A stretch of DNA of 64,000 bases. Source: Sulfuricystis multivorans. Lineage in GTDB: Bacteria; Pseudomonadota; Gammaproteobacteria; Burkholderiales; Rhodocyclaceae. The DNA is taken from assembly GCF_003966565.1 (NCBI RefSeq), contig NZ_AP018718.1, forward strand, positions 1,550,001-1,614,000, given 5' to 3'. The position numbers and the translations under genes are program-made. Each line of letters opens with the position of its first letter. Position 1 is the first letter of the stretch. Below the pieces are notes generated by a model. The model was given only the letters and a program-made list of their open reading frames with translations, did no database searches and was not told the origin of the DNA. Below are positions 1-64,000 of the stretch, in pieces.

Positions 1-78
1 CGGGACAGCCTGTAACGCTCTCAAATCGCCTCACCGCCCGGCCGTTTTTCTCGATCCCTTTCGACGGCCCTCGATCGG

Positions 79-1728
79 CTACAGTCCCAGCATTTCCCGG
101 GCGTGTTGGCGTGTCGTCTCGGTGATGCTTACACCTCCCAGCATCCGGGCGATCTCCTCGACGCGACCGGCATCATCGAGCACGGTGACGCGGCTTGCGG
201 CCTGACCCGCGCGGTTTTCCTTGGCGATCGACCACTGCCAGTGGGCGCAGGCCGCGACCTGCGGCAGATGGGTGACGCACAACACCTGACGGCTACTGCC
301 GAGCCGACGCAGCATGCGTCCGACGATCTCGGCCACCCGTCCGCCGATGCCGACATCGACCTCGTCGAAGATCAGCGTCTCGACGACATGGCTTTGGCTG
401 GCGATCACCTGCAGCGCAAGGCCGATGCGCGACAGCTCCCCGCCCGAGGCCACCTTGGCGAGCGGCCGCAACGGCTGCCCGGCGTTGGTGCTGACGAAAA
501 ATTCGACCGCTTCGAGCCCATGCGCGTCGCCTTCGGCAAGTGGGGTGAGAGCGATCTCGAAGCGTCCGCCGGCCATCGCCAGCGTCTGCATCGCCTCGGT
601 CACGGCTTTGCTCAAGCGCTCGGCCGCTGCTTTCCGCGCCGCGCTCAATTCCTGCGCCGCGGCGAGATAGGCAGTTTCGGCCTCCTGCTCGCGCTCGGCG
701 AGCAGGGCCGGGTCGGCGGCGAGCGTGAGCTCGGCAAGGCGTGCTTGCAGCCGTGCCTGCACCGCGGGCAATTCTTCCGGCGGCACACGGTGTTTGCGCG
801 AAAGCTGCGTCACGGCATCGATGCGGGCATCGAGTTCGGCCAGGCGCGCCGGGTCGAGCTCTAGCTTGTCGCGATAGCGCCGCAGCGCCAGCACCGCCTC
901 GTCAAGCTGGATCAGCGCGCCCTCGAACAGCTCGGCCGCCTCGCCGAGGTTGGCATCGACCGCGGTCAGCTCGGTCAGTCGGCTGCTCGCCTGCTGTAAG
1001 AGCGGCAGCACCGGCAGCTCACCTTCCTCGAGCGCCGCCAGCGCCGCGCTGCTCGCTTCGAGCAGGCTCGCGGCATGGGCGAGCCGCCGCTGCTCGGCTT
1101 CGGTTTCCTGCCACTCGAGCGCATCGAAGCCCAGCGTGGAAAGCTCCTTGAGCTGCCATTCGATCAGCTCGCGTTCGCGCGCACTTGCGGCGACATCGCG
1201 CTCGGCCGCGGCGCGCGCCGCGACCAGCTTGCGCCAGGCGGCATGGCGCTTGGCCACGTCACGCGCCAACGCCTCGACGCCCGCATGGGCATCGAGAAGC
1301 CGACGTTGGGCATCGGCACGCAAAAGCGCGTGATGCGCGTGCTGACCGTGGATGTCGCACAGCCTCTCGCCGATTTCGCGCAGCTGAGCGAGGGTGGCCG
1401 GTGTGCCGTTGATCCAGGCGCGCGATTTGCCGTTGGCATCGATGACGCGGCGCAGCAGACAGCCGTCGGCAGGGAAATCGTTCGCGGCGAGCCAGCCGCT
1501 GAGAGCCGAATCGGCGGCGAGCGAAAATTCGGCCGAGATGTCGGCCCTGGCGGCACCGCTTCTCACCACGGCGGTATCGGCGCGTTCGCCGAGCGCGAGT
1601 GAGAGCGCATCGACGAGGATCGACTTGCCGGCGCCGGTTTCACCCGTCAAGGCGCCAAAACCAGGCTCGAACTCGAGTTCGAGCCGATCGACGATGACGA
1701 AATCGCGGATCGTCAGACTGAGCAGCAT
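79..1728 (-). CDS. recN: DNA repair protein RecN
   Basis: SMC-like ATPase that acts in recombinational repair of double-strand breaks. The 549-residue product is close to the usual length (about 550). It shows Walker A GETGAGKS at residues 29-36, a long coiled-coil centre rich in Ala, Glu, Arg and Leu (about 150-370), an ABC signature ASGGELSR near 427 and Walker B FDEVDVGIGG near 450. The N-terminal MLLSLTIRDFVIVDRLELEFEPG is the standard RecN start, so the first ATG is accepted. It lies 3 bp downstream of nadK on the same strand, the common recN-nadK pairing, and is probably co-transcribed with it. No terminator is visible in the 78 bp between its stop and the window edge. Confidence 0.97.
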   Translation of the reverse strand: MLLSLTIRDFVIVDRLELEFEPGFGALTGETGAGKSILVDALSLALGERADTAVVRSGAARADISAEFSLAADSALSGWLAANDFPADGCLLRRVIDANGKSRAWINGTPATLAQLREIGERLCDIHGQHAHHALLRADAQRRLLDAHAGVEALARDVAKRHAAWRKLVAARAAAERDVAASARERELIEWQLKELSTLGFDALEWQETEAEQRRLAHAASLLEASSAALAALEEGELPVLPLLQQASSRLTELTAVDANLGEAAELFEGALIQLDEAVLALRRYRDKLELDPARLAELDARIDAVTQLSRKHRVPPEELPAVQARLQARLAELTLAADPALLAEREQEAETAYLAAAQELSAARKAAAERLSKAVTEAMQTLAMAGGRFEIALTPLAEGDAHGLEAVEFFVSTNAGQPLRPLAKVASGGELSRIGLALQVIASQSHVVETLIFDEVDVGIGGRVAEIVGRMLRRLGSSRQVLCVTHLPQVAACAHWQWSIAKENRAGQAASRVTVLDDAGRVEEIARMLGGVSITETTRQHAREMLGL

Positions 1729-1731
1729 CGC

Positions 1732-2604
1732 TCACCTGTGCGGCGTGGCGCTCCAGTGCAGCTTCTCGCGCAGCATCGCAAAGTAGCTGTAGCCCGGCGG
1801 ATGCAAAAGCGTCAGCGGATACGGCGAGCGCTCGATCGACACGCGGTCGCCGGCCTGGGCATCGAAGAAATTCTGGCCGTCGCAATGCACGCGGCCATCA
1901 TAGGAATGCACCAGCTCGAGCTCGACGGCGCAGCTGTCGGCGATCGTGATCGGCCGGTAGGTGAGCCCATGCGCGCACAGCGGCACCAGCGCGATGCCCG
2001 GCACCGCGGGCTGCAGGATCGGGCCGTTGGCCGATAGCGCATAGGCGGTCGAACCGGAAGGTGTGGCGACGATCATGCCGTCGGCGCGCAGGACATAGAG
2101 GAACTCGCCATCGACGCGCAGCTTGAGCTCGATCATGCGGCCCAGATCGCCTTTATTGACCACGACCTCATTGAGCGCCAGCGTGCGGAATACCTCCCTG
2201 CCCTCGCGCAGCACGCGCACCGTCAGGCGCAAGCGCCGATCGGGCGTGAATTCGCCCGCCAGCAGGCGCTCGATCGCCGGCAGCATCTGGGCGCGCGCAA
2301 TGTCGGTCATGAAACCGAGACGCCCCTGATTGATGCCGACCAGCGGCACCGAAGCTTCGCCGAGCTTGCGCGCGGCGGAAAGCAGCGTGCCGTCGCCACC
2401 GACGACGATCGCGACCTCGGCCTGGCTGCGGATCGCGGCGATGTCGGCGCAGGCGGGTGCGAGTGCGGGGATAGGGCCGAGCGCATCATCGACCAGCACC
2501 GTGATCCCGCGCCGGGCGAGATCATCGTAAAGCGCGATCAGCGCCTCGGCGACGGGCGCGCTGCCCTGTTTGCCGAACAGCGCGATGGTGCGATAGCGAC
2601 TCAT
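1732..2604 (-). CDS. nadK: NAD kinase
   Basis: ATP-dependent phosphorylation of NAD to NADP in the cytoplasm. The 290-residue protein begins [14 protein letters not shown]. It has the GGDGT nucleotide motif at 69-73, followed by the NQGRLGFM and [13 protein letters not shown] blocks and a C-terminal [10 protein letters not shown] block typical of bacterial NadK. A longer in-frame extension upstream exists, but it would lie inside the preceding methyltransferase gene and has no family counterpart. The chosen ATG overlaps the stop of that gene in an ATGA arrangement, indicating translational coupling. It precedes recN by 3 bp. Confidence 0.96.
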
Positions 2605-3782
2605 GCCGCCACCTTCATGCGTTCGGTCAGCGCCTCGGCCATGCGACGCAGTTTGTCGAACACTGGCGGCAGCAGGCAATTTTGCAGCGTGCGCTGGGTA
2701 AACAGGAAACGCCCGTCGCAGACGAAGCCGAGCTCCGCCCAATCCACCTGGTCATTGAGCATGTCGGCGGCGAGCGCCACATCCAAGCCCGGCAGGCGCG
2801 GAAACAGCGCCAGCACCGAGCCATCGTAATTCGGGCAGTCATGCACGAAAAACGGCCGCCCCCGTCGCGTCTTGCAATTCACATAGACGCGTGGGGACTC
2901 GGAGACGTGGTGCAATCGTCCCCACTGCCACCAGTTCGATTCGTCGAAAGGCCGCACGCGCCGCGCCAAGAGCCGCGCCTTGAAGGCTTCGAGATGCGGA
3001 TGGGGCTGATTGAAGATCATGCGCCGGGTGATGCCGTCGTCGATGGTCGTCGAACAGACGAACTCGGCGTTGCCCTCGGGATGCTCGAACACGTCATCGG
3101 CGCCGGAGACCGCGCCGACCTTGACCTCGAACAGCTCGGACAGCGGCACGCGATAGTCGCCGCGCAGGAACATCAGCTGGCCATCGACCAGCGCGAAGCG
3201 TCGGCCATCGAACAGGCGCCGCTCGCGGCGGCCGCGCTCGAAACGGAAGATCGCGCAGTTCGGGGTATGCTCGCCAAAGACGCGCGCATCGCCCAGCTCG
3301 ATGAAATCGGTGATGTCGCCCTCCTCGAAGAGAAAGGCATTGAGCTTGCGCGCCGCGGTGAGCTTGGTGAATTCGCGCGGCACGATGAAGATCAGCTCGC
3401 CGCCGCGGCGCAGATGGCGCACCGCCTTCTCGATGAAATAGAGGAACAGATTGCTGCGCCGATCGAACATTTCATGATCGAGCAGCGCCAGCGTGCGCGG
3501 CGGGATGTCCTGAAAGCGCACATAGGGCGGGTTGCCGATGATCGTGTCGTATTTTTCCGTCAGCGGCAGCGCGAAGAAATCCATCACCCGAGCGCCCGAC
3601 GGGGCCACGCGAGGATCGATCTCGATCGCCTCACAGCCGGGGATGCGGGCGCTGAAGGCGCCATCCCCGGCGGCCGGATCGAGGGTGCGGCCGCGCCGCC
3701 TACGCAGCGCGAGCATTTGTTCGACCACCGTGGGCGGGGTGAATACTTGCCCGAGGGCGTGCACATTCAGTTGTTTCGACAT
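2601..3782 (-). CDS. Orphan N6-adenine-type DNA methyltransferase (TaqI/Eco57I-like)
   Basis: Class I SAM-dependent methyltransferase of 393 residues. An N-terminal [14 protein letters not shown] segment resembles motif X of gamma-type adenine methylases. Motif I is DPAAGDGAF at 35-43 and the catalytic motif IV is NPPY at 84-87. The NPPY context ([13 protein letters not shown]) plus a C-terminal half resembling a target-recognition region ([16 protein letters not shown], then [10 protein letters not shown]) favours DNA adenine methylation over a protein-glutamine methylase. The start ATG ([14 protein letters not shown]) is set by motif X; a much longer in-frame reading upstream is antisense to hrcA and rejected. 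No restriction endonuclease is adjacent, so it looks like a solitary methylase. It is divergent from hrcA and couples to nadK through a 4-bp overlap. Target sequence unknown. Confidence 0.85.
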
Positions 3783-3790
3783 CGGAAAAA

Positions 3791-3810
3791 TCGGCGCTGG
3801 CAAGACGGCA
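3791..3810 (+). repeat. Dispersed repeat, copy 1
   Basis: TCGGCGCTGGCAAGACGGCA preceded by GGAAAAA; non-coding, in the divergent methyltransferase-hrcA region. Confidence 0.8.
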
Positions 3811-3811
3811 G

Positions 3812-3839
3812 GATTGTAATCCAGAGGTTCGTTACAATC
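3812..3839. promoter_or_regulatory. Perfect dyad between divergent methyltransferase and hrcA
   Basis: GATTGTAA and TTACAATC form perfect 8-bp arms separated by 12 bp in the 66-bp divergent region. Each arm contains a TACAAT-like -10 hexamer, one reading toward hrcA (ATG 10 bp further on) and one toward the methyltransferase. It could be an operator or simply two mirrored -10 elements. It is not the CIRCE sequence. Confidence 0.5.
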
Positions 3840-3848
3840 TGCTTCGCC

Positions 3849-4868
3849 ATGCTCGATGCCCGCGCCAAGACCCTGCTCAAGACCCTGATCGAACGCTATA
3901 TCGCGGAAGGTCAGCCGGTCGGCTCGCGCACGCTCGCCAAATACTCGGGCCTGGAGCTTTCGCCGGCGACGATCCGCAACGTGATGGCCGATCTCGAAGA
4001 GATGGGCTTCATCGCCAGCCCGCACACCTCGGCCGGACGCGTGCCGACGCCCAGGGGTTACCGCCTGTTCGTCGATACGCTGCTCACCGTGCAGCCGCTC
4101 GATCCCCAGCATATCTCCGAGCTCAAGGAAGCGCTGCTGCCCGACGTGCCGCAACGGGTGATCAGCCATGCCTCGCAGATGATCTCGGAGCTCACCCATT
4201 TCGCCGGCGTCGTCATCGCGCCGCGCCGCCAGGCGCCAAAGATCCGCCAGATCGAGTTTCTGAATCTGACCGAGACGCGCATCCTGCTGATCATCGTCAC
4301 CACCGAAGGCGAAGTACAAAACCGCATCCTCCTCACCCAACGCCCCTATGCCCAGAGCGAGCTGATCGAAGCGGCCAATTACCTGACGCAGAATTACGCC
4401 GGCCTGGACTTCATGCAGATCCGCCAGCGCCTGCACCACGAGCTGCAGCAGTTGCGCAGCGACATGACCGAGCTGATGAACGCCGCCGCCGATGCCGGCG
4501 CCCAAGCCGCCAGCGAAGCTGCGCAGCAATACGTGATCAGCGGCGAGAAGAATCTGCTCGACAGCGAGGATCTCGCCGCCAACATGGCGCGGCTACGCCA
4601 GCTGTTTGACCTCTTCGAACAGAAAACCGGCCTGATGCAGCTGCTCGACCTGTCGAGCCGCGCCGAGGGCGTGCATGTCTTCATCGGCGGTGAATCGGGC
4701 ATCGCGCCGCTCGATGAATGCAGCATCGTCGCCGCCCCCTACGAAGTCGAAGGGCAAGTGGTCGGCACCATCGGCGTGATCGGCCCGACACGCATGGCCT
4801 ACGAGCGCGTGATCCCGATCGTCGACATCACCGCGCGACTGCTCTCCTCCGCATTGAGTCCCAATTGA
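3849..4868 (+). CDS. hrcA: Heat-inducible transcription repressor HrcA
   Basis: Repressor of chaperone genes that binds CIRCE operators in other bacteria. The 339-residue product starts [18 protein letters not shown]. It has the N-terminal winged-helix segment ([34 protein letters not shown], within residues 20-60) with the adjoining HTSAGRVPT block, and the C-terminal IFIGGE-type block ([24 protein letters not shown]). An upstream in-frame extension covers the antisense of the methyltransferase and is discarded. The stop overlaps the TTG start of hemH. grpE-dnaK-dnaJ lie 3.6 kb downstream, but no CIRCE element was found in front of them, so HrcA probably acts elsewhere in the genome (for example groESL). 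Confidence 0.95.
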
Positions 4869-5842
4869 GCCGGCAAGCCATCCTGCTCGTCAATCTCGGC
4901 ACCCCGGACGCGACCGATGCCCCGGCCGTCAAGCGTTATCTGGCCGAGTTTCTTGGCGACCCGCGCGTCGTCGAGCTGCCGCGCATCCTATGGCTGCCGA
5001 TCCTCTATGGCATCATCCTCAACACCCGGCCGGCGAAATCGGCGGCGAAATACGCGACGATCTGGACGCCCGAAGGCTCGCCGCTCAAGGTGCATACCGA
5101 ACGGCAGGCCAAATTGCTCCGCGGCCTGCTCGGCGAGCGCGGCCGCAAAGATCTCGCGATCGACTGGGCGATGCGTTATGGCAATCCGGCCATCCCCGCC
5201 GTGCTCGACCGGCTGGTCGACAGCGGGGCCGAGGACATCCTCATCCTGCCGCTCTATCCCCAATGGGCGGGCAGCACCACCGGCAGCACGCAAGACGCCG
5301 TGGCCGCCTGGCAAAGGCGCCAGAAACGCCCCCCGGCGATCCGCTGGATCGAAGATTTTCACACCGATCCGGGCTACATCGGCGCGCTGGCCGCCTCGGT
5401 GCGCGAGCACTGGCAGGCGTACGGACACGGCGAGAAGCTCGTGATGAGTTTTCACGGCATCCCGCAGCGCTCGGTGGATCGCGGCGATCCCTATGCGCGT
5501 CAGTGCCACGCCACGGCGCAAGCACTCGCCGCCGCCCTCGGGCTGGACCCGCGCCAATGGGTAGCGACTTTCCAGTCGCGCTTCGGCGCCGCCAAATGGC
5601 TGCAGCCCTATACCCAGCCGACGCTGGAAGAACTCGCGCGCAGCGGGCTTGCGCGCGTCGATGTGATCTGCCCCGGCTTTCCGGCCGACTGCCTGGAAAC
5701 CCTCGAGGAAATTTCCTTGGAGTGCCGCGCGGCCTTCGTCGCTGCGGGCGGGCGCGAATTCCATTACATCCCCTGCCTCAACGAACGGCCAGACTGGATC
5801 GCCGCGCTGGCCGACCTGTGCCTTGCCCATCTCGGCGGTTGA
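4865..5842 (+). CDS. hemH: Ferrochelatase
   Basis: Inserts Fe2+ into protoporphyrin IX, the last step of protoheme synthesis. The product is 325 residues and begins [22 protein letters not shown] after a TTG start that overlaps the hrcA stop (TTGA). No nearer ATG exists and the conserved LLVNLGTP block begins at residue 7, so the rare start is preferred. Catalytic His197 in SFHGIP and Glu278 in the LETLEEI block are visible, with the family signature between them. The protein ends LGG. Its stop codon is immediately followed by, and shares a base with, the left inverted repeat of a MITE-like element, so the extreme C-terminus may have been altered by insertion. Confidence 0.95.
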
Positions 5843-6050
5843 ACCCAGATTGTCCATTAGACCGTCCTGTCTGCGGATGAGCGTAAGCAAACCTTGTCAT
5901 CCTGGACTGCGCGGGCGTTTCCGGTCTGCGAGCGGGCCCTTCGCGCCCGCGCTCCTCGCCAATAGACACCGTTATTGGCTCGTCACGCGGACGCAAATCG
6001 CCTCGCCCTCGCCTCGAAACCGCCTCGCGCCCTAATGGACAATCTGGGTT
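5842..6050. mobile_element. MITE-like element with perfect 19-bp terminal inverted repeats
   Basis: The left end AACCCAGATTGTCCATTAG (5842-5860) and right end CTAATGGACAATCTGGGTT (6032-6050) are perfect reverse complements. They enclose about 170 bp with no credible gene. The element fills most of the 260-bp gap between hemH and trxC. No clear target-site duplication was seen, and no transposase is encoded here, so it would need to be mobilised in trans or be a folded RNA/DNA repeat. Confidence 0.7.
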
Positions 6051-6068
6051 GAAAACTGGCTGCCGAAA

Positions 6069-6094
6069 CCTATATCAGCGAAAACCGATATAGG
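6069..6094. promoter_or_regulatory. Dyad overlapping the trxC ribosome-binding site
   Basis: CCTATATC (6069-6076) and GATATAGG (6087-6094) are perfect 8-bp arms with a 10-bp spacer. The right arm runs into the AGGAGA Shine-Dalgarno region of trxC (ATG at 6103). It could be a repressor operator, or an mRNA hairpin that limits ribosome access. Confidence 0.4.
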
Positions 6095-6102
6095 AGACTG
6101 CC

Positions 6103-6537
6103 ATGTCCGACCCACTGATCGTCGTCTGCCCGCATTGCCACGCCCCGAACCGCGTGCCGGCCGAAAAACTTTCTGCCGGCGGTGTTTGCGGCAAATGCAA
6201 ACGCGCGTTGTTCGACGGCCACCCGGTCGAGCTCGATGAGGCGAGCTTCGACAAGCACATCGGCCGCAACGAGATTCCGGTGCTGGTCGATTTCTGGGCG
6301 CCGTGGTGCGGCCCGTGCCGGATGATGGCGCCGGCCTTCGCCCAGGCCGCCAGCCTGCTCGAACCGCAGGTCAGGCTGGCGAAGCTGAACACCGAAGATC
6401 ATCAGGGCATCGCCGCGCGGCTGGGCATCCGCAGCATTCCGACCATGATCCTGTTCAAGGGCGGACGCGAAATCGCCCGGCAATCCGGCGCCATGGATGC
6501 CGGCAGCATCGTGCGCTGGGTGCGCGCCGCACTCTGA
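6103..6537 (+). CDS. trxC: Thioredoxin 2 (zinc-finger thioredoxin TrxC)
   Basis: Cytoplasmic thiol-disulfide reductase. The 144-residue protein carries an N-terminal zinc-binding region with two CxxC pairs (C9/C12 and C29/C32), characteristic of TrxC rather than TrxA. The thioredoxin fold has active site WCGPC at 68-72 and the cis-Pro segment SIPTMILF. Length agrees with E. coli TrxC (139). A dyad symmetry overlaps its Shine-Dalgarno sequence. It is monocistronic between a MITE-like element and the chemotaxis receptor gene. Confidence 0.95.
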   Translation: MSDPLIVVCPHCHAPNRVPAEKLSAGGVCGKCKRALFDGHPVELDEASFDKHIGRNEIPVLVDFWAPWCGPCRMMAPAFAQAASLLEPQVRLAKLNTEDHQGIAARLGIRSIPTMILFKGGREIARQSGAMDAGSIVRWVRAAL

Positions 6538-6597
6538 GATGCCTTCGTCGCCTCTGGGGTAAACTCCTCCCGCTACCTTTCGAGGGGAGTTGACACC

Positions 6598-8214
6598 ATG
6601 CGCCTTTCCGACATGAAAATCTGGCTGCGCCTGACAGCCGGCATCTGGTTGCTCCTGGTATTCGTCTGGACCGGAATGGTCTTCTGGGAAAGCCAGGTGA
6701 ATCGCAACACGGCCATCGAGCAGGCCACCCGTTTTTCCCAGTCGATGCACGAGGCGACGCTGGCGGGACTGACCGGCATGATGATCACCGGCACTGTCGG
6801 CCAGCGCGAGGTGTTCCTCGACCAGATCAAGCAGTTGTCGATCATCCGCGATCTCCGGGTGATCCGCGGCGAGGCGGTCACGAAACTGTATGGGCCCGGC
6901 AAGGCTGGCGAAGGCCAACCCGATGCGACCGAGCGGCAGGTGCTCGACAGCGGCAAGGAATTCATCGAGGTGCAACAGGACGGCCAGGGCGAATATCTGC
7001 GTGTCGTGCGCCCGGCGCTTGCCAGCAAGAATTATCTCGGCAAGGACTGCATCGCCTGCCACCAGACGCCGGAAGGTACTGTTCTGGGCGTCGTCAGCAT
7101 GAAGGTCTCCCTCGACGATGTCGAAGCCGCGATCGCCACACAGCGCATCAAGATCCTGCTGGCGGCGATCGGCGTCAGCATTCCCGTCATGTTGTTCATC
7201 TGGTTCTTCATCACGCGGGTCGTCACCCGGCCGCTCGAGAACATGGTCGCGGGACTGCGCGCGATCGCCAGCGGCGAGGGTGACCTGACGCGCCGTCTGG
7301 AAGTGAAGAGCAACGATGAGATCGGCCAGGCGAGCCTTGTGTTCAACGAGATGATGGCCAATTTCGCCAACCTAGTACGCCAGGTCGACACTTCGGCGAA
7401 GCACGTCTCCACCGCCGCCCGCGATCTGGTCGAAGGGGCGCGGCAGGTTGCCGAAAGCTCGCGCCAGCAAAGCGGGAAATCCGCTGCCGTGACGGACGCA
7501 GTCGAGCGCATGGTCAGAAGCATCGTCGCGGTCGCCGAGAGCGCCGAGCGCGTCCATGCCCAGTCACAGGAAAGCCTCGCCCGCTCGCGTGAAGGCAGAC
7601 AAAGCCTCGAACGCCTGATCGGCGAGATCGGCCGCGTCAAGTCCGCGGTCGATGAAATGGCCGCGGCCGTCAATGAATTCGTCAGCAGCACGGCATCGAT
7701 CACCAACATGACGCGCGAAGTCAAGGACATTGCCGATCAGACCAACCTGTTGGCGCTCAATGCGGCGATCGAGGCGGCACGCGCCGGCGAAGCTGGGCGC
7801 GGTTTCGCGGTGGTGGCGGACGAAGTGAGGAAACTCGCCGAGAAATCGGCCGCGTCGGCCAACGAGATCGACATCATCACCCGCACTCTGGGAGCCAAAT
7901 CCGATCTCGTGCGCAACGCGATCGAAAGCGGTCTGGCCGACATCGCCTCGAGCGAGCAGTCGCTCGCAGCCGTCGCCAATGCGATCAACGAATCCAACGC
8001 CTCGGTCGAAGAGGTGGGGCGCGGCCTCGACACGATCGCCGCCGCCACCGAAGAACAGCGGCAGGTCAGCGCCGCAGCGCTGACGGACATCGAGGCCATC
8101 GCCGCGATGGCGCGCGAAAACAGCACTGCTGTGGAACAGAATGCCATGTCGGCCCAACGACTCGAAACGCTCGCAGGCGAGCTGCAAAGTACCGTCGGCC
8201 GTTTCCGCACCTAA
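6598..8214 (+). CDS. Methyl-accepting chemotaxis protein with c-type heme motif
   Basis: Transmembrane receptor of 538 residues that would feed a CheA/CheW chemotaxis pathway. TM1 is about residues 13-30 and TM2 about 183-203. The periplasmic sensor between them contains one CxxCH motif (C151-I-A-C154-H155, in [12 protein letters not shown]), which suggests covalently bound heme c and sensing of redox state or a diatomic gas. HAMP follows at about 200-255. The cytoplasmic signalling domain has the conserved hairpin tip ([20 protein letters not shown] near 378-400). No C-terminal NWETF-type pentapeptide is present. It stands alone: no che genes are nearby. Ligand assignment is inference. Confidence 0.9.
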
Positions 8215-8217
8215 CAT

Positions 8218-8417
8218 GCCGTTGAAAAACGTCACGAGGATGGCCAGATGCAAGGCGTTTGGTGCGCAGCGACCGAAGCCTATCAAATAGATAGGCGAGG
8301 GAGCGACAACGAAGTTGCGGCGAAGGCTCGCTTTGGCTTTGCCGAGGTCAAGCGAAGCGGCCGAAGCCAACACCGCGCAACGCGGAAGAACGCCCACCGC
8401 AGTAGTTTTTCAACAGC
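8218..8417. mobile_element. MITE-like element ending in GTTGAAAAAC / GTTTTTCAAC
   Basis: GTTGAAAAAC (8221-8230) and GTTTTTCAAC (8405-8414) are perfect 10-bp inverted repeats, extended imperfectly outward (GCC- and -AGC). They enclose about 175 bp without a convincing gene. It fills most of the 302-bp gap between the chemotaxis receptor and grpE. The internal ATAGATAGGCGAG stretch recurs in a related-looking segment at 37829-37962. No transposase is encoded. Confidence 0.6.
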
Positions 8418-8456
8418 CTGCTAACGCCACACCCACCAGAAAATGCTCCGTCACCC

Positions 8457-8483
8457 CTTGAAAAGGGGCATGGAGCCCTTATT
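8457..8483 (+). promoter_or_regulatory. Candidate sigma32 promoter for grpE
   Basis: CTTGAAA at 8457-8463 matches the sigma32 -35 consensus exactly. A 12-bp spacer leads to CCCTTATT, a partial match to CCCCATNT. The -35 is embedded in a CCCCTT-GAA-AAGGGG palindrome (8454-8468). It lies 34 bp before the grpE ATG. Confidence 0.5.
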
Positions 8484-8516
8484 CCTTCCATGGTTTAATT
8501 TTCGAGGCCCTATGTC

Positions 8517-9083
8517 ATGCAAGACGATCACACCCCCGAAACCCCTGAACTGACGGCCAAACCCGGCGCCGGCGACACGGCGCCCGAGGCTGCGGCCGAC
8601 ACTGCGGATGCGCCGGAAGTCATGCCGAGTCTCGAAGAGTTGCTCAAGGCCGCGGAGCTCAAAGCCGCCGAGCACCACGACGCCTGGCTGCGCGCGAAGG
8701 CCGAGACCGAAAACGTCCGCCGCCGCGCTCAGGAAGACATCGCCAAGGCGCACAAGTTTGCGATCGAAAAATTCGCCGGCGAATTGCTGGCGGTCAAAGA
8801 CAGCCTGGAAGCCGCGCTCGCCAACGAGACCCAAACCGTCGAGACGCTCAGGGCCGGCGTCGAGCTGACGCTGAAACAGCTGGCGAGCGCGTTCGAGAAA
8901 TCCGCGCTCACCGAGATCAACCCGCTCGGTGAAAAGTTCGACCCACACAAGCACCAGGCGATCGCGATGGTCGAGGCCGACCAGGAAGCGAATACCATCG
9001 TCAGCGTTCTGCAGAAGGGTTATGCGCTGCACGACCGCATCTTGCGGCCGGCGCTGGTCACCGTCGCCAAGCCCAAGGCTTGA
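8517..9083 (+). CDS. grpE: Nucleotide exchange factor GrpE
   Basis: DnaK co-chaperone that releases ADP. The product has 188 residues: an acidic, proline-rich unstructured N-terminus to about residue 38, then a long coiled coil ([32 protein letters not shown]), then the beta-wing domain with the conserved [16 protein letters not shown] and [20 protein letters not shown] blocks. It begins [11 protein letters not shown]. It starts a grpE-dnaK-dnaJ cluster, with a candidate heat-shock promoter in front and a second, stronger one at its own stop codon serving dnaK. Confidence 0.96.
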
Positions 9084-9106
9084 AGCATCGCGCCATAACC
9101 CCATAT
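9079..9106 (+). promoter_or_regulatory. sigma32 promoter for dnaK
   Basis: CTTGAAG (9079-9085), a 13-bp spacer and CCCCATAT (9099-9106) agree very well with the heat-shock sigma32 consensus. The -35 overlaps the grpE stop codon. Transcription would start about 9113, giving a leader of roughly 40 nt before the dnaK ATG. Confidence 0.75.
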
Positions 9107-9155
9107 TGAGCACAGGTTAATTTTTCTCCACCCGATTCTCCAAAGGAAAACGAAC

Positions 9156-11078
<1,923 letters not shown>

Positions 11079-11105
11079 CGCCGGCGCGGACGCGCAGCCC
11101 TGATG

Positions 11106-11147
11106 GGCCGGGTTCGAGCGGGCGGCCATCCGCCCCTTGACCCGGCC
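11106..11147 (+). other. Nested stem-loop between dnaK and dnaJ
   Basis: The outer arms GGCCGGGT (11106-11113) and ACCCGGCC (11140-11147) enclose GGGCGG (11120-11125) and CCGCCC (11130-11135), all perfectly complementary. No T-run follows, so it is more likely an mRNA stability or processing element, or a leaky attenuator, than a full terminator. Confidence 0.5.
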
Positions 11148-11175
11148 GTATCGTTTGCTTGAGTCGAAGGCATAT

Positions 11176-12294
11176 ATGGCAAAACGCGACTACTACGAAG
11201 TGCTCGGCGTCAATCGGGATGCCTCGGAAGAAGAAATCAAGAAAGCCTATCGCCGCCTGGCGATGAAATACCATCCGGACCGCAATCCGGACAATCCGAA
11301 GGCCGAGGAACTCTTCAAGGAAGCGAAGGAAGCCTACGAAGTCCTCTCCGACTCGAGCAAGCGCCAGGCCTACGACCAGTTCGGCCATGCCGGCGTCGAT
11401 CCCCAGGCCGGCATGGGTGGCGGCTTCGGCGGCATGGGCGGCTTCGCCGACGCGTTTTCCGACATCTTCGGCGACATCTTCGGCGGCGGCCGCGGCCGCT
11501 CGAACGTCTATCGCGGCGCCGACTTGCGCTACAACCTGGAAATCACCCTCGAAGAAGCCGCGCGCGGCACCGAGACGCGCATCCGCATCCCGACGATGGC
11601 CGAATGCGATGCCTGCCACGGTACCGGAGCCCGCAAAGGCAGCGAGCCGAAAATCTGTCCGACCTGCGGCGGTCACGGCCAAGTGCGCATCCAGCAAGGC
11701 TTCTTCTCGATCCAGCAGACCTGTCCGCGTTGCCACGGCAGCGGCCGCTACATCCCGGACCCCTGCCCAACCTGCCACGGCGCCGGGCGCGTCAAGCAAC
11801 ACAAGACGCTGTCGGTCAAGATTCCTGCCGGCATCGACGAAGGCGATCGCATCCGCCTCTCCGGCGAAGGGGAAATGGGCGTCAATGGCGGCCCCCCCGG
11901 CGATCTTTATGTGCAAATCCATCTCAAGCCGCACGCGGTCTTCCAGCGCGACCGCGACGACCTGCATTGCGAGATGCCGATCTCCTTCGCCACCGCCGCG
12001 CTGGGCGGCGAAATCGAGATTCCCACGCTCGATGGCGTCGCCAAGCTGAAGATCCCCGCCGAAACCCAGACGGGCAAGGTGTTCCGCCTACGCGGCAAAG
12101 GCATCAAGGGCGTGCGCTCGCATCAACCAGGCGACCTGCTCTGCCATGTCGTCGTCGAAACACCGGTCAATCTCACCGAACGTCAGAAGGAACTCCTGCG
12201 CGAGTTCGAAGACATCAGCAAAGGCAACGCCGCGCACCACAACCCCAAGGCCCAAGGCTGGATGGACAAGGTCAGGGAGTTCTTCGGCGGCTAG
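11176..12294 (+). CDS. dnaJ: Chaperone DnaJ (Hsp40)
   Basis: DnaK co-chaperone that stimulates ATP hydrolysis and binds unfolded protein. The 372-residue product starts [21 protein letters not shown], with the catalytic HPD at 33-35. A Gly/Phe-rich linker follows ([10 protein letters not shown]). Four zinc-binding repeats come next ([32 protein letters not shown]), then the C-terminal substrate-binding domains. The start was moved 13 codons in from an earlier in-frame ATG because the J-domain begins exactly here. It is 98 bp downstream of dnaK and probably read through from it. Confidence 0.97.
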
Positions 12295-12371
12295 GCCCCG
12301 GCCGACCGCTAATCGAAATCCCTGCCTGATGGCGATGCGATAATGCGCGCCCTGCCCAACCCTCTTCGACC

Positions 12372-15300
12372 ATGTCGTTTCAGTTCGACTTGCCCATGCC
12401 GCCGAAAGCCGGCCAGCGCGTGGCTTTACCCCGCCTCGCCGGCTCAGCCGACGCCCTGGCGCTCGCGCAGCTTGCCGACGGCAAACACCTGCTGACGATC
12501 GTCGCCGCCACACCGCTCGAAGCCCAGCGGCTTTACGATGAAATCGGCTGGTTCGCGCCGTCCTTGCGCGTCCATCTGCTGCCCGACTGGGAAACGCTCC
12601 CCTATGACCACTTCTCGCCGCACCAGGATCTGATCTCCGAGCGACTGGCAACGCTGTTTGCCGTCTCGCAGAATCAGAGCGACGTGCTGATCGTCGCTGC
12701 AGCGACCGCAGCCACGCGGCTTCCGCCCCCCGCCTTCCTCGCCGCCCACACTTTCTTCATGAAACAGGGCGACACGCTCGACCTCGAACGCTTCCGCAAC
12801 CAGATGACGCTGGCGGGCTACCAGCATGTCACGCAGGTCGTTGCCCCGGGCGAATACAGCATGCGCGGCGGGCTGATCGATCTTTTTCCGATGGGCTCGG
12901 CGCTCCCCTACCGGATCGAGCTGTTCGACGACGAGATCGAAACCTTGCGCTGCTTCGACGTCGACAGCCAGAAGAGTCTCTATCCGGTGGCGGAGATTCG
13001 CCTGCTGCCGGCGCGCGAATTCCCCACCAGCGAGTCCGCACGGACGATGTTCCGCCAGCGCTTCCGTGAGACGTTCGAGGGCGATGCCTCGCGCATCGCG
13101 CTCTACAAGGACGTCTCGAACGGCGTGTTTCCTGCCGGCATCGAGTATTACCTGCCGCTCTTTTTCGACCAGACGGCGACATTGTTCGACTACCTGCCGC
13201 AGGATGCCCGGCTCGTGCTGCATGGCGACGTGCCTGCGACGCTCGCCGAGTTCTGGGTCGACCTGCAACAGCGCTACAAAACGCTTGGCGGCGACAGATC
13301 TCGGCCGATCTTGCCGCCTCAGTCGCTCTTTATGCGCGACGAGGAGTTTTTCATCGAGGCGCATGCCTGGCCGCAATACCTGATGAAAATCGGCGCTGGC
13401 GAGACGGCACCCCCGTCACCGCAAGCCCTGCCGCCGCTGGCGGTCGACCGCAAGGCCAACGACCCCGTCGCCGCGCTGCGCCGCTTTCTCGACGGTTACC
13501 CCGGCCGCGTGCTGCTCATTGCCGAATCGCCAGGCCGGCGCGAGACGCTGCATGAATATCTCGCCGAGCATGGGCTTGCCGCGGCGATCGTCCCCGACTT
13601 CGCGGCTTTCCTTGCCGGCTCGGCCCCATTGTCTTTGGCGCACGGCCCGGTTTCCGGCGGCTTTGCGCTCGATGATTTCGCCGTCGTCACCGAAAACGAA
13701 CTCTATGCCGCCACCGCGCGACCGCGCCACAAGCGCTCGGAGGCACGGCGCGCCAATCTCGAAGGCTGGCTGCGCGATTTGTCGGAGCTGAAGATCGGCG
13801 ATCCGGTGGTGCATGAAAACCACGGCATCGGCCGTTTTCTCGGCCTCGTGCGCATGGATCTCGGGCAGGGCGAGGAAGAGTTCCTCCAGCTCGAATACGC
13901 CAACGAAGCGAAGCTCTATGTGCCCGTCGCTCAGCTCGAAGTGATCTCGCGCTACAGCGGCGCCGATCCGGAAGCGGTGCAATTGCACACGCTCGGCTCG
14001 GGCCAGTGGGAGAAGGCAAAGAAAAAGGCCGCGCTGCAGGTGCGTGACACCGCCGCGGAACTGCTTGCGCTCTATGCCCAGCGCGCCGCCCGCCAGGGCC
14101 ACAAGTTCAGCTTCCAGACGCATGATCTGGAAGCCTTCGCCGCCGGCTTCGGTTTCGAGGAGACACCCGATCAGCTGGCCGCGATCGGCGCGGTGATTTC
14201 CGACATGACCGCCGGCAAGCCGATGGATCGGCTGGTCTGTGGCGACGTCGGTTTCGGCAAGACCGAAGTCGCGCTGCGCGCCGCCTTCGTCGCGGTGGCC
14301 GACGGCCGTCAAGTGGCCGTGCTCTGCCCGACCACGCTCCTTGCCGAACAGCATTATCAGACCTTCGCCGACCGCTTCGCCGACTGGCCCGTCAAGGTCG
14401 CCGAACTCTCGCGCTTCAAATCGAAACAGGAGCAAGCCGCAGCCATCGAGCAGCTCGCGCAGGGAAAAATCGACATCGTGATCGGCACTCACCGATTATT
14501 GCAACCGGATGTGAAGTTTGCCCGCCTCGGCCTTGTCATCATCGACGAGGAACACCGCTTCGGCGTGCGCCAGAAGGAAGCGCTGAAGGCGCTGCGCGCC
14601 GAGGTCGATGTGCTGACGCTGACCGCCACGCCGATCCCGCGCACGCTGGGCCTGTCGCTCGAAGGCTTGCGCGATTTTTCGGTGATCGCCACACCTCCCC
14701 AGAAACGGCTGGCCATCAAGACCTTCGTGCATCGATGGTCCAACGGCCTGGTGCGCGAAGCCTGCCTGCGAGAATTCAAACGCGGCGGACAAGTCTATGT
14801 TCTCCATAACGAAGTCGAGACGATCGAAAATATGCGCGACCGGCTCCAGAAATTACTGCCGGAGGCGCGCATCGTCGTCGGCCACGGTCAGCTTCCCGAG
14901 CGGGAGCTCGAACGCGTGATGCGCGAATTCACCCAGCAGAAGCACAACCTGCTGCTGTGTTCGACGATCATCGAAACCGGCATCGACAATCCACACGCCA
15001 ACACCATCATCATCCACCGCGCCGACAAATTCGGCTTGGCCCAGCTCCATCAGCTGCGCGGACGGGTCGGGCGCAGCCACCACCAGGCCTACGCCTATCT
15101 GCTCACCGACGAGCATGCCAAGCCAACGCCCCAGGCGCAACGCCGCCTCGAAGCGATCCAGGCGATGGAAGAACTCGGCTCCGGCTTTTTCCTCGCCATG
15201 CACGATCTGGAGATTCGCGGCGCCGGCGAGGTGCTCGGTGAGGCGCAGTCGGGAGAAATCCACGAGATCGGCTTCGCGCTTTACACCAACATGCTCAATG

Positions 15301-15803
15301 CCGCGGTACGCGCGCTCAAGGACGGCAAACCGATGCCGGACCTCACCCGGCCGCTGTCGATCACCGCGGAAATCGATCTGCATACCCCGGCGCTGCTGCC
15401 AAATGACTACTGCCCCGATGTCAACGAGCGGCTGACGCTCTACAAGCGACTCGCCAACTGTGAGACGGAAGCCGCGCTGCGGGCAATGCAGGAAGAGCTG
15501 ATCGACCGCTATGGCGAGTTGCCCGCCCAAGCCGTGGCCCTCATCGAAACCCACCGCCTGCGCATCCTCGGCAAGCCACTCGGCGTCAGCAAGCTCGATG
15601 CCGGAGAGAAATCGGTCCAGCTGCAGCTCGTCGCCAATCCCCCGATCGATCCGGCCCGCATCATCCGGCTGATCCAGAACGACCGCAGCTTCAAACTCGC
15701 CGGACCGGACAAGCTCGTCTGGCAGAAGACCACGAACACGCTCAAGGAGCGCGTCGGCGCGGTGAAGGAATTGTTTGGCCGCCTGAACTTGTCAGCCCGA
15801 TGA
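12372..15803 (+). CDS. mfd: Transcription-repair coupling factor Mfd
   Basis: DNA translocase that removes stalled RNA polymerase and recruits UvrA. It is 1143 residues long (E. coli 1148). UvrB-like modules occupy the N-terminal 330 residues. The CarD/RID-type RNA polymerase interaction region starts near LKIGDPVVHENHGIGRFLG. The RecG-like motor has Walker A GDVGFGKTE near 623 and DEEH near 723, with TATPIPRTL following. The C-terminal D7 domain ends the protein. At 339-346 the inter-domain linker reads KIGAGETA, encoded by a copy of the dispersed 25-bp repeat found throughout this window. The gene is otherwise intact. Confidence 0.97.
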   Translation: MSFQFDLPMPPKAGQRVALPRLAGSADALALAQLADGKHLLTIVAATPLEAQRLYDEIGWFAPSLRVHLLPDWETLPYDHFSPHQDLISERLATLFAVSQNQSDVLIVAAATAATRLPPPAFLAAHTFFMKQGDTLDLERFRNQMTLAGYQHVTQVVAPGEYSMRGGLIDLFPMGSALPYRIELFDDEIETLRCFDVDSQKSLYPVAEIRLLPAREFPTSESARTMFRQRFRETFEGDASRIALYKDVSNGVFPAGIEYYLPLFFDQTATLFDYLPQDARLVLHGDVPATLAEFWVDLQQRYKTLGGDRSRPILPPQSLFMRDEEFFIEAHAWPQYLMKIGAGETAPPSPQALPPLAVDRKANDPVAALRRFLDGYPGRVLLIAESPGRRETLHEYLAEHGLAAAIVPDFAAFLAGSAPLSLAHGPVSGGFALDDFAVVTENELYAATARPRHKRSEARRANLEGWLRDLSELKIGDPVVHENHGIGRFLGLVRMDLGQGEEEFLQLEYANEAKLYVPVAQLEVISRYSGADPEAVQLHTLGSGQWEKAKKKAALQVRDTAAELLALYAQRAARQGHKFSFQTHDLEAFAAGFGFEETPDQLAAIGAVISDMTAGKPMDRLVCGDVGFGKTEVALRAAFVAVADGRQVAVLCPTTLLAEQHYQTFADRFADWPVKVAELSRFKSKQEQAAAIEQLAQGKIDIVIGTHRLLQPDVKFARLGLVIIDEEHRFGVRQKEALKALRAEVDVLTLTATPIPRTLGLSLEGLRDFSVIATPPQKRLAIKTFVHRWSNGLVREACLREFKRGGQVYVLHNEVETIENMRDRLQKLLPEARIVVGHGQLPERELERVMREFTQQKHNLLLCSTIIETGIDNPHANTIIIHRADKFGLAQLHQLRGRVGRSHHQAYAYLLTDEHAKPTPQAQRRLEAIQAMEELGSGFFLAMHDLEIRGAGEVLGEAQSGEIHEIGFALYTNMLNAAVRALKDGKPMPDLTRPLSITAEIDLHTPALLPNDYCPDVNERLTLYKRLANCETEAALRAMQEELIDRYGELPAQAVALIETHRLRILGKPLGVSKLDAGEKSVQLQLVANPPIDPARIIRLIQNDRSFKLAGPDKLVWQKTTNTLKERVGAVKELFGRLNLSAR
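13390..13409 (+). repeat. Dispersed repeat, copy 2
   Basis: TCGGCGCTGGCGAGACGGCA preceded by TGAAAA; inside mfd, coding KIGAGETA. Confidence 0.8.
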
Positions 15804-15822
15804 TGGTCATGTAGGATGACCA
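15804..15822. promoter_or_regulatory. Palindrome in front of the toxin-antitoxin pair
   Basis: TGGTCAT-GTAGG-ATGACCA has perfect 7-bp arms. It lies right after the mfd stop and before the antitoxin start chosen here. Antitoxins of the Phd class repress their own operon through palindromes near the promoter, so this is a candidate operator. Its second arm contains an in-frame ATG that could be an alternative start. Confidence 0.45.
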
Positions 15823-15845
15823 AATCACCCGTTCCAACGACCGCC

Positions 15846-16073
15846 ATGCCGCAGTTCAACATCGCCGAAGCCAAGACGCATCTTTCCGAACTCGTCCAAA
15901 AGGCCTTGATGGGGGAAGAAGTCATCATCGCACGCGACAACAAACCTCAAGTGAAAATCGTCCCGCTCAAGCGCCCTGCCGGAAAGCGCGTGCCAGGTTC
16001 CGGGAAAGATCAGATACGCTTCATCAGCGACGATTTCGACGCCACGCCGGCAGATTTCGCCGATTACGTTTAA
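15846..16073 (+). CDS. Phd/YefM-family antitoxin
   Basis: Small DNA-binding antitoxin expected to neutralise the PIN toxin encoded directly downstream. From this ATG it is 75 residues: MPQFNIAEAKTHLSELVQKAL is the standard Phd N-terminus, followed by GEEVIIARDNKPQVKIVPL. An in-frame ATG 30 bp upstream would give 85 residues, but it sits inside the palindromic candidate operator, so the later start is preferred. Its TAA shares the A with the ATG of the toxin gene (TAATG), showing translational coupling. The variable C-terminal half (FISDDFDATPADFADYV) is the likely toxin-binding part. Confidence 0.85.
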   Translation: MPQFNIAEAKTHLSELVQKALMGEEVIIARDNKPQVKIVPLKRPAGKRVPGSGKDQIRFISDDFDATPADFADYV

Positions 16074-16459
16074 TGAAGCTCTTGCTCGACACCCACGCCT
16101 TCTTGCACTGGGTGGCGGACGATCCTCGGCTCACCCCCAAGGTGCGCGAGGTGATCGCTGATATGGACAACGAAGTGTTCGTCAGTCTCATCGTGCCTTG
16201 GGAGCTAGCCATCAAGTCGGCGCTGGGAAAGATTTGCCTGAATCAGTCGGTCGGTCGTTTCGTAACGCAACAGGTCGAAGCCAACGGCTTTAGCCTGCTG
16301 GGCATCGATCTTGCCGACATCGCCCTCGTCGAGACGCTTCCACTGCACCACCGCGATCCGTTCGATCGCCTCTTGATCGCACAGGCGAAGAACAGAAATC
16401 TCACCCTCGTCAGCGGGGATGCTGCGTTTTCTGCCTACTCAATCAAACGTATCTGGTAA
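16073..16459 (+). CDS. PIN-domain toxin (VapC-like ribonuclease)
   Basis: Predicted Mg2+-dependent RNase toxin of 128 residues. The PIN acidic residues are present: D6 (LLLDTHAFLHW), E44 (PWELAIK), D95/D98 (HRDPFDRLLIAQA) and D116 (LVSGDAAF). The LDTHAFLHW opening resembles the PIN subgroup paired with Phd-type antitoxins rather than classical VapB. The start overlaps the antitoxin stop by one base. The pair sits between mfd and aroG, two housekeeping genes, and is probably a recent insertion. The toxin looks intact. Confidence 0.87.
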   Translation: MKLLLDTHAFLHWVADDPRLTPKVREVIADMDNEVFVSLIVPWELAIKSALGKICLNQSVGRFVTQQVEANGFSLLGIDLADIALVETLPLHHRDPFDRLLIAQAKNRNLTLVSGDAAFSAYSIKRIW

Positions 16460-16466
16460 CCACGCC

Positions 16467-17546
16467 ATGCAGCCCACCGAAAACCTCAACATCGAAACCT
16501 TCGAACCGATGCCGACGCCGGCGGAGATCCACGCCCGCGTGCCGATGACCGAAGCCGCGGAAAAGTCGGTGCTGGCGGGACGGCACACGATCGAGGCGAT
16601 TCTCGACCGCCGCGATCCACGTCTGTTCGTCGTCGTCGGCCCTTGCTCGATCCACGACCCCATCGCCGGCATCGATTACGCCCAGCGTCTCGAGGCGCTC
16701 GCCGACGAGGTCGCCGACACGCTGTTCCTCGTCATGCGCGTCTATTTCGAAAAGCCGCGCACCGCGACCGGCTGGAAGGGTTTCATCAACGATCCGCGCA
16801 TGGATGATTCCTTCCACATCGAGGAAGGCATCTACAAGGCGCGCGAGTTCCTGCTCGCCGTCAATGAGCTGGGGGTGCCCGCCGGTACCGAGGCGCTCGA
16901 CCCGATCACCCCACAATATCTCGGCGACCTGGTCAGCTGGACGGCGATCGGCGCACGCACCTCCGAATCGCAGACGCACCGCGAGATGGCCTCGGGCCTA
17001 TCGACGCCGGTGGGTTTCAAGAACGGCACCGACGGCTCGGTCGAGACCGCGGTGAATGCGATCCTCTCCGCCTCGAAACCGCACAGCTTTCTCGGCATCA
17101 ACATGGAAGGGCGCACCTCGGTCGTCCGCACCCGCGGCAATCGTTATGGCCACCTCGTCCTGCGCGGCGGCGGTGGCCGGCCGAATTACGATTCGGTCTC
17201 GGTGGCGATCGCCGAACAGGCGCTCGCCAAGGCGGGGCGACCTCAGAACATCGTCATCGACTGCTCGCATGCCAACAGCTACAAAGACCCGGAGCGTCAG
17301 CCGCTGGTACTGCACGACGTCGTGAACCAAATCCGGCTGGGCAACAAATCGATCGTCGGCCTGATGATCGAAAGCTTCCTCGAAGCCGGCAACCAGCCGA
17401 TCCCCGACGATTTGACGCAGCTCAAATACGGCTGTTCGGTCACCGATGCCTGCGTAGACTGGCCGACCACCGAAAAGATGATCCGCGAGGCTTATGACAT
17501 CCTGCGCGGCCCATTGGCCGGCCGTGCCATGCGAAAGGCCGCATGA
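16467..17546 (+). CDS. aroG: 3-deoxy-7-phosphoheptulonate synthase (class I, AroG type)
   Basis: Condenses phosphoenolpyruvate and erythrose 4-phosphate, the first step of the shikimate pathway. The 359-residue protein carries the type I signature blocks VVGPCSIHDP, MRVYFEKPRTATGWKG, GARTSESQTHREMASGLS and FKNGTDG. The start MQPTENLNIETFEP was chosen 7 bp after the toxin stop; an in-frame extension upstream overlaps the toxin gene. It overlaps the next gene in an ATGATG context. Which aromatic amino acid inhibits it cannot be read with certainty. A sequence resembling the dispersed repeat (16566-16585) occurs near its 5' end but in a different reading frame. Confidence 0.94.
   Translation: MQPTENLNIETFEPMPTPAEIHARVPMTEAAEKSVLAGRHTIEAILDRRDPRLFVVVGPCSIHDPIAGIDYAQRLEALADEVADTLFLVMRVYFEKPRTATGWKGFINDPRMDDSFHIEEGIYKAREFLLAVNELGVPAGTEALDPITPQYLGDLVSWTAIGARTSESQTHREMASGLSTPVGFKNGTDGSVETAVNAILSASKPHSFLGINMEGRTSVVRTRGNRYGHLVLRGGGGRPNYDSVSVAIAEQALAKAGRPQNIVIDCSHANSYKDPERQPLVLHDVVNQIRLGNKSIVGLMIESFLEAGNQPIPDDLTQLKYGCSVTDACVDWPTTEKMIREAYDILRGPLAGRAMRKAA
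16566..16585 (+). repeat. Dispersed repeat-like sequence in aroG
   Basis: TCGGTGCTGGCGGGACGGCA preceded by AAAAG; a close match but read in another frame (KSVLAGRH), so possibly coincidental. Confidence 0.4.
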
Positions 17547-18796
17547 TGCCGACCTTGATCAAACCTTTGCGCGGGCTGTGTCCCGCCCCCGGTCGCGCTC
17601 AGGATGTTGTCGCACCGCCCTACGACGTGCTCTCCTCCGACGAAGCGCGCATCCGCGCCGCAGGCAAGCCGTGGTCTTTTCTGCACATCTCGAAACCGGA
17701 AATCGACTTGCCCGCCGACATCGATCCTTATGATCCTGCCGTCTATGCCAAAGCCGCCGAGAACCTGCAACGCATGATCGCCGCCGGGGTGCTGCTGCGC
17801 GATACAACGCCCTGCTACTACGCCTACCGGCTGACGATGCGCACCGAGCGCGGAACGCACGAGCAGACGGGGCTGGTCGCCATCAGTTCGGTCGCCGCTT
17901 ACGAGGCCCAGCGCATCAAAAAGCACGAATTCACCCGCCCGGACAAGGAAGACGACCGCGTGCGCCAGATCGAAGCCACCAACGCCCAAACCGGGCCGGT
18001 GCTGCTCGCCTACCCTTCCTCGGCGGAGGCAGACCGGCTGATTGCCGCGATGGCGCAAGGCGATCCGGCGGCCGATGTCACCCTTGCCGAGCCGACGCAC
18101 ACGGTGCGTCACCAGATCTGGCGCTGCGCCGACCCCGATCATATCGAGGCAATCACGCGCTGCTTCGATCAGATGCCTGCGCTCTACATCGCCGATGGCC
18201 ACCATCGTTCGGCCGCGGCCGCACGAGTGGCCGCCGCAAGGCGCATCCCCGGTCGTGAGCGCTCCTCCGACTATTTCCTCAGCGTGATCTTCCCCCATCG
18301 GCAGATGCAGATTCTCGATTACAACCGGGTCGTCAAGGATCTGAACGGCCTGACGGCGGATGAATTCCTCGCCCGGCTCGGTGAAAAATTCCTCGTCTCG
18401 CCGAGCTGCGATGCCGTCCGTCCAGCCTGCCCGGGCGAATTTGGCCTCTATCTCCCCAAGCGCTGGTTCCGCCTCAATATCGACCCGAAGCTGTTTTCCA
18501 AGGACCCGGTCGCCGGCCTCGACGTCTCACTGCTCTCTGACCATGTGCTCGGACCCATCCTGGGTATCACCGATCTGCGGCGCGACCAACGCATCGATTT
18601 CGTTGGCGGCATCCGTGGCCTGGCAGAGCTCGAACGGCGCGTCGATTGCGGCGAAATGGCTGCCGCGTTCGCCATGTATCCCACCCGCATGGATCAACTG
18701 ATGGCCGTGGCGGACAGCGGTCAGGTCATGCCACCGAAATCGACCTGGTTCGAGCCCAAACTCGCGGATGGGCTGGTGTCCCACGTTCTCGACTGA
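17543..18796 (+). CDS. DUF1015 family protein
   Basis: Protein of 417 residues belonging to the DUF1015 family by its hallmarks: the start LIKPLRGLCPAPGRAQDVVAPPYDVLSSDEA, the central KHEFTRPDKEDDR and YIADGHHRSAAA blocks, and MYPTRMDQLMAVADSGQVMPPKSTWFEPK near the C-terminus. The family has no established biochemical function that can be asserted here; it is often next to amino-acid metabolism genes. It overlaps aroG by 4 bp and is probably co-translated. It ends before a hairpin that serves as terminator for the convergent tpx gene. Confidence 0.85.
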   Translation: MMPTLIKPLRGLCPAPGRAQDVVAPPYDVLSSDEARIRAAGKPWSFLHISKPEIDLPADIDPYDPAVYAKAAENLQRMIAAGVLLRDTTPCYYAYRLTMRTERGTHEQTGLVAISSVAAYEAQRIKKHEFTRPDKEDDRVRQIEATNAQTGPVLLAYPSSAEADRLIAAMAQGDPAADVTLAEPTHTVRHQIWRCADPDHIEAITRCFDQMPALYIADGHHRSAAAARVAAARRIPGRERSSDYFLSVIFPHRQMQILDYNRVVKDLNGLTADEFLARLGEKFLVSPSCDAVRPACPGEFGLYLPKRWFRLNIDPKLFSKDPVAGLDVSLLSDHVLGPILGITDLRRDQRIDFVGGIRGLAELERRVDCGEMAAAFAMYPTRMDQLMAVADSGQVMPPKSTWFEPKLADGLVSHVLD

Positions 18797-18804
18797 AGAA
18801 AAAA

Positions 18805-18821
18805 GCCCGGCAAAGCCGGGC
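18805..18821 (-). terminator. Rho-independent terminator (mainly for tpx)
   Basis: GCCCGGC-AAA-GCCGGGC hairpin. On the minus strand it is followed directly by a run of six T, so it terminates the isc-tatD-tpx transcript. It lies between the convergent DUF1015 and tpx genes and may partly stop the plus-strand transcript too. Confidence 0.85.
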
Positions 18822-18846
18822 CGCGTCAGCCGGACGCGAGGGGCGA

Positions 18847-19344
18847 TCAAAGCACCTTGAGCGCCGCGTCGTAATCTGGCTCGTTGGCAATCTCGGGCAC
18901 GAGCTGGCTGTGCAGCACCTTGTCGTTCTCGTCGAGCACCACCACCGCGCGTGCGGTGAGGCCGAAGAGCGGCCCTTCGGCCATCTTGACGCCCCAGGCC
19001 GCCATGAATTCGGGATGGCGGAAGGTCGACAGATGCACGACGTTTTTCAAGCCTTCGGTGGTGCAGAAGCGCCCCGCGGCAAATGGCAGATCGGCCGAGA
19101 TTACCAGCACGACGGTATTGTTCAGGCCGGCCGCCTTTTCGTTGAACTTGCGAGTCGAAGTCGCGCAGGTGGGGGTGTCAAGGCTCGGTACGATGTTCAG
19201 GATCTTGCGCTTGCCGGCGAAGCTCGCCAGCGTCACGTCGGCGAGCTCGCCGTTGGTGAGCGTCAGCTCAGGCGCCTGGCTGCCAACCGGGGGCAGCGTG
19301 CCTTCGACCTTGAAAGGATTGCCTTGCAGAGTGACTGTAGTCAT
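18847..19344 (-). CDS. tpx: Thiol peroxidase
   Basis: Atypical 2-Cys peroxiredoxin that reduces peroxides with thioredoxin. It has 165 residues, the normal size. Peroxidatic C60 lies in [16 protein letters not shown] and resolving C94 in GRFCTTEG. It starts 4 bp inside the tatD stop (ATGA overlap) and is the last gene of the isc-containing run, followed by a clear terminator. The position suggests co-expression of peroxide defence with Fe-S assembly. Confidence 0.96.
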
Positions 19345-20147
19345 GGCATTTCTCCGTGGGGTATGAAGTTTACGAGGCGCGGCAACACCGCCAGGGTATT
19401 GGCGCGGGTCCTTGCTGCGATTTCCATCAGCGGCATCCCCCGCAATTGTGCCAGCGTTTCGGCGATCGGCACCAGATCGGCGGGCGTGTTTCTACCGTTC
19501 GGTTTCCAGGCCGGCGGGATGTCCGGCGCATCGGTCTCCAGCACGATCGCTTCGAGCGGCAAGGTCGCGGCAAGCGCCCGGATGCGTTTCGAGCCGGGAT
19601 AGGTCATTGCACCGCCAAAACCCAGTTTGAAGCCGAGTTTGATGAACTGCTCGGCCTGTTCCCGACTGCCATTGAAGGCATGGGCGATGCCGCCGGGCAC
19701 GGGGATTTCACGCAGGGCCTTGAGAATCGGATCGATCGCCCGACGCACGTGCAGCAGTACCGGCAGCCCCAACTCGCGCGCGAGCTCAAGCTGCGAACGG
19801 AACCAAAACATCTGTTGCCCATCATCGCGCGGCTGCACATGTCGATCGAGCCCGATCTCGCCGACGGCCACCGCCGGTTGATGCTGCAAGGTTTCCCGCA
19901 GCGCATCGAGGTCCTCTGGCCGGACACGATCGACATACATCGGGTGGATGCCAAAGCTCGGCGCACAACCCGGATAGGTGCGGCAGACGCTGGCCACCGC
20001 GCCGAAATTCGCCCGCTCGACTGCCGGAACGACCATGACCTCGACTGCCGTGCCACCAGCGCCGAGTTTCGCCGCGGCCACCACCTCGTCGCGATCGGCG
20101 TCGAATTCCGCCGCGTCGAGATGGCAGTGGGTGTCGATCAGGCTCAA
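19341..20147 (-). CDS. TatD-family metal-dependent hydrolase
   Basis: Metal-dependent TIM-barrel hydrolase of the TatD family, 268 residues; members act as DNA exonucleases. The N-terminal metal motif is IDTHCHLD (H7, H9). [37 protein letters not shown] and [10 protein letters not shown] follow in the expected order. Residues 28-35 (KLGAGGTA) are encoded by a degenerate copy of the dispersed repeat and appear to lengthen the loop before the first VMVVPAV strand. It lies 24 bp after iscX and overlaps tpx. Confidence 0.9.
20046..20065 (-). repeat. Dispersed repeat, degenerate copy in tatD
   Basis: On the minus strand TCGGCGCTGGTGGCACGGCA preceded by GAAAC; codes LGAGGTA. Confidence 0.6.
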
Positions 20148-20171
20148 CGGAATCTCTGGCTCACAGGTGCG

Positions 20172-20369
20172 TCAGAAAGAGGTTTCATCGATCCAGGCTT
20201 GCTGGATGGCCTCGAGCTTCTTCTCGCCACAGTGGCGCTCGTCTTCCTCGAAGCCCGGCAATTCCATCACCCAGCGCATCAGATCGACGAAGTTGATCTT
20301 GCTCGGATCGACGTCGGGATGGCGCTCGGCAAGGGCGATGGCGATGTCGAGACTATCGGTCCATTTCAT
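20172..20369 (-). CDS. iscX: Fe-S assembly protein IscX
   Basis: Small acidic IscS-binding protein that modulates cysteine desulfurase activity. It has 65 residues, [21 protein letters not shown], with the conserved DLMRWVMELPGF block, as in E. coli YfhJ (66 residues). The start overlaps the fdx stop by 4 bp. A longer in-frame reading lies within fdx and is rejected. It is the last gene of the canonical isc set before tatD. Confidence 0.95.
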   Translation of the reverse strand: MKWTDSLDIAIALAERHPDVDPSKINFVDLMRWVMELPGFEEDERHCGEKKLEAIQQAWIDETSF

Positions 20370-20713
20370 TTGCGTCCGCCTCCTTCCTTGACCATGTTGA
20401 TCGTGTATTTCGGAATCTCGACCACCAACGGCGTTTCGGCGACCATCGCCTGGCAAGACAGCCTCGATGTCGGCGTCAGACCCCAGGCCTTGTCGAGCAT
20501 GTCTTCCTCGAGCTCGTCGGGTGGTTCGAGCGATTCATAGCCCTCGCGCACGATCACGTGACAGGTGGTGCAGGCGCAGGACATCTCGCAGGCGTGCTCG
20601 ATCTCAATCTCGTTGGCAAGCAGCGCCTCGCAGATCGAGGTGCCCGGCGCGGCTTCGATCACCGCACCCTCAGGGCACAGTTCCTCATGAGGGAGAACGA
20701 CGATTTGGGTCAT
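20366..20713 (-). CDS. fdx: [2Fe-2S] ferredoxin, ISC type
   Basis: Electron donor for Fe-S cluster assembly. It has 115 residues. The cluster ligands are C42, C48 and C51 (in [13 protein letters not shown]) and C87 (RLSCQAM), the same spacing and numbers as the E. coli Isc ferredoxin. The start [16 protein letters not shown] is fixed by family alignment and by the 4-bp overlap with the hscA stop. An upstream in-frame extension is antisense or overlapping and discarded. Confidence 0.97.
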
Positions 20714-22581
20714 AGCGCATCCATTTCTTCGATTTTCTTGCCCGAGAGCGCGCGCTGCACGCTCTGGTTCATGCGCCGTGCGGCGAATTCCTCGGTCGCT
20801 TTCGAGAGCGCATCCATCGCCGCGTCGATCGCGCGCCGGTCGTCGCCGACCAGCACGCTTTGCAGCCGCGTCAAGCAATTGTCGATCTGCGCGCGCTCGT
20901 CGTCCGAGAGCAGATGGGCGTCTTCCTTGAGCGCCGAGAGCACCGCCTCGACGAGCCGCTGCGCCTCGACCTGTGCTTCGCGCAAGGCGCGGCGGAAGGC
21001 ATCATCAGCGGCATGATTGAAACTTTCCTTCAGCATCGCGGCGATCTCGTCATCCGTCAGGCCGTAGGAGGGCTTCACCTCGATGTGGGACTCGATGCCG
21101 GTCGTCTGCTCGCGCGCCGTCACCGACAGCAAGCCGTCGGCATCGACCTGGAAGGTCACACGCACGCGCGCAGCACCCGCCACCATCGGCGGGATGCCGC
21201 GCAGTTCGAAGCGCGCCAGGCTGCGGCAATCGGAAACCAGCTCGCGTTCGCCTTGCACGACGTGCAGCGCCATCGCGGTCTGGCCGTCCTTGAAGGTCGT
21301 GAAATCCTGCGCGCGCGCGACGGGAATCGTCGAATTGCGCGGGATGATCTTCTCGACCAAGCCCCCCATCGTCTCGAGCCCGAGCGAGAGCGGGATCACG
21401 TCGAGCAACAGCCAGTCGTCACCCGCGGCACGGTTGCCGGCCAACAGGTTCGCCTGGGTGGCCGCGCCGAGCGCGACGACCTTGTCCGGATCGAGATTGT
21501 TGAGCGGCTCGCAGCCGAAGAAATCCTCGACCGCCTTCTGGATCTGCGGCATGCGCGTCGCGCCACCGACCATCACCACCCCCTTGATCTCGTCGGGCGA
21601 CAGGCCCGCGTCGCGCAGCGCCTTGCGCGTCGGCCCCAAGGTCTTGTGCACCAGCGTGCGGGTGATCTCGGTGAAGGTTTCCGAGGTCAGCTTCAGATCG
21701 ACGAACTCACCAGTCGATAGCCGCGCAGTGATCGGCGCCACGCTGTTGAGGGTCAGGAACTCCTTCGCCTCGCGCGCGCGCATCAAGATGAGGCGCGCAT
21801 CCTCGTGCGACAGCGGCGCGAGCTTGGCCTGCTCGATGATCCAGCAAAACACGCGATGGTCGAAATCGTCGCCACCCAGCGCGGAATCGCCGCCGGTGGC
21901 GAGCACCTGGAACACGCCCTTCGAGAGTTTGAGGATCGAGATGTCGAAGGTGCCGCCGCCGAGGTCATACACCGCGTAGATGCCTTCGGAACCATTGTCG
22001 AGCCCGTAGGCGATCGCCGCCGCCGTCGGCTCGTTGAGCAGCCGCAGCACGTTCAAGCCCGCAAGCCGCGCGGCATCCTTGGTCGCTTGGCGCTGGGCGT
22101 CGTCGAAATAGGCCGGCACCGTGATCACCGCGCCGGTGAGCGTTCCACCGAGCGAGGCTTCCGCGCGTTCGCGCAGCACGCGCAGGATCTCCGCCGACAC
22201 TTCGACCGGGCTTTTGACGCCCTGCGCGGTGCGAATCTTCACCATGCCCTCGCCTTCGATGAAGTCGTAAGGCATGCTCTCGACATGCTCGATGTCCTTC
22301 AAACCCCGCCCCATGAAGCGCTTGACGGAGACGATCGTATTCTTCGGATCGGTTGCCTGATGTTGCTGCGCCTCATAGCCGACCTCGATCTTGCCGTCCG
22401 GCGCGTAGCGCACCACGGAAGGCAACAGCGGGCGGCCGAGTTCATCGTTGAGCACGACCGCCATGCCGCTTTTCACGGTGGCGACGAGAGAGTTGGTGGT
22501 ACCCAGGTCGATGCCGACCGCCAGACGGTGTTCATGCGGCGCGGCCGACTGGCCGGGCTCGGAGATTTGCAACAGTGCCAT
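20710..22581 (-). CDS. hscA: Fe-S protein assembly chaperone HscA
   Basis: Specialised Hsp70 that acts with HscB on IscU to release the nascent cluster. It has 623 residues, slightly shorter than DnaK. The ATPase domain shows [14 protein letters not shown] and [13 protein letters not shown], and the substrate domain begins at [20 protein letters not shown]. It lacks the acidic C-terminal EEVKDKK-type tail of DnaK, and its position between hscB and fdx identifies it as HscA. It overlaps fdx by 4 bp. Confidence 0.97.
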
Positions 22582-22602
22582 TTTGTGCTTGGTGAGTGAG
22601 CT

Positions 22603-23139
22603 TCAGGTTTCCAAAACTTCCAGGGCGTCGCCGATTTCCTGCAGCAGTTTTTCCTGGAACATCAGCTGGCGAACCAGTTCGCCAGCGCGGGCAAGCTCGC
22701 CAGCGTCGAGCGCCGTCTGCAATGCCGCATATTCATCGCGGATCGTGCGCCGCAAGCGGCGGTGGTACTCGTCCAACGTCTCGGTATCGCCGGCAGCTTT
22801 CGCCCCGGCCACCGACTCTCGCAGCTCCATCTGCGCCATCAGGAACTCGACCGGCATCGCCGTGTTCGTTTCCAGGCGCACATCGTGGCCAGCGAGCTCG
22901 AGCAGATAACGCGCCCGCCGCAAAGGATCCTTGAGCGTCAGGTAGGCCTCATTGACGCGCGAGGCCCATTGCATCGCCTGGCGCTTTTCGGCGTCCGAAA
23001 GATGCGCATAGCGGTCGGGATGCACCTTTTCCTGCAGCTCGCGGTAGCGCGCTTCCAGCCGCTCGGCATCGAGCGCCTGGGTGCGCGGCAGCCCGAACAG
23101 CGCGAAGTGGTCCTGGGCCAGATCGAACGATTGGATCAT
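22603..23139 (-). CDS. hscB: Co-chaperone HscB
   Basis: J-domain protein that delivers IscU to HscA. It has 178 residues, with the J-domain HPD at 40-42 ([16 protein letters not shown]). A C-terminal three-helix IscU-binding domain follows, with the LMAQMELRE block conserved in HscB. It overlaps iscA by 4 bp and precedes hscA by 21 bp. Confidence 0.96.
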
Positions 23140-23462
23140 TTAACGTTGAAGCTCTCGCCGCAGCCGCATTGATCCTTGACGTTCGGGTTGTTGAACTTGA
23201 AACCCTCGTTCAACCCTTCCTTCGCGTAATCGAGCTCGGTGCCGTCGAGGTAGGGCAGACTTTTCGGGTCGACCAGCACCTTGACGCCATGACTCTCGAA
23301 GACGATGTCCTCGGGTTCGGCCAGATCGGCGAATTCGAGCTTGTAGGCCATCCCGGAACAGCCGGAGGTTTTCACGCCGAGACGGATGCCGATGCCCTTG
23401 CCGCGCTTGGCAAGAAACCTGGCGACGTGTTGAGCAGCGGCTTCGGAAAGGGTCACGGCCAT
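23136..23462 (-). CDS. iscA: Iron-sulfur carrier IscA
   Basis: A-type Fe-S carrier. Starting at [13 protein letters not shown] the protein has 108 residues, matching the family. The cysteines lie in [14 protein letters not shown] and in the C-terminal DQCGCGESF. An earlier in-frame ATG would add five residues and overlap iscU; the chosen ATG is preferred because GGAG sits 8 bp before it and the N-terminus then matches IscA. The stop overlaps hscB. Confidence 0.95.
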
Positions 23463-23466
23463 CGCA

Positions 23467-23850
23467 TCACTCCGCATGCTTCTTCTTGTAATCGGCGACC
23501 GCCGCCTTGATCGCGTCCTCGGCGAGGATCGAGCAATGGATCTTCACCGGCGGCAGCGCGAGTTCCTCGGCGATCTGCGTGTTCTTGATCTGCAAGGCCT
23601 CGTCGAGCGTCTTGCCTTTCACCCATTCGGTGACCAACGAGCTCGAGGCGATCGCCGAGCCGCAGCCGTAGGTCTTGAACTTGGCATCTTCGATGATGCC
23701 GTCCTTATTGACCTTGATCTGCAGTTTCATCACGTCGCCGCAGGCCGGCGCGCCGACCATGCCGGTGGCCACCCCCTCCTCGTCCTTCGGAAAGGAGCCG
23801 ACGTTGCGGGGGTTTTCATAGTGATCGAGTACTTTTTCGCTATAAGCCAT
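23467..23850 (-). CDS. iscU: Fe-S cluster scaffold IscU
   Basis: Scaffold on which [2Fe-2S] clusters are built. It has 127 residues (E. coli 128). Ligand cysteines C37 (GAPACGDV), C63 ([11 protein letters not shown]) and C106 ([11 protein letters not shown]) are all present, as is the HscA-recognised LPPVK motif at 99-103. It sits 15 bp after iscS and immediately before iscA in the canonical order. Confidence 0.98.
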
Positions 23851-23865
23851 GATGGTCCTCCAATA

Positions 23866-25080
23866 TCAATGAGCCGCCCACTGGACGGTGGATAGATCGA
23901 TGCCTTCCAGATGCATCTCCCACAGCGGCGAGAGCTCGCGCAGCTTGCCGATCTTTTCATGCAGGAGCTTGATCGTGAAGTCGATCTCTTCCTCGGTGGT
24001 GAAGCGGCCGAGGGTGAAACGGATCGAGCTGTGCGCCAGTTCATCGGAACGGCCGAGCGCGCGCAGCACGTAGGAAGGCTCCAATGATGCCGAGGTGCAG
24101 GCCGAGCCGGAAGAGACCGCGATGTCCTTGACCGCCATGATCAGCGATTCGCCCTCGACGAAGTTGAAGCTGACATTGAGGTTGTGCGGCACGCGCTGCT
24201 CCATGTCGCCGTTGATGTAGGTCTCTTCGATGTCCATGATGCCCTTGAGCAGCCGATCGCGCAGCATGCGGATGCGCTCGTTCTCACGCGCCATCTCCTC
24301 GCGCGCGATGCGGAAGGCTTCGCCCATGCCGACGATCTGATGGGTCGGCAAGGTGCCGGAGCGCAAGCCCCGCTCGTGGCCGCCGCCGTGCATCTGCGCT
24401 TCTAAGCGCACACGGGGCTTCCTGCGCACATAGAGCGCGCCGATGCCTTTCGGCCCGTAGGTCTTGTGCGCCGAAAACGACATCAAGTCGACTTTCAGCT
24501 TGGCCAGATCGATCGGCATCTTGCCGGTCGCCTGCGCGGCATCGACATGGAAGATCGTGCCGTTGGCGCGGCAGATCTCGCCCAGCTCGGCGATCGGCTG
24601 GATCACGCCGATCTCGTTGTTGACCGCCATCACCGAGGCGACCACGGTGTCTTTCCTCAACGCCTGCTTGAACTGCTCGATGGTGATCAGGCCATTTTCC
24701 TGCGGTTGCAGATAGGTGGCCGTAAAGCCCTGGCGCTCGAGCTCCTTGACGGTATCGAGCACCGCCTTGTGCTCGGTGGCGACGGTGAGGATGTGCTTGC
24801 CTTTGGTCTCGGCATAGAAATGCGCCGCCCCTTTGAGCGCCAGGTTGTTCGATTCGGTCGCCCCCGATGTCCAGATGATCTCCTTCGGGTCGGCATTGAC
24901 GAGCGCGGCCACCTGCTCGCGCGCCTCCTCGACGGCCTTTTCCGCCTCCCAGCCGTAGGCGTGGGAGCGCGAGGCGGGGTTGCCGAATTTCTCGGTCAGA
25001 TAGGGGATCATCTTTTCCGCGACGCGGGGATCGACCGGCGTGGTCGCCGAATAGTCGAGGTAAATGGGCAGCTTCAGCAT
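23866..25080 (-). CDS. iscS: Cysteine desulfurase IscS
   Basis: PLP enzyme that mobilises sulfur from cysteine for Fe-S clusters and tRNA thiolation. It has 404 residues, exactly the family length, and starts [20 protein letters not shown]. The PLP lysine lies in [14 protein letters not shown]. The active-site cysteine loop reads [21 protein letters not shown]. The C-terminus ends [14 protein letters not shown], matching canonical IscS (conserved WxxH end). It directly precedes iscU. A second, more divergent cysteine desulfurase lies just upstream. Confidence 0.98.
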
Positions 25081-25096
25081 ATCGGGAATCTCCGGT

Positions 25097-26266
<1,170 letters not shown>

Positions 26267-26277
26267 GGCGTTGGCAA

Positions 26278-26766
26278 TCAGGCAGTGGCAAGCGGGGCGA
26301 CGCGTCTTCCAGCAGTGGTCTTGGCGAGCCGGACGGGTCGCACGTCGTCGGCGCAGCCGGCCAGATTCTGCTGGCGCACCAGATCATCGAGGCTCACCGA
26401 GCTCAAGTATTCGTACATGCGCGCATTCAGGCTCATCCACAGATCGTGCGTCATGCACGGATGATCGTCGTGACAATTGCCCCTGCCGCCGCAGTTGGTG
26501 GCATCGAGCGGCTCATCGACGGCGCTGATGATGTCGGCTACCGAGATGGCCGCCAGCGGCTTGGCGAGCGTGTAACCGCCTCCCGGACCACGCGTGCTCG
26601 CCACCAGATGGTTGCGGCGCAGCTTGCCGAACAGTTGTTCGAGATAGGAAAGGGAAATCTTCTGGCGCTCGGCGATGCCGGCCAGCGTGACGGGACCGGC
26701 ATGCTGGCGCAGCGCCACATCGATCATCGCCGTCACGGCAAAACGTCCTTTGGTCGTCAGTCTCAT
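26278..26766 (-). CDS. iscR: Fe-S cluster regulator IscR
   Basis: Rrf2-family [2Fe-2S] repressor that reports cluster status and controls its own operon. It has 162 residues, starting MRLTTKGRFAVTAMIDVAL, with an N-terminal winged helix (SLSYLEQLFGKLRRNHLVASTRGPGGGY). Cluster cysteines C92, C98 and C104 (NCGGRGNCHDDHPC) are at the same positions as in E. coli. A matching promoter with a type-1-like IscR site lies upstream, and a very similar site precedes cysE. Confidence 0.97.
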   Translation of the reverse strand: MRLTTKGRFAVTAMIDVALRQHAGPVTLAGIAERQKISLSYLEQLFGKLRRNHLVASTRGPGGGYTLAKPLAAISVADIISAVDEPLDATNCGGRGNCHDDHPCMTHDLWMSLNARMYEYLSSVSLDDLVRQQNLAGCADDVRPVRLAKTTAGRRVAPLATA

Positions 26767-26824
26767 GGGAATACCTCGTCAGGATCGCGCGTTCGGAATA
26801 TCGGCCATTCGGACCGATGGCTAG

Positions 26825-26858
26825 AAGATATAGTTCCCGATAAAAATAGTCAAGTATT
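26825..26858 (-). promoter_or_regulatory. iscR promoter with type-1-like IscR site
   Basis: On the minus strand TTGACT (plus 26848-26853) is followed 17 bp later by TATCTT (26825-26830). The sequence ATACTTGACT-6 bp-ATCGGGA resembles the type-1 IscR site and covers the -35 region, as expected for autorepression. The same TTGAC-7 bp-ATCGGGA arrangement occurs before cysE. Confidence 0.65.
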
Positions 26859-27611
26859 TCAATCGACGATTTTCGACAAACGGTTGGGATCGAACTTGTC
26901 GGCGGTGGCGACATCGTCTTCGAGTGACACGCCAGCCCGTTCGATCGACTTGAGCAACGCATCGATGCGCCGGTCGGTCTCGACTGCATGGTCGAGCAGG
27001 CCGTGGATCGCCAGCGCGATCGGATCGTCTTCGTTACGTGTCACGGCATAGGCGGAAAAGCCGAGGTTTTCGGCCTTTTCCTGGCGCAGCTGCGCTTGCC
27101 CCGGCTCAATGATGCGCGCCGGAATACCCACCGCCGTCGCGCCGGACGGCACCTCGCGCACCACGACGGCGTTCGAGCCGATCTTCGCCCCGGCGCCGAC
27201 CGTGATCGGCCCGAGCACCTTCGCGCCGGCGCCGATGACGACCCCTTTCTCCAGCGTCGGATGACGCTTGCCCTTGTTCCATGAGGTGCCGCCCAGCGTC
27301 ACGCCGTGGTAGAGGGTGCAATCATCGCCGATCACCGCGGTCTCACCGATCACCACGCCCATGCCGTGGTCGATGAAAACCCGGCGGCCGATCTTCGCGC
27401 CCGGATGGATCTCGATACCGGTGAGAAAACGCGTGAAATGTGAGACCAGCCGCGCCAGCCAGCGCAAGCCGTGATTCCACAGCCAATGCGCCAGACGATG
27501 CAGCAGCAGGGCATGAAAGCCCGGGTAGCAGGTCAGCACCTCCCACGTCGAACGGGCAGCGGGATCGCGTTCGAAAACGCAGGCGATGTCTTCGCGCAGG
27601 CGGGCAAACAT
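26859..27611 (-). CDS. cysE: Serine O-acetyltransferase
   Basis: Makes O-acetylserine from serine and acetyl-CoA, the first committed step of cysteine synthesis. It has 250 residues. After an N-terminal helical part ([21 protein letters not shown]) comes a left-handed beta-helix of hexapeptide repeats with [42 protein letters not shown] and the [18 protein letters not shown] block. It is upstream of iscR and has its own sigma70-like promoter overlapped by an IscR-type site. That links cysteine supply to Fe-S demand. Confidence 0.96.
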
Positions 27612-27641
27612 GATCGATAAAGTCTTATGAGTTTTGGGGGA

Positions 27642-27673
27642 ATTCTAGAAATCCCGATTACATCGGTCAACTT
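27642..27673 (-). promoter_or_regulatory. cysE promoter with IscR-like site
   Basis: On the minus strand TTGACC (plus 27665-27670), a 17-bp spacer and TAGAAT (27642-27647) form a strong sigma70-type promoter. The sequence TTGACC-6 bp-ATCGGGA repeats the layout of the iscR site with identical spacing, suggesting IscR control of cysE. Confidence 0.6.
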
Positions 27674-27692
27674 AAGTTCGTTGATGGCGATA

Positions 27693-28484
27693 TCAAGCGC
27701 TCTCACGGTATCGCTTGCCGGTCGGCTGACGGCAAGAGGTCAGCAGTCCGCGCAGGATGTTGACCTCTTCTCTTTCCAGCCCGGCGCGCGCGAACAATCG
27801 CCGCAGGCGCAGCATCAGCCTTCCAGGTCTTTCCGGGTCGAGAAAGCCGCTTTTGATGGCCATGCCTTCGATCTGCGCGAGCAACCCCTCGATCTCCTCG
27901 TGGGTCGCCAGCATCCTGGCAGGCGTAAAACTCGGCGCTGGCGCGACGGCACCCGCAGAGGTAGCGATGGCCAAGCGTAGCTCGTAACAGAGCACCTGCA
28001 CCGCCGCGGCGAGATTGAGCGACGAATAGGCCGGATTGGCAGGAATCATCGCCCAGCGGTTGCAATAGGCGAACTCCTCGTTCGACAAGCCAGTGGTTTC
28101 ATTGCCGAAGACGAGAGCCACTTCGGCAGCCGCAACAGCCTGCTGCGCCAACTCGACAGCCCCCTCACGCGCCCAGCAGGGCGCGGTGGCCAAATCACGC
28201 CGACGCGAGGTCAGCGCCAGGGCGAGGGTCACGCCTTCGAGCGCCGCAGGCAAAGAATCCACCACCTGCACCGCCGCCAGCACATCAACCGCGCCAGAGG
28301 CCATCGCCTCCGCCTCAGGGGCCGGAAATACCTTCGGCGCGACGAGCACGAGTCGGCCGAAACCCATCGTCTTCATCGCTCGCGCGGCCGCACCGATGTT
28401 GCCCGGATGGCTGGGCCGCACCAGCACGATGCGCACGCGCCCGAAAGCGTCCGACGCCGTAAGGTCCGAAGGATTAGAATTCAC
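27693..28484 (-). CDS. trmJ: tRNA (cytidine/uridine-2'-O-)-methyltransferase TrmJ
   Basis: SPOUT-class enzyme that 2'-O-methylates position 32 of tRNAs. It has 263 residues. The N-terminal SPOUT domain shows [23 protein letters not shown] and the AdoMet knot blocks [14 protein letters not shown] and [24 protein letters not shown]. The C-terminal arm carries the Glu-rich [11 protein letters not shown] helix and [21 protein letters not shown]. Residues 178-185 (GAVAPAPS), in the linker before that arm, are coded by an inverted copy of the dispersed repeat. Only 26 bp separate it from divergent suhB. Confidence 0.93.
27932..27951 (+). repeat. Dispersed repeat, copy in trmJ
   Basis: TCGGCGCTGGCGCGACGGCA preceded by GTAAAAC; antisense to trmJ, which therefore reads AVAPAPSF. 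Confidence 0.8.
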
Positions 28485-28510
28485 GCAGTTACTTTCGACA
28501 AGCCCAAGCC

Positions 28511-29317
28511 ATGCATCCCATGCTCAACACGGCCGTCAAGGCCGCCCGCCGCGCCGGCCACATCATCGGCCGCGCCAGCCTCGACCTCGGTCAGATCAAG
28601 GTCGGACTCAAACGACAGAACGATTTCGTCACCGAAGTAGACCGCGCCGCCGAGGCCGCGATCATCGAAATCCTGCGCGAAGTCTATCCGAGCCACGCGA
28701 TCCTCGCCGAGGAATCCGGGCACAGCGACCATCCCGCCGATGCCGAATACCAGTGGATCATCGACCCGCTCGACGGCACCACCAACTTCATCCACGGCTT
28801 TCCGCAATACGCGGTGTCGCTCGCGCTGGCGCACAAGGGCGTGCTGACCCATGCGGTGGTCTTCGACCCGAACCGCAACGAGCTGTTTACCGCCAGCAAA
28901 GGCGCCGGCGCCTTCCTCAACGACAAGCGCATCCGCGTCAGCCGCTGTGCCAAACTCGAAGAAGCGCTCATCGGTACCGGCTTCCCCTACCGCATGTTCG
29001 ACCACGCCGACGTCTACCTCGCCATCTTCAAGGAAATGACACGCCGCTCGGCGGGCGTGCGCCGTCCTGGCGCCGCTTCGCTCGATCTCGCCTGGCTTGC
29101 CGCCGGCCGCATCGACGGTTTTTGGGAATTCGGCCTCTCACCCTGGGACATGGCCGCCGGCGCACTCCTCATCCTCGAAGCCGGTGGCCTCGTCAGCGAT
29201 CTGTCCGGCGAAGGCAACTATCTCAAGACCGGCAACATCGTCGCCGGCACGCCGAAAGTCTTCAGCCAGCTCCTGATGGCCATCCAACCGCATCGCACGG
29301 CGCAGCTGCAAGCCTAG
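28511..29317 (+). CDS. suhB: Inositol-1-monophosphatase family protein (SuhB)
   Basis: Mg2+-dependent sugar phosphatase; in E. coli SuhB also joins rRNA antitermination complexes. It has 268 residues. Signature blocks are [43 protein letters not shown] and [19 protein letters not shown]-like ([18 protein letters not shown]). Typical length and start ([16 protein letters not shown]). It is divergent from trmJ with a very short spacer, so the two promoters must extend into each other's 5' ends; TAGAAT at 28475-28480 is a possible -10. Confidence 0.94.
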
Positions 29318-29398
29318 CCGCAACGATGTATTATTCCGTTAGTCATAGAAAAGCCGCGCGGCCAGAAGCGGCAATGTGACGAACGGGAGGAAACGAGG

Positions 29399-30418
29399 AT
29401 GGAGTATCACGACACCATCGAACAAAGCGCCGAATATCTGCGCATGGCGCTGCCGTTGATGACGAAGCAGGCGGCCGCCCTGCATCCGATCAGTTATGCG
29501 ATCTGGTACGAATACGTCGCCGGCATCAATCCACCGCTACGTCAGCGCATCGACGAGCTGATACACGACGGCCGGGTGCTCGACGAGGCGATGGTGCAAC
29601 AGCTCTACCGCGACCACATCGCCGAGATCGACGAAGCGATCGCCCGCCGCGTCAGCCAGGGTTTCGACAAGGTGATGCAAGACATCGATGCTTCGACCAC
29701 CCAAGCGGCCGCGCAAACGAAAGAATTCGGCGCCACGCTGGAACGTTGGTCCGCCGACGTGGCCGCCGGCAAAAGCGATGCCATCAGCCTCTCGGCCATC
29801 GGCGAGGTGCTCCATCGTTCGCAGGACTTGCGACAGATCGTCGCTGCACTGCAAGCGGATCTCGCCGTCAGCCGAAGCGAAATCGAACAGCTGCGCAAGG
29901 AAGTCAGCCGCGCCCGTGAAGAAGCGATGATCGATGGCCTGACCGGACTCGCGAACCGCCGCGGCTTCGATGCCAAACTCGCCGCCTGCCTGGCCGAGAC
30001 ACCGGGCGAAGCAGTCGGGCCCAGCCTGTTGATGGCCGACATCGACCACTTCAAGCGCATCAACGACAATTTCGGCCATCTGTTCGGCGACAAAGTCATC
30101 CGCAACATCGCGACGATCCTGCGCGACAACGTCAAAGGTCAGGATCTGGCGGCACGCTATGGCGGCGAAGAATTCGTCGTGCTACTGCGTGACACACCGC
30201 TCGCGGGTGCGCTAACACTCGCGGAGAAAATCCGTCGCATCGTCGAGAACAGCCGCATCAAACGCATCGGCAGCGATGAAGTCGTCAGCAACCTGACGAT
30301 CTCGATCGGCGTCGCCTGCCGCGAGCCCGGCGAAAGCGCCGAGACCTTGATCGGCCGCGCCGATGCGGCGCTGTACCAATCCAAGCAGTCCGGCCGCAAC
30401 CGCGTCAGCGCCGCATAA
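29399..30418 (+). CDS. GGDEF-domain diguanylate cyclase
   Basis: Probable c-di-GMP synthase of 339 residues. The first 170 residues are a soluble, mostly helical domain (ISYAIWYEYVAGINPPLRQRID, later a coiled coil SRSEIEQLRKEVSRAREEA) without membrane segments, so it is cytoplasmic. The catalytic GGDEF domain begins at DGLTGLANRRGFD, and the active-site motif is GGEEF at 255-259. The product-inhibition I-site position five residues before it reads KGQD (246-249) instead of RxxD, so feedback inhibition may be weak. It precedes the tRNA-Gly gene. c-di-GMP could act on the polysaccharide region downstream, but that is inference. Confidence 0.92.
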   Translation: MEYHDTIEQSAEYLRMALPLMTKQAAALHPISYAIWYEYVAGINPPLRQRIDELIHDGRVLDEAMVQQLYRDHIAEIDEAIARRVSQGFDKVMQDIDASTTQAAAQTKEFGATLERWSADVAAGKSDAISLSAIGEVLHRSQDLRQIVAALQADLAVSRSEIEQLRKEVSRAREEAMIDGLTGLANRRGFDAKLAACLAETPGEAVGPSLLMADIDHFKRINDNFGHLFGDKVIRNIATILRDNVKGQDLAARYGGEEFVVLLRDTPLAGALTLAEKIRRIVENSRIKRIGSDEVVSNLTISIGVACREPGESAETLIGRADAALYQSKQSGRNRVSAA

Positions 30419-30432
30419 GTTACGCTTTGTCG

Positions 30433-30460
30433 TTGACACGGCCGGATTCGTTGGTAGAAT
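30433..30460 (+). promoter_or_regulatory. tRNA-Gly promoter
   Basis: TTGACA (30433-30438), a 16-bp spacer and TAGAAT (30455-30460) form a near-consensus sigma70 promoter ending 12 bp before the tRNA-Gly gene. Confidence 0.8.
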
Positions 30461-30472
30461 GCGCCGCTCGTT

Positions 30473-30548
30473 GCGGGAGTAGCTCAGTTGGTAGAGCGCA
30501 ACCTTGCCAAGGTTGAGGTCGCGAGTTCGAGACTCGTCTCCCGCTCCA
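30473..30548 (+). tRNA. tRNA-Gly (anticodon GCC)
   Basis: A 76-nt cloverleaf. The acceptor GCGGGAG pairs with CTCCCGC, followed by T and an encoded CCA. The D-arm is GCTCAGTTGGTAGAGC, the anticodon loop TTGCCAA with GCC at 30506-30508, and the T-loop GTTCGAG. A good promoter and a terminator flank it. Confidence 0.97.
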
Positions 30549-30555
30549 AAATTTC

Positions 30556-30581
30556 GGGGAAAGCACTTGCTTTCCCCTTTT
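30556..30581 (+). terminator. Rho-independent terminator after tRNA-Gly
   Basis: GGGGAAAGC and GCTTTCCCC form a 9-bp stem with an ACTT loop, followed by TTTT. It ends the tRNA-Gly transcript before tRNA-Cys. Confidence 0.85.
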
Positions 30582-30612
30582 CGATTCAGCCTGGTGTATC
30601 TTTGCAGGCCAC

Positions 30613-30686
30613 GGCGCGGTAGCAAAGCGGTTATGCACCGGATTGCAAATCCGAGTAGGTCGGTTCGACTCCGGCCCGCGCCTCCA
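30613..30686 (+). tRNA. tRNA-Cys (anticodon GCA)
   Basis: A 74-nt cloverleaf. The acceptor GGCGCGG pairs with CCGCGCC, followed by T and an encoded CCA. The anticodon is GCA at 30645-30647 in the loop of GGATTGCAAATCC. The T-arm has GGTTCGACTCC. Its 3' two-thirds are overlapped, on the opposite strand, by the end of the M20 amidohydrolase reading frame. Confidence 0.96.
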
Positions 30687-31872
30687 GAATTCCTCGGCTC
30701 ACCAGGGCCTTCTCCGCCAACCGCACCCAGTAGCGGATGCCGGTGGCGATGATCTCGTCGTTGAAATCGTAGTGCGGGCTATGCAGCATGCAGCCGCCCT
30801 CTCCCGCGCCGTTGCCGAGCCAGACATAGCAGCCCGGCACCACGCGTGACAGGTAAGCGAAATCTTCGGCGCCCATGCTCGGCTTCAAATGCGTAAAGAC
30901 ATGCTCGCCGCCGACGATTTGCCGCGCCACTTCGCGGCAGAGGAAGCTCGGCTCCGGGGCGTTGATCGTCGGCGGATAGCCGCGTTCGTAGCGCAATTCG
31001 ATGCGCACCCGGTGCATCGTTTCGATGCCGTTGCAGAGGCGCTCCAGGCCTGCTGCGAGCGCGTCCTGCAGCTCGGGCCGCAGGTAACGCACCGTGCCGC
31101 CCAGCACCGCCTGTTCCGGCAGAATGTTGTCGGCATGGCCGGCCTGGAAGCGCGTGACGCTGACCACGGCGGCTTCGAGCGGATCGACGCTGCGGCTCAC
31201 CAGTGACTGCACCGCCTGGACCAGTTCGGCGCCGGCAAGGATCGCGTCGCTGCCTTGATGCGGCATCGCGGCATGCGCACCGCGGGCGTTGATGACGATC
31301 TCGAACCGGTCGGCGCCCGCCATCACCGGGCCTTCCGTCACCGCGATACTGCCTACCGGCAGCCCTGGCCAGTTGTGCAGGCCGAACACCATCTGCATCG
31401 GAAAACGCTCGAAGAGGCCCTCCTCGACCATCACGCGACCGCCGCCCTCATGCTCCTCGGCCGGCTGGAAGATGAAATAGACGGTGCCGGAACTTTTCAA
31501 GCGCCCCGCGTCGCGCATGCGCACCAGCGCCTCGGCAGCGCCGAGCAGCATCGCCGTATGGCCGTCATGTCCGCAGGCATGCATGCGCCCCTCGTGGCGC
31601 GAGCGGTGCGGGAAAGTGTTCAGCTCGGGCAGCGGCAACGCATCCATGTCGGCGCGCAGGCCGATCGCGCATGGTGCTTCGCCCAGCTTCAAGCGTGCGA
31701 CGACGCCGGTTTTCGCGATGCCCTCGAAGACTTCGAGGCCGAGTTTTTTCAGATGTTCGGCAACCACGGAGGCGGTGCGCGTCTCGGCGAAAGCCAGCTC
31801 GGGATGGGCATGCAAATCGCGCCGCAGGCTGGCGATACGATTGGCGAGGTCGGGGAGAAAGTCCAGGTTCAT
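30631..31872 (-). CDS. M20-family amidohydrolase (hippurate hydrolase-like)
   Basis: Zn-dependent amidohydrolase or aminoacylase of 413 residues as read. Metal-binding blocks: RADMDALPL, MHACGHDGHTAMLLGAAEAL, FQPAEEHEGGG and a late GAEDFAYL. The dimerisation domain includes GAHAAMPHQGSDAI. It starts MNLDFLPDLANRIASLRRDLHAHPEL. The normal family C-terminus ends around YWVRLAEKALVSRG. Here no stop follows and the frame continues through the antisense of tRNA-Cys, adding a tail that reads EARAGVEPTYSDLQSGA. The original 3' end has probably been lost next to the tRNA. It is divergent from nnr (48 bp apart). Substrate unknown. Confidence 0.9.
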   Translation of the reverse strand: MNLDFLPDLANRIASLRRDLHAHPELAFAETRTASVVAEHLKKLGLEVFEGIAKTGVVARLKLGEAPCAIGLRADMDALPLPELNTFPHRSRHEGRMHACGHDGHTAMLLGAAEALVRMRDAGRLKSSGTVYFIFQPAEEHEGGGRVMVEEGLFERFPMQMVFGLHNWPGLPVGSIAVTEGPVMAGADRFEIVINARGAHAAMPHQGSDAILAGAELVQAVQSLVSRSVDPLEAAVVSVTRFQAGHADNILPEQAVLGGTVRYLRPELQDALAAGLERLCNGIETMHRVRIELRYERGYPPTINAPEPSFLCREVARQIVGGEHVFTHLKPSMGAEDFAYLSRVVPGCYVWLGNGAGEGGCMLHSPHYDFNDEIIATGIRYWVRLAEKALVSRGILEARAGVEPTYSDLQSGA

Positions 31873-31920
31873 GGTCGACTCCTCAAAACAAGGGATCACT
31901 CTATCACCTACAATCGCCGT

Positions 31921-33375
31921 ATGAGCTCCCCGATCCTCGCGGCCCAGTCATTGCGCGCTCTCGAAGCGGCCCATTCGTCCGCCACGCCCTCGCTGATGGA
32001 ACGCGCCGGCGCCTGCGCCGCCCGTATCGCTTTGGAGATGCTGGAAGGGAAAGCGCTGATCCTCGCCGGCCCTGGCAACAACGGCGGCGATGCCTTCGTC
32101 GTCGCGCGTCTTCTCAAGCAAGCCGGCCACCTCCCCGTCGTGCTGTTCGCCGGCGATCCGGCGCGACTGCCGGAGGATGCGCGCGGCGCTCATGGCGCCT
32201 GGCTCGCAGGCGGCGGACGGTGTCTGGCGCAGTTTCCCGAAGACCGCTTCGGCCTGATCGTCGATGGGCTGTTCGGCATTGGCCTTGCCCGACCGATCGA
32301 CGGCCTCTATGCCGAATGGATCGAGCGCGCCAATGCCAGTGGCGCCCCGATTCTCGCCCTCGACACTCCGAGCGGCTTGAATGCGCTGACCGGCCAGGTC
32401 ACCGGCCCGGTGATCCGCGCGACCCGCACCGTCGCCTTCATCGCACTGAAGCCGGGCTTGCTGACCGGCGAGGGGCCGGATCTTTGCGGGAGGATCGACG
32501 TCTGCGACCTCGACCTCGATGTCGGCGCCGGGGATGGTCAAGTCGTTTCGCCCGAACTGTTCCGCGCCTATCTGAAGCCCAGGCTGCGCAACAGCCACAA
32601 GGGCAGCTTCGGCAGCGTCGCGATCCTCGGCGGCGCGCCCGGCATGGCCGGTGCCGCGCTGCTCGCCGGCCGCGCGGCCCTGAAACTCGGCGCCGGACGG
32701 GTCTATCCCGGCATGCTCGAAACGCTCGCCGTCGATGTCATGCAACCGGAGCTGATGCTGCGCTCGCCCGACGATGCACTGCGCTTGGCCAGCGTGCTGG
32801 CGATCGGGCCGGGACTCGGCCAGTCGCCATCCGCCGAAGCGCTGCTTGCGCAGGTCTTCGATTGCGATTTGCCTCTCATCATCGACGCCGACGGCCTCAA
32901 TCTCCTGGCCAAGATCCCGCAACTGCAACGCAAGTGTGCCGTCTCGCCAGCGCCGACTCTGCTCACCCCTCACCCCGCCGAGGCGGCGCGGCTGTTGGGC
33001 TGCCTGCCAGGCGCGATCCAGGCCGATCGCGTCACGGCGGCGCTGGAACTGGCCAAGCGCTTCTCCGCCCATGTCGCCCTCAAGGGCTGTGGCACGGTCG
33101 TCGCGGCACCCGACGGACGCTGGTTCATCAACCAAAGCGGCAACCCGGGGCTGGCCAGCGCCGGCAGCGGCGACGTGCTCACCGGCATGCTCGCCGCGCT
33201 GCTCGCGCAGCACTGGCCGCCACTCGAAGCGTTACTGGCCGCCGTGCATCTGCATGGCGTGGCGGCGGATGCCTGCGTCGCCGAAGGCCGCGGTCCGGTG
33301 GGGCTGACCGCCACTGAGCTGATCGACGCGGCACGCCGCACCTTGAACCGCTGGATCGCCGAACTTGCCTGTTGA
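31921..33375 (+). CDS. nnr: Bifunctional NAD(P)H-hydrate epimerase/dehydratase
   Basis: Repairs damaged NAD(P)H hydrates. It has 484 residues. The N-terminal YjeF-type epimerase domain shows ILAGPGNNGGDAFVVARLL and later LDTPSGLNALTGQ. The C-terminal ADP-dependent dehydratase domain shows KGSFGSVAILGGAPGMAGAA and NPGLASAGSGDVLTGMLAALL. The start MSSPILAAQSLRALE is preferred; a far longer in-frame reading upstream is antisense to the amidohydrolase. Residues about 339-346 (CAVSPAPT) derive from an inverted copy of the dispersed repeat. It overlaps the next gene. Confidence 0.94.
   Translation: MSSPILAAQSLRALEAAHSSATPSLMERAGACAARIALEMLEGKALILAGPGNNGGDAFVVARLLKQAGHLPVVLFAGDPARLPEDARGAHGAWLAGGGRCLAQFPEDRFGLIVDGLFGIGLARPIDGLYAEWIERANASGAPILALDTPSGLNALTGQVTGPVIRATRTVAFIALKPGLLTGEGPDLCGRIDVCDLDLDVGAGDGQVVSPELFRAYLKPRLRNSHKGSFGSVAILGGAPGMAGAALLAGRAALKLGAGRVYPGMLETLAVDVMQPELMLRSPDDALRLASVLAIGPGLGQSPSAEALLAQVFDCDLPLIIDADGLNLLAKIPQLQRKCAVSPAPTLLTPHPAEAARLLGCLPGAIQADRVTAALELAKRFSAHVALKGCGTVVAAPDGRWFINQSGNPGLASAGSGDVLTGMLAALLAQHWPPLEALLAAVHLHGVAADACVAEGRGPVGLTATELIDAARRTLNRWIAELAC
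32937..32956 (-). repeat. Dispersed repeat, copy in nnr
   Basis: On the minus strand TCGGCGCTGGCGAGACGGCA preceded by AGAG; nnr therefore reads CAVSPAPT. Confidence 0.8.
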
Positions 33376-34228
33376 ACACCACCCTCTGCGCGGCATGCTG
33401 TTGATGCTCGCGGCAGTGTTCTGTTTCGCACTGCTCGACGCCACGGCCAAACATCTGTCGCAGACCTATCCGGTGCCGATGCTGGTCTGGGCGCGCTATA
33501 CGCTGCATTGCCTGCTGATGGTGATCTTTCTGGCGCCATCGCTGCGCTGGAAACTGGTGGCCACCCGGCGCCCGGCGATGCAGATCGTGCGCGCGCTGAT
33601 GCTGGTCGGCACCACCGGCTTCGCGATGGCGGCCTTCCGTCACCTGCCGCTGGCGGAAACCACCGCGCTGATCTTCGTCACGCCGCTGATCGTCGCCCTG
33701 CTCGCTGGCCCCTTCCTGGGCGAAAAACTACGGCCGCTGCATTGGGGCGCGAGCCTGTGCGGTTTCGCCGGTGCCCTGTTGATCGCCCGTCCGGGCGGCG
33801 CGCTCAATCTCACCGGCATATTGCTCGTCTTGGGCGCAGCGCTGTGCTACAGCATCTACCAGATCCAGACGCGGCTGTTGTCGCCGACCGAAAACACGCT
33901 GACCTTGCTGTTTTACACCGCGCTGGTCGGCACGGTCAGCATGACGCTGGCCGCGCCGCTGTTCTGGGGCGGGCCACTGCCGAGTTGGCGCGATGGCATC
34001 ATGATCGCCGCGCTCGGCATCTTCGGCGGCGGCGGCCACTTCCTGCTCACCCATGCGTTCCGCCTCGCGCCGGCCACCTTTCTCTCACCATTTCTCTACG
34101 CCCAGCTGATCTGGGCTACGCTGCTCGGCTGGCTGGTCTTCGATCACTGGCCCGACGGCGCCACGCTCGCCGGCATGGCGATCATCGCCGCCGCCAGCAT
34201 CGTGCTGGCACTGACGCAGCGACGCTAA
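33365..34228 (+). CDS. EamA/DMT-family transporter
   Basis: Inner-membrane carrier of 287 residues with about ten hydrophobic segments in two EamA halves (first AAVFCFALLDATAKHL, second GILLVLGAALCYSIYQIQTR). Such proteins export or import small metabolites; the substrate cannot be told. The TTG at 33365 overlaps the nnr stop and gives translational coupling. An ATG 30 bp later (MLLMLAAVFCFAL) is a realistic alternative start. nadC follows after 9 bp. Confidence 0.85.
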   Translation: MPVEHHPLRGMLLMLAAVFCFALLDATAKHLSQTYPVPMLVWARYTLHCLLMVIFLAPSLRWKLVATRRPAMQIVRALMLVGTTGFAMAAFRHLPLAETTALIFVTPLIVALLAGPFLGEKLRPLHWGASLCGFAGALLIARPGGALNLTGILLVLGAALCYSIYQIQTRLLSPTENTLTLLFYTALVGTVSMTLAAPLFWGGPLPSWRDGIMIAALGIFGGGGHFLLTHAFRLAPATFLSPFLYAQLIWATLLGWLVFDHWPDGATLAGMAIIAAASIVLALTQRR

Positions 34229-34237
34229 AATGCCCGC

Positions 34238-35092
34238 ATGAAAAAAAAGCACGATCCCACGCTCGCCGAGGCGATCGAACAGAACGTCCGCGCCGCGCTC
34301 GCCGAAGACATCGGCAGCGGCGATCTCACGGCTCAGCTGGTACCCGCGCAACGCACTGCACGCGGCATCGTCATCACCCGTGAGGCCGCGATCCTCTGCG
34401 GCACCGACTGGTTCGACGCCTGCCTGCTCAAGCTCGATCCCCACGCGCGAATCCATTGGCTTGCCCGCGATGGCGAACGCATCGAGGCCGGCCAGGTAGT
34501 CTGCGAGCTGAAAGCCGATACGCGCGCATTGCTCACTGCGGAGCGGAGCGCGCTCAATTTCCTGCAGCTGCTCTCCGGCACGGCCACCCAGACGCGCCGC
34601 TATGTCGATGCGGTGGCCGGCACACGCGCGCGCATCGTCGATACGCGGAAGACCTTGCCCGGACTGCGCCTGGCGCAGAAATATGCCGTGGCCTGCGGCG
34701 GCGGCACCAATCACCGCCTCGGCCTCTATGACGGCATCTTGATCAAGGAAAACCACATCATCGCTGCCGGCGGCGTAACCGCCGCGTATCAAAAGGCGCT
34801 ACGGTTGGCCCCCCCCGACGTGTTCATCCAGATCGAAGTCGAAACACTCGAACAACTCGCCGAGGCGCTCGATGCCGGCGCGACCCTGATCCTGCTCGAC
34901 AACATGGACCTCCACCAGATGCGCCAAGCGGTGGGATTGACGGCCGGTCGCGCCCAGCTCGAGGCCTCCGGTGGCGTGCGCCTGGAAACCGTGCGCGCGA
35001 TCGCCGAAACCGGCATCGACCGCATCTCGATCGGCAGCCTGACCAAGGACGTGCGCGCGATCGACCTGTCGCTGCGACACAGCGAAGGGTGA
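34238..35092 (+). CDS. nadC: Nicotinate-nucleotide pyrophosphorylase (quinolinate phosphoribosyltransferase)
   Basis: Makes nicotinate mononucleotide from quinolinate and PRPP in de novo NAD synthesis. It has 284 residues. Characteristic blocks are ALAEDIGSGDLTAQLV, TAERSALNFLQLLSGTAT, VDTRKTLPGLRLAQKYAVACGGGTNHRLGLYDGILIKENHI (spanning about 130-175) and EASGGVRLETVRAIAETGIDRISIGSLTKDV. It starts MKKKHDPTLAEAIEQ. It lies with nnr, so NAD synthesis and NAD repair enzymes are neighbours. Confidence 0.96.
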   Translation: MKKKHDPTLAEAIEQNVRAALAEDIGSGDLTAQLVPAQRTARGIVITREAAILCGTDWFDACLLKLDPHARIHWLARDGERIEAGQVVCELKADTRALLTAERSALNFLQLLSGTATQTRRYVDAVAGTRARIVDTRKTLPGLRLAQKYAVACGGGTNHRLGLYDGILIKENHIIAAGGVTAAYQKALRLAPPDVFIQIEVETLEQLAEALDAGATLILLDNMDLHQMRQAVGLTAGRAQLEASGGVRLETVRAIAETGIDRISIGSLTKDVRAIDLSLRHSEG

Positions 35093-35144
35093 AGTCGGTT
35101 ATCTGCTAGAATCCGCCCCCTGCCACACCAATGCTGGCCACCGC

Positions 35145-35235
35145 GGAGAGGTGGATGAGTGGTTTAAGTCGCACGCCTGGAAAGCGTGTTCAGGGTAATA
35201 CCCTGACGCGGGTTCGAATCCCGCCCTCTCCGCCA
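35145..35235 (+). tRNA. tRNA-Ser (anticodon GGA)
   Basis: A 91-nt class II tRNA. The acceptor GGAGAGG pairs with CCTCTCC, followed by G and an encoded CCA. The anticodon arm CACGC-CTGGAAA-GCGTG has GGA at 35179-35181. A long variable arm (CAGGG...CCCTG) is present. TAGAAT at 35107-35112 is a plausible -10 box. Confidence 0.97.
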
Positions 35236-35258
35236 GATCCAACGGAGCAGAGCGTAGC

Positions 35259-36677
35259 TCAACAGCGCCCGTAATTGTCTTCCAGCCGGACGATGTCGTC
35301 CTCACCGACGTAATCGCCGGACTGCACCTCGATCATCACGCAATCGATCTTGCCGGGATTGGAGAGCCGGTGCGGGGTGCCGGAGGGAATGTAGGTCGAC
35401 TCGTCGGTACGCACGAAGATTTCCCGCTCGCCATTCACGACACGCGCCATGCCGGAAATCACCACCCAGTGCTCACTGCGGTGATGGTGCATCTGCAGAC
35501 TGAGGCTCGCGCCAGGCTTGACGACGATGCGCTTGATCTTGAAGCGCGGGCCTTCTTCGAGCACCGTGTAGCTGCCCCACGGACGATGCACCGTGCGGTG
35601 ATGGCGCACGCTGTCATGGGCGGTGAGCTTGAGCTGCTGCACCACTGCCTTGACGTCCTGAGCACGATCGCGATTGGCCACCAGCAGCGCATCGGTGGTA
35701 TCGACGATCAACAGGTTGTCGACACCGACCGCAGCGACCACGCGATCCTCGCCCTGCAAATAGCAGTTCGTCGCATCGACGAGTACCGCCTCGCCGGCGA
35801 CGCGGTTGCCGCGGCCATCGGGCGGTGTCAGTTCGGCCAGCGCATTCCAGGAGCCGATGTCGCTCCAGTCGAAATTCGCCGGCACGACGGCGACGCGTTC
35901 GGACTTTTCCATCACCGCGTAATCGATCGAGACATCGGGCGCCTTCTTGAAATGCTCGGTGGCAAGCACCGGCGGTTGCTTGGCGAAATCCGTCGCGGCG
36001 AGCGTCTGCTCCACCGCTTCGAGCAAATCCGGCGCATGGGCGCGCAGCGCATCGAGCATCGCCACCGCGGTGAAACAGAACATGCCGGCATTCCAGCTGA
36101 AATTGCCGGCAGTGAGATAGGCTTGGGCCTTGTCGAGGGTCGGCTTTTCGACGAAGCGCGCGACCTTGAAGCCAACCGCCAGGGGTTCCCCGGCCTCGAT
36201 GTAACCGAAACCGGTCTCCGGCGCCGTCGGCCGGACGCCAAAGGTGACCAGCCAGCCATCCATAGCGAGCTGCCGCGCCGAGCCGACCGCCGCGGCGAAG
36301 GCAGCCTGATCCCCAATCAGATGATCGGCCGGTAGCACCAGCAGCGTCGCATCGGGACCGTAGCGCAAAGCGGCGTGCAAACTGGCGGCCGCGATGGCCG
36401 GTGCGGTGTTGCGGCCGAAAGGCTCGAGCAGATACTCGAGCGGCGGCAGATCGCCCACCACGGCATACTCATCACGGGTCAGAAAGAAATGATCCCGGTT
36501 GGTGACGGTCAGCACCGCCGCCACGCCGGGAAGAGCGACGGCGCGCTTGAGCGTTTTCAGCAGCAGGCTTTCGCCATCGGGCAGCTTGATGAAGGGTTTC
36601 GGCAACGCCTCGCGGGAAACCGGCCACAGCCGTGTGCCGGCACCGCCGGACAAGATGACGGGAACGAACGCGCTCAT
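35259..36677 (-). CDS. manC: Mannose-1-phosphate guanylyltransferase / mannose-6-phosphate isomerase
   Basis: Bifunctional enzyme (AlgA/XanB/ManC type) supplying GDP-mannose for surface polysaccharides. It has 472 residues. The N-terminal nucleotidyltransferase shows VILSGGAGTRLWPVSREALPKPF and later FVEKPTLDKAQAYL and WNAGMFCF. The C-terminal type II isomerase cupin shows RPWGSYTVLEEG, IVVKPGASLSLQMHHHRSEHWVV and YIPSGTPHRLSNPG. A small membrane-protein gene lies 9 bp upstream and probably shares its transcript. It opens the polysaccharide part of the window. Confidence 0.96.
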   Translation of the reverse strand: MSAFVPVILSGGAGTRLWPVSREALPKPFIKLPDGESLLLKTLKRAVALPGVAAVLTVTNRDHFFLTRDEYAVVGDLPPLEYLLEPFGRNTAPAIAAASLHAALRYGPDATLLVLPADHLIGDQAAFAAAVGSARQLAMDGWLVTFGVRPTAPETGFGYIEAGEPLAVGFKVARFVEKPTLDKAQAYLTAGNFSWNAGMFCFTAVAMLDALRAHAPDLLEAVEQTLAATDFAKQPPVLATEHFKKAPDVSIDYAVMEKSERVAVVPANFDWSDIGSWNALAELTPPDGRGNRVAGEAVLVDATNCYLQGEDRVVAAVGVDNLLIVDTTDALLVANRDRAQDVKAVVQQLKLTAHDSVRHHRTVHRPWGSYTVLEEGPRFKIKRIVVKPGASLSLQMHHHRSEHWVVISGMARVVNGEREIFVRTDESTYIPSGTPHRLSNPGKIDCVMIEVQSGDYVGEDDIVRLEDNYGRC

Positions 36678-36686
36678 GCGCGCAAT

Positions 36687-36911
36687 CTAGCACAAGCCGT
36701 CGGGTTCGCGGTCGTGCGGCGCCAGGCGCAGCGTAAACAAGCGCAAGGCAAAAGGCAGCAGCGGCAAAACCAGCCACGCCACCACTGCCACCCAGAAGAA
36801 CGGTGCGTGGATGACCTTCCACAGCAGCAGGAATAGACCGGCCAGCAACAGGACGACCAGCACACCGGCAATCAGTGCGGCATCTCGCTGCCCGATCATC
36901 GACTTGTCCAT
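36687..36911 (-). CDS. Small two-helix membrane protein
   Basis: Hypothetical protein of 74 residues, MDKSMIGQRDAALIAGVLV. It has two hydrophobic segments (about 11-31 and 36-58) with a basic, C-terminal tail ending APHDREPDGLC. This ATG is chosen because GGAGG lies 5 bp before it; an in-frame ATG 21 bp further upstream is possible. It ends 9 bp before manC on the same strand. No family recognised. Its role may be membrane-associated and connected with GDP-mannose use, but that rests on position only. Confidence 0.6.
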   Translation of the reverse strand: MDKSMIGQRDAALIAGVLVVLLLAGLFLLLWKVIHAPFFWVAVVAWLVLPLLPFALRLFTLRLAPHDREPDGLC

Positions 36912-36966
36912 GTCCGCCTCCAGCCCGCTCATGACTGCACCATACCAGAAACCTAAGCCAAAAGTT

Positions 36967-37003
36967 ATAGAAATTATACGGGGTCTTCATACCCCATTTC
37001 TAT
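36967..37003. promoter_or_regulatory. Nested dyad upstream of the small membrane gene and manC
   Basis: ATAGAAAT (36967-36974) with ATTTCTAT (36996-37003) enclose GGGGT (36980-36984) with ACCCC (36991-36995), all perfect. On the minus strand a TATAAT (plus 36972-36977) lies at its inner edge, so it may be a promoter with a palindromic operator. It could also form a stem-loop after the DUF218 gene. Confidence 0.45.
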
Positions 37004-37027
37004 GGATTGTCGAGAAATGGCTGAAAA

Positions 37028-37047
37028 TCGGCGCTGGCAGGACGGCA
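37028..37047 (+). repeat. Dispersed repeat, copy after the DUF218 gene
   Basis: TCGGCGCTGGCAGGACGGCA preceded by TGAAAA; non-coding, 4 bp beyond the stop of the DUF218 gene. Confidence 0.8.
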
Positions 37048-37051
37048 CCGT

Positions 37052-37822
37052 TCAGAAAAAACGCTGACGCAGTTTCAAGGCGAGGAGTCCGGCCCATTCG
37101 TGTGCGGCATACCAGGCCGAATAGGCGGCGCTCGGCCCCGGCAGAACGGCGAGGAAGGCCGGCTCCGGCTCATCACCGCCATGTCGGGAGAGGAAGCCGA
37201 GCGGCGCGGGGATCACCTCGATAGCGCTATTCGCCAGCGCGAATTCGGCCAACGCGCGGCGCATGTGGATCGCGTGTGTCACCAACACGATGCGCCGGAT
37301 GCCAGCGCGCTCGAGAATCTTCAACGTATGGGCGGCATTGTCCTGGGTATCGAGCGAAGCACCTTCCAGCCAACGCGGTGTGACGCCGAAATCGTTACGC
37401 AGCACGTCGGCCATCGGTCCGGCCTCGCCGCTCAGCAGCACTGGCAGGTCACTCGCACGCGCCAGCCGCGCGCCATAGCGCAGGCGTTCTAGCGCTAGTC
37501 GGTTGGGCGCCGAACCGCCGCCATATTCCGGCATCTGCCGGTGCGCACCGGCACCGAGGATCACGATCGCCTCGGCACGCGCCAGATCGCGCGCTTGGAG
37601 CACCGGCACGTCTTCGAGCAGCGCAACGAGCGGATCGACGCACGCAGGCGTGCTCGACAACCAGGCCAGCAAAGCACCGCTCCAGGCCAGCCCTCTGCCC
37701 AGCCACGGCCGGCGGCGCATCAGCAGCAGGCCGAGCAGAATGCACAATAGGAATCCACCCGGCGGCAGGATCAACGCCGAGACGAATTTCTTCAGCAGGA
37801 AAGAGGTCGGCAGTGAATCCAT
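37052..37822 (-). CDS. DUF218 (YdcF/ElyC/SanA-like) membrane protein
   Basis: Inner-membrane protein of 256 residues, MDSLPTSFLLKKFVSALILPPGGFLLCILLG. Two N-terminal membrane segments (about 10-33 and 42-60) are followed by a DUF218 domain: EAIVILGAGAHR, VLLSGEAGPMADVL, the GASLDTQDNAAHTLKIL block and VTHAIHMRRALAEF. Relatives such as ElyC affect envelope polysaccharide and undecaprenyl-phosphate metabolism, consistent with the neighbourhood. An in-frame extension upstream runs through a degenerate MITE-like segment and is rejected. Confidence 0.85.
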   Translation of the reverse strand: MDSLPTSFLLKKFVSALILPPGGFLLCILLGLLLMRRRPWLGRGLAWSGALLAWLSSTPACVDPLVALLEDVPVLQARDLARAEAIVILGAGAHRQMPEYGGGSAPNRLALERLRYGARLARASDLPVLLSGEAGPMADVLRNDFGVTPRWLEGASLDTQDNAAHTLKILERAGIRRIVLVTHAIHMRRALAEFALANSAIEVIPAPLGFLSRHGGDEPEPAFLAVLPGPSAAYSAWYAAHEWAGLLALKLRQRFF

Positions 37823-37828
37823 TTGGGA

Positions 37829-37962
37829 AACGCTGAAGAAGTCGTTGCGAGCGGCCGGAAGGCAAGGCGCACAGCGCGCAGGATGCAAGACATATCCGAT
37901 AGATAGGCGAGCAGCCGAGCACCGCGCCACACAGCCATCCGGGCGCGCAGCAGACTTTTCCT
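37829..37962. mobile_element. Degenerate MITE-like segment
   Basis: This non-coding segment between the divergent DUF218 and beta-helix genes contains GATGCAAG and ATAGATAGGCGAG stretches shared with the element at 8218-8417. Its imperfect inverted ends are GAAGAAGTCGTTGCG at the left and, on the opposite strand, GGAAAAGTCTGCTGCG at the right. It is probably a diverged relative of that repeat family. Confidence 0.35.
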
Positions 37963-38020
37963 TTGCATGATCAAGATGAATTGGTGCATTATCCTGCAAT
38001 ACCCACCATCGGGAGGTTCT

Positions 38021-39343
38021 ATGACAGACTTTCCGCGCTTCGGCGTTGGCGCGACGGCACATCGCTCCCGTTTCGGGATGGCGCTACGTTGCATCTTCGC
38101 CTTCTCCGTCCTTGGCGGCACCTGGGCGGCTTGTTTGGCCGACGACCTGCCGGGCACGCCGCAATACCTCGGCGAAGTGCGCCGCGATCCAAGCGGCCGG
38201 CTCGTCACCGTGCCGGCACCGGCGGCCAATGAGACCGCCGCGCGTCCCACCGGCAGGGTGCTGAAGGTCGGACCGCATCAGGAAATCCGGCTCATCTCCA
38301 CCGCCGCCAAACTCGCCCAGGATGGCGATACGATCGAGATCGAGGCCGGCGACTATCCGGGCGATGTCGCGGTCTGGAAGCAAAACGAGCTGACCATCCG
38401 TGGCGTCGGCGGTCGCCCGCGGCTGATCGCCGCCGGCGCCAGCGCCGAAGGCAAGGGCATCTGGGTGATCCGCGGCGGCCGTATCGTCGTCGAGAACCTC
38501 GAATTCACCGGTGCGCGCGTGTCGGACAAAAATGGCGCCGGTATCCGTTTCGAGCGCGGCCACCTCATCGTGCGCAAGTGCCGCTTCCACGACAACGAGA
38601 ACGGCATCCTCACCGGCAGCGGCAACCAGGAGCTCGAGATCGAGGACAGCGAGTTCGGCCACAACGGCGCCGGCGACGGTTACAGCCACAACATCTACGT
38701 CGGCGCGATCCGCAAGCTCACCGTGACCGGCAGCTATTTCCATCACGCCAAGGCGGGGCATCTGTTGAAGAGCCGCGCCGCGGAAAACTACATCCTTTAC
38801 AACCGCCTCACCGACGAAGCCGGCGGCCGCGCCAGCTATGAGCTCGAATTCCCCAATGGCGGCGTCAACTATGTGATCGGCAACATCATCCAGCAGAGCT
38901 CCACGCCCGAAAACCCGGTACTCATCTCCTTTGGTGCCGAGGGCTACAAGCATCCCACCAACCAGCTCTATCTGATCAACAACACGCTGCACGACGAACG
39001 CCCGCAAGGCGGCTATTTCCTCGTCGCGAAACCCGGCTTCCAGATCGTCAAGGCCTACAACAACCTGCTGATCGGCAAGCGGCCGCTCAACAGCGGCGGC
39101 ATCGACGGTGAATTCGTCAACAATCCGAACGTCGAATGGGAACCCTTCGTGCTACCGCAGCGTCATGACTATCGCATCAAGCGCGACAGCCCCCTGCACC
39201 GCACCTGGCGCGACCCCGGCAGTGCCAATGGCTTCAGTCTCGCACCGGTACGCGAATACGTGCATCCCACTTCGACCCGACCGCTGACCACCACGCCGAC
39301 GCTGCCCGGCGCCAGGCAAACACTCGAACCCGACCGGGAATAG
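38021..39343 (+). CDS. Secreted right-handed beta-helix protein (paralogue 1)
   Basis: Predicted exported protein of 440 residues. From this ATG (SD GGGAGG 4 bp away) the N-terminus MTDFPRFGVGATAHRS contains a copy of the dispersed repeat, and the signal peptide proper is MALRCIFAFSVLGGTWAACLA beginning at residue 20; translation could start there (38078). The mature part is a parallel beta-helix: DGDTIEIEAGDYPGDVAVW, then repeating coils such as GIWVIRGGRIVVENLEFTGAR and NGILTGSGNQELEIEDSEFGHNG. It is clearly homologous to the protein at 49578-50540. Such folds bind or cleave polysaccharides; no catalytic residues can be assigned. Divergent from the DUF218 gene. Confidence 0.8.
   Translation: MTDFPRFGVGATAHRSRFGMALRCIFAFSVLGGTWAACLADDLPGTPQYLGEVRRDPSGRLVTVPAPAANETAARPTGRVLKVGPHQEIRLISTAAKLAQDGDTIEIEAGDYPGDVAVWKQNELTIRGVGGRPRLIAAGASAEGKGIWVIRGGRIVVENLEFTGARVSDKNGAGIRFERGHLIVRKCRFHDNENGILTGSGNQELEIEDSEFGHNGAGDGYSHNIYVGAIRKLTVTGSYFHHAKAGHLLKSRAAENYILYNRLTDEAGGRASYELEFPNGGVNYVIGNIIQQSSTPENPVLISFGAEGYKHPTNQLYLINNTLHDERPQGGYFLVAKPGFQIVKAYNNLLIGKRPLNSGGIDGEFVNNPNVEWEPFVLPQRHDYRIKRDSPLHRTWRDPGSANGFSLAPVREYVHPTSTRPLTTTPTLPGARQTLEPDRE
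38040..38059 (+). repeat. Dispersed repeat, copy at the first beta-helix gene
   Basis: TCGGCGTTGGCGCGACGGCA; codes FGVGATA in front of the signal peptide. Confidence 0.65.
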
Positions 39344-39351
39344 GTCGAAAC

Positions 39352-39371
39352 TCGGCGGCTTCGAAACGGCA
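39352..39371 (+). repeat. Weak dispersed-repeat remnant
   Basis: TCGGCGGCTTCGAAACGGCA preceded by GAAAC; lies exactly between the convergent beta-helix and decarboxylase stops. Six of 20 bases differ. Confidence 0.35.
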
Positions 39372-40610
39372 CTAGACGAGGATTTCGGCGACCGCCGGAT
39401 GGCCGAGAAACGCTTGAGGACTTGCGCTGGCGCCATAGGCGCCGGACTGGAAGATCACCACCAGATCGCCGGGTTCGGCCTTCGCCAGCGCCAGCCGGTC
39501 GGCCAGCAGATCGAGCGGGGTGCAAAGCGGCCCGACGACGCTGGCGACTTCCTTCTCCGTCGCGTCCATTTTGTTGCCGATCACCACCGGATAGTTCTTG
39601 CGGATCACCTGGCCAAAATTGCCCGAGGCCGAAAGGTGGTGGTTGAGTCCGCCATCGCAGACGAGGAACACCTGGCCGCGCGAGATTTTCCGGTCGAGCA
39701 CGCGTGTCACATAAATACCGGCCTCGCCGACCAAGTAACGCCCCAACTCGATCACCAGTTCGGCCCGCGGCAGCTCGCGCTCCGCCCGCTCGCTGAGCGC
39801 GGCGAGATTCGCGCCGATCGGCGCCGGATCGAGCCGCTCTTCGCCGGGGAAATATGGAATACCGAAGCCGCCGCCGAGATTGAGTGTCAAAACCGGCGCC
39901 GGCGCATGCGCTGCGAGCTTGAGTGCAAGCTCATAGGATTTCTGCTGCGCCTCGACGATCGCCTCCGCCTTCAGGTTCTGCGAGCCGGAGAACAGATGGA
40001 AGCCTTCGAAAACGAGTCCTGCCTTACCGATTTCGGCCAGCGCCTGCGGCACCGCTTCGGCGTCGATGCCGAACTGCTTCGGGCCGCCACCCATCTTCAT
40101 CCCTGAGGCCTTGAGCTCGAAATCGGGATTGACGCGCACCGCCACGCGGGCTGGCACGCCCAGTTGCCGCGAAATTCTCGCCAACAAGGCGATCTCGCGG
40201 AAGGATTCGACATTGACGAGGATCCCCGCCGCGACCGCCTGGATGAGCTCGTTCTCGCGCTTGCCCGGTCCGGCGAAGCTGATTTCGCGCGGTTTAGCGC
40301 CGGCATCGAGTGATACTTTCAGCTCGCCGCCGGAAGCGACGTCGATGCCATCGACCAGCCGCACCATCTGCGCCACCAGCGCCGGCATCGGATTGGCCTT
40401 CATCGCGTAGTGGAGCTTCACCGCTGGCGGCAGGATCGCACGCAATTGCGCGACACGTTGGGCGATGAGGCCGCGGTCGTAGGCATAGAAAGGCGTCGCG
40501 CCGACGCGCGCGGCCAACTGCGTCAATGGCAGGCCGCCAATGACCAGCTCGCCTGAGGCGACCGGGAACTGGTCCATCGGCGCATGGGCGGGTGTTGAGG
40601 ATAGGATCAT
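39372..40610 (-). CDS. PLP-dependent decarboxylase, exosortase A system-associated
   Basis: Fold-type III PLP enzyme of the diaminopimelate/ornithine decarboxylase class, 412 residues. The PLP lysine lies in KLHYAMKANPMPALV. Further blocks are DVASGGELKVSL, LNLGGGFGIPYFPGEE, ELGRYLVGEAGIYVTRVLD and FLVCDGGLNHHLSASG, and the CDGG cysteine is shared with the next subunit's active site in this class. Overall it matches the decarboxylase family linked to exosortase A loci rather than LysA. It would make an amine or amino acid for the surface-glycan pathway. It converges on the beta-helix gene, with a weak copy of the dispersed repeat between the two stops. Confidence 0.85.
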   Translation of the reverse strand: MILSSTPAHAPMDQFPVASGELVIGGLPLTQLAARVGATPFYAYDRGLIAQRVAQLRAILPPAVKLHYAMKANPMPALVAQMVRLVDGIDVASGGELKVSLDAGAKPREISFAGPGKRENELIQAVAAGILVNVESFREIALLARISRQLGVPARVAVRVNPDFELKASGMKMGGGPKQFGIDAEAVPQALAEIGKAGLVFEGFHLFSGSQNLKAEAIVEAQQKSYELALKLAAHAPAPVLTLNLGGGFGIPYFPGEERLDPAPIGANLAALSERAERELPRAELVIELGRYLVGEAGIYVTRVLDRKISRGQVFLVCDGGLNHHLSASGNFGQVIRKNYPVVIGNKMDATEKEVASVVGPLCTPLDLLADRLALAKAEPGDLVVIFQSGAYGASASPQAFLGHPAVAEILV

Positions 40611-40699
40611 GACAATGGGCGCAGGATTGCGTCGGTGAAATTTACATCAACATCTTCCCATTTGTCAGAAATGAGCCTAACCTGTTGTTAGCCTGAGCC

Positions 40700-40715
40700 T
40701 GGCGTGTTTGTTGCT
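40700..40715 (+). promoter_or_regulatory. sigma54 (RpoN) promoter
   Basis: TGGCGTGTTTGTTGCT fits the -24/-12 consensus TGGCACG-N4-TTGCW, with GG at 40701-40702 and GC at 40713-40714 exactly 10 bp apart. Transcription would start about 40726, 26 bp before the ATG of the secreted-protein gene. sigma54 control of exosortase-A/PEP-CTERM genes through PrsK/PrsR is known in related bacteria. Confidence 0.7.
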
Positions 40716-40751
40716 TGGCGATTTGGCTCACCCATTTGCGGAGGAAAGATC

Positions 40752-41183
40752 ATGAAACAACGTCTCTTGCTCATCGGCTGCGCTTTTGCGCTTCTATCCG
40801 GTAGCGCCTTCTCCCAATGCGGCTCTGCAACCAATCGATTGAACCAGAGCGAACTCAGTGCTGCATTGAGCGGGAAGACGGTGTGCGCCACCCTCGGCAA
40901 CGACAAGTGGCAGGAATACCACGCACCCGGCGGTGACCTGATCGACTGGAAGAAAGGGCCCAGCAATCCCGTCGATCCGACGACCAAGGTGGGCACATGG
41001 TCGATCAGCGGGGCAGGGAACAATGCTGTCATCAATTACAGCTACAGCGGTGGTGGCACCTATTCCTTCGCCGTCTATGCCAACAAGCAGGGAAACAATT
41101 TCGTCGCCCCGTTCGATTTTTGTGGGTCGAGCAACGTCACCAACGCCACCCTTAGCTCCGGCCAAGTCGGCTGCGGCTTCTGA
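40752..41183 (+). CDS. Small secreted protein of unknown function
   Basis: Exported protein of 143 residues with a classical signal peptide (MKQRLLLIGCAFALLSGSAFSQ, cleavage probably before CGS). The mature part has five cysteines and is rich in Gly, Asn, Ser and Thr, with beta-type segments (WSISGAGNNAVINYSYSGGG, SFAVYANKQGNN). No PEP-CTERM anchor or recognised domain. The start is supported by GAGGAAAG 5 bp upstream; an earlier in-frame ATG lacks a signal peptide. A sigma54-type promoter precedes it. Its last 32 bp overlap, convergently, the end of the VanZ/ligase gene. Confidence 0.7.
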   Translation: MKQRLLLIGCAFALLSGSAFSQCGSATNRLNQSELSAALSGKTVCATLGNDKWQEYHAPGGDLIDWKKGPSNPVDPTTKVGTWSISGAGNNAVINYSYSGGGTYSFAVYANKQGNNFVAPFDFCGSSNVTNATLSSGQVGCGF

Positions 41184-44100
41184 CAGAGATCAGCAAGAAC
41201 AAGATCAGCAGCAACAAACGCGGGGTGTCGACAAGGGTATCGACCCCCGCGAGCATGAGCAATCCAGATAAAGCCGCGAGACACGCTGCCGCCGCCTTGT
41301 CCCCCTGCCATGCAGCTGAGCCGTGGCGCATGAGCGCAAAGAGCACTGCCGCGCCAAATGCCAGCAACCCGAACCAGCCCAGATCGAACAACAGTCCGAT
41401 CGGCAGACTCCAGACATGCCAAGGCAGATCCTGATCGACGCTGAAAAACCAGTCATCCAGGCCACGTGAGAAGTCTGCGTTGCCGAGCAGTACCCGCCCG
41501 TGGGCATCGACAAGCTGGATGTCGTCGATATCCACGCGGGTTGGCGAGGCATTGAAAACGCTCAGCTTGACAGGTGGACGCAGCCAGCCGTGTCCCAGGC
41601 CGACACTCTCGCTGGCAAAAGGAATTTCATGATGTTGCCATTGCAGATCGTTGGCCGCAACAGTGCGTGACACGCACTGCGCAGAGGTCAGCAACCATTT
41701 TTCGCACAGCGTAACGACCAACCTGCCGTCCTGCCTCGCCGCCCGCAGCGTGATATGCAAACGATATTCGCGCTGCGGCTCGATGGCGACGAACTGCTCG
41801 ATATAGAGCGGATGTCCGGCGCCCAGCCGCAGAAAAACCGCATTGCCCTCGCGCACCAGCCGATAGCCGCCGGCCCGCGATTCAGCGCTACGCCAATAAT
41901 GCGTTTCCGGAAAACGGCCAAGGCCCATGCCGAACAGGCGGATCATCCAGTCGTCATCACGCAGCGCCAGGGCATCGCGCCAGTGAGCGATGCGCGTATC
42001 CAGATCCTTGCCCGCGCTCGCGACACGTTCCTGCGCAAATGAACCGCTCAACACCGCACCCACGATGGCCAGGACACCGACGACCACGGCTCCCGGCACG
42101 GCCCAGCGCCGCAAGCCGGCATCAGGCCGCCCATGCCGGCGCACTTGCAACAGTAGCGCCATCATCAGCGCCAGCGCGAAGCCGGCATAACCGGCGCGCG
42201 AGAAAGTCATCATCAGGGCATAGGTCGCCCCCAAAACGACAACGCCGAAAACGAGCCGTGCGGCCCCAGAACGCGCCTCGGCCAGCATCAACACCGCGAA
42301 CGGGGTTGCCAAGGTGATAAAGGTCTCGATGTCCGCGCCACCGACATGCATCGCCGAGAACGGCCCCGTCACACGATAGACATCGGAGAAGTTGAACAGA
42401 CCAGGAAAGGTGGCCCGTTCCCAAACGACCACGGCGACAACCCCGGCCAGCCCGATCACCATGCCCTCCGCAAACCAGCGCCAGGCATCATGGCCGGCGG
42501 CAGAGAAGCGCCGCAGCAAGGCGCTCAGGAGCACCGCCCAGAGCACGCCCTTGGCGAGACGCACGGCATTCCATGGGCTATAGTAGTTGCTAAAGCCATT
42601 GATGTCGGGCCATTGCCACGGCAACAGGCCACGTAGGGTGCCGATCGCGAAGGCCAGTACAAGGATCACGCTCATCACCTGCGCCGCACGATCGCGTGGA
42701 TGATTTTGCGGCACGGCCCGGATGCGCGCAAAGCCGACGATCAGGCTGACGATCAGCAGATAATCGAATTCGTCGAGATAGAAGCGACCGCTCCAAGGCG
42801 CAAGATCGAGTAGTGGCAGGGCGATCGGGATCGCCGCCCACATCAACGCGGGCGCACGCCACAACAGCAAGGCATAGAGCAGTAGCGCTCCAGCCAAGAA
42901 AAAGGATCCGAAGGGGAAGTCGATGCCCACCCAAACAGCCAGCCCGCTCACGAGAACGAGCGTGACCACTTCGCGCAGCGAAACCACGCCTGGGGCAACG
43001 GCGGCGGCTGCAGAAAAAGACTCTGCGGGGCGATCATGGCCCGGCCGCTTCATCCCCTGCGCAGTCGCTCCCGCAGCAAACGCAGCGATCAGCACATTGG
43101 TCGGATCGGGATGCATGCCAACGAGGAACAACTTTGTGGATTCCATGAACAGCGCCAGCAACGCGGCGAGCGCCACCCCCCAGGCCGATGGCCAGCCGCG
43201 CAACCAGGCCAGGCCACCGAGCGGTGCATACATCAAGGCCACCGAAGCCAAGCTCAGCAGCGCGGCCTGCTCTGTGGTGTAGTAGTGGTAATAAAAAGGC
43301 AGGAAGCGTGTTCCGGCCAGTGATTCGCCGGCTGCCGCCAGTCCTTGCCAGGCATGGTCGAATACGCCATTGAACGCCACCAGAACCAAGCCATAAATCC
43401 CGAGCAGATAGAACAAACGGCCGCCGGCGAGCGTCTCGCGGATCGTATGCACGCGCCCGCGTTCGCGCCAAAGCAGTGCGCCGGCATACATGCCTGCTGC
43501 ACGCGTGAGCAGCGATACCCCCTGGCTGATACCGGAATAAATGAAGAATTGCGCCGTCTCGACAAACAGACCGAGCAGCCCGCCCACCAACCAGCTACGG
43601 CGCGTCGCTGGATACCGATGTGCTTCATTCCAGCGCCCCAACATCAGGCCGAGCGGCACGACCGCGAGCGTTTCGGCCGCCAGCTTTGCGGCCAGGACGA
43701 TCGCACCGCGTTCCAGACTCTGTCCGGCCAGTATCATTCCCCAGCCGTCCGAGGCGAACCTTGCCGACAACTCTGTTGACGACAACAAAAAATCATAAGG
43801 AAAAAAGCTGAAGGCCAGATAGCCAGCCACATAGGCCGGCAAGCCATAGCCAATGAGCCGCTCGCGTCTTCCGGCAAGAGCCGCCAGAAAGCGCTGAAAC
43901 CAGTCTGACCAATACAGGGCCAGGACGATTCCGAGCACGCTGCCGAGCCATTCGGCAATCACATCATTGCGGGAAACCGTGCGGGGCGGAAAAAACAACT
44001 GCAAGAACTCGACGCCAATCGCCAACGCAAAGGAAAAGGCCAGCGCAAGAACAACTACCGAAACACGCCGCCAACCACCCGAATGCGCTCCCGCCAGCGC

Positions 44101-44340
44101 CGCCGTGAGAAAGCCTACCGGCAGATAAAGGACGCCATTGGCCACCCAGTCCGCACGGTTCTCGACGCCGAGTTTCAACATCGGAATCTGCGCGAATCGG
44201 GCCAACGCTTGATCCCAAGGCAACGGCTGGTAATCCAGCGGCACCAGGCTGCCATAGACGACGAACACCAGATAGGCGAACCAGCCCAGCCACACAGCGC
44301 CGGAGGTTTGGACTTGCGGCTTGCCGAGCCTGGCAGTCAT
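41152..44340 (-). CDS. VanZ (x3) - O-antigen ligase-like - beta-sandwich fusion protein
   Basis: Large polytopic membrane protein of 1062 residues. Three consecutive VanZ-like modules can be seen: about 15-145 (VEFLQLFFPPRTVSRNDVIAEWLG), 165-290 (VETAQFFIYSGISQGVSLLTR) and 305-430 (MESTKLFLVGMHPDPTNVLIA). From about 465 an O-antigen ligase/polymerase-like region follows, with the hallmark MTFSRAGYAGFALAL segment. A soluble beta-sandwich of about 165 residues (about 820-985, carbohydrate-binding-like, ending RVLLGNADFSRGLDDWFFSVDQD) precedes the last membrane helices. It starts 1 bp after the stop of the acyl-AMP ligase gene, so the two are coupled. It probably transfers or polymerises lipid-linked glycan outside the inner membrane. 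The fusion is unusual. Confidence 0.8.
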   Translation of the reverse strand: MTARLGKPQVQTSGAVWLGWFAYLVFVVYGSLVPLDYQPLPWDQALARFAQIPMLKLGVENRADWVANGVLYLPVGFLTAALAGAHSGGWRRVSVVVLALAFSFALAIGVEFLQLFFPPRTVSRNDVIAEWLGSVLGIVLALYWSDWFQRFLAALAGRRERLIGYGLPAYVAGYLAFSFFPYDFLLSSTELSARFASDGWGMILAGQSLERGAIVLAAKLAAETLAVVPLGLMLGRWNEAHRYPATRRSWLVGGLLGLFVETAQFFIYSGISQGVSLLTRAAGMYAGALLWRERGRVHTIRETLAGGRLFYLLGIYGLVLVAFNGVFDHAWQGLAAAGESLAGTRFLPFYYHYYTTEQAALLSLASVALMYAPLGGLAWLRGWPSAWGVALAALLALFMESTKLFLVGMHPDPTNVLIAAFAAGATAQGMKRPGHDRPAESFSAAAAVAPGVVSLREVVTLVLVSGLAVWVGIDFPFGSFFLAGALLLYALLLWRAPALMWAAIPIALPLLDLAPWSGRFYLDEFDYLLIVSLIVGFARIRAVPQNHPRDRAAQVMSVILVLAFAIGTLRGLLPWQWPDINGFSNYYSPWNAVRLAKGVLWAVLLSALLRRFSAAGHDAWRWFAEGMVIGLAGVVAVVVWERATFPGLFNFSDVYRVTGPFSAMHVGGADIETFITLATPFAVLMLAEARSGAARLVFGVVVLGATYALMMTFSRAGYAGFALALMMALLLQVRRHGRPDAGLRRWAVPGAVVVGVLAIVGAVLSGSFAQERVASAGKDLDTRIAHWRDALALRDDDWMIRLFGMGLGRFPETHYWRSAESRAGGYRLVREGNAVFLRLGAGHPLYIEQFVAIEPQREYRLHITLRAARQDGRLVVTLCEKWLLTSAQCVSRTVAANDLQWQHHEIPFASESVGLGHGWLRPPVKLSVFNASPTRVDIDDIQLVDAHGRVLLGNADFSRGLDDWFFSVDQDLPWHVWSLPIGLLFDLGWFGLLAFGAAVLFALMRHGSAAWQGDKAAAACLAALSGLLMLAGVDTLVDTPRLLLLILFLLISVRSRSRLGRS

Positions 44341-44341
44341 G

Positions 44342-45949
44342 TCAGCCGACGAATTCGCTGCTCAATGTCTTGCGATCGATCTTGCCGTTCGGGTTGCGCG
44401 GCAATGGGCCGTCGCGCACCGTGATGCCCGCCGGCACCATGTAGGCCGGCATGCGCGCGCGGCATTCGGCCAGCAGCGCCTCGACGTCGAGCCGGCCGCC
44501 GGCAGGCGGTGTCGCGATCACCTGGATCGCCTGGCCGAGCGTCGGATGATCGACGCCGAAGGCGACGCATTCGCCGACCAGCTTCGTTGCATAAAGAATC
44601 TCCTCGACTTCGGTGGGGCTGACGCGATAGCCCGAGGTCTTGATCATCTCGTCGCGCCGGCCGATGAAGTAGAGAAAGCCCTCCTCGTCCATCTTCACCG
44701 TATCGCCGGAAAACACCGCCAGCTCGGGGATCACCAGTCCCGGCTCACGCCCCGGCGCATGACTCGGCAGCGGCTTGTAGCGTTCCGCGGTCTTTTCCGG
44801 ATCGTTCCAGTAACCCATGCCGACCAGCACGCCGCGATGCACCAGCTCGCCCGGCTCGTTCGGCGCACAGGGCGTACCGTCCTCGCGCAGCACGAGGATT
44901 TCGGCATTCGGGATCGCCTTGCCGATCGAGTCCGGCCGCCGATCGACCTCCTCCGGCGGCAGATAGGTCGAACGGAACGCCTCGGTGAGGCCATACATCA
45001 GAAACGGCCTCGTCTTCGGCAGCCGGGCGCGCAACGCGGCGAGCGTCTCGCGCGGCATGCGCCCGCCGGTGTTGGCGAAGTAACGCAAGTGCTCGGTGAT
45101 CGACGCCGGCCAATCGAGCTGCGCGAGCTGGATGTAAAGCGGCGGCACGGCGGTGAGCCCCGTCACCTGCTCGCGTTCCAGCGCTTTGAGCACATCGCGC
45201 GGCAACAGGTAATTGAGCAGCACGACGCGCGCGCCGGCGTGGAACGCGGTGGTCAGCTGTGAAAAGCCGGCATCGAACGACAACGGCAGCGCGGCGAGCA
45301 GCGTGTCGCCGGCATGGTTCTCCAGATAGCTCGCCACACTCTTCGCACCCGCCACCATGTTGCGGTGGGAGAGCACGACGCCCTTGGGCTTGCCGGTGCT
45401 CCCCGAGGTGTAAAGGATCGCCGCCATGTCGCCATCGATCACCCGATGGCCCGCGCGCGGCGGAACGGCAATGAGCTCGTCCCAGCGCAGGCACTCGAGC
45501 GCGCCCAGCGGCGGCAGCTCTTGGCTGCCTTCGACCACGACGACCTGACGCAGGTCGTGACAAGTCGGCAGCACCTCGGCGAGCAATTTCAGCCGCTCCT
45601 TCGAAGTGACCAGCACGCGCACATTGCAATCGCGCAGGATGTAGCCGACCTGTTCGGGCTTGAGCAGGGGATTGAGCGGCACGAACACACCACCGGCCGC
45701 CGGTGCGCCAAAACTCGCGATCACCGTCTCGAAACGCTTTTCGAGATAGATCGCGACGCGCTCGCCGCGTTGCAGACCGAGTGCCAGCAAACCGCTGGCA
45801 AAACCGCTCACCGCCACCTGCAAGGCGCCGTAAGCGAGCGACTGTTTGCCATAGGTCAGCGCGACCGCTTCAGGCGCGCGCTCGGCGGAAAGGGAAACCA
45901 GCTGGGGAAGGAGGAAGGCATCGCGCATGGCAGTGACATCGAAATGCAT
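44342..45949 (-). CDS. Acyl-CoA ligase (AMP-forming), exosortase A system-associated
   Basis: ANL-superfamily adenylate-forming enzyme of 535 residues. The P-loop is AAILYTSGSTGKPKGVVLSH. The A5 block is MYGLTEAFRSTYLPPEE, A7 is FSGDTVKMDEEGFLYFIGRRDEMIKTSGYRVSPTE (about residues 425-460), and the C-terminal catalytic Lys lies in PRNPNGKIDRKTL. It resembles amino-acid- or acyl-activating domains that load a carrier protein, and an acyl carrier protein gene lies divergently 62 bp away. Its likely job is to activate an acid and load that ACP. Coupled to the VanZ/ligase gene. Confidence 0.9.
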   Translation of the reverse strand: MHFDVTAMRDAFLLPQLVSLSAERAPEAVALTYGKQSLAYGALQVAVSGFASGLLALGLQRGERVAIYLEKRFETVIASFGAPAAGGVFVPLNPLLKPEQVGYILRDCNVRVLVTSKERLKLLAEVLPTCHDLRQVVVVEGSQELPPLGALECLRWDELIAVPPRAGHRVIDGDMAAILYTSGSTGKPKGVVLSHRNMVAGAKSVASYLENHAGDTLLAALPLSFDAGFSQLTTAFHAGARVVLLNYLLPRDVLKALEREQVTGLTAVPPLYIQLAQLDWPASITEHLRYFANTGGRMPRETLAALRARLPKTRPFLMYGLTEAFRSTYLPPEEVDRRPDSIGKAIPNAEILVLREDGTPCAPNEPGELVHRGVLVGMGYWNDPEKTAERYKPLPSHAPGREPGLVIPELAVFSGDTVKMDEEGFLYFIGRRDEMIKTSGYRVSPTEVEEILYATKLVGECVAFGVDHPTLGQAIQVIATPPAGGRLDVEALLAECRARMPAYMVPAGITVRDGPLPRNPNGKIDRKTLSSEFVG

Positions 45950-45973
45950 CTGCCGGTAAGTATCGCATACCTC

Positions 45974-45979
45974 TATAAT
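45974..45979 (+). promoter_or_regulatory. -10 box for the ACP-headed operon
   Basis: A perfect TATAAT lies 32 bp before the GTG start of the ACP gene, within the 62-bp divergent region. The -35 region is only weakly matched (CTGCCG). Confidence 0.5.
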
Positions 45980-46011
45980 CCGCGCCGTTTCAACCCGAAA
46001 GCGGAGCCGCC

Positions 46012-46263
46012 GTGAACACCCAGCAAGAAGTCCTCGCCCTGCTCGACGAAATCCTCAGCCTCAAAGGGCGCGCCACCGGCTTCAGCGCCGAGACTCCGCT
46101 GCTCGGCGCGATCCCCGAGCTCGATTCGATGGCCGTCGTCGCGGTGATCACCGGCCTCGAAGAGCGCTTTGGCTTCGTCGTCGAGGACGACGAGATCGAC
46201 GGCAGCACCTTCGCCAGCGTCGGCGCGCTGGTCGGTTTCGTCGAAGCCAAGCTCGCCGGCTGA
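46012..46263 (+). CDS. Acyl carrier protein, exosortase A system-associated
   Basis: Small carrier of 83 residues with a GTG start (no upstream ATG in frame; an SD-like GGAG precedes it). The phosphopantetheine serine lies in the motif PELDSMAVVAVI, and the protein has the usual acidic helices (EERFGFVVEDDEIDG). It heads an operon of eight tightly spaced genes and probably carries the acyl group activated by the divergent AMP-forming ligase. Confidence 0.88.
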   Translation: MNTQQEVLALLDEILSLKGRATGFSAETPLLGAIPELDSMAVVAVITGLEERFGFVVEDDEIDGSTFASVGALVGFVEAKLAG

Positions 46264-46272
46264 TTCTCGCGG

Positions 46273-47076
46273 ATGGCGGCCGAAGCCTTTTTCCTTCCGG
46301 TCGCCGCAGGTCAGCGCTTCTGCCTGTACTACGCGCCGGCGGGCGAAACGCGGGCGGTGTTCCTGTATCTCCATCCGTTTGCCGAAGAGATGAACAAATC
46401 GCGCCGCATGGCCGCGCTGATGTCGCGCCGGCTGGCGGAACACGGCCTCGCGGTATTGCAGATCGATCTCGCCGGCTGTGGCGACAGCAGCGGCGATTTC
46501 GGCGATGCGAGCTGGCAAGCCTGGCTGGACGATATCGCCGCCGCGCTCGACTGGCTGCGCGTGCGCCATGACGCGCCGCTGTGGCTCTGGGGCCTGCGCA
46601 GCGGCTGCTTGCTGGCGGCCGAGGCCGCGCGACGCACAGAGGTTGCCGCGAACTTCCTGTTCTGGCAGCCGGTGATCACCGGCAGGACATTCCTGCAACA
46701 GTTCTTGCGTCTGAAGCTCGCCGGCGAAATGCTCGGCGGCGAGGCCAAGGGCGTGATGGCCACGCTCAAACAACGGCTCGCCGCCGGTGAAGCCGTCGAG
46801 ATCGTCGGCTATGCGCTCTCGCCCGCCCTCGCGCAGGGACTGGAAAGCGCGACCCTCGCACCGCCGAACCGACCGGGGCGGTTGTTGTGGTTCGAGCTCT
46901 CATCCCGCGCCGACGCAACGCTCGCCCCGGCCTCGCAAAAGTGCCTGGAACAATGGCAAGCGGCGGAATTTTCGGTCGCCAGTGCCGTGTTGCCAGCGCC
47001 GAGTTTCTGGCAGACCACGGAAATCGAGGAAGCGCCGGCGCTCATCGAGGCGACACTGGCCGCACTGCAAACATGA
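46273..47076 (+). CDS. Hydrolase 2, exosortase A system-associated
   Basis: Alpha/beta-hydrolase of 267 residues, MAAEAFFLPVAAGQRFCLYYAP. The family shape is clear (YLHPFAEEMNKSRRMAALMSR, LQIDLAGCGDSSGDF). The nucleophile elbow reads WGLRSGCLLAAEAA, with Ser in GLRSG. Residues about 238-245 (SAVLPAPS) are coded by an inverted copy of the dispersed repeat. It lies 9 bp after the ACP gene and overlaps hydrolase 1 (ATGA). Substrate unknown; a thioesterase or acyl-transfer role on the ACP is plausible. Confidence 0.85.
   Translation: MAAEAFFLPVAAGQRFCLYYAPAGETRAVFLYLHPFAEEMNKSRRMAALMSRRLAEHGLAVLQIDLAGCGDSSGDFGDASWQAWLDDIAAALDWLRVRHDAPLWLWGLRSGCLLAAEAARRTEVAANFLFWQPVITGRTFLQQFLRLKLAGEMLGGEAKGVMATLKQRLAAGEAVEIVGYALSPALAQGLESATLAPPNRPGRLLWFELSSRADATLAPASQKCLEQWQAAEFSVASAVLPAPSFWQTTEIEEAPALIEATLAALQT
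46983..47002 (-). repeat. Dispersed repeat, copy in hydrolase 2
   Basis: On the minus strand TCGGCGCTGGCAACACGGCA preceded by AGAAAC; the gene reads SAVLPAPSF. Confidence 0.75.
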
Positions 47077-47912
47077 ACATCCGCGAAGAGCCCCTCCGCT
47101 TCGCCTGCGAGGGTGAAATGCTGTTCGGCATCCTCGCCCGGCCGGAACAGCCGGCCGGCCTCGGCGTCGTCATCGTCGTCGGCGGTCCGCAGACGCGCAT
47201 CGGCAGCCACCGGCAGTTCGTGCTGCTCTCCCGCGTGCTCGCTGGCGCGGGTTTTCCCACGCTGCGCTTCGATGTCCGCGGCATGGGGGACAGCAGCGGC
47301 GAAAAGCGCAGCTTCGAGCAGATCACGCCGGACATCGCCGCCGCGATCGATACGCTCCGAACCGCCTGTCCGACGGTCGAGCGCGTCGTGCTCTGGGGAC
47401 TGTGCGATGCCGCCTCCGCCGCGCTGCTCTACGTCGAGGCGACGCGCGATGCGCGCATCGCGGGCTTATGCCTGCTCAACCCCTGGGTGCGCTCGGCAGC
47501 CACGCTGGCAAAAACGCAAGTCAAGCACTATTACGGCCAGCGGCTGCTGCAGCGCGAATTCTGGACGAAGCTCTTCACGGGACGGTTAAACCCGTTCGCC
47601 GCGCTCGGCGAACTGTGGCGCAAACTCGGCCAGGCGTGCGCCCGGCCCGAGCAACCCTTGGGCTTTCAGGAACGCATGGCGCGCGGCTGGCGGCATTTCC
47701 CCGGCCGCATCCTGCTGATCCTGAGCGGCAACGACTACACCGCGAAAGAATTCCTCGAATATGCCGCCGGCGATGCAAGCTGGCGTGGGCTGCTGGAACA
47801 GAACGGTGTCACGCGCTGCGACGTGCCGGATGCCGACCACACGTTTTCCTCACAAAAGTGGCGCAATTCCGTGGAAAATGCCTGCATCGACTGGCTCAAG
47901 CGAAATGAATAA
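47073..47912 (+). CDS. Hydrolase 1, exosortase A system-associated
   Basis: Alpha/beta-hydrolase of 279 residues, MNIREEPLRFACEGEMLFGILARPE. Blocks: VIVVGGPQTRIGSHRQFVLL, LRFDVRGMGDSSG, and an elbow VVLWGLCDAASAALLY where Cys (GLCDA) takes the place of the usual nucleophilic Ser. The late histidine block is VPDADHTFSSQKW. It overlaps hydrolase 2 by 4 bp and the asparagine synthetase by 8 bp. The Ser-to-Cys change at the elbow would favour acyl-transfer or thioester chemistry, but this is inference. Confidence 0.85.
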   Translation: MNIREEPLRFACEGEMLFGILARPEQPAGLGVVIVVGGPQTRIGSHRQFVLLSRVLAGAGFPTLRFDVRGMGDSSGEKRSFEQITPDIAAAIDTLRTACPTVERVVLWGLCDAASAALLYVEATRDARIAGLCLLNPWVRSAATLAKTQVKHYYGQRLLQREFWTKLFTGRLNPFAALGELWRKLGQACARPEQPLGFQERMARGWRHFPGRILLILSGNDYTAKEFLEYAAGDASWRGLLEQNGVTRCDVPDADHTFSSQKWRNSVENACIDWLKRNE

Positions 47913-49581
47913 GCAAACCGACATCCTCTACCTCGGCCACCCGCGCTTTGCCGACCGCGAGCTCGCCGATCTCGCCGCGCGCGAGGGCATCGCGGCCGCC
48001 TGGCAACGCGCCTTCGAGCAACATGGCGCCGCCGCGCCCGCCCAGGCGACGGGTGATTTCGCGGTCGCCGTCGCGCTCGCCGACGGCCGCCAGTTCCTCG
48101 CCATCGACCGCTTCGCGATCCAGACGCTGTGTTACCGCATCGTTGACGGGCGGCTGACCGTCGCCGCGCGCGCGGACGAGCTCGGCGCCAGCGAACTCGA
48201 TCCGCAAGCGCTGTTCGACTACCTCTATTTCCACGTCATCCCCTCGCCGCGCACCATCTTCCGCGACGTCTTCCGTCTGCCGCCCGGCCATTGTGCGTCA
48301 TTCGCAAACGGCCGCTTGAGCGTCGCTCCCTATTGGCAGCCTGATTTCGCCGAAGTGCGCAACCCCTCCTTCCCGACGCTGGCCAAGGAATTCCGCGCGC
48401 TGATCGAACAGGCGGTCGCCGAGCGGCTCGCCGCCGGCCCCGCCGGTTGTTATCTCTCCGGCGGCACCGACAGCTCGACGGTCGCCGGCATGGTGACGCA
48501 GATCCGCGGCCAGCCGGCCGACACTTATTCGATCGGTTTCGACGTCGCCGGCTATGACGAAATGGAATACGCGCGCATCGCGGTCAAGCACTTCGGCACG
48601 CGCCATCACGAGTACTACGTCACGCCGGACGATCTCGTCGCCGGCATGCCCAAGGTCGCGGCAAGCTACGACCAGCCCTTCGGCAACTCCTCCGCGGTGC
48701 CGGCCTACTACTGCGCGCGCATGGCGCAACAAGACGGCTATCAACGCATGCTCGCCGGCGACGGCGGCGACGAGCTGTTCGGCGGCAACGCCCGTTACGC
48801 CAAACAGCGCATCTTCGGCCTCTACGACCATCTGCCGCTGATCCTGCGCGAGGGCTTGCTCGAACCGGCCTTCGCCGACAGCACGGTGTTCGATCACGTG
48901 CCGCTGCTGAAGAAAGTCGCCAGCTACGTCCGCCAGGCGCGCGTGCCGATGCCCGAACGCATGCAGACCTACAACCTCCTGATGCGCATGGGGCTCGAAA
49001 ACGTCTTCACGCCCGAATTCCTCTCCCGCGTCGATGCCGCCGAACCGGCACGCCACCAGCGCGAAGTCTATGAAGCCGTTCCTGCTTCGGCTTCGCTCGT
49101 CAACAAGATGCTCGCCTACGACTGGCGCTACACGCTGGCCGAAAACGACCTGCCCAAAGTGATCGGCTCGGCGCAACTGGCTGGCATCGAACCTGCTTTT
49201 CCGCTGCTCGATGACCGCCTGCTGGAATTCTCACTGCGGTTGCCGACCTCATACAAGCTGAAAGGGCTCAAGCTGCGTTGGTTCTTCAAGGAAGCGCTAC
49301 GCGGCTTCCTGCCCGACGAAATCATCACCAAGAAGAAACACGGCTTCGGCCTGCCCTTCGGCCCGTGGGCGGTCGCTCACCCGGCACTCAACCGGCTCGC
49401 TACCGATGCCCTCAATGGCCTCGCCGACCGCAACATCATCCGGCGCGACTTCATCGACCGCCTGCTCGAAGAGCATCTGCCGGCGCATCCGGGCTTCTAT
49501 GGCGAACTGGTGTGGATCATGACGATGCTGGAGCTATGGCTGCGGGCCCAGCCGGATGACATCGGCCTGAGTCAGCCATGA
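47905..49581 (+). CDS. Asparagine synthetase-like amidotransferase lacking the N-terminal Cys
   Basis: Protein of 558 residues with the AsnB domain order. The N-terminal Ntn-like domain is preserved in outline (GDFAVAVALADGRQFLAIDRFAIQTLCYRI, then ADELGASELDPQALFDYLYFHVIPSPRTIF). The protein begins MNKQTDILYLG, however, so the catalytic Cys2 of glutamine-dependent enzymes is missing. The synthetase domain is intact: PP-loop LSGGTDSSTVAG and GDGGDELFGGNARY. It would use ATP to adenylate a carboxylate and join it to an amine not taken from glutamine, as in beta-lactam synthetase-type relatives. Overlaps both neighbours; exosortase A-type context. Confidence 0.87.
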   Translation: MNKQTDILYLGHPRFADRELADLAAREGIAAAWQRAFEQHGAAAPAQATGDFAVAVALADGRQFLAIDRFAIQTLCYRIVDGRLTVAARADELGASELDPQALFDYLYFHVIPSPRTIFRDVFRLPPGHCASFANGRLSVAPYWQPDFAEVRNPSFPTLAKEFRALIEQAVAERLAAGPAGCYLSGGTDSSTVAGMVTQIRGQPADTYSIGFDVAGYDEMEYARIAVKHFGTRHHEYYVTPDDLVAGMPKVAASYDQPFGNSSAVPAYYCARMAQQDGYQRMLAGDGGDELFGGNARYAKQRIFGLYDHLPLILREGLLEPAFADSTVFDHVPLLKKVASYVRQARVPMPERMQTYNLLMRMGLENVFTPEFLSRVDAAEPARHQREVYEAVPASASLVNKMLAYDWRYTLAENDLPKVIGSAQLAGIEPAFPLLDDRLLEFSLRLPTSYKLKGLKLRWFFKEALRGFLPDEIITKKKHGFGLPFGPWAVAHPALNRLATDALNGLADRNIIRRDFIDRLLEEHLPAHPGFYGELVWIMTMLELWLRAQPDDIGLSQP

Positions 49582-50540
49582 CGGAACCCGGCGCTGGCAA
49601 GACGGCACAGCACATCACGCTGGCGCTCTTTTTGGCCCTCACGCTCCCCAGCGCCCTAGCCGACACCCTGCGCGTCGGCCCGCACGAACGCCTCACGCGC
49701 ATCGCCGAGGCCGCCCGCCTGGCCAAGGACGGCGACACGGTGGAAATCCTCCCCGGCGAATATCGCGGCGATGTCGCCGTCTGGCTGCAAAAGCGGCTCA
49801 CTGTGCGCGGTATCGGTCAGCGGCCCGTTTTGATCGCCGACGGCAGCAGCGCGGAAGGGAAAGCCATCTGGGTCATCCGCAACGGCGAATTCCACCTCGA
49901 AAACCTCGAATTCCGCGGCAGCCGCGTACCGGCCGGCAACGGCGCGGCCATCCGTTTCGAAGGCGGCAGGCTCACCGTGCGCGACTGCGCCTTCATCGAC
50001 AACCAGATGGGCATCCTCACCAGTAACGACGGCGTTTCCGAACTCGTCATCGAGCACAGCCGCTTCGCCGACGCGCCGCATCAGATGCATTCGCTGCCGC
50101 ACCTGCTCTATGTCGGTCGCATCGCCCGCGTCGAGATCCGCCACAGCCGTTTCGAAAACGGTTTTCGCGGCCATCTGGTCAAATCGCGCGCGCGGCAGAG
50201 CCTGCTCCACGACAATCAGATCGTCGACGGCTCCAGCGGCGAAGCTTCCTACGAGATCGACCTTCCCAACGGCGGCATCGCCACGATCACCGGCAACACC
50301 GTCGCCCAGAGCGCGAAGACCCAGAACCCCGTGTTGATCTCTTACGGCGCCGAAGGCGATGTCTGGCCCGACAATGCGCTCACCCTGCGCCACAACGTGC
50401 TGATCAGCGATGTCCTGCCCGGCGGCTGGTTCCTGCGCGTCCATGGAGACAAATTCCCCACCCCGCCCCGCCTCGACATCGGCGACAATGAAACGCACGG
50501 CATTGGCATCCTGACTCCTGCCGAAGCAACAAGCCGATGA
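49578..50540 (+). CDS. Secreted right-handed beta-helix protein (paralogue 2)
   Basis: Exported protein of 320 residues, paralogous to the 38021-39343 product over its whole length (for example GDTVEILPGEYRGDVAVWLQKRL against GDTIEIEAGDYPGDVAVWKQNEL, and the QNPVLISYGAEG block). The ATG overlaps the preceding stop (ATGA). Residues 2-9 (TEPGAGKT) are encoded by a dispersed-repeat copy and precede the signal peptide HITLALFLALTLPSALA. A glycan-binding or glycan-modifying role is plausible from fold and context only. Confidence 0.82.
   Translation: MTEPGAGKTAQHITLALFLALTLPSALADTLRVGPHERLTRIAEAARLAKDGDTVEILPGEYRGDVAVWLQKRLTVRGIGQRPVLIADGSSAEGKAIWVIRNGEFHLENLEFRGSRVPAGNGAAIRFEGGRLTVRDCAFIDNQMGILTSNDGVSELVIEHSRFADAPHQMHSLPHLLYVGRIARVEIRHSRFENGFRGHLVKSRARQSLLHDNQIVDGSSGEASYEIDLPNGGIATITGNTVAQSAKTQNPVLISYGAEGDVWPDNALTLRHNVLISDVLPGGWFLRVHGDKFPTPPRLDIGDNETHGIGILTPAEATSR
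49588..49607 (+). repeat. Dispersed repeat, copy at the second beta-helix gene
   Basis: CCGGCGCTGGCAAGACGGCA preceded by GGAAC; begins in codon 4 of the gene (PGAGKTA). Confidence 0.75.
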
Positions 50541-50547
50541 CAGGAAC

Positions 50548-50567
50548 TCGGCTCTGATAGGACGGCA
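50548..50567 (+). repeat. Dispersed repeat, degenerate copy at the DegT gene start
   Basis: TCGGCTCTGATAGGACGGCA preceded by GGAAC; its last A is the first base of the DegT-gene ATG. Confidence 0.6.
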
Positions 50568-51763
50568 TGCTGCTCGACACCCTGATCTTCGATCCCAGCT
50601 CTTGCGGTTTTCCCAGGCCGCGCCTGCCGCTGCTGCCGATCGGCTTTGACGGAATCGCATTCGCAGCACCGTCGGCATGGGCGCCCACCGCGCACTTCCG
50701 CCACTTTTCACGCGGCCGCTATGCCCTGCGCGAAGCCTATCGGCTCGCCGGCATCGGCCCGGGCAGCACCCTGCTCGCGCCAGCCTATCATTGCCGAACG
50801 ATGCTCGACCCGGCGTTGGCGCTGGGTGCCGACGTGGCACTCTACCCACTGCGATCCGACCTTTCGCCCGATCTCGCCGCGCTCGATGCCCTGGCCGACT
50901 CGGCGCCCATCCCCGTCAGGGCATTGCTCGCCACGCACTTCTTCGGTCTGCCACGCGACTTCGCCGCACTCGCCGACTGGTGCGCGGCGCGCCGTATCAC
51001 CCTAATCGAAGACGCCTCGCACGCTTTCTTCACCGAGCAGCACCGTCCTGCCGGCATCGGCGCCTATGGCGCATTCGTCGTCTCCAGCCCTTACAAATTC
51101 CTCCCCAGTCCCGATGGCGGCCTGCTCTACGCACCGGAGGCCGGGCGTCTGCACGACATCGTCCCCAGGGCGCCAAGCTGGCGCGACGAGCTCGCCGGTA
51201 TCGCCAGCTTCTGGCAAAAAGCCCACAGCGCCTCCCGCTGCGACCTCGCGATGCTGGAGGCCGAGCTCACCGCAAACGCCGCCAACCCGAGTCCCCTGGC
51301 CAGCGAGCGCCACGAGTTCGCCGGCCCATCGAGCGACTATCGGCCGGAACATGCCGGCCGAGCAAGTCTGCGCTTGTCTCGGCTACTCTACCGTCATCCC
51401 GATATCGCAGCCATCGCCTCGTCGAGACGCAAGAATTATCGTCGCTGGACCACAGCGACCATGAATCTGCCATACTGTCGGCCGCTTTACCCCGAATTGC
51501 CCGATGATTGCATTCCTTACATGTTCCCACTGCTGATCGAGCACCCCGAAACCCACTTCTACTGGCTCAAGCGGCTGGGCGTACCGATCTGGCGCTGGGA
51601 CAGCATGGCCGCTTCGACCTGCCCGACGGCGACGCACTACCGCTTACACTTGTTGCACCTGCCCTGCCACCAATCCCTCAATGAAAGCAAAATGGACTGG
51701 ATAATCTCGGCTCTCACCAAAGTCGGCGCTGGCAGGACGGCACTTCTCCAAGCATGCCAATGA
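50567..51763 (+). CDS. DegT/DnrJ/EryC1-type PLP aminotransferase-like protein
   Basis: Fold-type I PLP protein of 398 residues. Features: GRYALREAYRLAGIGPGSTLLAPAYHC at the cofactor end, LLATHFFGLPRDFAAL, EDASHAFF with the pyridinium-binding Asp, and SSPYKFLPSPDGGLL with the candidate PLP lysine. Sugar aminotransferases and dehydratases of this type make amino- or deoxysugars. The ATG lies inside a degenerate dispersed-repeat copy, and the C-terminal tail LTKVGAGRTALLQACQ is coded by another copy that overlaps the next gene's start. Thus both ends are bounded by repeats. Confidence 0.82.
   Translation: MLLDTLIFDPSSCGFPRPRLPLLPIGFDGIAFAAPSAWAPTAHFRHFSRGRYALREAYRLAGIGPGSTLLAPAYHCRTMLDPALALGADVALYPLRSDLSPDLAALDALADSAPIPVRALLATHFFGLPRDFAALADWCAARRITLIEDASHAFFTEQHRPAGIGAYGAFVVSSPYKFLPSPDGGLLYAPEAGRLHDIVPRAPSWRDELAGIASFWQKAHSASRCDLAMLEAELTANAANPSPLASERHEFAGPSSDYRPEHAGRASLRLSRLLYRHPDIAAIASSRRKNYRRWTTATMNLPYCRPLYPELPDDCIPYMFPLLIEHPETHFYWLKRLGVPIWRWDSMAASTCPTATHYRLHLLHLPCHQSLNESKMDWIISALTKVGAGRTALLQACQ
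51723..51742 (+). repeat. Dispersed repeat, copy at the DegT/ATP-grasp junction
   Basis: TCGGCGCTGGCAGGACGGCA preceded by CAAAG; codes VGAGRTA at the DegT C-terminus, 11 bp before the ATP-grasp ATG. Confidence 0.8.
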
Positions 51764-52872
51764 ATCTGATCGCCACCGCAAAGGCCGTCCGGAATCTGAC
51801 CGGAAAAACCCTCAGCCGACAGCTGCGCGAAGCCATCGCGTTACGACTTGGCAAACAACGCATCGGCATCTCGGAATATTTCGAATATGGCATTTGGGAT
51901 CCAAAACTGACTGCTGAGCAGCGCGCCGAATTCATCAGCTGGCGGACCAGCGCAGAACTGGACCGCCGTTTCAACAGCGATCATGCACGTGTGCTGGCAA
52001 ATGACAAGCTGATCAACTACATCATCCTCGATTCACTGGGCTTCCCCTTCCCGCGCCCGCTGGCGACATATTCGGTCAATGGCAGACGCATCGCCAAAGA
52101 AACCCTGCTGAAGAGCCGTGGAGATGTCTTCCAATACCTCCAAACCGCCCCCTATCCGCTATTCGTCAAGCCCATTTCGGCCGGCTATGGTCGCGGGGCT
52201 GCCGGGTTGGCTGGCTTCGATGGCAAGCAGGTGCGGTTGTTGGATGGCAACAGGGTCGAGTTTGACAAATTTTTCGCCCCCTTCGATTTCCTTCCCTTCC
52301 AGGGCATGCTGTTTCAGGAGTGTGCAGAATCCCATCCGGCCATTCGCGAACTGACCGGCAGCGCCGCCATTTGCTGCATTCGGATGATCTGCATCGTTGC
52401 ACGCTGCGAAACACTCGTTCATACCGCTTTTTTCAAGATCGTCACGGGACACAACATGCTCGACAATTTTTCCCATGGCGATTATGGCAATCTGCTCGCC
52501 GCCCTCGATACCGAACGGGGCGTCATTACACACGCCATTCGGCGCATGGGGCCGCAAGGTGCCATCGACAGACATCCTGATACCGGAAAGTCTTTGATCG
52601 GCTTCGAAATACCGCTTTGGAGCGAGGCCATTGCCTTGGCCAAGGAAGCATCACGTCATTTTCCAGGGCTGGGCATTCAGAATTGGGATGTCGCCATCAC
52701 ACCGCAGGGCCCCCTGCTGATCGAACTCAACACCGAATCGGAACTCGCCGTACCCCAGGCCATTAGCCACAGAGGACTGATGGATGCACGCCTGGTCGAG
52801 GCGCTACAAATCCTCGAAGCAGAACGCCAGGCCATTTTTGAAGCCATGCGCTTGGGTTGGCATTCGAAATGA
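51754..52872 (+). CDS. ATP-grasp protein (sugar-transfer-associated type)
   Basis: Protein of 372 residues with ATP-grasp features: YPLFVKPISAGYGRGAAGL (ATP-binding Lys and Gly-rich loop), FQGMLFQECAESHPAIREL, SAAICCIRMICIV, and the catalytic end GIQNWDVAITPQGPLLIELNTES with the metal-binding Glu/Asn pair. It matches the ATP-grasp group found with sugar transferases in polysaccharide loci. Such enzymes ligate carboxylates to amines or thiols. The second ATG (51760) is an alternative start. Overlaps both neighbours. Confidence 0.83.
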   Translation: MPMNLIATAKAVRNLTGKTLSRQLREAIALRLGKQRIGISEYFEYGIWDPKLTAEQRAEFISWRTSAELDRRFNSDHARVLANDKLINYIILDSLGFPFPRPLATYSVNGRRIAKETLLKSRGDVFQYLQTAPYPLFVKPISAGYGRGAAGLAGFDGKQVRLLDGNRVEFDKFFAPFDFLPFQGMLFQECAESHPAIRELTGSAAICCIRMICIVARCETLVHTAFFKIVTGHNMLDNFSHGDYGNLLAALDTERGVITHAIRRMGPQGAIDRHPDTGKSLIGFEIPLWSEAIALAKEASRHFPGLGIQNWDVAITPQGPLLIELNTESELAVPQAISHRGLMDARLVEALQILEAERQAIFEAMRLGWHSK

Positions 52873-54992
52873 TGGGGTGGGATCTCAAACCGGCACGCGA
52901 GCACTTCCCAGCCTTCGCCGAAGCATGGGATCGGCTCAATGCCGAGCTTTATGCAAGCCATCCCATGTTCGACAGCCGCTTCGTCGGTTCCCTGCTCGAA
53001 CACTTCGGTAATGGCGACGAACTGCTTTGCATCCATCACGGCGCCGGAAGTGTCGATGGTGCTTTGATCGTCCGTCCACGGGGCCGCGGCCGCTGGGCGC
53101 TTTTTCTGCCTTCGCAAGCCCAGGCCGGTGCGGTGATGCTGAAAAACGCCAAGTTGCTCGAAACCCTGCTGCTGGCTTTGCCCGGCTACGCCTGGAGCCT
53201 CGATCTCCTTTCCATAGACCCGCTCTACTCGCCCGATTGGACGCAGCTAGGCTTGCCACGCATCGTCATGCCACATGCCAACACGATGGCAATTAGCACC
53301 CGAGGCGATTTCGCCGCCTATTGGCAAGCGCGTCCAAAAAACTTGCGACACAATATCAGCCGTTATCTACGGCGTGCCAAACAAGTCGCAGGCGCGATTT
53401 CGGTTCACTGCTTCACCAAACCGAATGAAATCGCTGAAGCACTGAAGCGCTACGGCGTGCTCGAATCGGCTGGCTGGAAAGGCAAAGGGGGAACCTCCAT
53501 CGCGCCAGACAATGCGCAAGGCAGGTTCTACACCGACATGCTCGGCCGCTTCGGCGCCACCGGTCAGGCAATGGTCATGGAACTTCATGCCGGCGAACGG
53601 CTGGTTGCCTCGCGCCTATTCATTGGCCACCCAACGATGTGGATCGCCCTCAAAACCACCTATGACGAAACACAATCCGCCTTTGCGCCGGGCCGATTGC
53701 TGCTGCACGACATGATCGAACGCGCCTTCAACGAAATACCGGATGGCAGCATCGAGTTCTATACCAATGCCACGCGTGACCAGGCCGACTGGGCGACCAG
53801 CTTGCGTCCCATCCCGCACCACCAAATCTTGCGCAACGAGCCCATCGCGACTGCACTCATCACCATCAAATCCCTGCCTCATCGCCTGGCAAAAAACCAG
53901 AATCGCAATGCTTTCGATCCATTGCAGATTCACAGCTTTCCGAACGTCTCATCCCTGCCGCCCAGCGCCCTGGAACTTTTCGAGCAAGCCGAAACGCGCT
54001 ATCCGGAATTCGCTGCCGGGTGGTTCGACAACCTCCATCGCAGCGTGTTCGCGGAAGACCCAGGGATGCGTTATTACGTGGCAGAACGCGCCGGAAAAGC
54101 CGTCGCCATCCTGCCGGTGCGCCTCGCTCGCTATGGTCTCGTGCGGCGCATCGAGGCGCTTGGCAACTTCTACACGTCGCTCTACAGCCCCATCCTCGGC
54201 GAGGATGCCACCGAAGTCGATCTCGCTGCATTGCTGGAAACCGCCAGCCGCAATCATGAGGGCGCCCATGAAATGCGCTTCGCCCCGATGGACCCAGAGG
54301 CGCCCGCCTTTGCCGCTACACTCGCTGCTTTACGCAGCATCGGCTGGATACCTTTCCGCTATTTCTGCTTTGGCAACTGGCATCTGCCCGTCTCTGGCAG
54401 CTGGCAGGATTATTTCCAGCAGCGCGAAGGGCAGCTACGCAACACGATCAAACGCAAAGGCAAGAAATTCGCCGCTGCTGGCGGCACGCTGGAAATCATC
54501 ACCGAGCCGACGCAAGCCGAAGCCGCGATCGCCGACTTCATTCACGTCTACTCGCGCAGTTGGAAGAAGCCGGAGCCTTATCCAGAATTCATTCCAGGGC
54601 TGATCCGCTGGCTGGCAGCCAAAGGCTGGCTGCGCCTCGGTATCGCGCGACTGGTTGGTCAGCCCATCGCGGCCCAGCTCTGGATCGTCGCCCATGGCAA
54701 GGCCTACATTTACAAACTTGCTTACGACGAAGCTCATGCCCAATATGCCCCCGGTACCCTACTCACGGCACACCTGATGGAACACGCAATCGATCGCGAT
54801 CGCGTGCGAGAAGTCGATTACATGATCGGGGACGATGAATACAAAAAGACCTGGATGAGCAACCGAAGAGAACGCTGGGGGATCGTCGCCATCAACCCAA
54901 GAACTTTTCAAGGAGTCTTGCAGCTCCCTAAACAAATCATTGGCCAGGTGATCCGTCTGATGCGCGAGAAGAAGGAAGCTCAGGCTGGCTGA
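52869..54992 (+). CDS. Tandem FemAB/GNAT (BioF2-like) acyltransferase fusion
   Basis: Protein of 707 residues built of two related GNAT/FemAB-like halves. The first (about 1-345) includes RPKNLRHNISRYLRRAKQVAGAI, FYTDMLGRFGATGQAMVMELHAGERLVASRLF and FAPGRLLLHDMIERAF. The second (about 365-700) includes REGQLRNTIKRKGKKFAAAGG, IARLVGQPIAAQLWIVAHGKAYIYKLAYDEAHAQYAPGTLL (within about 595-640) and MIGDDEYKKTWMSNRRERWGI. The second half resembles single-domain proteins of exosortase A loci. It overlaps the ATP-grasp gene (ATGA) and, convergently, the TPR gene by 56 bp. It probably adds acyl or aminoacyl groups to an amino-sugar. Confidence 0.82.
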   Translation: MMGWDLKPAREHFPAFAEAWDRLNAELYASHPMFDSRFVGSLLEHFGNGDELLCIHHGAGSVDGALIVRPRGRGRWALFLPSQAQAGAVMLKNAKLLETLLLALPGYAWSLDLLSIDPLYSPDWTQLGLPRIVMPHANTMAISTRGDFAAYWQARPKNLRHNISRYLRRAKQVAGAISVHCFTKPNEIAEALKRYGVLESAGWKGKGGTSIAPDNAQGRFYTDMLGRFGATGQAMVMELHAGERLVASRLFIGHPTMWIALKTTYDETQSAFAPGRLLLHDMIERAFNEIPDGSIEFYTNATRDQADWATSLRPIPHHQILRNEPIATALITIKSLPHRLAKNQNRNAFDPLQIHSFPNVSSLPPSALELFEQAETRYPEFAAGWFDNLHRSVFAEDPGMRYYVAERAGKAVAILPVRLARYGLVRRIEALGNFYTSLYSPILGEDATEVDLAALLETASRNHEGAHEMRFAPMDPEAPAFAATLAALRSIGWIPFRYFCFGNWHLPVSGSWQDYFQQREGQLRNTIKRKGKKFAAAGGTLEIITEPTQAEAAIADFIHVYSRSWKKPEPYPEFIPGLIRWLAAKGWLRLGIARLVGQPIAAQLWIVAHGKAYIYKLAYDEAHAQYAPGTLLTAHLMEHAIDRDRVREVDYMIGDDEYKKTWMSNRRERWGIVAINPRTFQGVLQLPKQIIGQVIRLMREKKEAQAG

Positions 54993-55632
54993 CAGCAGGC
55001 GATGGCAGATCTTTCCATTTCCCGATCTTTTCCAACTTCTGGCGCAACCCCGGCAACTGGAAGCCCAGTTGATAGGCCTTATGCGCGCTAGCAAGCGCTT
55101 TGTCGTAATCCCTCAGATCGAAATAAGCCAAACCAAGGTTGTAATACACATTGGCATTGTCTCCAGCCAGGGTCAATGCTTCTTCCAGCTTTTTGGCACC
55201 TTGCTCCGTTTCACCCCGTCTGAGCAAATACACACCATAGAGCATCTTCACCATGCCATCGTCGGGTGCAAAACGTTCTGCCCGGTCGAGCCAACAGCTG
55301 ATGCTATAGCGCGATCCCCTCGGTTTTTCAGTTTTTTCCTTCTTCGCCAGATTCATCATTGCCAGCAAGGCCCGATGGTGATTTGGCGAAGCCCGCAAGG
55401 TGTAATCGATGTCCCTGCCCGGGGTGGTAGAAGTGTTTCCGCGCTGCAGGTTTTCGACGAACGGAAGGAAATGAGCGCCTTCGACGATTTCGAGCTTGGG
55501 TTTCTCAGTGCGGTAATCGAATGGGCCATAAGCGTTTCGCAGACTGCCGCAGGCTTCCTGCGCCTGCACCGTCGACACAAAGACCGATACGCCAAAGAAA
55601 AACGTCATCAATATTGAATACCAATGCATCAT
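54937..55632 (-). CDS. Secreted tetratricopeptide-repeat protein
   Basis: Exported protein of 231 residues with a signal peptide (MMHWYSILMTFFFGVSVFVSTVQAQE). A conserved-looking N-terminal block follows (ACGSLRNAYGPFDYRTEKPKLEIVEGAHFLPFVENL), then TPR helices such as NANVYYNLGLAYFDLRDYDKALASAHKAYQLG. The C-terminus is Pro/Ser rich. TPR proteins in export loci scaffold secretion of exopolysaccharide. Divergent from the glycosyltransferase at 55711; its 3' end overlaps the GNAT fusion gene by 56 bp. Confidence 0.82.
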   Translation of the reverse strand: MMHWYSILMTFFFGVSVFVSTVQAQEACGSLRNAYGPFDYRTEKPKLEIVEGAHFLPFVENLQRGNTSTTPGRDIDYTLRASPNHHRALLAMMNLAKKEKTEKPRGSRYSISCWLDRAERFAPDDGMVKMLYGVYLLRRGETEQGAKKLEEALTLAGDNANVYYNLGLAYFDLRDYDKALASAHKAYQLGFQLPGLRQKLEKIGKWKDLPSPAVSQPELPSSRASDGSPGQ

Positions 55633-55710
55633 TGCGTCCTTTCAACGGTATTCTGACCAGTGAGATAACGTTGCTATCATAGCTCGATAACCTTCACGCA
55701 CGCTTACCTC

Positions 55711-56943
55711 ATGAAGCGCATCCTGATGATTGCCTATCACTTCCCACCATTGGCGGGAAGCAGCGGTATCCAGCGCACTCTGCGTTTCGTTCAGCACCTC
55801 CCCGAATTCGGCTGGGAACCGATCGTTCTGACAACACGGCCTTTTGCATACGAGCGCACCAGTGACGATCTGCTCGCCGACATCCCCACGGGAACAATCG
55901 TAAGCCGCGCCTTTGCACTCGACACCGCTCGACACCTATCGATCGCCAAGCGCTACCCCGGCTTTCTTGCACGTCCCGATCGATGGATGAGCTGGAAGTT
56001 CGACGGTATTCGTCGAGGATTGAAGTTGATTCGCCAATACCGGCCGCAGGTTATCTGGAGCACCTATCCAATCGCCACTGCTCACATCATCGGCGCCGAG
56101 CTTCGAAAACGCACCGGGTTGCCTTGGGTCGCCGATTTCCGCGATCCGATGGCTCAAGAAGGCTATCCGGCCGACCCGATCACTTGGCAACACTTCAAAC
56201 GTATCGAAATGACAGCCATGCAAAGTGCGAGCGTTGCTCTGTTCACAACGCCGGGTGCAGCACGCATTTACCGGGAGCGATACCCGGAAGCAAATGCGCG
56301 CATCGAAGTGCTCGAAAATGGCTATGACGAAGAAACTTTTGCAAAAACAGAAGCCGAGCTTCATGATCGTGCGCCTTTGAATCCAAGCAAGTTGACGCTG
56401 TTGCACAGCGGCATCGTTTATCCCACGGAACGCGACCCGACGGCACTATTCCAAGCTTTGGCACAACTCAGGCATTCGCATCCCGATCTCGCATCGAAAT
56501 TGAAGCTGCGGTTTCGCGCAGCAGCACATGACGATCTTTTGCGAACATTGGCAAGCAAATATGATGTCATGGAAAACATCGAGATATTTCCAGCCATTCC
56601 CTATCGAGAAGCTCTTGCCGAAATGCTGCGCGCAGACGGCTTATTACTGCTCCAAGCCGCCAATTGCAATGATCAGATTCCTGCCAAGTTGTATGAATAT
56701 CTGCGCGCCAAGCGACCCATCATCGCACTCACCCCATTGGAAGGTGACACGGGATCGACCCTTCGCCACGCGGGGATTTCGACGATCGCGCCGCTCGATG
56801 ATCCTTCCGCCATTGAAAGGTTGTTGTTTGATTTTGCAATCAATCCCCGTGTAGGGTCACTAGCCACCGACATTGCAATCAGAGCAGCATCCCGAAAAGG
56901 CAGGAGTGCTTTACTTGCGAAGCTTTTAGAAGAAATCGCTTGA
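55711..56943 (+). CDS. Glycosyltransferase (GT4-like)
   Basis: Retaining GT-B glycosyltransferase of 410 residues. The N-terminus MKRILMIAYHFPPLAGSSGIQRTLRFVQHL is typical of the group. LPWVADFRDPMAQEGYP lies in the middle, and the C-terminal donor-binding part contains IPAKLYEYLRAKRPIIALTP, with the Glu of the EX7E-type motif. Cytoplasmic or membrane-bound, building the repeat unit of the surface glycan. It begins the plus-strand group 55711-60127. Base composition falls off toward its 3' end. Confidence 0.88.
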   Translation: MKRILMIAYHFPPLAGSSGIQRTLRFVQHLPEFGWEPIVLTTRPFAYERTSDDLLADIPTGTIVSRAFALDTARHLSIAKRYPGFLARPDRWMSWKFDGIRRGLKLIRQYRPQVIWSTYPIATAHIIGAELRKRTGLPWVADFRDPMAQEGYPADPITWQHFKRIEMTAMQSASVALFTTPGAARIYRERYPEANARIEVLENGYDEETFAKTEAELHDRAPLNPSKLTLLHSGIVYPTERDPTALFQALAQLRHSHPDLASKLKLRFRAAAHDDLLRTLASKYDVMENIEIFPAIPYREALAEMLRADGLLLLQAANCNDQIPAKLYEYLRAKRPIIALTPLEGDTGSTLRHAGISTIAPLDDPSAIERLLFDFAINPRVGSLATDIAIRAASRKGRSALLAKLLEEIA

Positions 56944-56974
56944 TCCATTTAACCTAAACCACCACACTGAAGCC

Positions 56975-57652
56975 ATGGATCGCCTGCAAGCATATACAAC
57001 CTCCCGTCCTGACATTTGTGCAATGGTGCCTGAAAATGCACTTTTGATACTCGACCTTGGATGCAGTGATGGCAGTCTTGGTGCCGCACTTAAACAGATG
57101 GGAAAGAATCGCCGAGTTTATGGAATCGAATTGTCATCTGAACTGGCATGCATAGCCGAGTCTCGTTTGGATATGGTGATTGTTGAAGATTTAAATCATG
57201 AAAACTGTTTAGCGAAGTTCGCTGATGAAAGATTCGATTGCGTAGTTGCAGCGGATGTATTGGAACATTTAGTTGCACCAGAAAGACTGTTAGCACAAAT
57301 CACGAATATCATGGCAGATAATGCAACCTTGATCGTCAGCCTGCCAAATATTCGGCATCACTCAGCATTCACTTCCATTTATCTTGCAGGCAGATTTCCT
57401 CGTCGCGATAGAGGAATTTTTGACTACAATCACTTGCGCTGGTTCACTCTAAAAGATGCAAGATATTTATTGCAATCTGCTGGATTTACCATTGAGGCCG
57501 AACATTACACGCTGCGCGTGGGTGACAAGGGAAGCGGTTTGATCAACAAAATAGCTCTACGCACCTTGTCACCGATTGCTTCTTTTGCTCCAGTACGTGA
57601 ATTCATGACATATCAGTTTGTTCTTCGCGCACACAATAAATGCCACGGATGA
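56975..57652 (+). CDS. Class I SAM-dependent methyltransferase
   Basis: Methyltransferase of 225 residues. Motif I is LLILDLGCSDGSLGAAL, followed by GIELSSEL, RFDCVVAADVLEHLVAPERLL and TLIVSLPNIRHHSAF, as in sugar and lipid methyltransferases. The DNA is much AT-richer than the housekeeping part, suggesting acquisition. It overlaps the next gene by ATGA. Likely target: a sugar residue of the glycan, or a terminal cap. Confidence 0.85.
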   Translation: MDRLQAYTTSRPDICAMVPENALLILDLGCSDGSLGAALKQMGKNRRVYGIELSSELACIAESRLDMVIVEDLNHENCLAKFADERFDCVVAADVLEHLVAPERLLAQITNIMADNATLIVSLPNIRHHSAFTSIYLAGRFPRRDRGIFDYNHLRWFTLKDARYLLQSAGFTIEAEHYTLRVGDKGSGLINKIALRTLSPIASFAPVREFMTYQFVLRAHNKCHG

Positions 57653-58590
57653 AAACAAACCGGCTCACCATTCTGACTGTCTCGTATGGCCATAAGGCTC
57701 TGCTACTTGAAAACATGCGGCTCTCCCAACTATTACACAAAGATTTCCTAAACGATGTCGAATGGCATGTTGCAGAGAATAGTCCGATCGATCATCCGGA
57801 GCGCTTCACTGAAAGCGAGGCAGGATTTTATTTACATCCAGGGGACGGTGAGAATGATAAAGGCATCAGCCATCATCACGCCTCTGCACTCAACAATCTG
57901 CTGCGCACAGTCAACCTCAATCGTTATGTATTGATTCTTGACCCTGATTTTTTCTTATTATTGCCAGAGTGGGCAAAAGTCATTCCAGATTACATGCATT
58001 CTCGTGCCCTCAGTTTTTTTGGAGTGCCATGGCATCCGCGGCATCATGAGAACTATCGCTATTTTCCTGCAGTGCATTGTTTCGCTTTTGACAGTCATGT
58101 AATTGATCGTGATTCGCTCGACTTTACGCCTCAACTAGATTTACTCGAATGGAAAGAAGGAAGACTTGCAAAACTTCTCACAAAGATTCCAGTTCTGGGA
58201 TATCGCATATCGAGAAGAAGCTGGGATACTGGAACACGGGTTTGGAGACGTTATTCCATACTGTCGAACAAGTATGAAGTTGTTACACCCATATACCATC
58301 CAGACCCCAGTTTCCTTACTCTCAAAAATCGCCTGATCGAGTCTTTGCTTCCTGATTGGATGTGCTTACTTCCAAAAAGAACAGGTTATTTTGATGAGAC
58401 GTCTTTCGAAAAACGAGGATGGGTGAATGAACAAATCCCTAATAATTGGGAGGCCTTCATGTGGAAGGACCAACCTTTTGGGCTGCATGTTCGTCGCAGT
58501 TTTGCACATCATATGCGTAGTGAAGCAGATGAATTGTCTAAGTTACCTATTATTTTGAAATCAATTATTACCAAAGTCATGCTGAAATAG
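57649..58590 (+). CDS. Putative glycosyltransferase (GT2-like), AT-rich
   Basis: Protein of 313 residues, MKTNRLTILTVSYGHKALLLENMRLSQLL. The opening resembles GT-A glycosyltransferases, and LNRYVLILDPDFFLLLPEWAKVIPDYM supplies a DxD-like DPD motif, but the rest is not recognisable. The start is placed at the ATG overlapping the previous stop; an earlier rare start would add three residues. Low GC like its upstream neighbour, with a 37-bp gap to the flippase. Confidence 0.65.
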   Translation: MKTNRLTILTVSYGHKALLLENMRLSQLLHKDFLNDVEWHVAENSPIDHPERFTESEAGFYLHPGDGENDKGISHHHASALNNLLRTVNLNRYVLILDPDFFLLLPEWAKVIPDYMHSRALSFFGVPWHPRHHENYRYFPAVHCFAFDSHVIDRDSLDFTPQLDLLEWKEGRLAKLLTKIPVLGYRISRRSWDTGTRVWRRYSILSNKYEVVTPIYHPDPSFLTLKNRLIESLLPDWMCLLPKRTGYFDETSFEKRGWVNEQIPNNWEAFMWKDQPFGLHVRRSFAHHMRSEADELSKLPIILKSIITKVMLK

Positions 58591-58627
58591 CGACATTTTC
58601 ATATGATTTTTTTGCTACACTTTAGTA

Positions 58628-60127
58628 GTGATAATTAAGAACTCCAGTAAGTTCACACAACCAGTTTCTGTTGTCCGAGGGGCAGCCCTGGTCATTGCCA
58701 TGCGCTGGACCGATCGGCTGATCGGCATCGCCAGCACGCTGATACTTGCCCGTCTTCTGGTGCCAGCTGATTTCGGCATCGTCGCGATGGCCTCTTTGGT
58801 CGTTGCACTCATCGACACATTACTCGATTTGGGCGTTGGCTCTGCGCTGATCCAAAACCCCAATGCCGACCGAGAGGATTTCGATACTGCCTGGACGCTG
58901 CGTTTATGCCAAGCCCTGGCCGCAGGATTACTGATCGCCTTGCTCGGCGCACCTCTTGCTGCGGAATATTTCAAGGAACCTCGGGTAGAAAACGTCCTCT
59001 ATTTGATGTCGCTGACGATCGCGCTTGGCGGCCTGGAAAACATCGGTATCGTCGCTTTCCAGAAAAACATGGAATTCGGACGCGATTTTCGCTTCTTTTT
59101 TTTGCGCAGGCTGTCAGGCTTTGCAATCACCGTCGTCTTGGCATTCTGGCTGCGGTCCTATTGGGCCATGGTCATCGGTGCGCTCTGCGGCCGCATTGCG
59201 GGCGTCTGGCTCAGTTATTTGCTGCATAATTTTCGGCCTCGCTTTTCCTTTGCGCGCATCGGTCGAATTTGGTCGTTCTCGCAATGGATACTCGTCCGTA
59301 ACTTGGGCACATATGGTGCGCAACAGACTGACAAATTACTCGTCGGTCGTTTCAATGATGCAGGAGCCATGGGCGCTTACTCACTTGCCGACGAGATCTC
59401 GGCAATGCCGACGAACGAGGTGTTGATGCCTTTAGGGCGGGTATTGTTCCCCGCCTTCGTGCGTGTGATCGACAAACCCGCCGAGTTGCGGCGTGCATTT
59501 TGTCTTGCCTTGGGCGTGCAAGCTCTTGTCGCGCTGCCTGCCGGCATTGGTCTTGCACTGGTGGCACCGATCGCAGTTCCTCTGCTACTTGGTCCACAGT
59601 GGGCTGCGGCAATTCCGTTCGTGCAATTGCTCGCTTTGATGAACATTGCGGTGGCATTGACACATAGCAGCGGTTATCTACTTCTCGCTCTTGGCAAGGT
59701 ACGCTTGCAGGCGGTGATCTCGTGGTTGCAATTTGGCGTGTTAGCCACTCTGGCCGTATTCGTTTTTCCATCGGGTAATGCTGTCTGGATCGCCGGAATC
59801 CGGCTGGCCGTTTCTTTCATCGCGATGTGCCTGTTGCTCTTCCTCGTGCTCAAGGCGCTTCCTTTTCTGACCTGGCGCGACCTTTTCGCACATTCTTGGC
59901 GACCAGTTTGTGCTTCAGCGGCCATGGTTGGGGTGCTTTCGATCACGCAGTGGCCAGCTTACTGGTCTAGCGCCGTAATCTTTGTTGCAACGATCGCACT
60001 CGGCGCGACCGCCTATGCGCTGACCATCTGGCTGTCTTGGCGTGTTGCCGGCATGCCGAAAGGGGCGGAAAGCTATCTACTGGGAAAACTTGCTTTCAAA
60101 CGTTGGCCGGGATCCAGGCATTCCTGA
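58628..60127 (+). CDS. Lipid-linked oligosaccharide flippase (Wzx/PST family)
   Basis: Polytopic membrane protein of 499 residues with about 12-14 hydrophobic segments. MRWTDRLIGIASTLILARLLVPADFGIVAMASL and the later GTYGAQQTDKLLVGRFNDAGAMGAYSLADEI are typical of polysaccharide-transporter/MATE-like flippases. The GTG start (58628) gives MIIKNSSKFTQPVSVVRGAALVIAMRW; the Met25 ATG is a less likely alternative. It should flip undecaprenyl-linked repeat units for the polymerase or ligase encoded nearby. Its 3' end overlaps the convergent deacetylase gene by 32 bp. Confidence 0.9.
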   Translation: MIIKNSSKFTQPVSVVRGAALVIAMRWTDRLIGIASTLILARLLVPADFGIVAMASLVVALIDTLLDLGVGSALIQNPNADREDFDTAWTLRLCQALAAGLLIALLGAPLAAEYFKEPRVENVLYLMSLTIALGGLENIGIVAFQKNMEFGRDFRFFFLRRLSGFAITVVLAFWLRSYWAMVIGALCGRIAGVWLSYLLHNFRPRFSFARIGRIWSFSQWILVRNLGTYGAQQTDKLLVGRFNDAGAMGAYSLADEISAMPTNEVLMPLGRVLFPAFVRVIDKPAELRRAFCLALGVQALVALPAGIGLALVAPIAVPLLLGPQWAAAIPFVQLLALMNIAVALTHSSGYLLLALGKVRLQAVISWLQFGVLATLAVFVFPSGNAVWIAGIRLAVSFIAMCLLLFLVLKALPFLTWRDLFAHSWRPVCASAAMVGVLSITQWPAYWSSAVIFVATIALGATAYALTIWLSWRVAGMPKGAESYLLGKLAFKRWPGSRHS

Positions 60128-61046
60128 CCAACTGCGCCATTCTGCGAAAACCGTTTGCAGCCCATGGCGTAAACCTGGGTAGCTGGAACACATCGCTGCC
60201 CTTCCTTGCCACGCCATACCCTGTAGTCACTGCCCGCTTGAAACCCGCCGTCTTGACCAAAGAAATATGGCGCTCTGTGTAGTCCCGCCCGGGTTTCCCA
60301 TTCGGATAGGCAAAAGATGTCAATGAATTGCCGATGATGGCTTCCAGTAGGTGCTTTCCTGTGACGATTTCGTCATATGCACGTTTCTCGTCGAGCGTGC
60401 TCAGGATCGTGTGCGCGTTCGTGTGACCACCGATTTCGATCCCTCTGTCACTCATATCACGCACTTGCTGGCTCGTCAGCATGATGTCGTGGGGCAAATC
60501 ACTACATCCGGAAGCCTCCAGAATTGTCTTGACCTGTTGATCGCGCAGTTCTGGCGTGCTCAACTTGATGCGACTCAGTATTGCGTCGATCGCCGCCTGC
60601 TTTTGTTCGAGACTATGGATCGGATGAACACCCAGACCGATGGAACCCAGATCCAGTTCCGGTTTGGTGGTCGCAGCAATCGCATCGATGACTGCGTCGT
60701 TGAACATGCGGCCGCCGTCGAGATAGCCCGTGGCAATGAAAACTGTTGCCGGCAGACGATATTTTTCGAGAATCGGTACTGCGATGGTTAGATTATCGGC
60801 ATAGCCATCGTCGAAAGTGATACAGCATGCCCGATGAGGCAAACTGCCCGATTGCAAGCGATCGACCGCTTCCGGTAGCGGTAGCACGGAAAAGTTATCC
60901 GCAACGAAGCGCATCAAGGCATCGAATCGCTCCGCATCCGGCTCCCCTCGCCGCAAAGGGTCGGGTGCCGGCAGCACACGGTGGAAGATCAGCGTCGTCA
61001 GCGTCTGCTCACGAGGCCAAAAGAGCAATGGCAACTTTTCGATCAT
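60096..61046 (-). CDS. Polysaccharide deacetylase (CE4)
   Basis: NodB-homology deacetylase of 316 residues. Catalytic motif 1 is CITFDDGYADN, with the metal-binding Asp. Motif 2 is GIEIGGHTNAHTILS, with the H-x3-H pair. FAYPNGKPG follows. No signal peptide, so it may act on cytoplasmic or lipid-linked sugars. Its start overlaps the stop of the O-ligase gene by 4 bp. It would free amino groups on N-acetylated sugars. Confidence 0.92.
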   Translation of the reverse strand: MIEKLPLLFWPREQTLTTLIFHRVLPAPDPLRRGEPDAERFDALMRFVADNFSVLPLPEAVDRLQSGSLPHRACCITFDDGYADNLTIAVPILEKYRLPATVFIATGYLDGGRMFNDAVIDAIAATTKPELDLGSIGLGVHPIHSLEQKQAAIDAILSRIKLSTPELRDQQVKTILEASGCSDLPHDIMLTSQQVRDMSDRGIEIGGHTNAHTILSTLDEKRAYDEIVTGKHLLEAIIGNSLTSFAYPNGKPGRDYTERHISLVKTAGFKRAVTTGYGVARKGSDVFQLPRFTPWAANGFRRMAQLVRNAWIPANV

Positions 61047-62353
61047 GTCGCTCTAGCCGCGGGCTCGGCTTTACGCCGAAAACTGAGCATTTCCCGGAGT
61101 GTGACCTCCTTTTCAGTCTCCCAGGCGCGCTTTTCCACCCACTTGCGTGCCAGCACCACCATCACCATGATGTTGTAAGGCAGGTCGAAATAAGGCATAG
61201 AAAGAAACGCACCCCCGACCGCGAAGCCTACGAGGCTCACCTGAGCCATTGCGCCAAGGTCGCTGGCCCATTGGGTTTGTGGCTGAGCCTTGCCATGCTT
61301 GCGTAGCCAGCCGGCCGAACGATAGGTGGTAAGCCAGAGCAGCAGATACAGTATCAGGCCCACGAAGCCGTGATTACCCAAGATCTGGAAATAGATGCTG
61401 TGCGCGGCACGCACGATGTCTTCATATACGCCATACATCGAAAAGAAATATGGATGCTGATAAGACATGCCACCACCGAAGAAATGGTTCTTGGCCACTT
61501 CCCAACCCACGATCCAGGCATTGATGCGCCCCATTGCCGAAGCATCCTGCTCATAGGTCTGGATAGTCCGCATCCGCTCCCACCAGGTTTCCGGCATGAA
61601 GGGTAGGAAGACAGCCACCATCAGCATGATCAGCATGCCCAGCAGCAGTTTTCTCTCGCTGCGCCACCACAAAAGGGCAGTCATTGCCGCAATGGCCAAC
61701 AAACCGCCACGCGAGTAACTGCCAATTGCCGCAATGGCACACAATACCATGATAGCCGTGACTGCATGCCGTTGCCACACCGAAAGCAGCTGTAATTGAA
61801 GGAAATGCAGCAGCGGGATCGTCATGATCAGGGCCAAGGCGAAATGGTTGTTATCCGCCACGAAAGATTCGGGTGGGCCCCAAACACGGTAATTGCCTGC
61901 CGTCAGCAGGGTAAACAGCCCACCCTTGGCTCCAAGCAAAGCGAGTGACAGCGTCGTCACCCACGCGAAAGCGATGATTTTCTGTTTATGGTTCAGCAAC
62001 ATTAGGGCGACGAAGGTCATGAGATAAATTTTGATCACCTTGTCCCACTGTGGATAGTCACCGGCCGTGTCGTAACCCGCCAGCCAGGAAATCGTCATCC
62101 AGATGGCGAACAAAAAAAGGATGATGGTAGGCGCTCCTTGGAAAGGGGATTGCCGGTATTTCGTAAACAACGTACCGATCAGCACTGATACCGCCACAAT
62201 CGCCGCCACAGGCGAGGTGTAAGCGATGCCCCAAGCGTAACGGTGAGGGTTCATGATGCTGACCCAGGTCCAGAGCAAGATGCCGATCCATGGTCGCCAA
62301 AGCGCCACGGCTGCGCCGATAAGAATGATCGAAAGAATGATCAGGTCACGCAC
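61043..62353 (-). CDS. Putative O-glycosylation ligase / O-antigen polymerase, exosortase A system-associated
   Basis: Polytopic membrane protein of 436 residues with ten or more membrane segments. WSIMNPHRYAWGIAYTSP-like opening (TWVSIMNPHRYAWGIAY), ESFVADNNHFALAL, SYSRGGLLAIAAM and SAMGRINAWIVGWEVAKNHFFGGG are characteristic of the O-ligase family found with exosortase A. It is the second polymerase/ligase-type protein in the window besides the VanZ fusion. It overlaps the glycosyltransferase gene upstream by 8 bp and the deacetylase gene downstream by 4 bp. Confidence 0.88.
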   Translation of the reverse strand: MRDLIILSIILIGAAVALWRPWIGILLWTWVSIMNPHRYAWGIAYTSPVAAIVAVSVLIGTLFTKYRQSPFQGAPTIILFLFAIWMTISWLAGYDTAGDYPQWDKVIKIYLMTFVALMLLNHKQKIIAFAWVTTLSLALLGAKGGLFTLLTAGNYRVWGPPESFVADNNHFALALIMTIPLLHFLQLQLLSVWQRHAVTAIMVLCAIAAIGSYSRGGLLAIAAMTALLWWRSERKLLLGMLIMLMVAVFLPFMPETWWERMRTIQTYEQDASAMGRINAWIVGWEVAKNHFFGGGMSYQHPYFFSMYGVYEDIVRAAHSIYFQILGNHGFVGLILYLLLWLTTYRSAGWLRKHGKAQPQTQWASDLGAMAQVSLVGFAVGGAFLSMPYFDLPYNIMVMVVLARKWVEKRAWETEKEVTLREMLSFRRKAEPAARAT

Positions 62354-63548
62354 TAGTGGCCCTCACGACTGATTCCATGACCTCCAGTGCCTGCTCAGCC
62401 CAACGAGACCAGCTGTGAGCTTCTGCATGGCGGCGTATTGCATCTTCGTCATAATCGGTCTCAGCAATCTTGTTCAGCGCATTGGCAAATGTTTCAGGTG
62501 AATAGTCTTCAACAACAAGACCCAAATCCGGACTGCTTATCGCATCCTTGGCAGAATCGACATTAGTGGAAAGAATCGGGCGCCCACAAGCCATAGCTTC
62601 GAAATAAACAGTAGGCCAACCTTCGTGGAGGCTAGAAAGAAGCAGCCAATCTGAAGCTGCCATCCATGTAGCAACTTCAACATGAGGCCTTTTGCAAACC
62701 CAGAAAATTCGATCGTCAACGCAGAGTTGTCGAGCCTCCTGCTCTAAACGGTATCTGTTTGGCCCTTCACCCAAAAAAATCACATATGGAAGTGGAAGCT
62801 GCAAGTAACGTAGTCGATGTAATGCCTTGATAATCAGTGACTGATTTTTTATGTCGATCAGTGCAGCAACACAAATTCCTATTTTTTCATCTAAAGGAAG
62901 GTTTAGCTTTTGCCTGCACTCAACTTTATTAAGCGGTTTAAATTTTTCGGTATCTACCCCATTAGGAATAAAAATAGCGTTTTGCTCATTGCAGCCTAGC
63001 TCGATAGACTTGGATCTAAGGCTATTACTAACTGATAATACACGATCTGCTGATTTAAGCGTCCATCTGAGCATAGTACCTGCAAATGGCAGTTCTGGAT
63101 AAAGACGCAAATCAGACCCATGACAGGTCACCAGACAAGGGCGCTTCAAGTATTTTGCGAGTTTGACAGATGCATAGCCATCTGGATACGCAAAATGCCC
63201 ATCTATAACATCTGGATTCCAGCCTTTGAAATCTTCTAAGAAATTACGCCTGATCGCAATGGTCATAGCAACACCCTGCGACCAGGTTGCAATTTTTGGT
63301 ATGGATAAATAACGAGGGTAAGTAGCCGATAATCCTCCTTCAAGCTTTCCATGCAATTCCACAGCACTCCATTTATTCCACTCCGAGGGTCCAGGCATCG
63401 AAGCTGGGAACCATGGTGTAGGAACCATAACTCTTACATCGACATGCCTTGATAGAGCCTTTGCACGTTCTAAGCAAAAAGTGCCGAGAGTTGGAAATGC
63501 CTTACTAGGGAAAAGCCGCGTCAGCATTAAAACTTTGAGCCGAGACAT
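62346..63548 (-). CDS. Glycosyltransferase (GT4)
   Basis: GT-B glycosyltransferase of 400 residues, MSRLKVLMLTRLFPSKAFPTLGTFCLERAKAL. Acceptor half: VIDGHFAYPDGYASVKLAKYLKRPCLVTCHGSDLR. Donor half: IFIPNGVDTEKFKPL and SSLHEGWPTVYFEAMACGRPILSTNV with the E-x7-E motif. The 5' two-thirds are distinctly AT-rich. Operon with the partial transferase upstream (4-bp gap) and the O-ligase downstream. Confidence 0.92.
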   Translation of the reverse strand: MSRLKVLMLTRLFPSKAFPTLGTFCLERAKALSRHVDVRVMVPTPWFPASMPGPSEWNKWSAVELHGKLEGGLSATYPRYLSIPKIATWSQGVAMTIAIRRNFLEDFKGWNPDVIDGHFAYPDGYASVKLAKYLKRPCLVTCHGSDLRLYPELPFAGTMLRWTLKSADRVLSVSNSLRSKSIELGCNEQNAIFIPNGVDTEKFKPLNKVECRQKLNLPLDEKIGICVAALIDIKNQSLIIKALHRLRYLQLPLPYVIFLGEGPNRYRLEQEARQLCVDDRIFWVCKRPHVEVATWMAASDWLLLSSLHEGWPTVYFEAMACGRPILSTNVDSAKDAISSPDLGLVVEDYSPETFANALNKIAETDYDEDAIRRHAEAHSWSRWAEQALEVMESVVRATSA

Positions 63549-63552
63549 GTCT

Positions 63553-64000
63553 TTATTCTGCTTCTACCAAGCTTTGGTAGAGGTCAAAATAGTTTTTCAA
63601 CATGACTTCCATTGAATAGTTCTTAGATATAAATTCCACTGCAGCAGCGCCGAGGGCTTTACGTTTCTCATGATCAGTAGCAAGAATTAATAATAATTTG
63701 ACCAAGGCAACCTCATCGCCAGCCTCAAAAAGAAGAGCTGCACGACCTTTGTCAGTAATTTCAGGTATACCTCCGACACGTGTTGCAATGCACGGAAGAC
63801 CACAAGCCATTGCTTCACTGAGTGCGTTAGGGTGGGCTTCACTATCACTCGGAAGAACAAAAATATCCAGATTATTTAGAAATTTCTGAATATTTTTGAC
63901 ATGTCCTAATAAACGAACATTTCTAGTCAGTCCTAGCGAATCTATCAATTTCTCAAGCGCTTGACGTTCCCTACCCTCACCTGCAATATCCAGTTGTACA
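63553..64000 (-). CDS. Glycosyltransferase (GT4), C-terminal part, truncated by the window edge
   Basis: The open frame continues to the window edge without a stop or convincing start (149 codons visible). It reads VQLDIAGEGRERQALEKLI at the edge, then GLTRNVRLLGHVKNIQKFLNNLDIFVLPSDSEAHPNALSEAMACGLPCIATRVGGIPEI (within the next 70 residues). This is the donor-binding half of a GT4 enzyme with its E-x7-E segment. A TTG at 63948 is an internal codon, not a start. AT-rich like its downstream neighbour. Confidence 0.88.
   Translation of the reverse strand, partial: VQLDIAGEGRERQALEKLIDSLGLTRNVRLLGHVKNIQKFLNNLDIFVLPSDSEAHPNALSEAMACGLPCIATRVGGIPEITDKGRAALLFEAGDEVALVKLLLILATDHEKRKALGAAAVEFISKNYSMEVMLKNYFDLYQSLVEAE

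What the first reader, a model, noticed from the sequence alone, without database searches (positions are those of the whole stretch)
3785..51743. A dispersed repeat of about 25 bp, about 13 copies in 64 kb
Seen directly: the core TCGGCGCTGGCRRGACGGCA, usually preceded by GAAA plus one base and followed by C. The strongest copies are at 3791, 13390, 27932, 37028, 49588 and 51723 on the plus strand and 32937 and 46983 on the minus strand. Weaker ones are at 16566, 20046, 38040, 39352 and 50548. Two central positions vary freely while the flanks hold. A 20-mer this well conserved should not recur by chance in 64 kb. It is too short and unstructured for an IS or REP/BIME hairpin. It may be a species-specific interspersed repeat family, an uptake-sequence analogue, or a protein-binding site.
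Basis: seen in the sequence. Interest (0 to 1): 0.85.

Follow-up and report, generated by a model that had tools for sequence, protein, structure and literature searches.

The report
DNA-uptake-like motif in Rhodocyclaceae chromosomes
A 25-letter DNA word recurs about 470 times in this bacterium's genome but was not found in the plasmid-like DNA sampled, and it behaves like the 'self' tags that Neisseria and Haemophilus use to choose which DNA to take up, which would make this a third bacterial family with such a code.

Summary
The repeat is real: 13 matches in the window against 0.13 expected; 472 in the 2.81 Mb genome, 0 for the reversed control. Consensus: G-AAA-[G/C]-TCGGCGCTGGC[G/A][G/A]GACGGCA-C.

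It does not look like a mobile element. Copies show no polarity (97/98) and fewer close pairs than chance. They lie in genes and, in excess, between genes, and are absent from the 140 kb sampled of two conjugative contigs. In a conserved gene they differ between species mainly by substitutions. Orthologous copies are more conserved than their flanks. The motif marks 29 of 249 family genomes, 7 of 68 genera, with lineage dialects.

Best explanation (about 0.6): a DNA-uptake-sequence analogue in Rhodocyclaceae, maintained by biased uptake in natural transformation. A 2025 paper names only Neisseriaceae and Pasteurellaceae as having this trait (passage). For: ComEC and a ComP_DUS-family minor pilin beside ispH. 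Against: no stand-alone ComEA over cut-off in 13 genomes of the genus; no uptake data.

Bonus: 54-bp palindromic units sit inside some copies, in frame in ispH and a trpC-like gene.

The parts
3786..3811 (+). motif copy, perfect core, A-tract
   Evidence: 0 mismatches; motif kept in sister genome G017 next to an alignment gap
8558..8583 (+). degenerate motif copy (3 mismatches to the R-ended core, A-tract kept)
   Evidence: ortholog in sister G017 is a perfect copy
13385..13410 (+). motif copy in mfd (12372-15803)
   Evidence: 0 mismatches; mfd domains; copy present in G017 with substitutions only and near the same place in many relatives, often with gaps in the flank
16561..16586 (+). motif copy in the DAHP synthase gene (16419-17546)
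   Evidence: 1 mismatch; gene domain; mostly ungapped ortholog comparison across clade and outgroups
20045..20070 (-). motif copy, 2 mismatches
   Evidence: conserved in G017
25870..25895 (+). degenerate copy (4 mismatches, A-tract kept)
   Evidence: the sister genome has a perfect copy here
27927..27952 (+). motif copy, 1 mismatch
32936..32961 (-). motif copy, perfect core
37023..37048 (+). intergenic motif copy, perfect core
   Evidence: still recognisable in G017 where the flank aligns poorly (75%)
38035..38060 (+). motif copy, 2 mismatches; called intergenic but inside the ORF 37967-39343, whose product has a Beta_helix match
   Evidence: sister copy perfect
39347..39372 (+). sub-variant copy GAAACTCGGCGGCTTCGAAACGGCAC
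   Evidence: same sub-variant at four other own loci
46982..47007 (-). motif copy, 1 mismatch
49583..49608 (+). motif copy, 1 mismatch, at a gene start
50543..50568 (+). motif copy, 3 mismatches, just upstream of the gene at 50567
51718..51743 (+). motif copy, perfect core, at a gene end
52001..64000 (.). low-GC (50-57%) tract with no copy of the motif
   Evidence: composition; 0 of 16 window matches

Best explanation
The motif is the self-recognition tag of a DNA-uptake system in a clade of Rhodocyclaceae (own genus and Sulfuritalea- and Rugosibacter-type lineages), working like the DUS of Neisseriaceae or the USS of Pasteurellaceae. A type IV pilus tip protein is thought to bind the 25-bp site on free DNA. 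Fragments that carry it are taken up and recombined more often, so sites created by mutation spread and are kept by biased uptake and conversion. Shown: number, consensus, lack of polarity, shortage of close pairs, occurrence in genes and spacers, substitution differences at a conserved gene, conservation above flanks, clade-wide presence with dialects, absence from the sampled parts of resident conjugative contigs, presence of ComEC and minor pilins. Inferred: that a pilin reads it, that uptake is biased, and which pilin does so (candidate: the ComP_DUS-family minor pilin beside ispH).
For: 472 copies, reversed control 0. 17 of 18 congeners with 184-690 copies at up to 2 mismatches, reversed control 0-1. 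29 of 249 family genomes with 58 or more 5'-half matches, the other 220 with 13 or fewer. 97 plus and 98 minus copies in the first 1.055 Mb (positions); 5 gaps under 500 bp against 17.3 expected (P 0.0005), gap CV 0.88 against 0.99 (P 0.04). 58 of 80 centres in coding DNA against 91% coding, in all six frame/strand classes (P 2e-6). 0 copies in 140 kb of contigs C2/C3 against 26.4 expected, with conjugation genes on both. DAHP synthase site: many clade members TCGGTGCTGGCGGGACGGC, several outgroups of the type ACCGTCGTCGCCGGCCGCC, mostly without gaps. Motif columns 88% identical against 72% in flanks, 43 of 47 copies above their flanks, control 115 of 199. Dialect in G076, signs of another in G094. 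Own ComEC of 757 aa with DUF4131, Competence and Lactamase_B domains, and a ComP_DUS pilin with GspH- and PilW-type pilins. Published DUS traits that match: dialects following phylogeny (passages), core-genome bias and absence from recently acquired genes (passages).
Against: No stand-alone ComEA over the cut-off in any of 13 genomes of the genus, while 4 of 8 order-level genomes have a short HHH_3 frame; the own genome has only a sub-cut-off hit on C2 (23.5 bits, 234-aa frame). ComEC and ComP_DUS pilins also occur in genomes without the motif, including congener G005, so neither tracks the motif. DprA, PilQ and PilT were not tested. Mean gap 5.4 kb against about 1.5 kb for meningococcal DUS, and the motif is longer than the 9-12 nt quoted for USS/DUS. 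Several motif-bearing genomes lack the DAHP synthase copy (L049, L053 and L057, G109), and a Thauera outgroup (L088) comes within 3 mismatches there, so protein constraint may contribute at that site. In one search, 7 of 19 aligned own copies have a gap within the compared 30 bases; most empty-site pairs have a gap (247 of 373). No uptake data exist.
Confidence: 0.6

Rival explanations
1. A chromosome-organising or nucleoid protein of unknown type binds the motif (an address site for compaction, segregation or gene insulation) and selection keeps the sites.
For: Shortage of close pairs, a chromosome-only pattern in what was sampled and strong conservation fit equally well; no stand-alone ComEA over the cut-off was found.
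Against: The site is not palindromic, has no polarity in the 1.055 Mb examined and is present in 17 of 18 sampled chromosome stretches (the exception has 58% GC), unlike KOPS, matS or SlmA sites (recalled). The sequence differs between close relatives. Near-absence in G307, while seven sampled genus mates have 65-276, is hard for an essential structural system.
Confidence: 0.2
2. A short mobile or REP-like repeat family that has spread by insertion.
For: 54-bp palindromic tandem units do sit within some copies, with 56 arm matches in the own genome and 64 in G017. Many empty-site alignments have gaps nearby (247 of 373).
Against: The 54-bp units are clearly above control only in G000, G017 and G003 of 41 genomes (G006 has 12 against 4), whereas the motif is abundant in 7 genera. 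Differences at the conserved DAHP synthase site are mostly ungapped. In one search the gaps lie beside the motif rather than removing it. 0 copies in 140 kb of conjugative contigs.
Confidence: 0.04
3. A regulatory operator or RNA-level element of a global regulator.
For: Intergenic copies are enriched (22 of 80 against 9%).
Against: 58 of 80 copies are inside called genes, in both orientations and at many relative positions.
Confidence: 0.05
4. Protein constraint: the motif encodes a P-loop-like peptide (x-G-A-G-x-T-A) and recurs for that reason.
For: The commonest coding frame reads xGAGxTA (23 of 58 coding copies).
Against: 35 of 58 coding copies are in other frames or on the other strand, 22 of 80 are called intergenic, and the A-tract and the final A are kept outside that peptide.
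Confidence: 0.01

Closest known systems
DNA uptake sequence (DUS), Neisseriaceae, read by minor pilin ComP
   Same: Many copies in the genome, dialects by lineage, depletion in acquired DNA, some inverted pairs (passages); a ComP_DUS-family pilin is present here.
   Different: Different and longer sequence (about 25 bp against 10-12 nt), lower density; the receptor is unproven here and that pilin family also occurs in genomes without the motif. The published dialects keep a CTG core; the present motif holds a CTG in most copies but not the DUS 12-mer (DUS letters recalled).
Uptake signal sequence (USS), Pasteurellaceae
   Same: GC-rich core next to an A-rich flank (USS flank and recall), non-palindromic.
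   Different: Core AAGTGCGGT or ACAAGCGGT is not the present motif; different class of Proteobacteria; longer core here.
Rickettsia palindromic elements (RPE)
   Same: The 54-bp units are palindromic and lie in frame inside conserved genes. The comparison is recalled; one search was a search listing only.
   Different: These units sit inside the motif and form tandem arrays of 1-4; no sequence relation was tested.
KOPS, Chi, matS and other chromosomal signals (recalled)
   Same: Dispersed chromosomal sites.
   Different: Those are polar, short or palindromic, or regionally confined; here no polarity, about 25 bp, spread over the stretch examined.

Membership tests
DUS/USS-type uptake sequence (functional class) | Over-represented short motif, hundreds or more copies | tested here: met
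DUS/USS-type uptake sequence (functional class) | Both strands, no replication polarity, inside and outside genes | tested here: met
   (polarity examined over 1.055 of 2.56 Mb of C1).
DUS/USS-type uptake sequence (functional class) | Under-represented in recently acquired or mobile DNA | tested here: met
   0 in 140 of 252 kb of two conjugative contigs; gap of 43.8 kb at 518-562 kb (random maximum 31.6 kb, sd 6.7) with a sampled part at 58% GC.
DUS/USS-type uptake sequence (functional class) | Lineage-specific dialects | tested here: met
   some groups rest on few sites (4 for L044, 11 for the Rugosibacter-type set).
DUS/USS-type uptake sequence (functional class) | Complete competence machinery (T4P, ComEA, ComEC, DprA) | tested here: inconclusive
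   ComEC and minor pilins found; no stand-alone ComEA over the cut-off; DprA, PilQ and PilT not searched.
DUS/USS-type uptake sequence (functional class) | Preferential uptake of motif-bearing DNA by cells | not testable with these tools
   Needs a transformation or uptake assay.
Neisseriaceae DUS (sequence family) | The 12-nt DUS or one of its dialects | tested here: not met
   The consensus differs from the DUS as recalled; only a 7-nt stretch (TGCCGTC) is shared with AT-DUS, which may be chance.
Pasteurellaceae USS (sequence family) | AAGTGCGGT or ACAAGCGGT core | tested here: not met
   Consensus against the cores quoted.
REP / MITE / IS | Copies arise by insertion (clean indels), inverted repeat ends or hairpin | tested here: not met
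Mostly ungapped empty sites in the DAHP synthase gene; an upstream inverted arm in 10 of 80 own copies and 1 of 143 relatives' copies.
KOPS/Chi-like polar signal | Strand bias relative to replication | tested here: not met
   97 to 98 in one 1.055-Mb stretch, runs test z -0.9; origin and terminus were only guessed from GC skew of sampled stretches.

The most novel reading that the evidence does not exclude
The motif is not an uptake tag but a new kind of chromosome-wide identity site: a 25-bp non-palindromic word read by an unknown protein to tell chromosome from plasmid or to partition the chromosome about every 5 kb, with its own palindromic parasite living inside it.
Probability: 0.2. Interest if true: 0.92.

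Novelty: new variant of a known kind. Interest (0 to 1): 0.78.

Why it matters
Sequence-selective DNA uptake is described for only two bacterial families (passage in PMC12616744). A third, independent case in environmental bacteria, with dialects and at least one apparent loss, would allow tests of whether uptake tags arise by molecular drive or by selection for 'safe sex', and would point to new pilin-DNA recognition. The apparent lack of a standard ComEA makes it odder. The palindromic units that expand inside the tag, in frame in ispH and a trpC-like gene, would be a parasite of an uptake code.

Tried and rejected
Phyletic profile of the ComP_DUS family (PF16732): present in 53 of 61 genomes with or without the motif, so not discriminating. 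ComEC (PF03772): 55 of 61 genomes; it is missing from motif-bearing G018 (83% complete) and present in motif-less G005. ComEA by TIGR00426 and HHH_3: in 13 genomes of the genus, 11 have one HHH_3 match over the cut-off, each in a frame of 620-1000 aa (read as Tex-type from recall), and 2 have none; other genera of the family were not in that draw. De novo 10-mers in 182 kb of congener G005 and in pooled outgroup loci gave no comparable motif (the pooled sets are dominated by orthologous genes of the Mfd locus, so they are a weak test). The G005 DAHP synthase site is unlike the motif, so G005 looks as if it never had that copy rather than as if it lost it (10 of the 11 loci given produced an alignment there). 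Viral contigs: 108 stretches with an exact match among 2.9 million contigs, 80 listed, most with one match; not followed. The PDB search of the PilE-like pilin matched pilins mainly through the N-terminal helix and listed no chain named ComP. NCBIfam on two other pilins gave only the general prepilin domain model over its cut-off. Literature: 8 searches, seen as listings, showed no title or abstract start on uptake sequences in Rhodocyclaceae; one listed paper with both 'Sulfuritalea' and 'natural competence' (PMC5099947) was not opened; the library lacks most subscription papers. Three papers were seen as passages only. Gene calls come from a home-made caller and are approximate: it called 38040 intergenic although a Pfam-matched ORF covers it, and put 3791 in the plus frame although the minus frame has the Pfam match.
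Full report
OBSERVATION. The 13th (39352) is a sub-variant, GAAACTCGGCGGCTTCGAAACGGCAC, that recurs at four other loci of this genome (5 of 69 relaxed matches in 444 kb) and was not seen in 220 kb of sister genome G017 (0 of 32). In the whole genome (2,811,460 bases, 3 contigs) there are 223 forward and 249 reverse matches, with 0 for the reversed control.

CONSENSUS. From 30 genomic copies (plus strand, 0-1 mismatches): G-A-A-A-[G/C]-TCGGCGCTGGC[G/A][G/A]GACGGCA-C. Selecting only on the 5' half and the A-tract, which leaves the 3' half unselected, still gives C84 G75 G57 G61 A90 C89 G90 G94 C89 A90 percent in the own and sister genomes (85 sites), so the 3' half is a true part of the word.

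WHERE IT SITS. In 424 kb of own chromosome (the window plus 18 stretches of 20 kb) a home-made gene caller places 58 of 80 copies in genes (coding fraction 91%) and 22 between genes; coding copies lie in all six frame/strand classes (23, 18, 7, 7, 2, 1), the commonest being xGAGxTA (P 2e-6 for the intergenic excess). At least two of its calls in the window are doubtful (38040, 3791). In the first 1.055 Mb there are 97 plus and 98 minus copies with no clear bias by bin. The mean gap is 5.4 kb; 5 gaps are under 500 bp against 17.3 in random placement (P 0.0005), gap CV 0.88 against 0.99 (P 0.04), and the longest gap is 43.8 kb at 518-562 kb (positions), where a sampled stretch has 58% GC and no copy. 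The plus list used the A-ended and the minus list the R-ended pattern, a small asymmetry. Contigs C2 (149 kb) and C3 (103 kb) have no copy in the 140 kb sampled (26.4 expected at the chromosomal rate) and carry conjugation genes (TraG_N on both, TraC on C3). The low-GC end of the window (52-64 kb) has none of 16.

WHO HAS IT. Relatives found through mfd are mostly titled Rhodocyclaceae, Rhodocyclales or Sulfuritalea, hence the family name used here. With up to 2 mismatches, 17 of 18 congeners have 184-690 copies; congener G005 has 1. Two of 18 other family genomes have 393 and 520; the other 16 have 0-6 and the 24 order-level genomes 0-5. I gave 30 of the 80 loci to a count in their genomes: 22 have 122-736 (including records titled Sulfuritalea, Rugosibacter and Rhodocyclaceae), G076 has 26, and 7 have 0-11. 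With a dialect-tolerant 5' half, 29 of 249 family genomes, in 7 of 68 genera, have 58 or more; the other 220 have 13 or fewer.

DIALECTS. The last base is A in 90% of own and sister sites, more often G in the closest named relatives (59%) and in Sulfuritalea-type loci (84%); UBA2250 (L044, 4 sites) reads TCGGCGCTGGCGGGGCGGCG; G076 reads AAAAGTCGACGCTGG; G094 shows signs of GAAAGTCAGCGC[C/T]GGC...ACGGCG. The grouping of loci is mine. G307, whose seven sampled genus mates have 65-276, has few and degraded matches (8 at up to 3 mismatches against 2 in the reversed control in 152 kb).

HOW COPIES ARISE. In the DAHP synthase gene, many clade members have TCGGTGCTGGCGGGACGGC and several outgroups ACCGTCGTCGCCGGCCGCC or similar, mostly in ungapped alignment (handles). 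Exceptions: motif-bearing L049, L053 and L057 and G109 lack the copy, and a Thauera outgroup (L088) comes within 3 mismatches, so protein constraint may contribute there. Against sister G017 (about 83% identity around copies), I compared the window and 7 of the 18 stretches: 19 of 43 own copies had an aligned ortholog; 10 are shared, 2 weak ones without A-tract are in the own genome only, and 7 have a gap within the 30 bases compared, where the motif itself is kept. In the other direction 21 of 37 aligned: 10 shared, 7 with gaps, 4 in G017 only, three of these with a degraded or sub-variant copy in the own genome. In broader blastn pairs, gaps near the site are common (292 of 686 occupied, 339 of 488 partial, 247 of 373 empty), because many copies lie in variable linkers such as the one in mfd; so the substitution claim rests on the conserved gene and on the sister comparison, not on all sites. 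Over 599 ortholog pairs among 32 sequences chosen as clade members, the motif columns are 88% identical and the flanks 72%; 43 of 47 copies beat their flank, against 115 of 199 control TCGGC sites, whose overall identity is higher (80% flanks).

MACHINERY. Own ComEC has DUF4131, Competence and Lactamase_B domains (757 aa). Fourteen prepilin-type matches were found. Next to ispH is a minor-pilin operon whose first gene is a 143-aa ComP_DUS-family pilin (44 bits, cut-off 27; pI about 8.8), followed by a GspH/FimT-like, an N_methyl-only (PilV-like by position and recall) and a PilW-like gene. Neither ComEC nor ComP_DUS tracks the motif. A stand-alone ComEA over the cut-off was not found in 13 genomes of the genus (the own genome has a 23.5-bit hit on C2 under the 27-bit cut-off), which is the main point against a canonical uptake route; a divergent ComEA remains possible.

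MECHANISM. The pattern matches published traits of uptake sequences: dialects along phylogeny (Frye 2013, PMC3630211, passages); inverted pairs, core-genome bias and absence from recently acquired genes (Treangen 2008, PMC2397512, passages; here inverted arms are few, 10 of 80). One paper states that only Neisseriaceae and Pasteurellaceae are known to have it (PMC12616744, passages). I therefore take it as an uptake tag of independent origin, at about 0.6; the rest goes mainly to an unknown chromosome-address system.

NESTED ELEMENT. At nine own loci and one in G017, 1-4 units of 54 bp (55 in one array) sit after base 13 of the motif; without them a full or nearly full motif is left (the search pattern required both motif halves, so this is partly by construction). 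Of ten arm matches with up to 2 mismatches in the sampled own chromosome, nine lie in such arrays; the tenth (L141:18778) ends in a motif but its left half did not fit the pattern. Each unit holds an inverted, degenerate copy of the motif. In ispH one unit adds 18 residues in frame in the own genome, and the G017 ispH lacks it (alignment gap of 21 residues). A trpC-like gene (identified by recall of its protein sequence) has another. Arm counts with up to 3 mismatches in 41 genomes: 56 in own, 64 in G017, 21 in G003, near the reversed-control level in most others.

Noticed in passing
L145:6802-7797 (ispH), L147:17382, L139:3532, L141:6839, L150:13780-14000: 54-bp palindromic tandem units nested inside motif copies, in frame in ispH and a trpC-like gene; absent from ispH of sister G017.
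   Followed up: partly
window 39347-39372; L139:11918, L141:166, L144:11101, L148:8951: Recurrent own-lineage sub-variant TCGGCGGCTNCG in place of TCGGCGCTGGCG (5 of 69); at two of these places the sister genome has the canonical form. Perhaps an emerging dialect.
   Followed up: partly
L141:18914-19852 and L152:97-761: CRISPR-like arrays: 15 repeats at 67-bp period on the chromosome, 11 at 66-67 bp on contig C3.
   Followed up: no
G000 contigs C2 and C3 (L151, L189-L193, L152): Two conjugative plasmid-like contigs (TraG_N on both, TraC on C3), each with an Eco57I-type methylase with the same domain positions; C3 also has a phage integrase and a ribonucleotide reductase.
   Followed up: partly
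window 2601-4529: Eco57I-type restriction-modification methylase domain on the minus-strand frame, while the home-made gene caller prefers the overlapping plus-strand frame 2682-4868.
   Followed up: no
G127 contigs C66, C104, C557: Nine of 12 motif 5'-half matches lie on three contigs of this genome: binning contamination or transferred DNA.
   Followed up: no
L216: A viral contig with five exact motif matches, four of them at 316-bp spacing.
   Followed up: no
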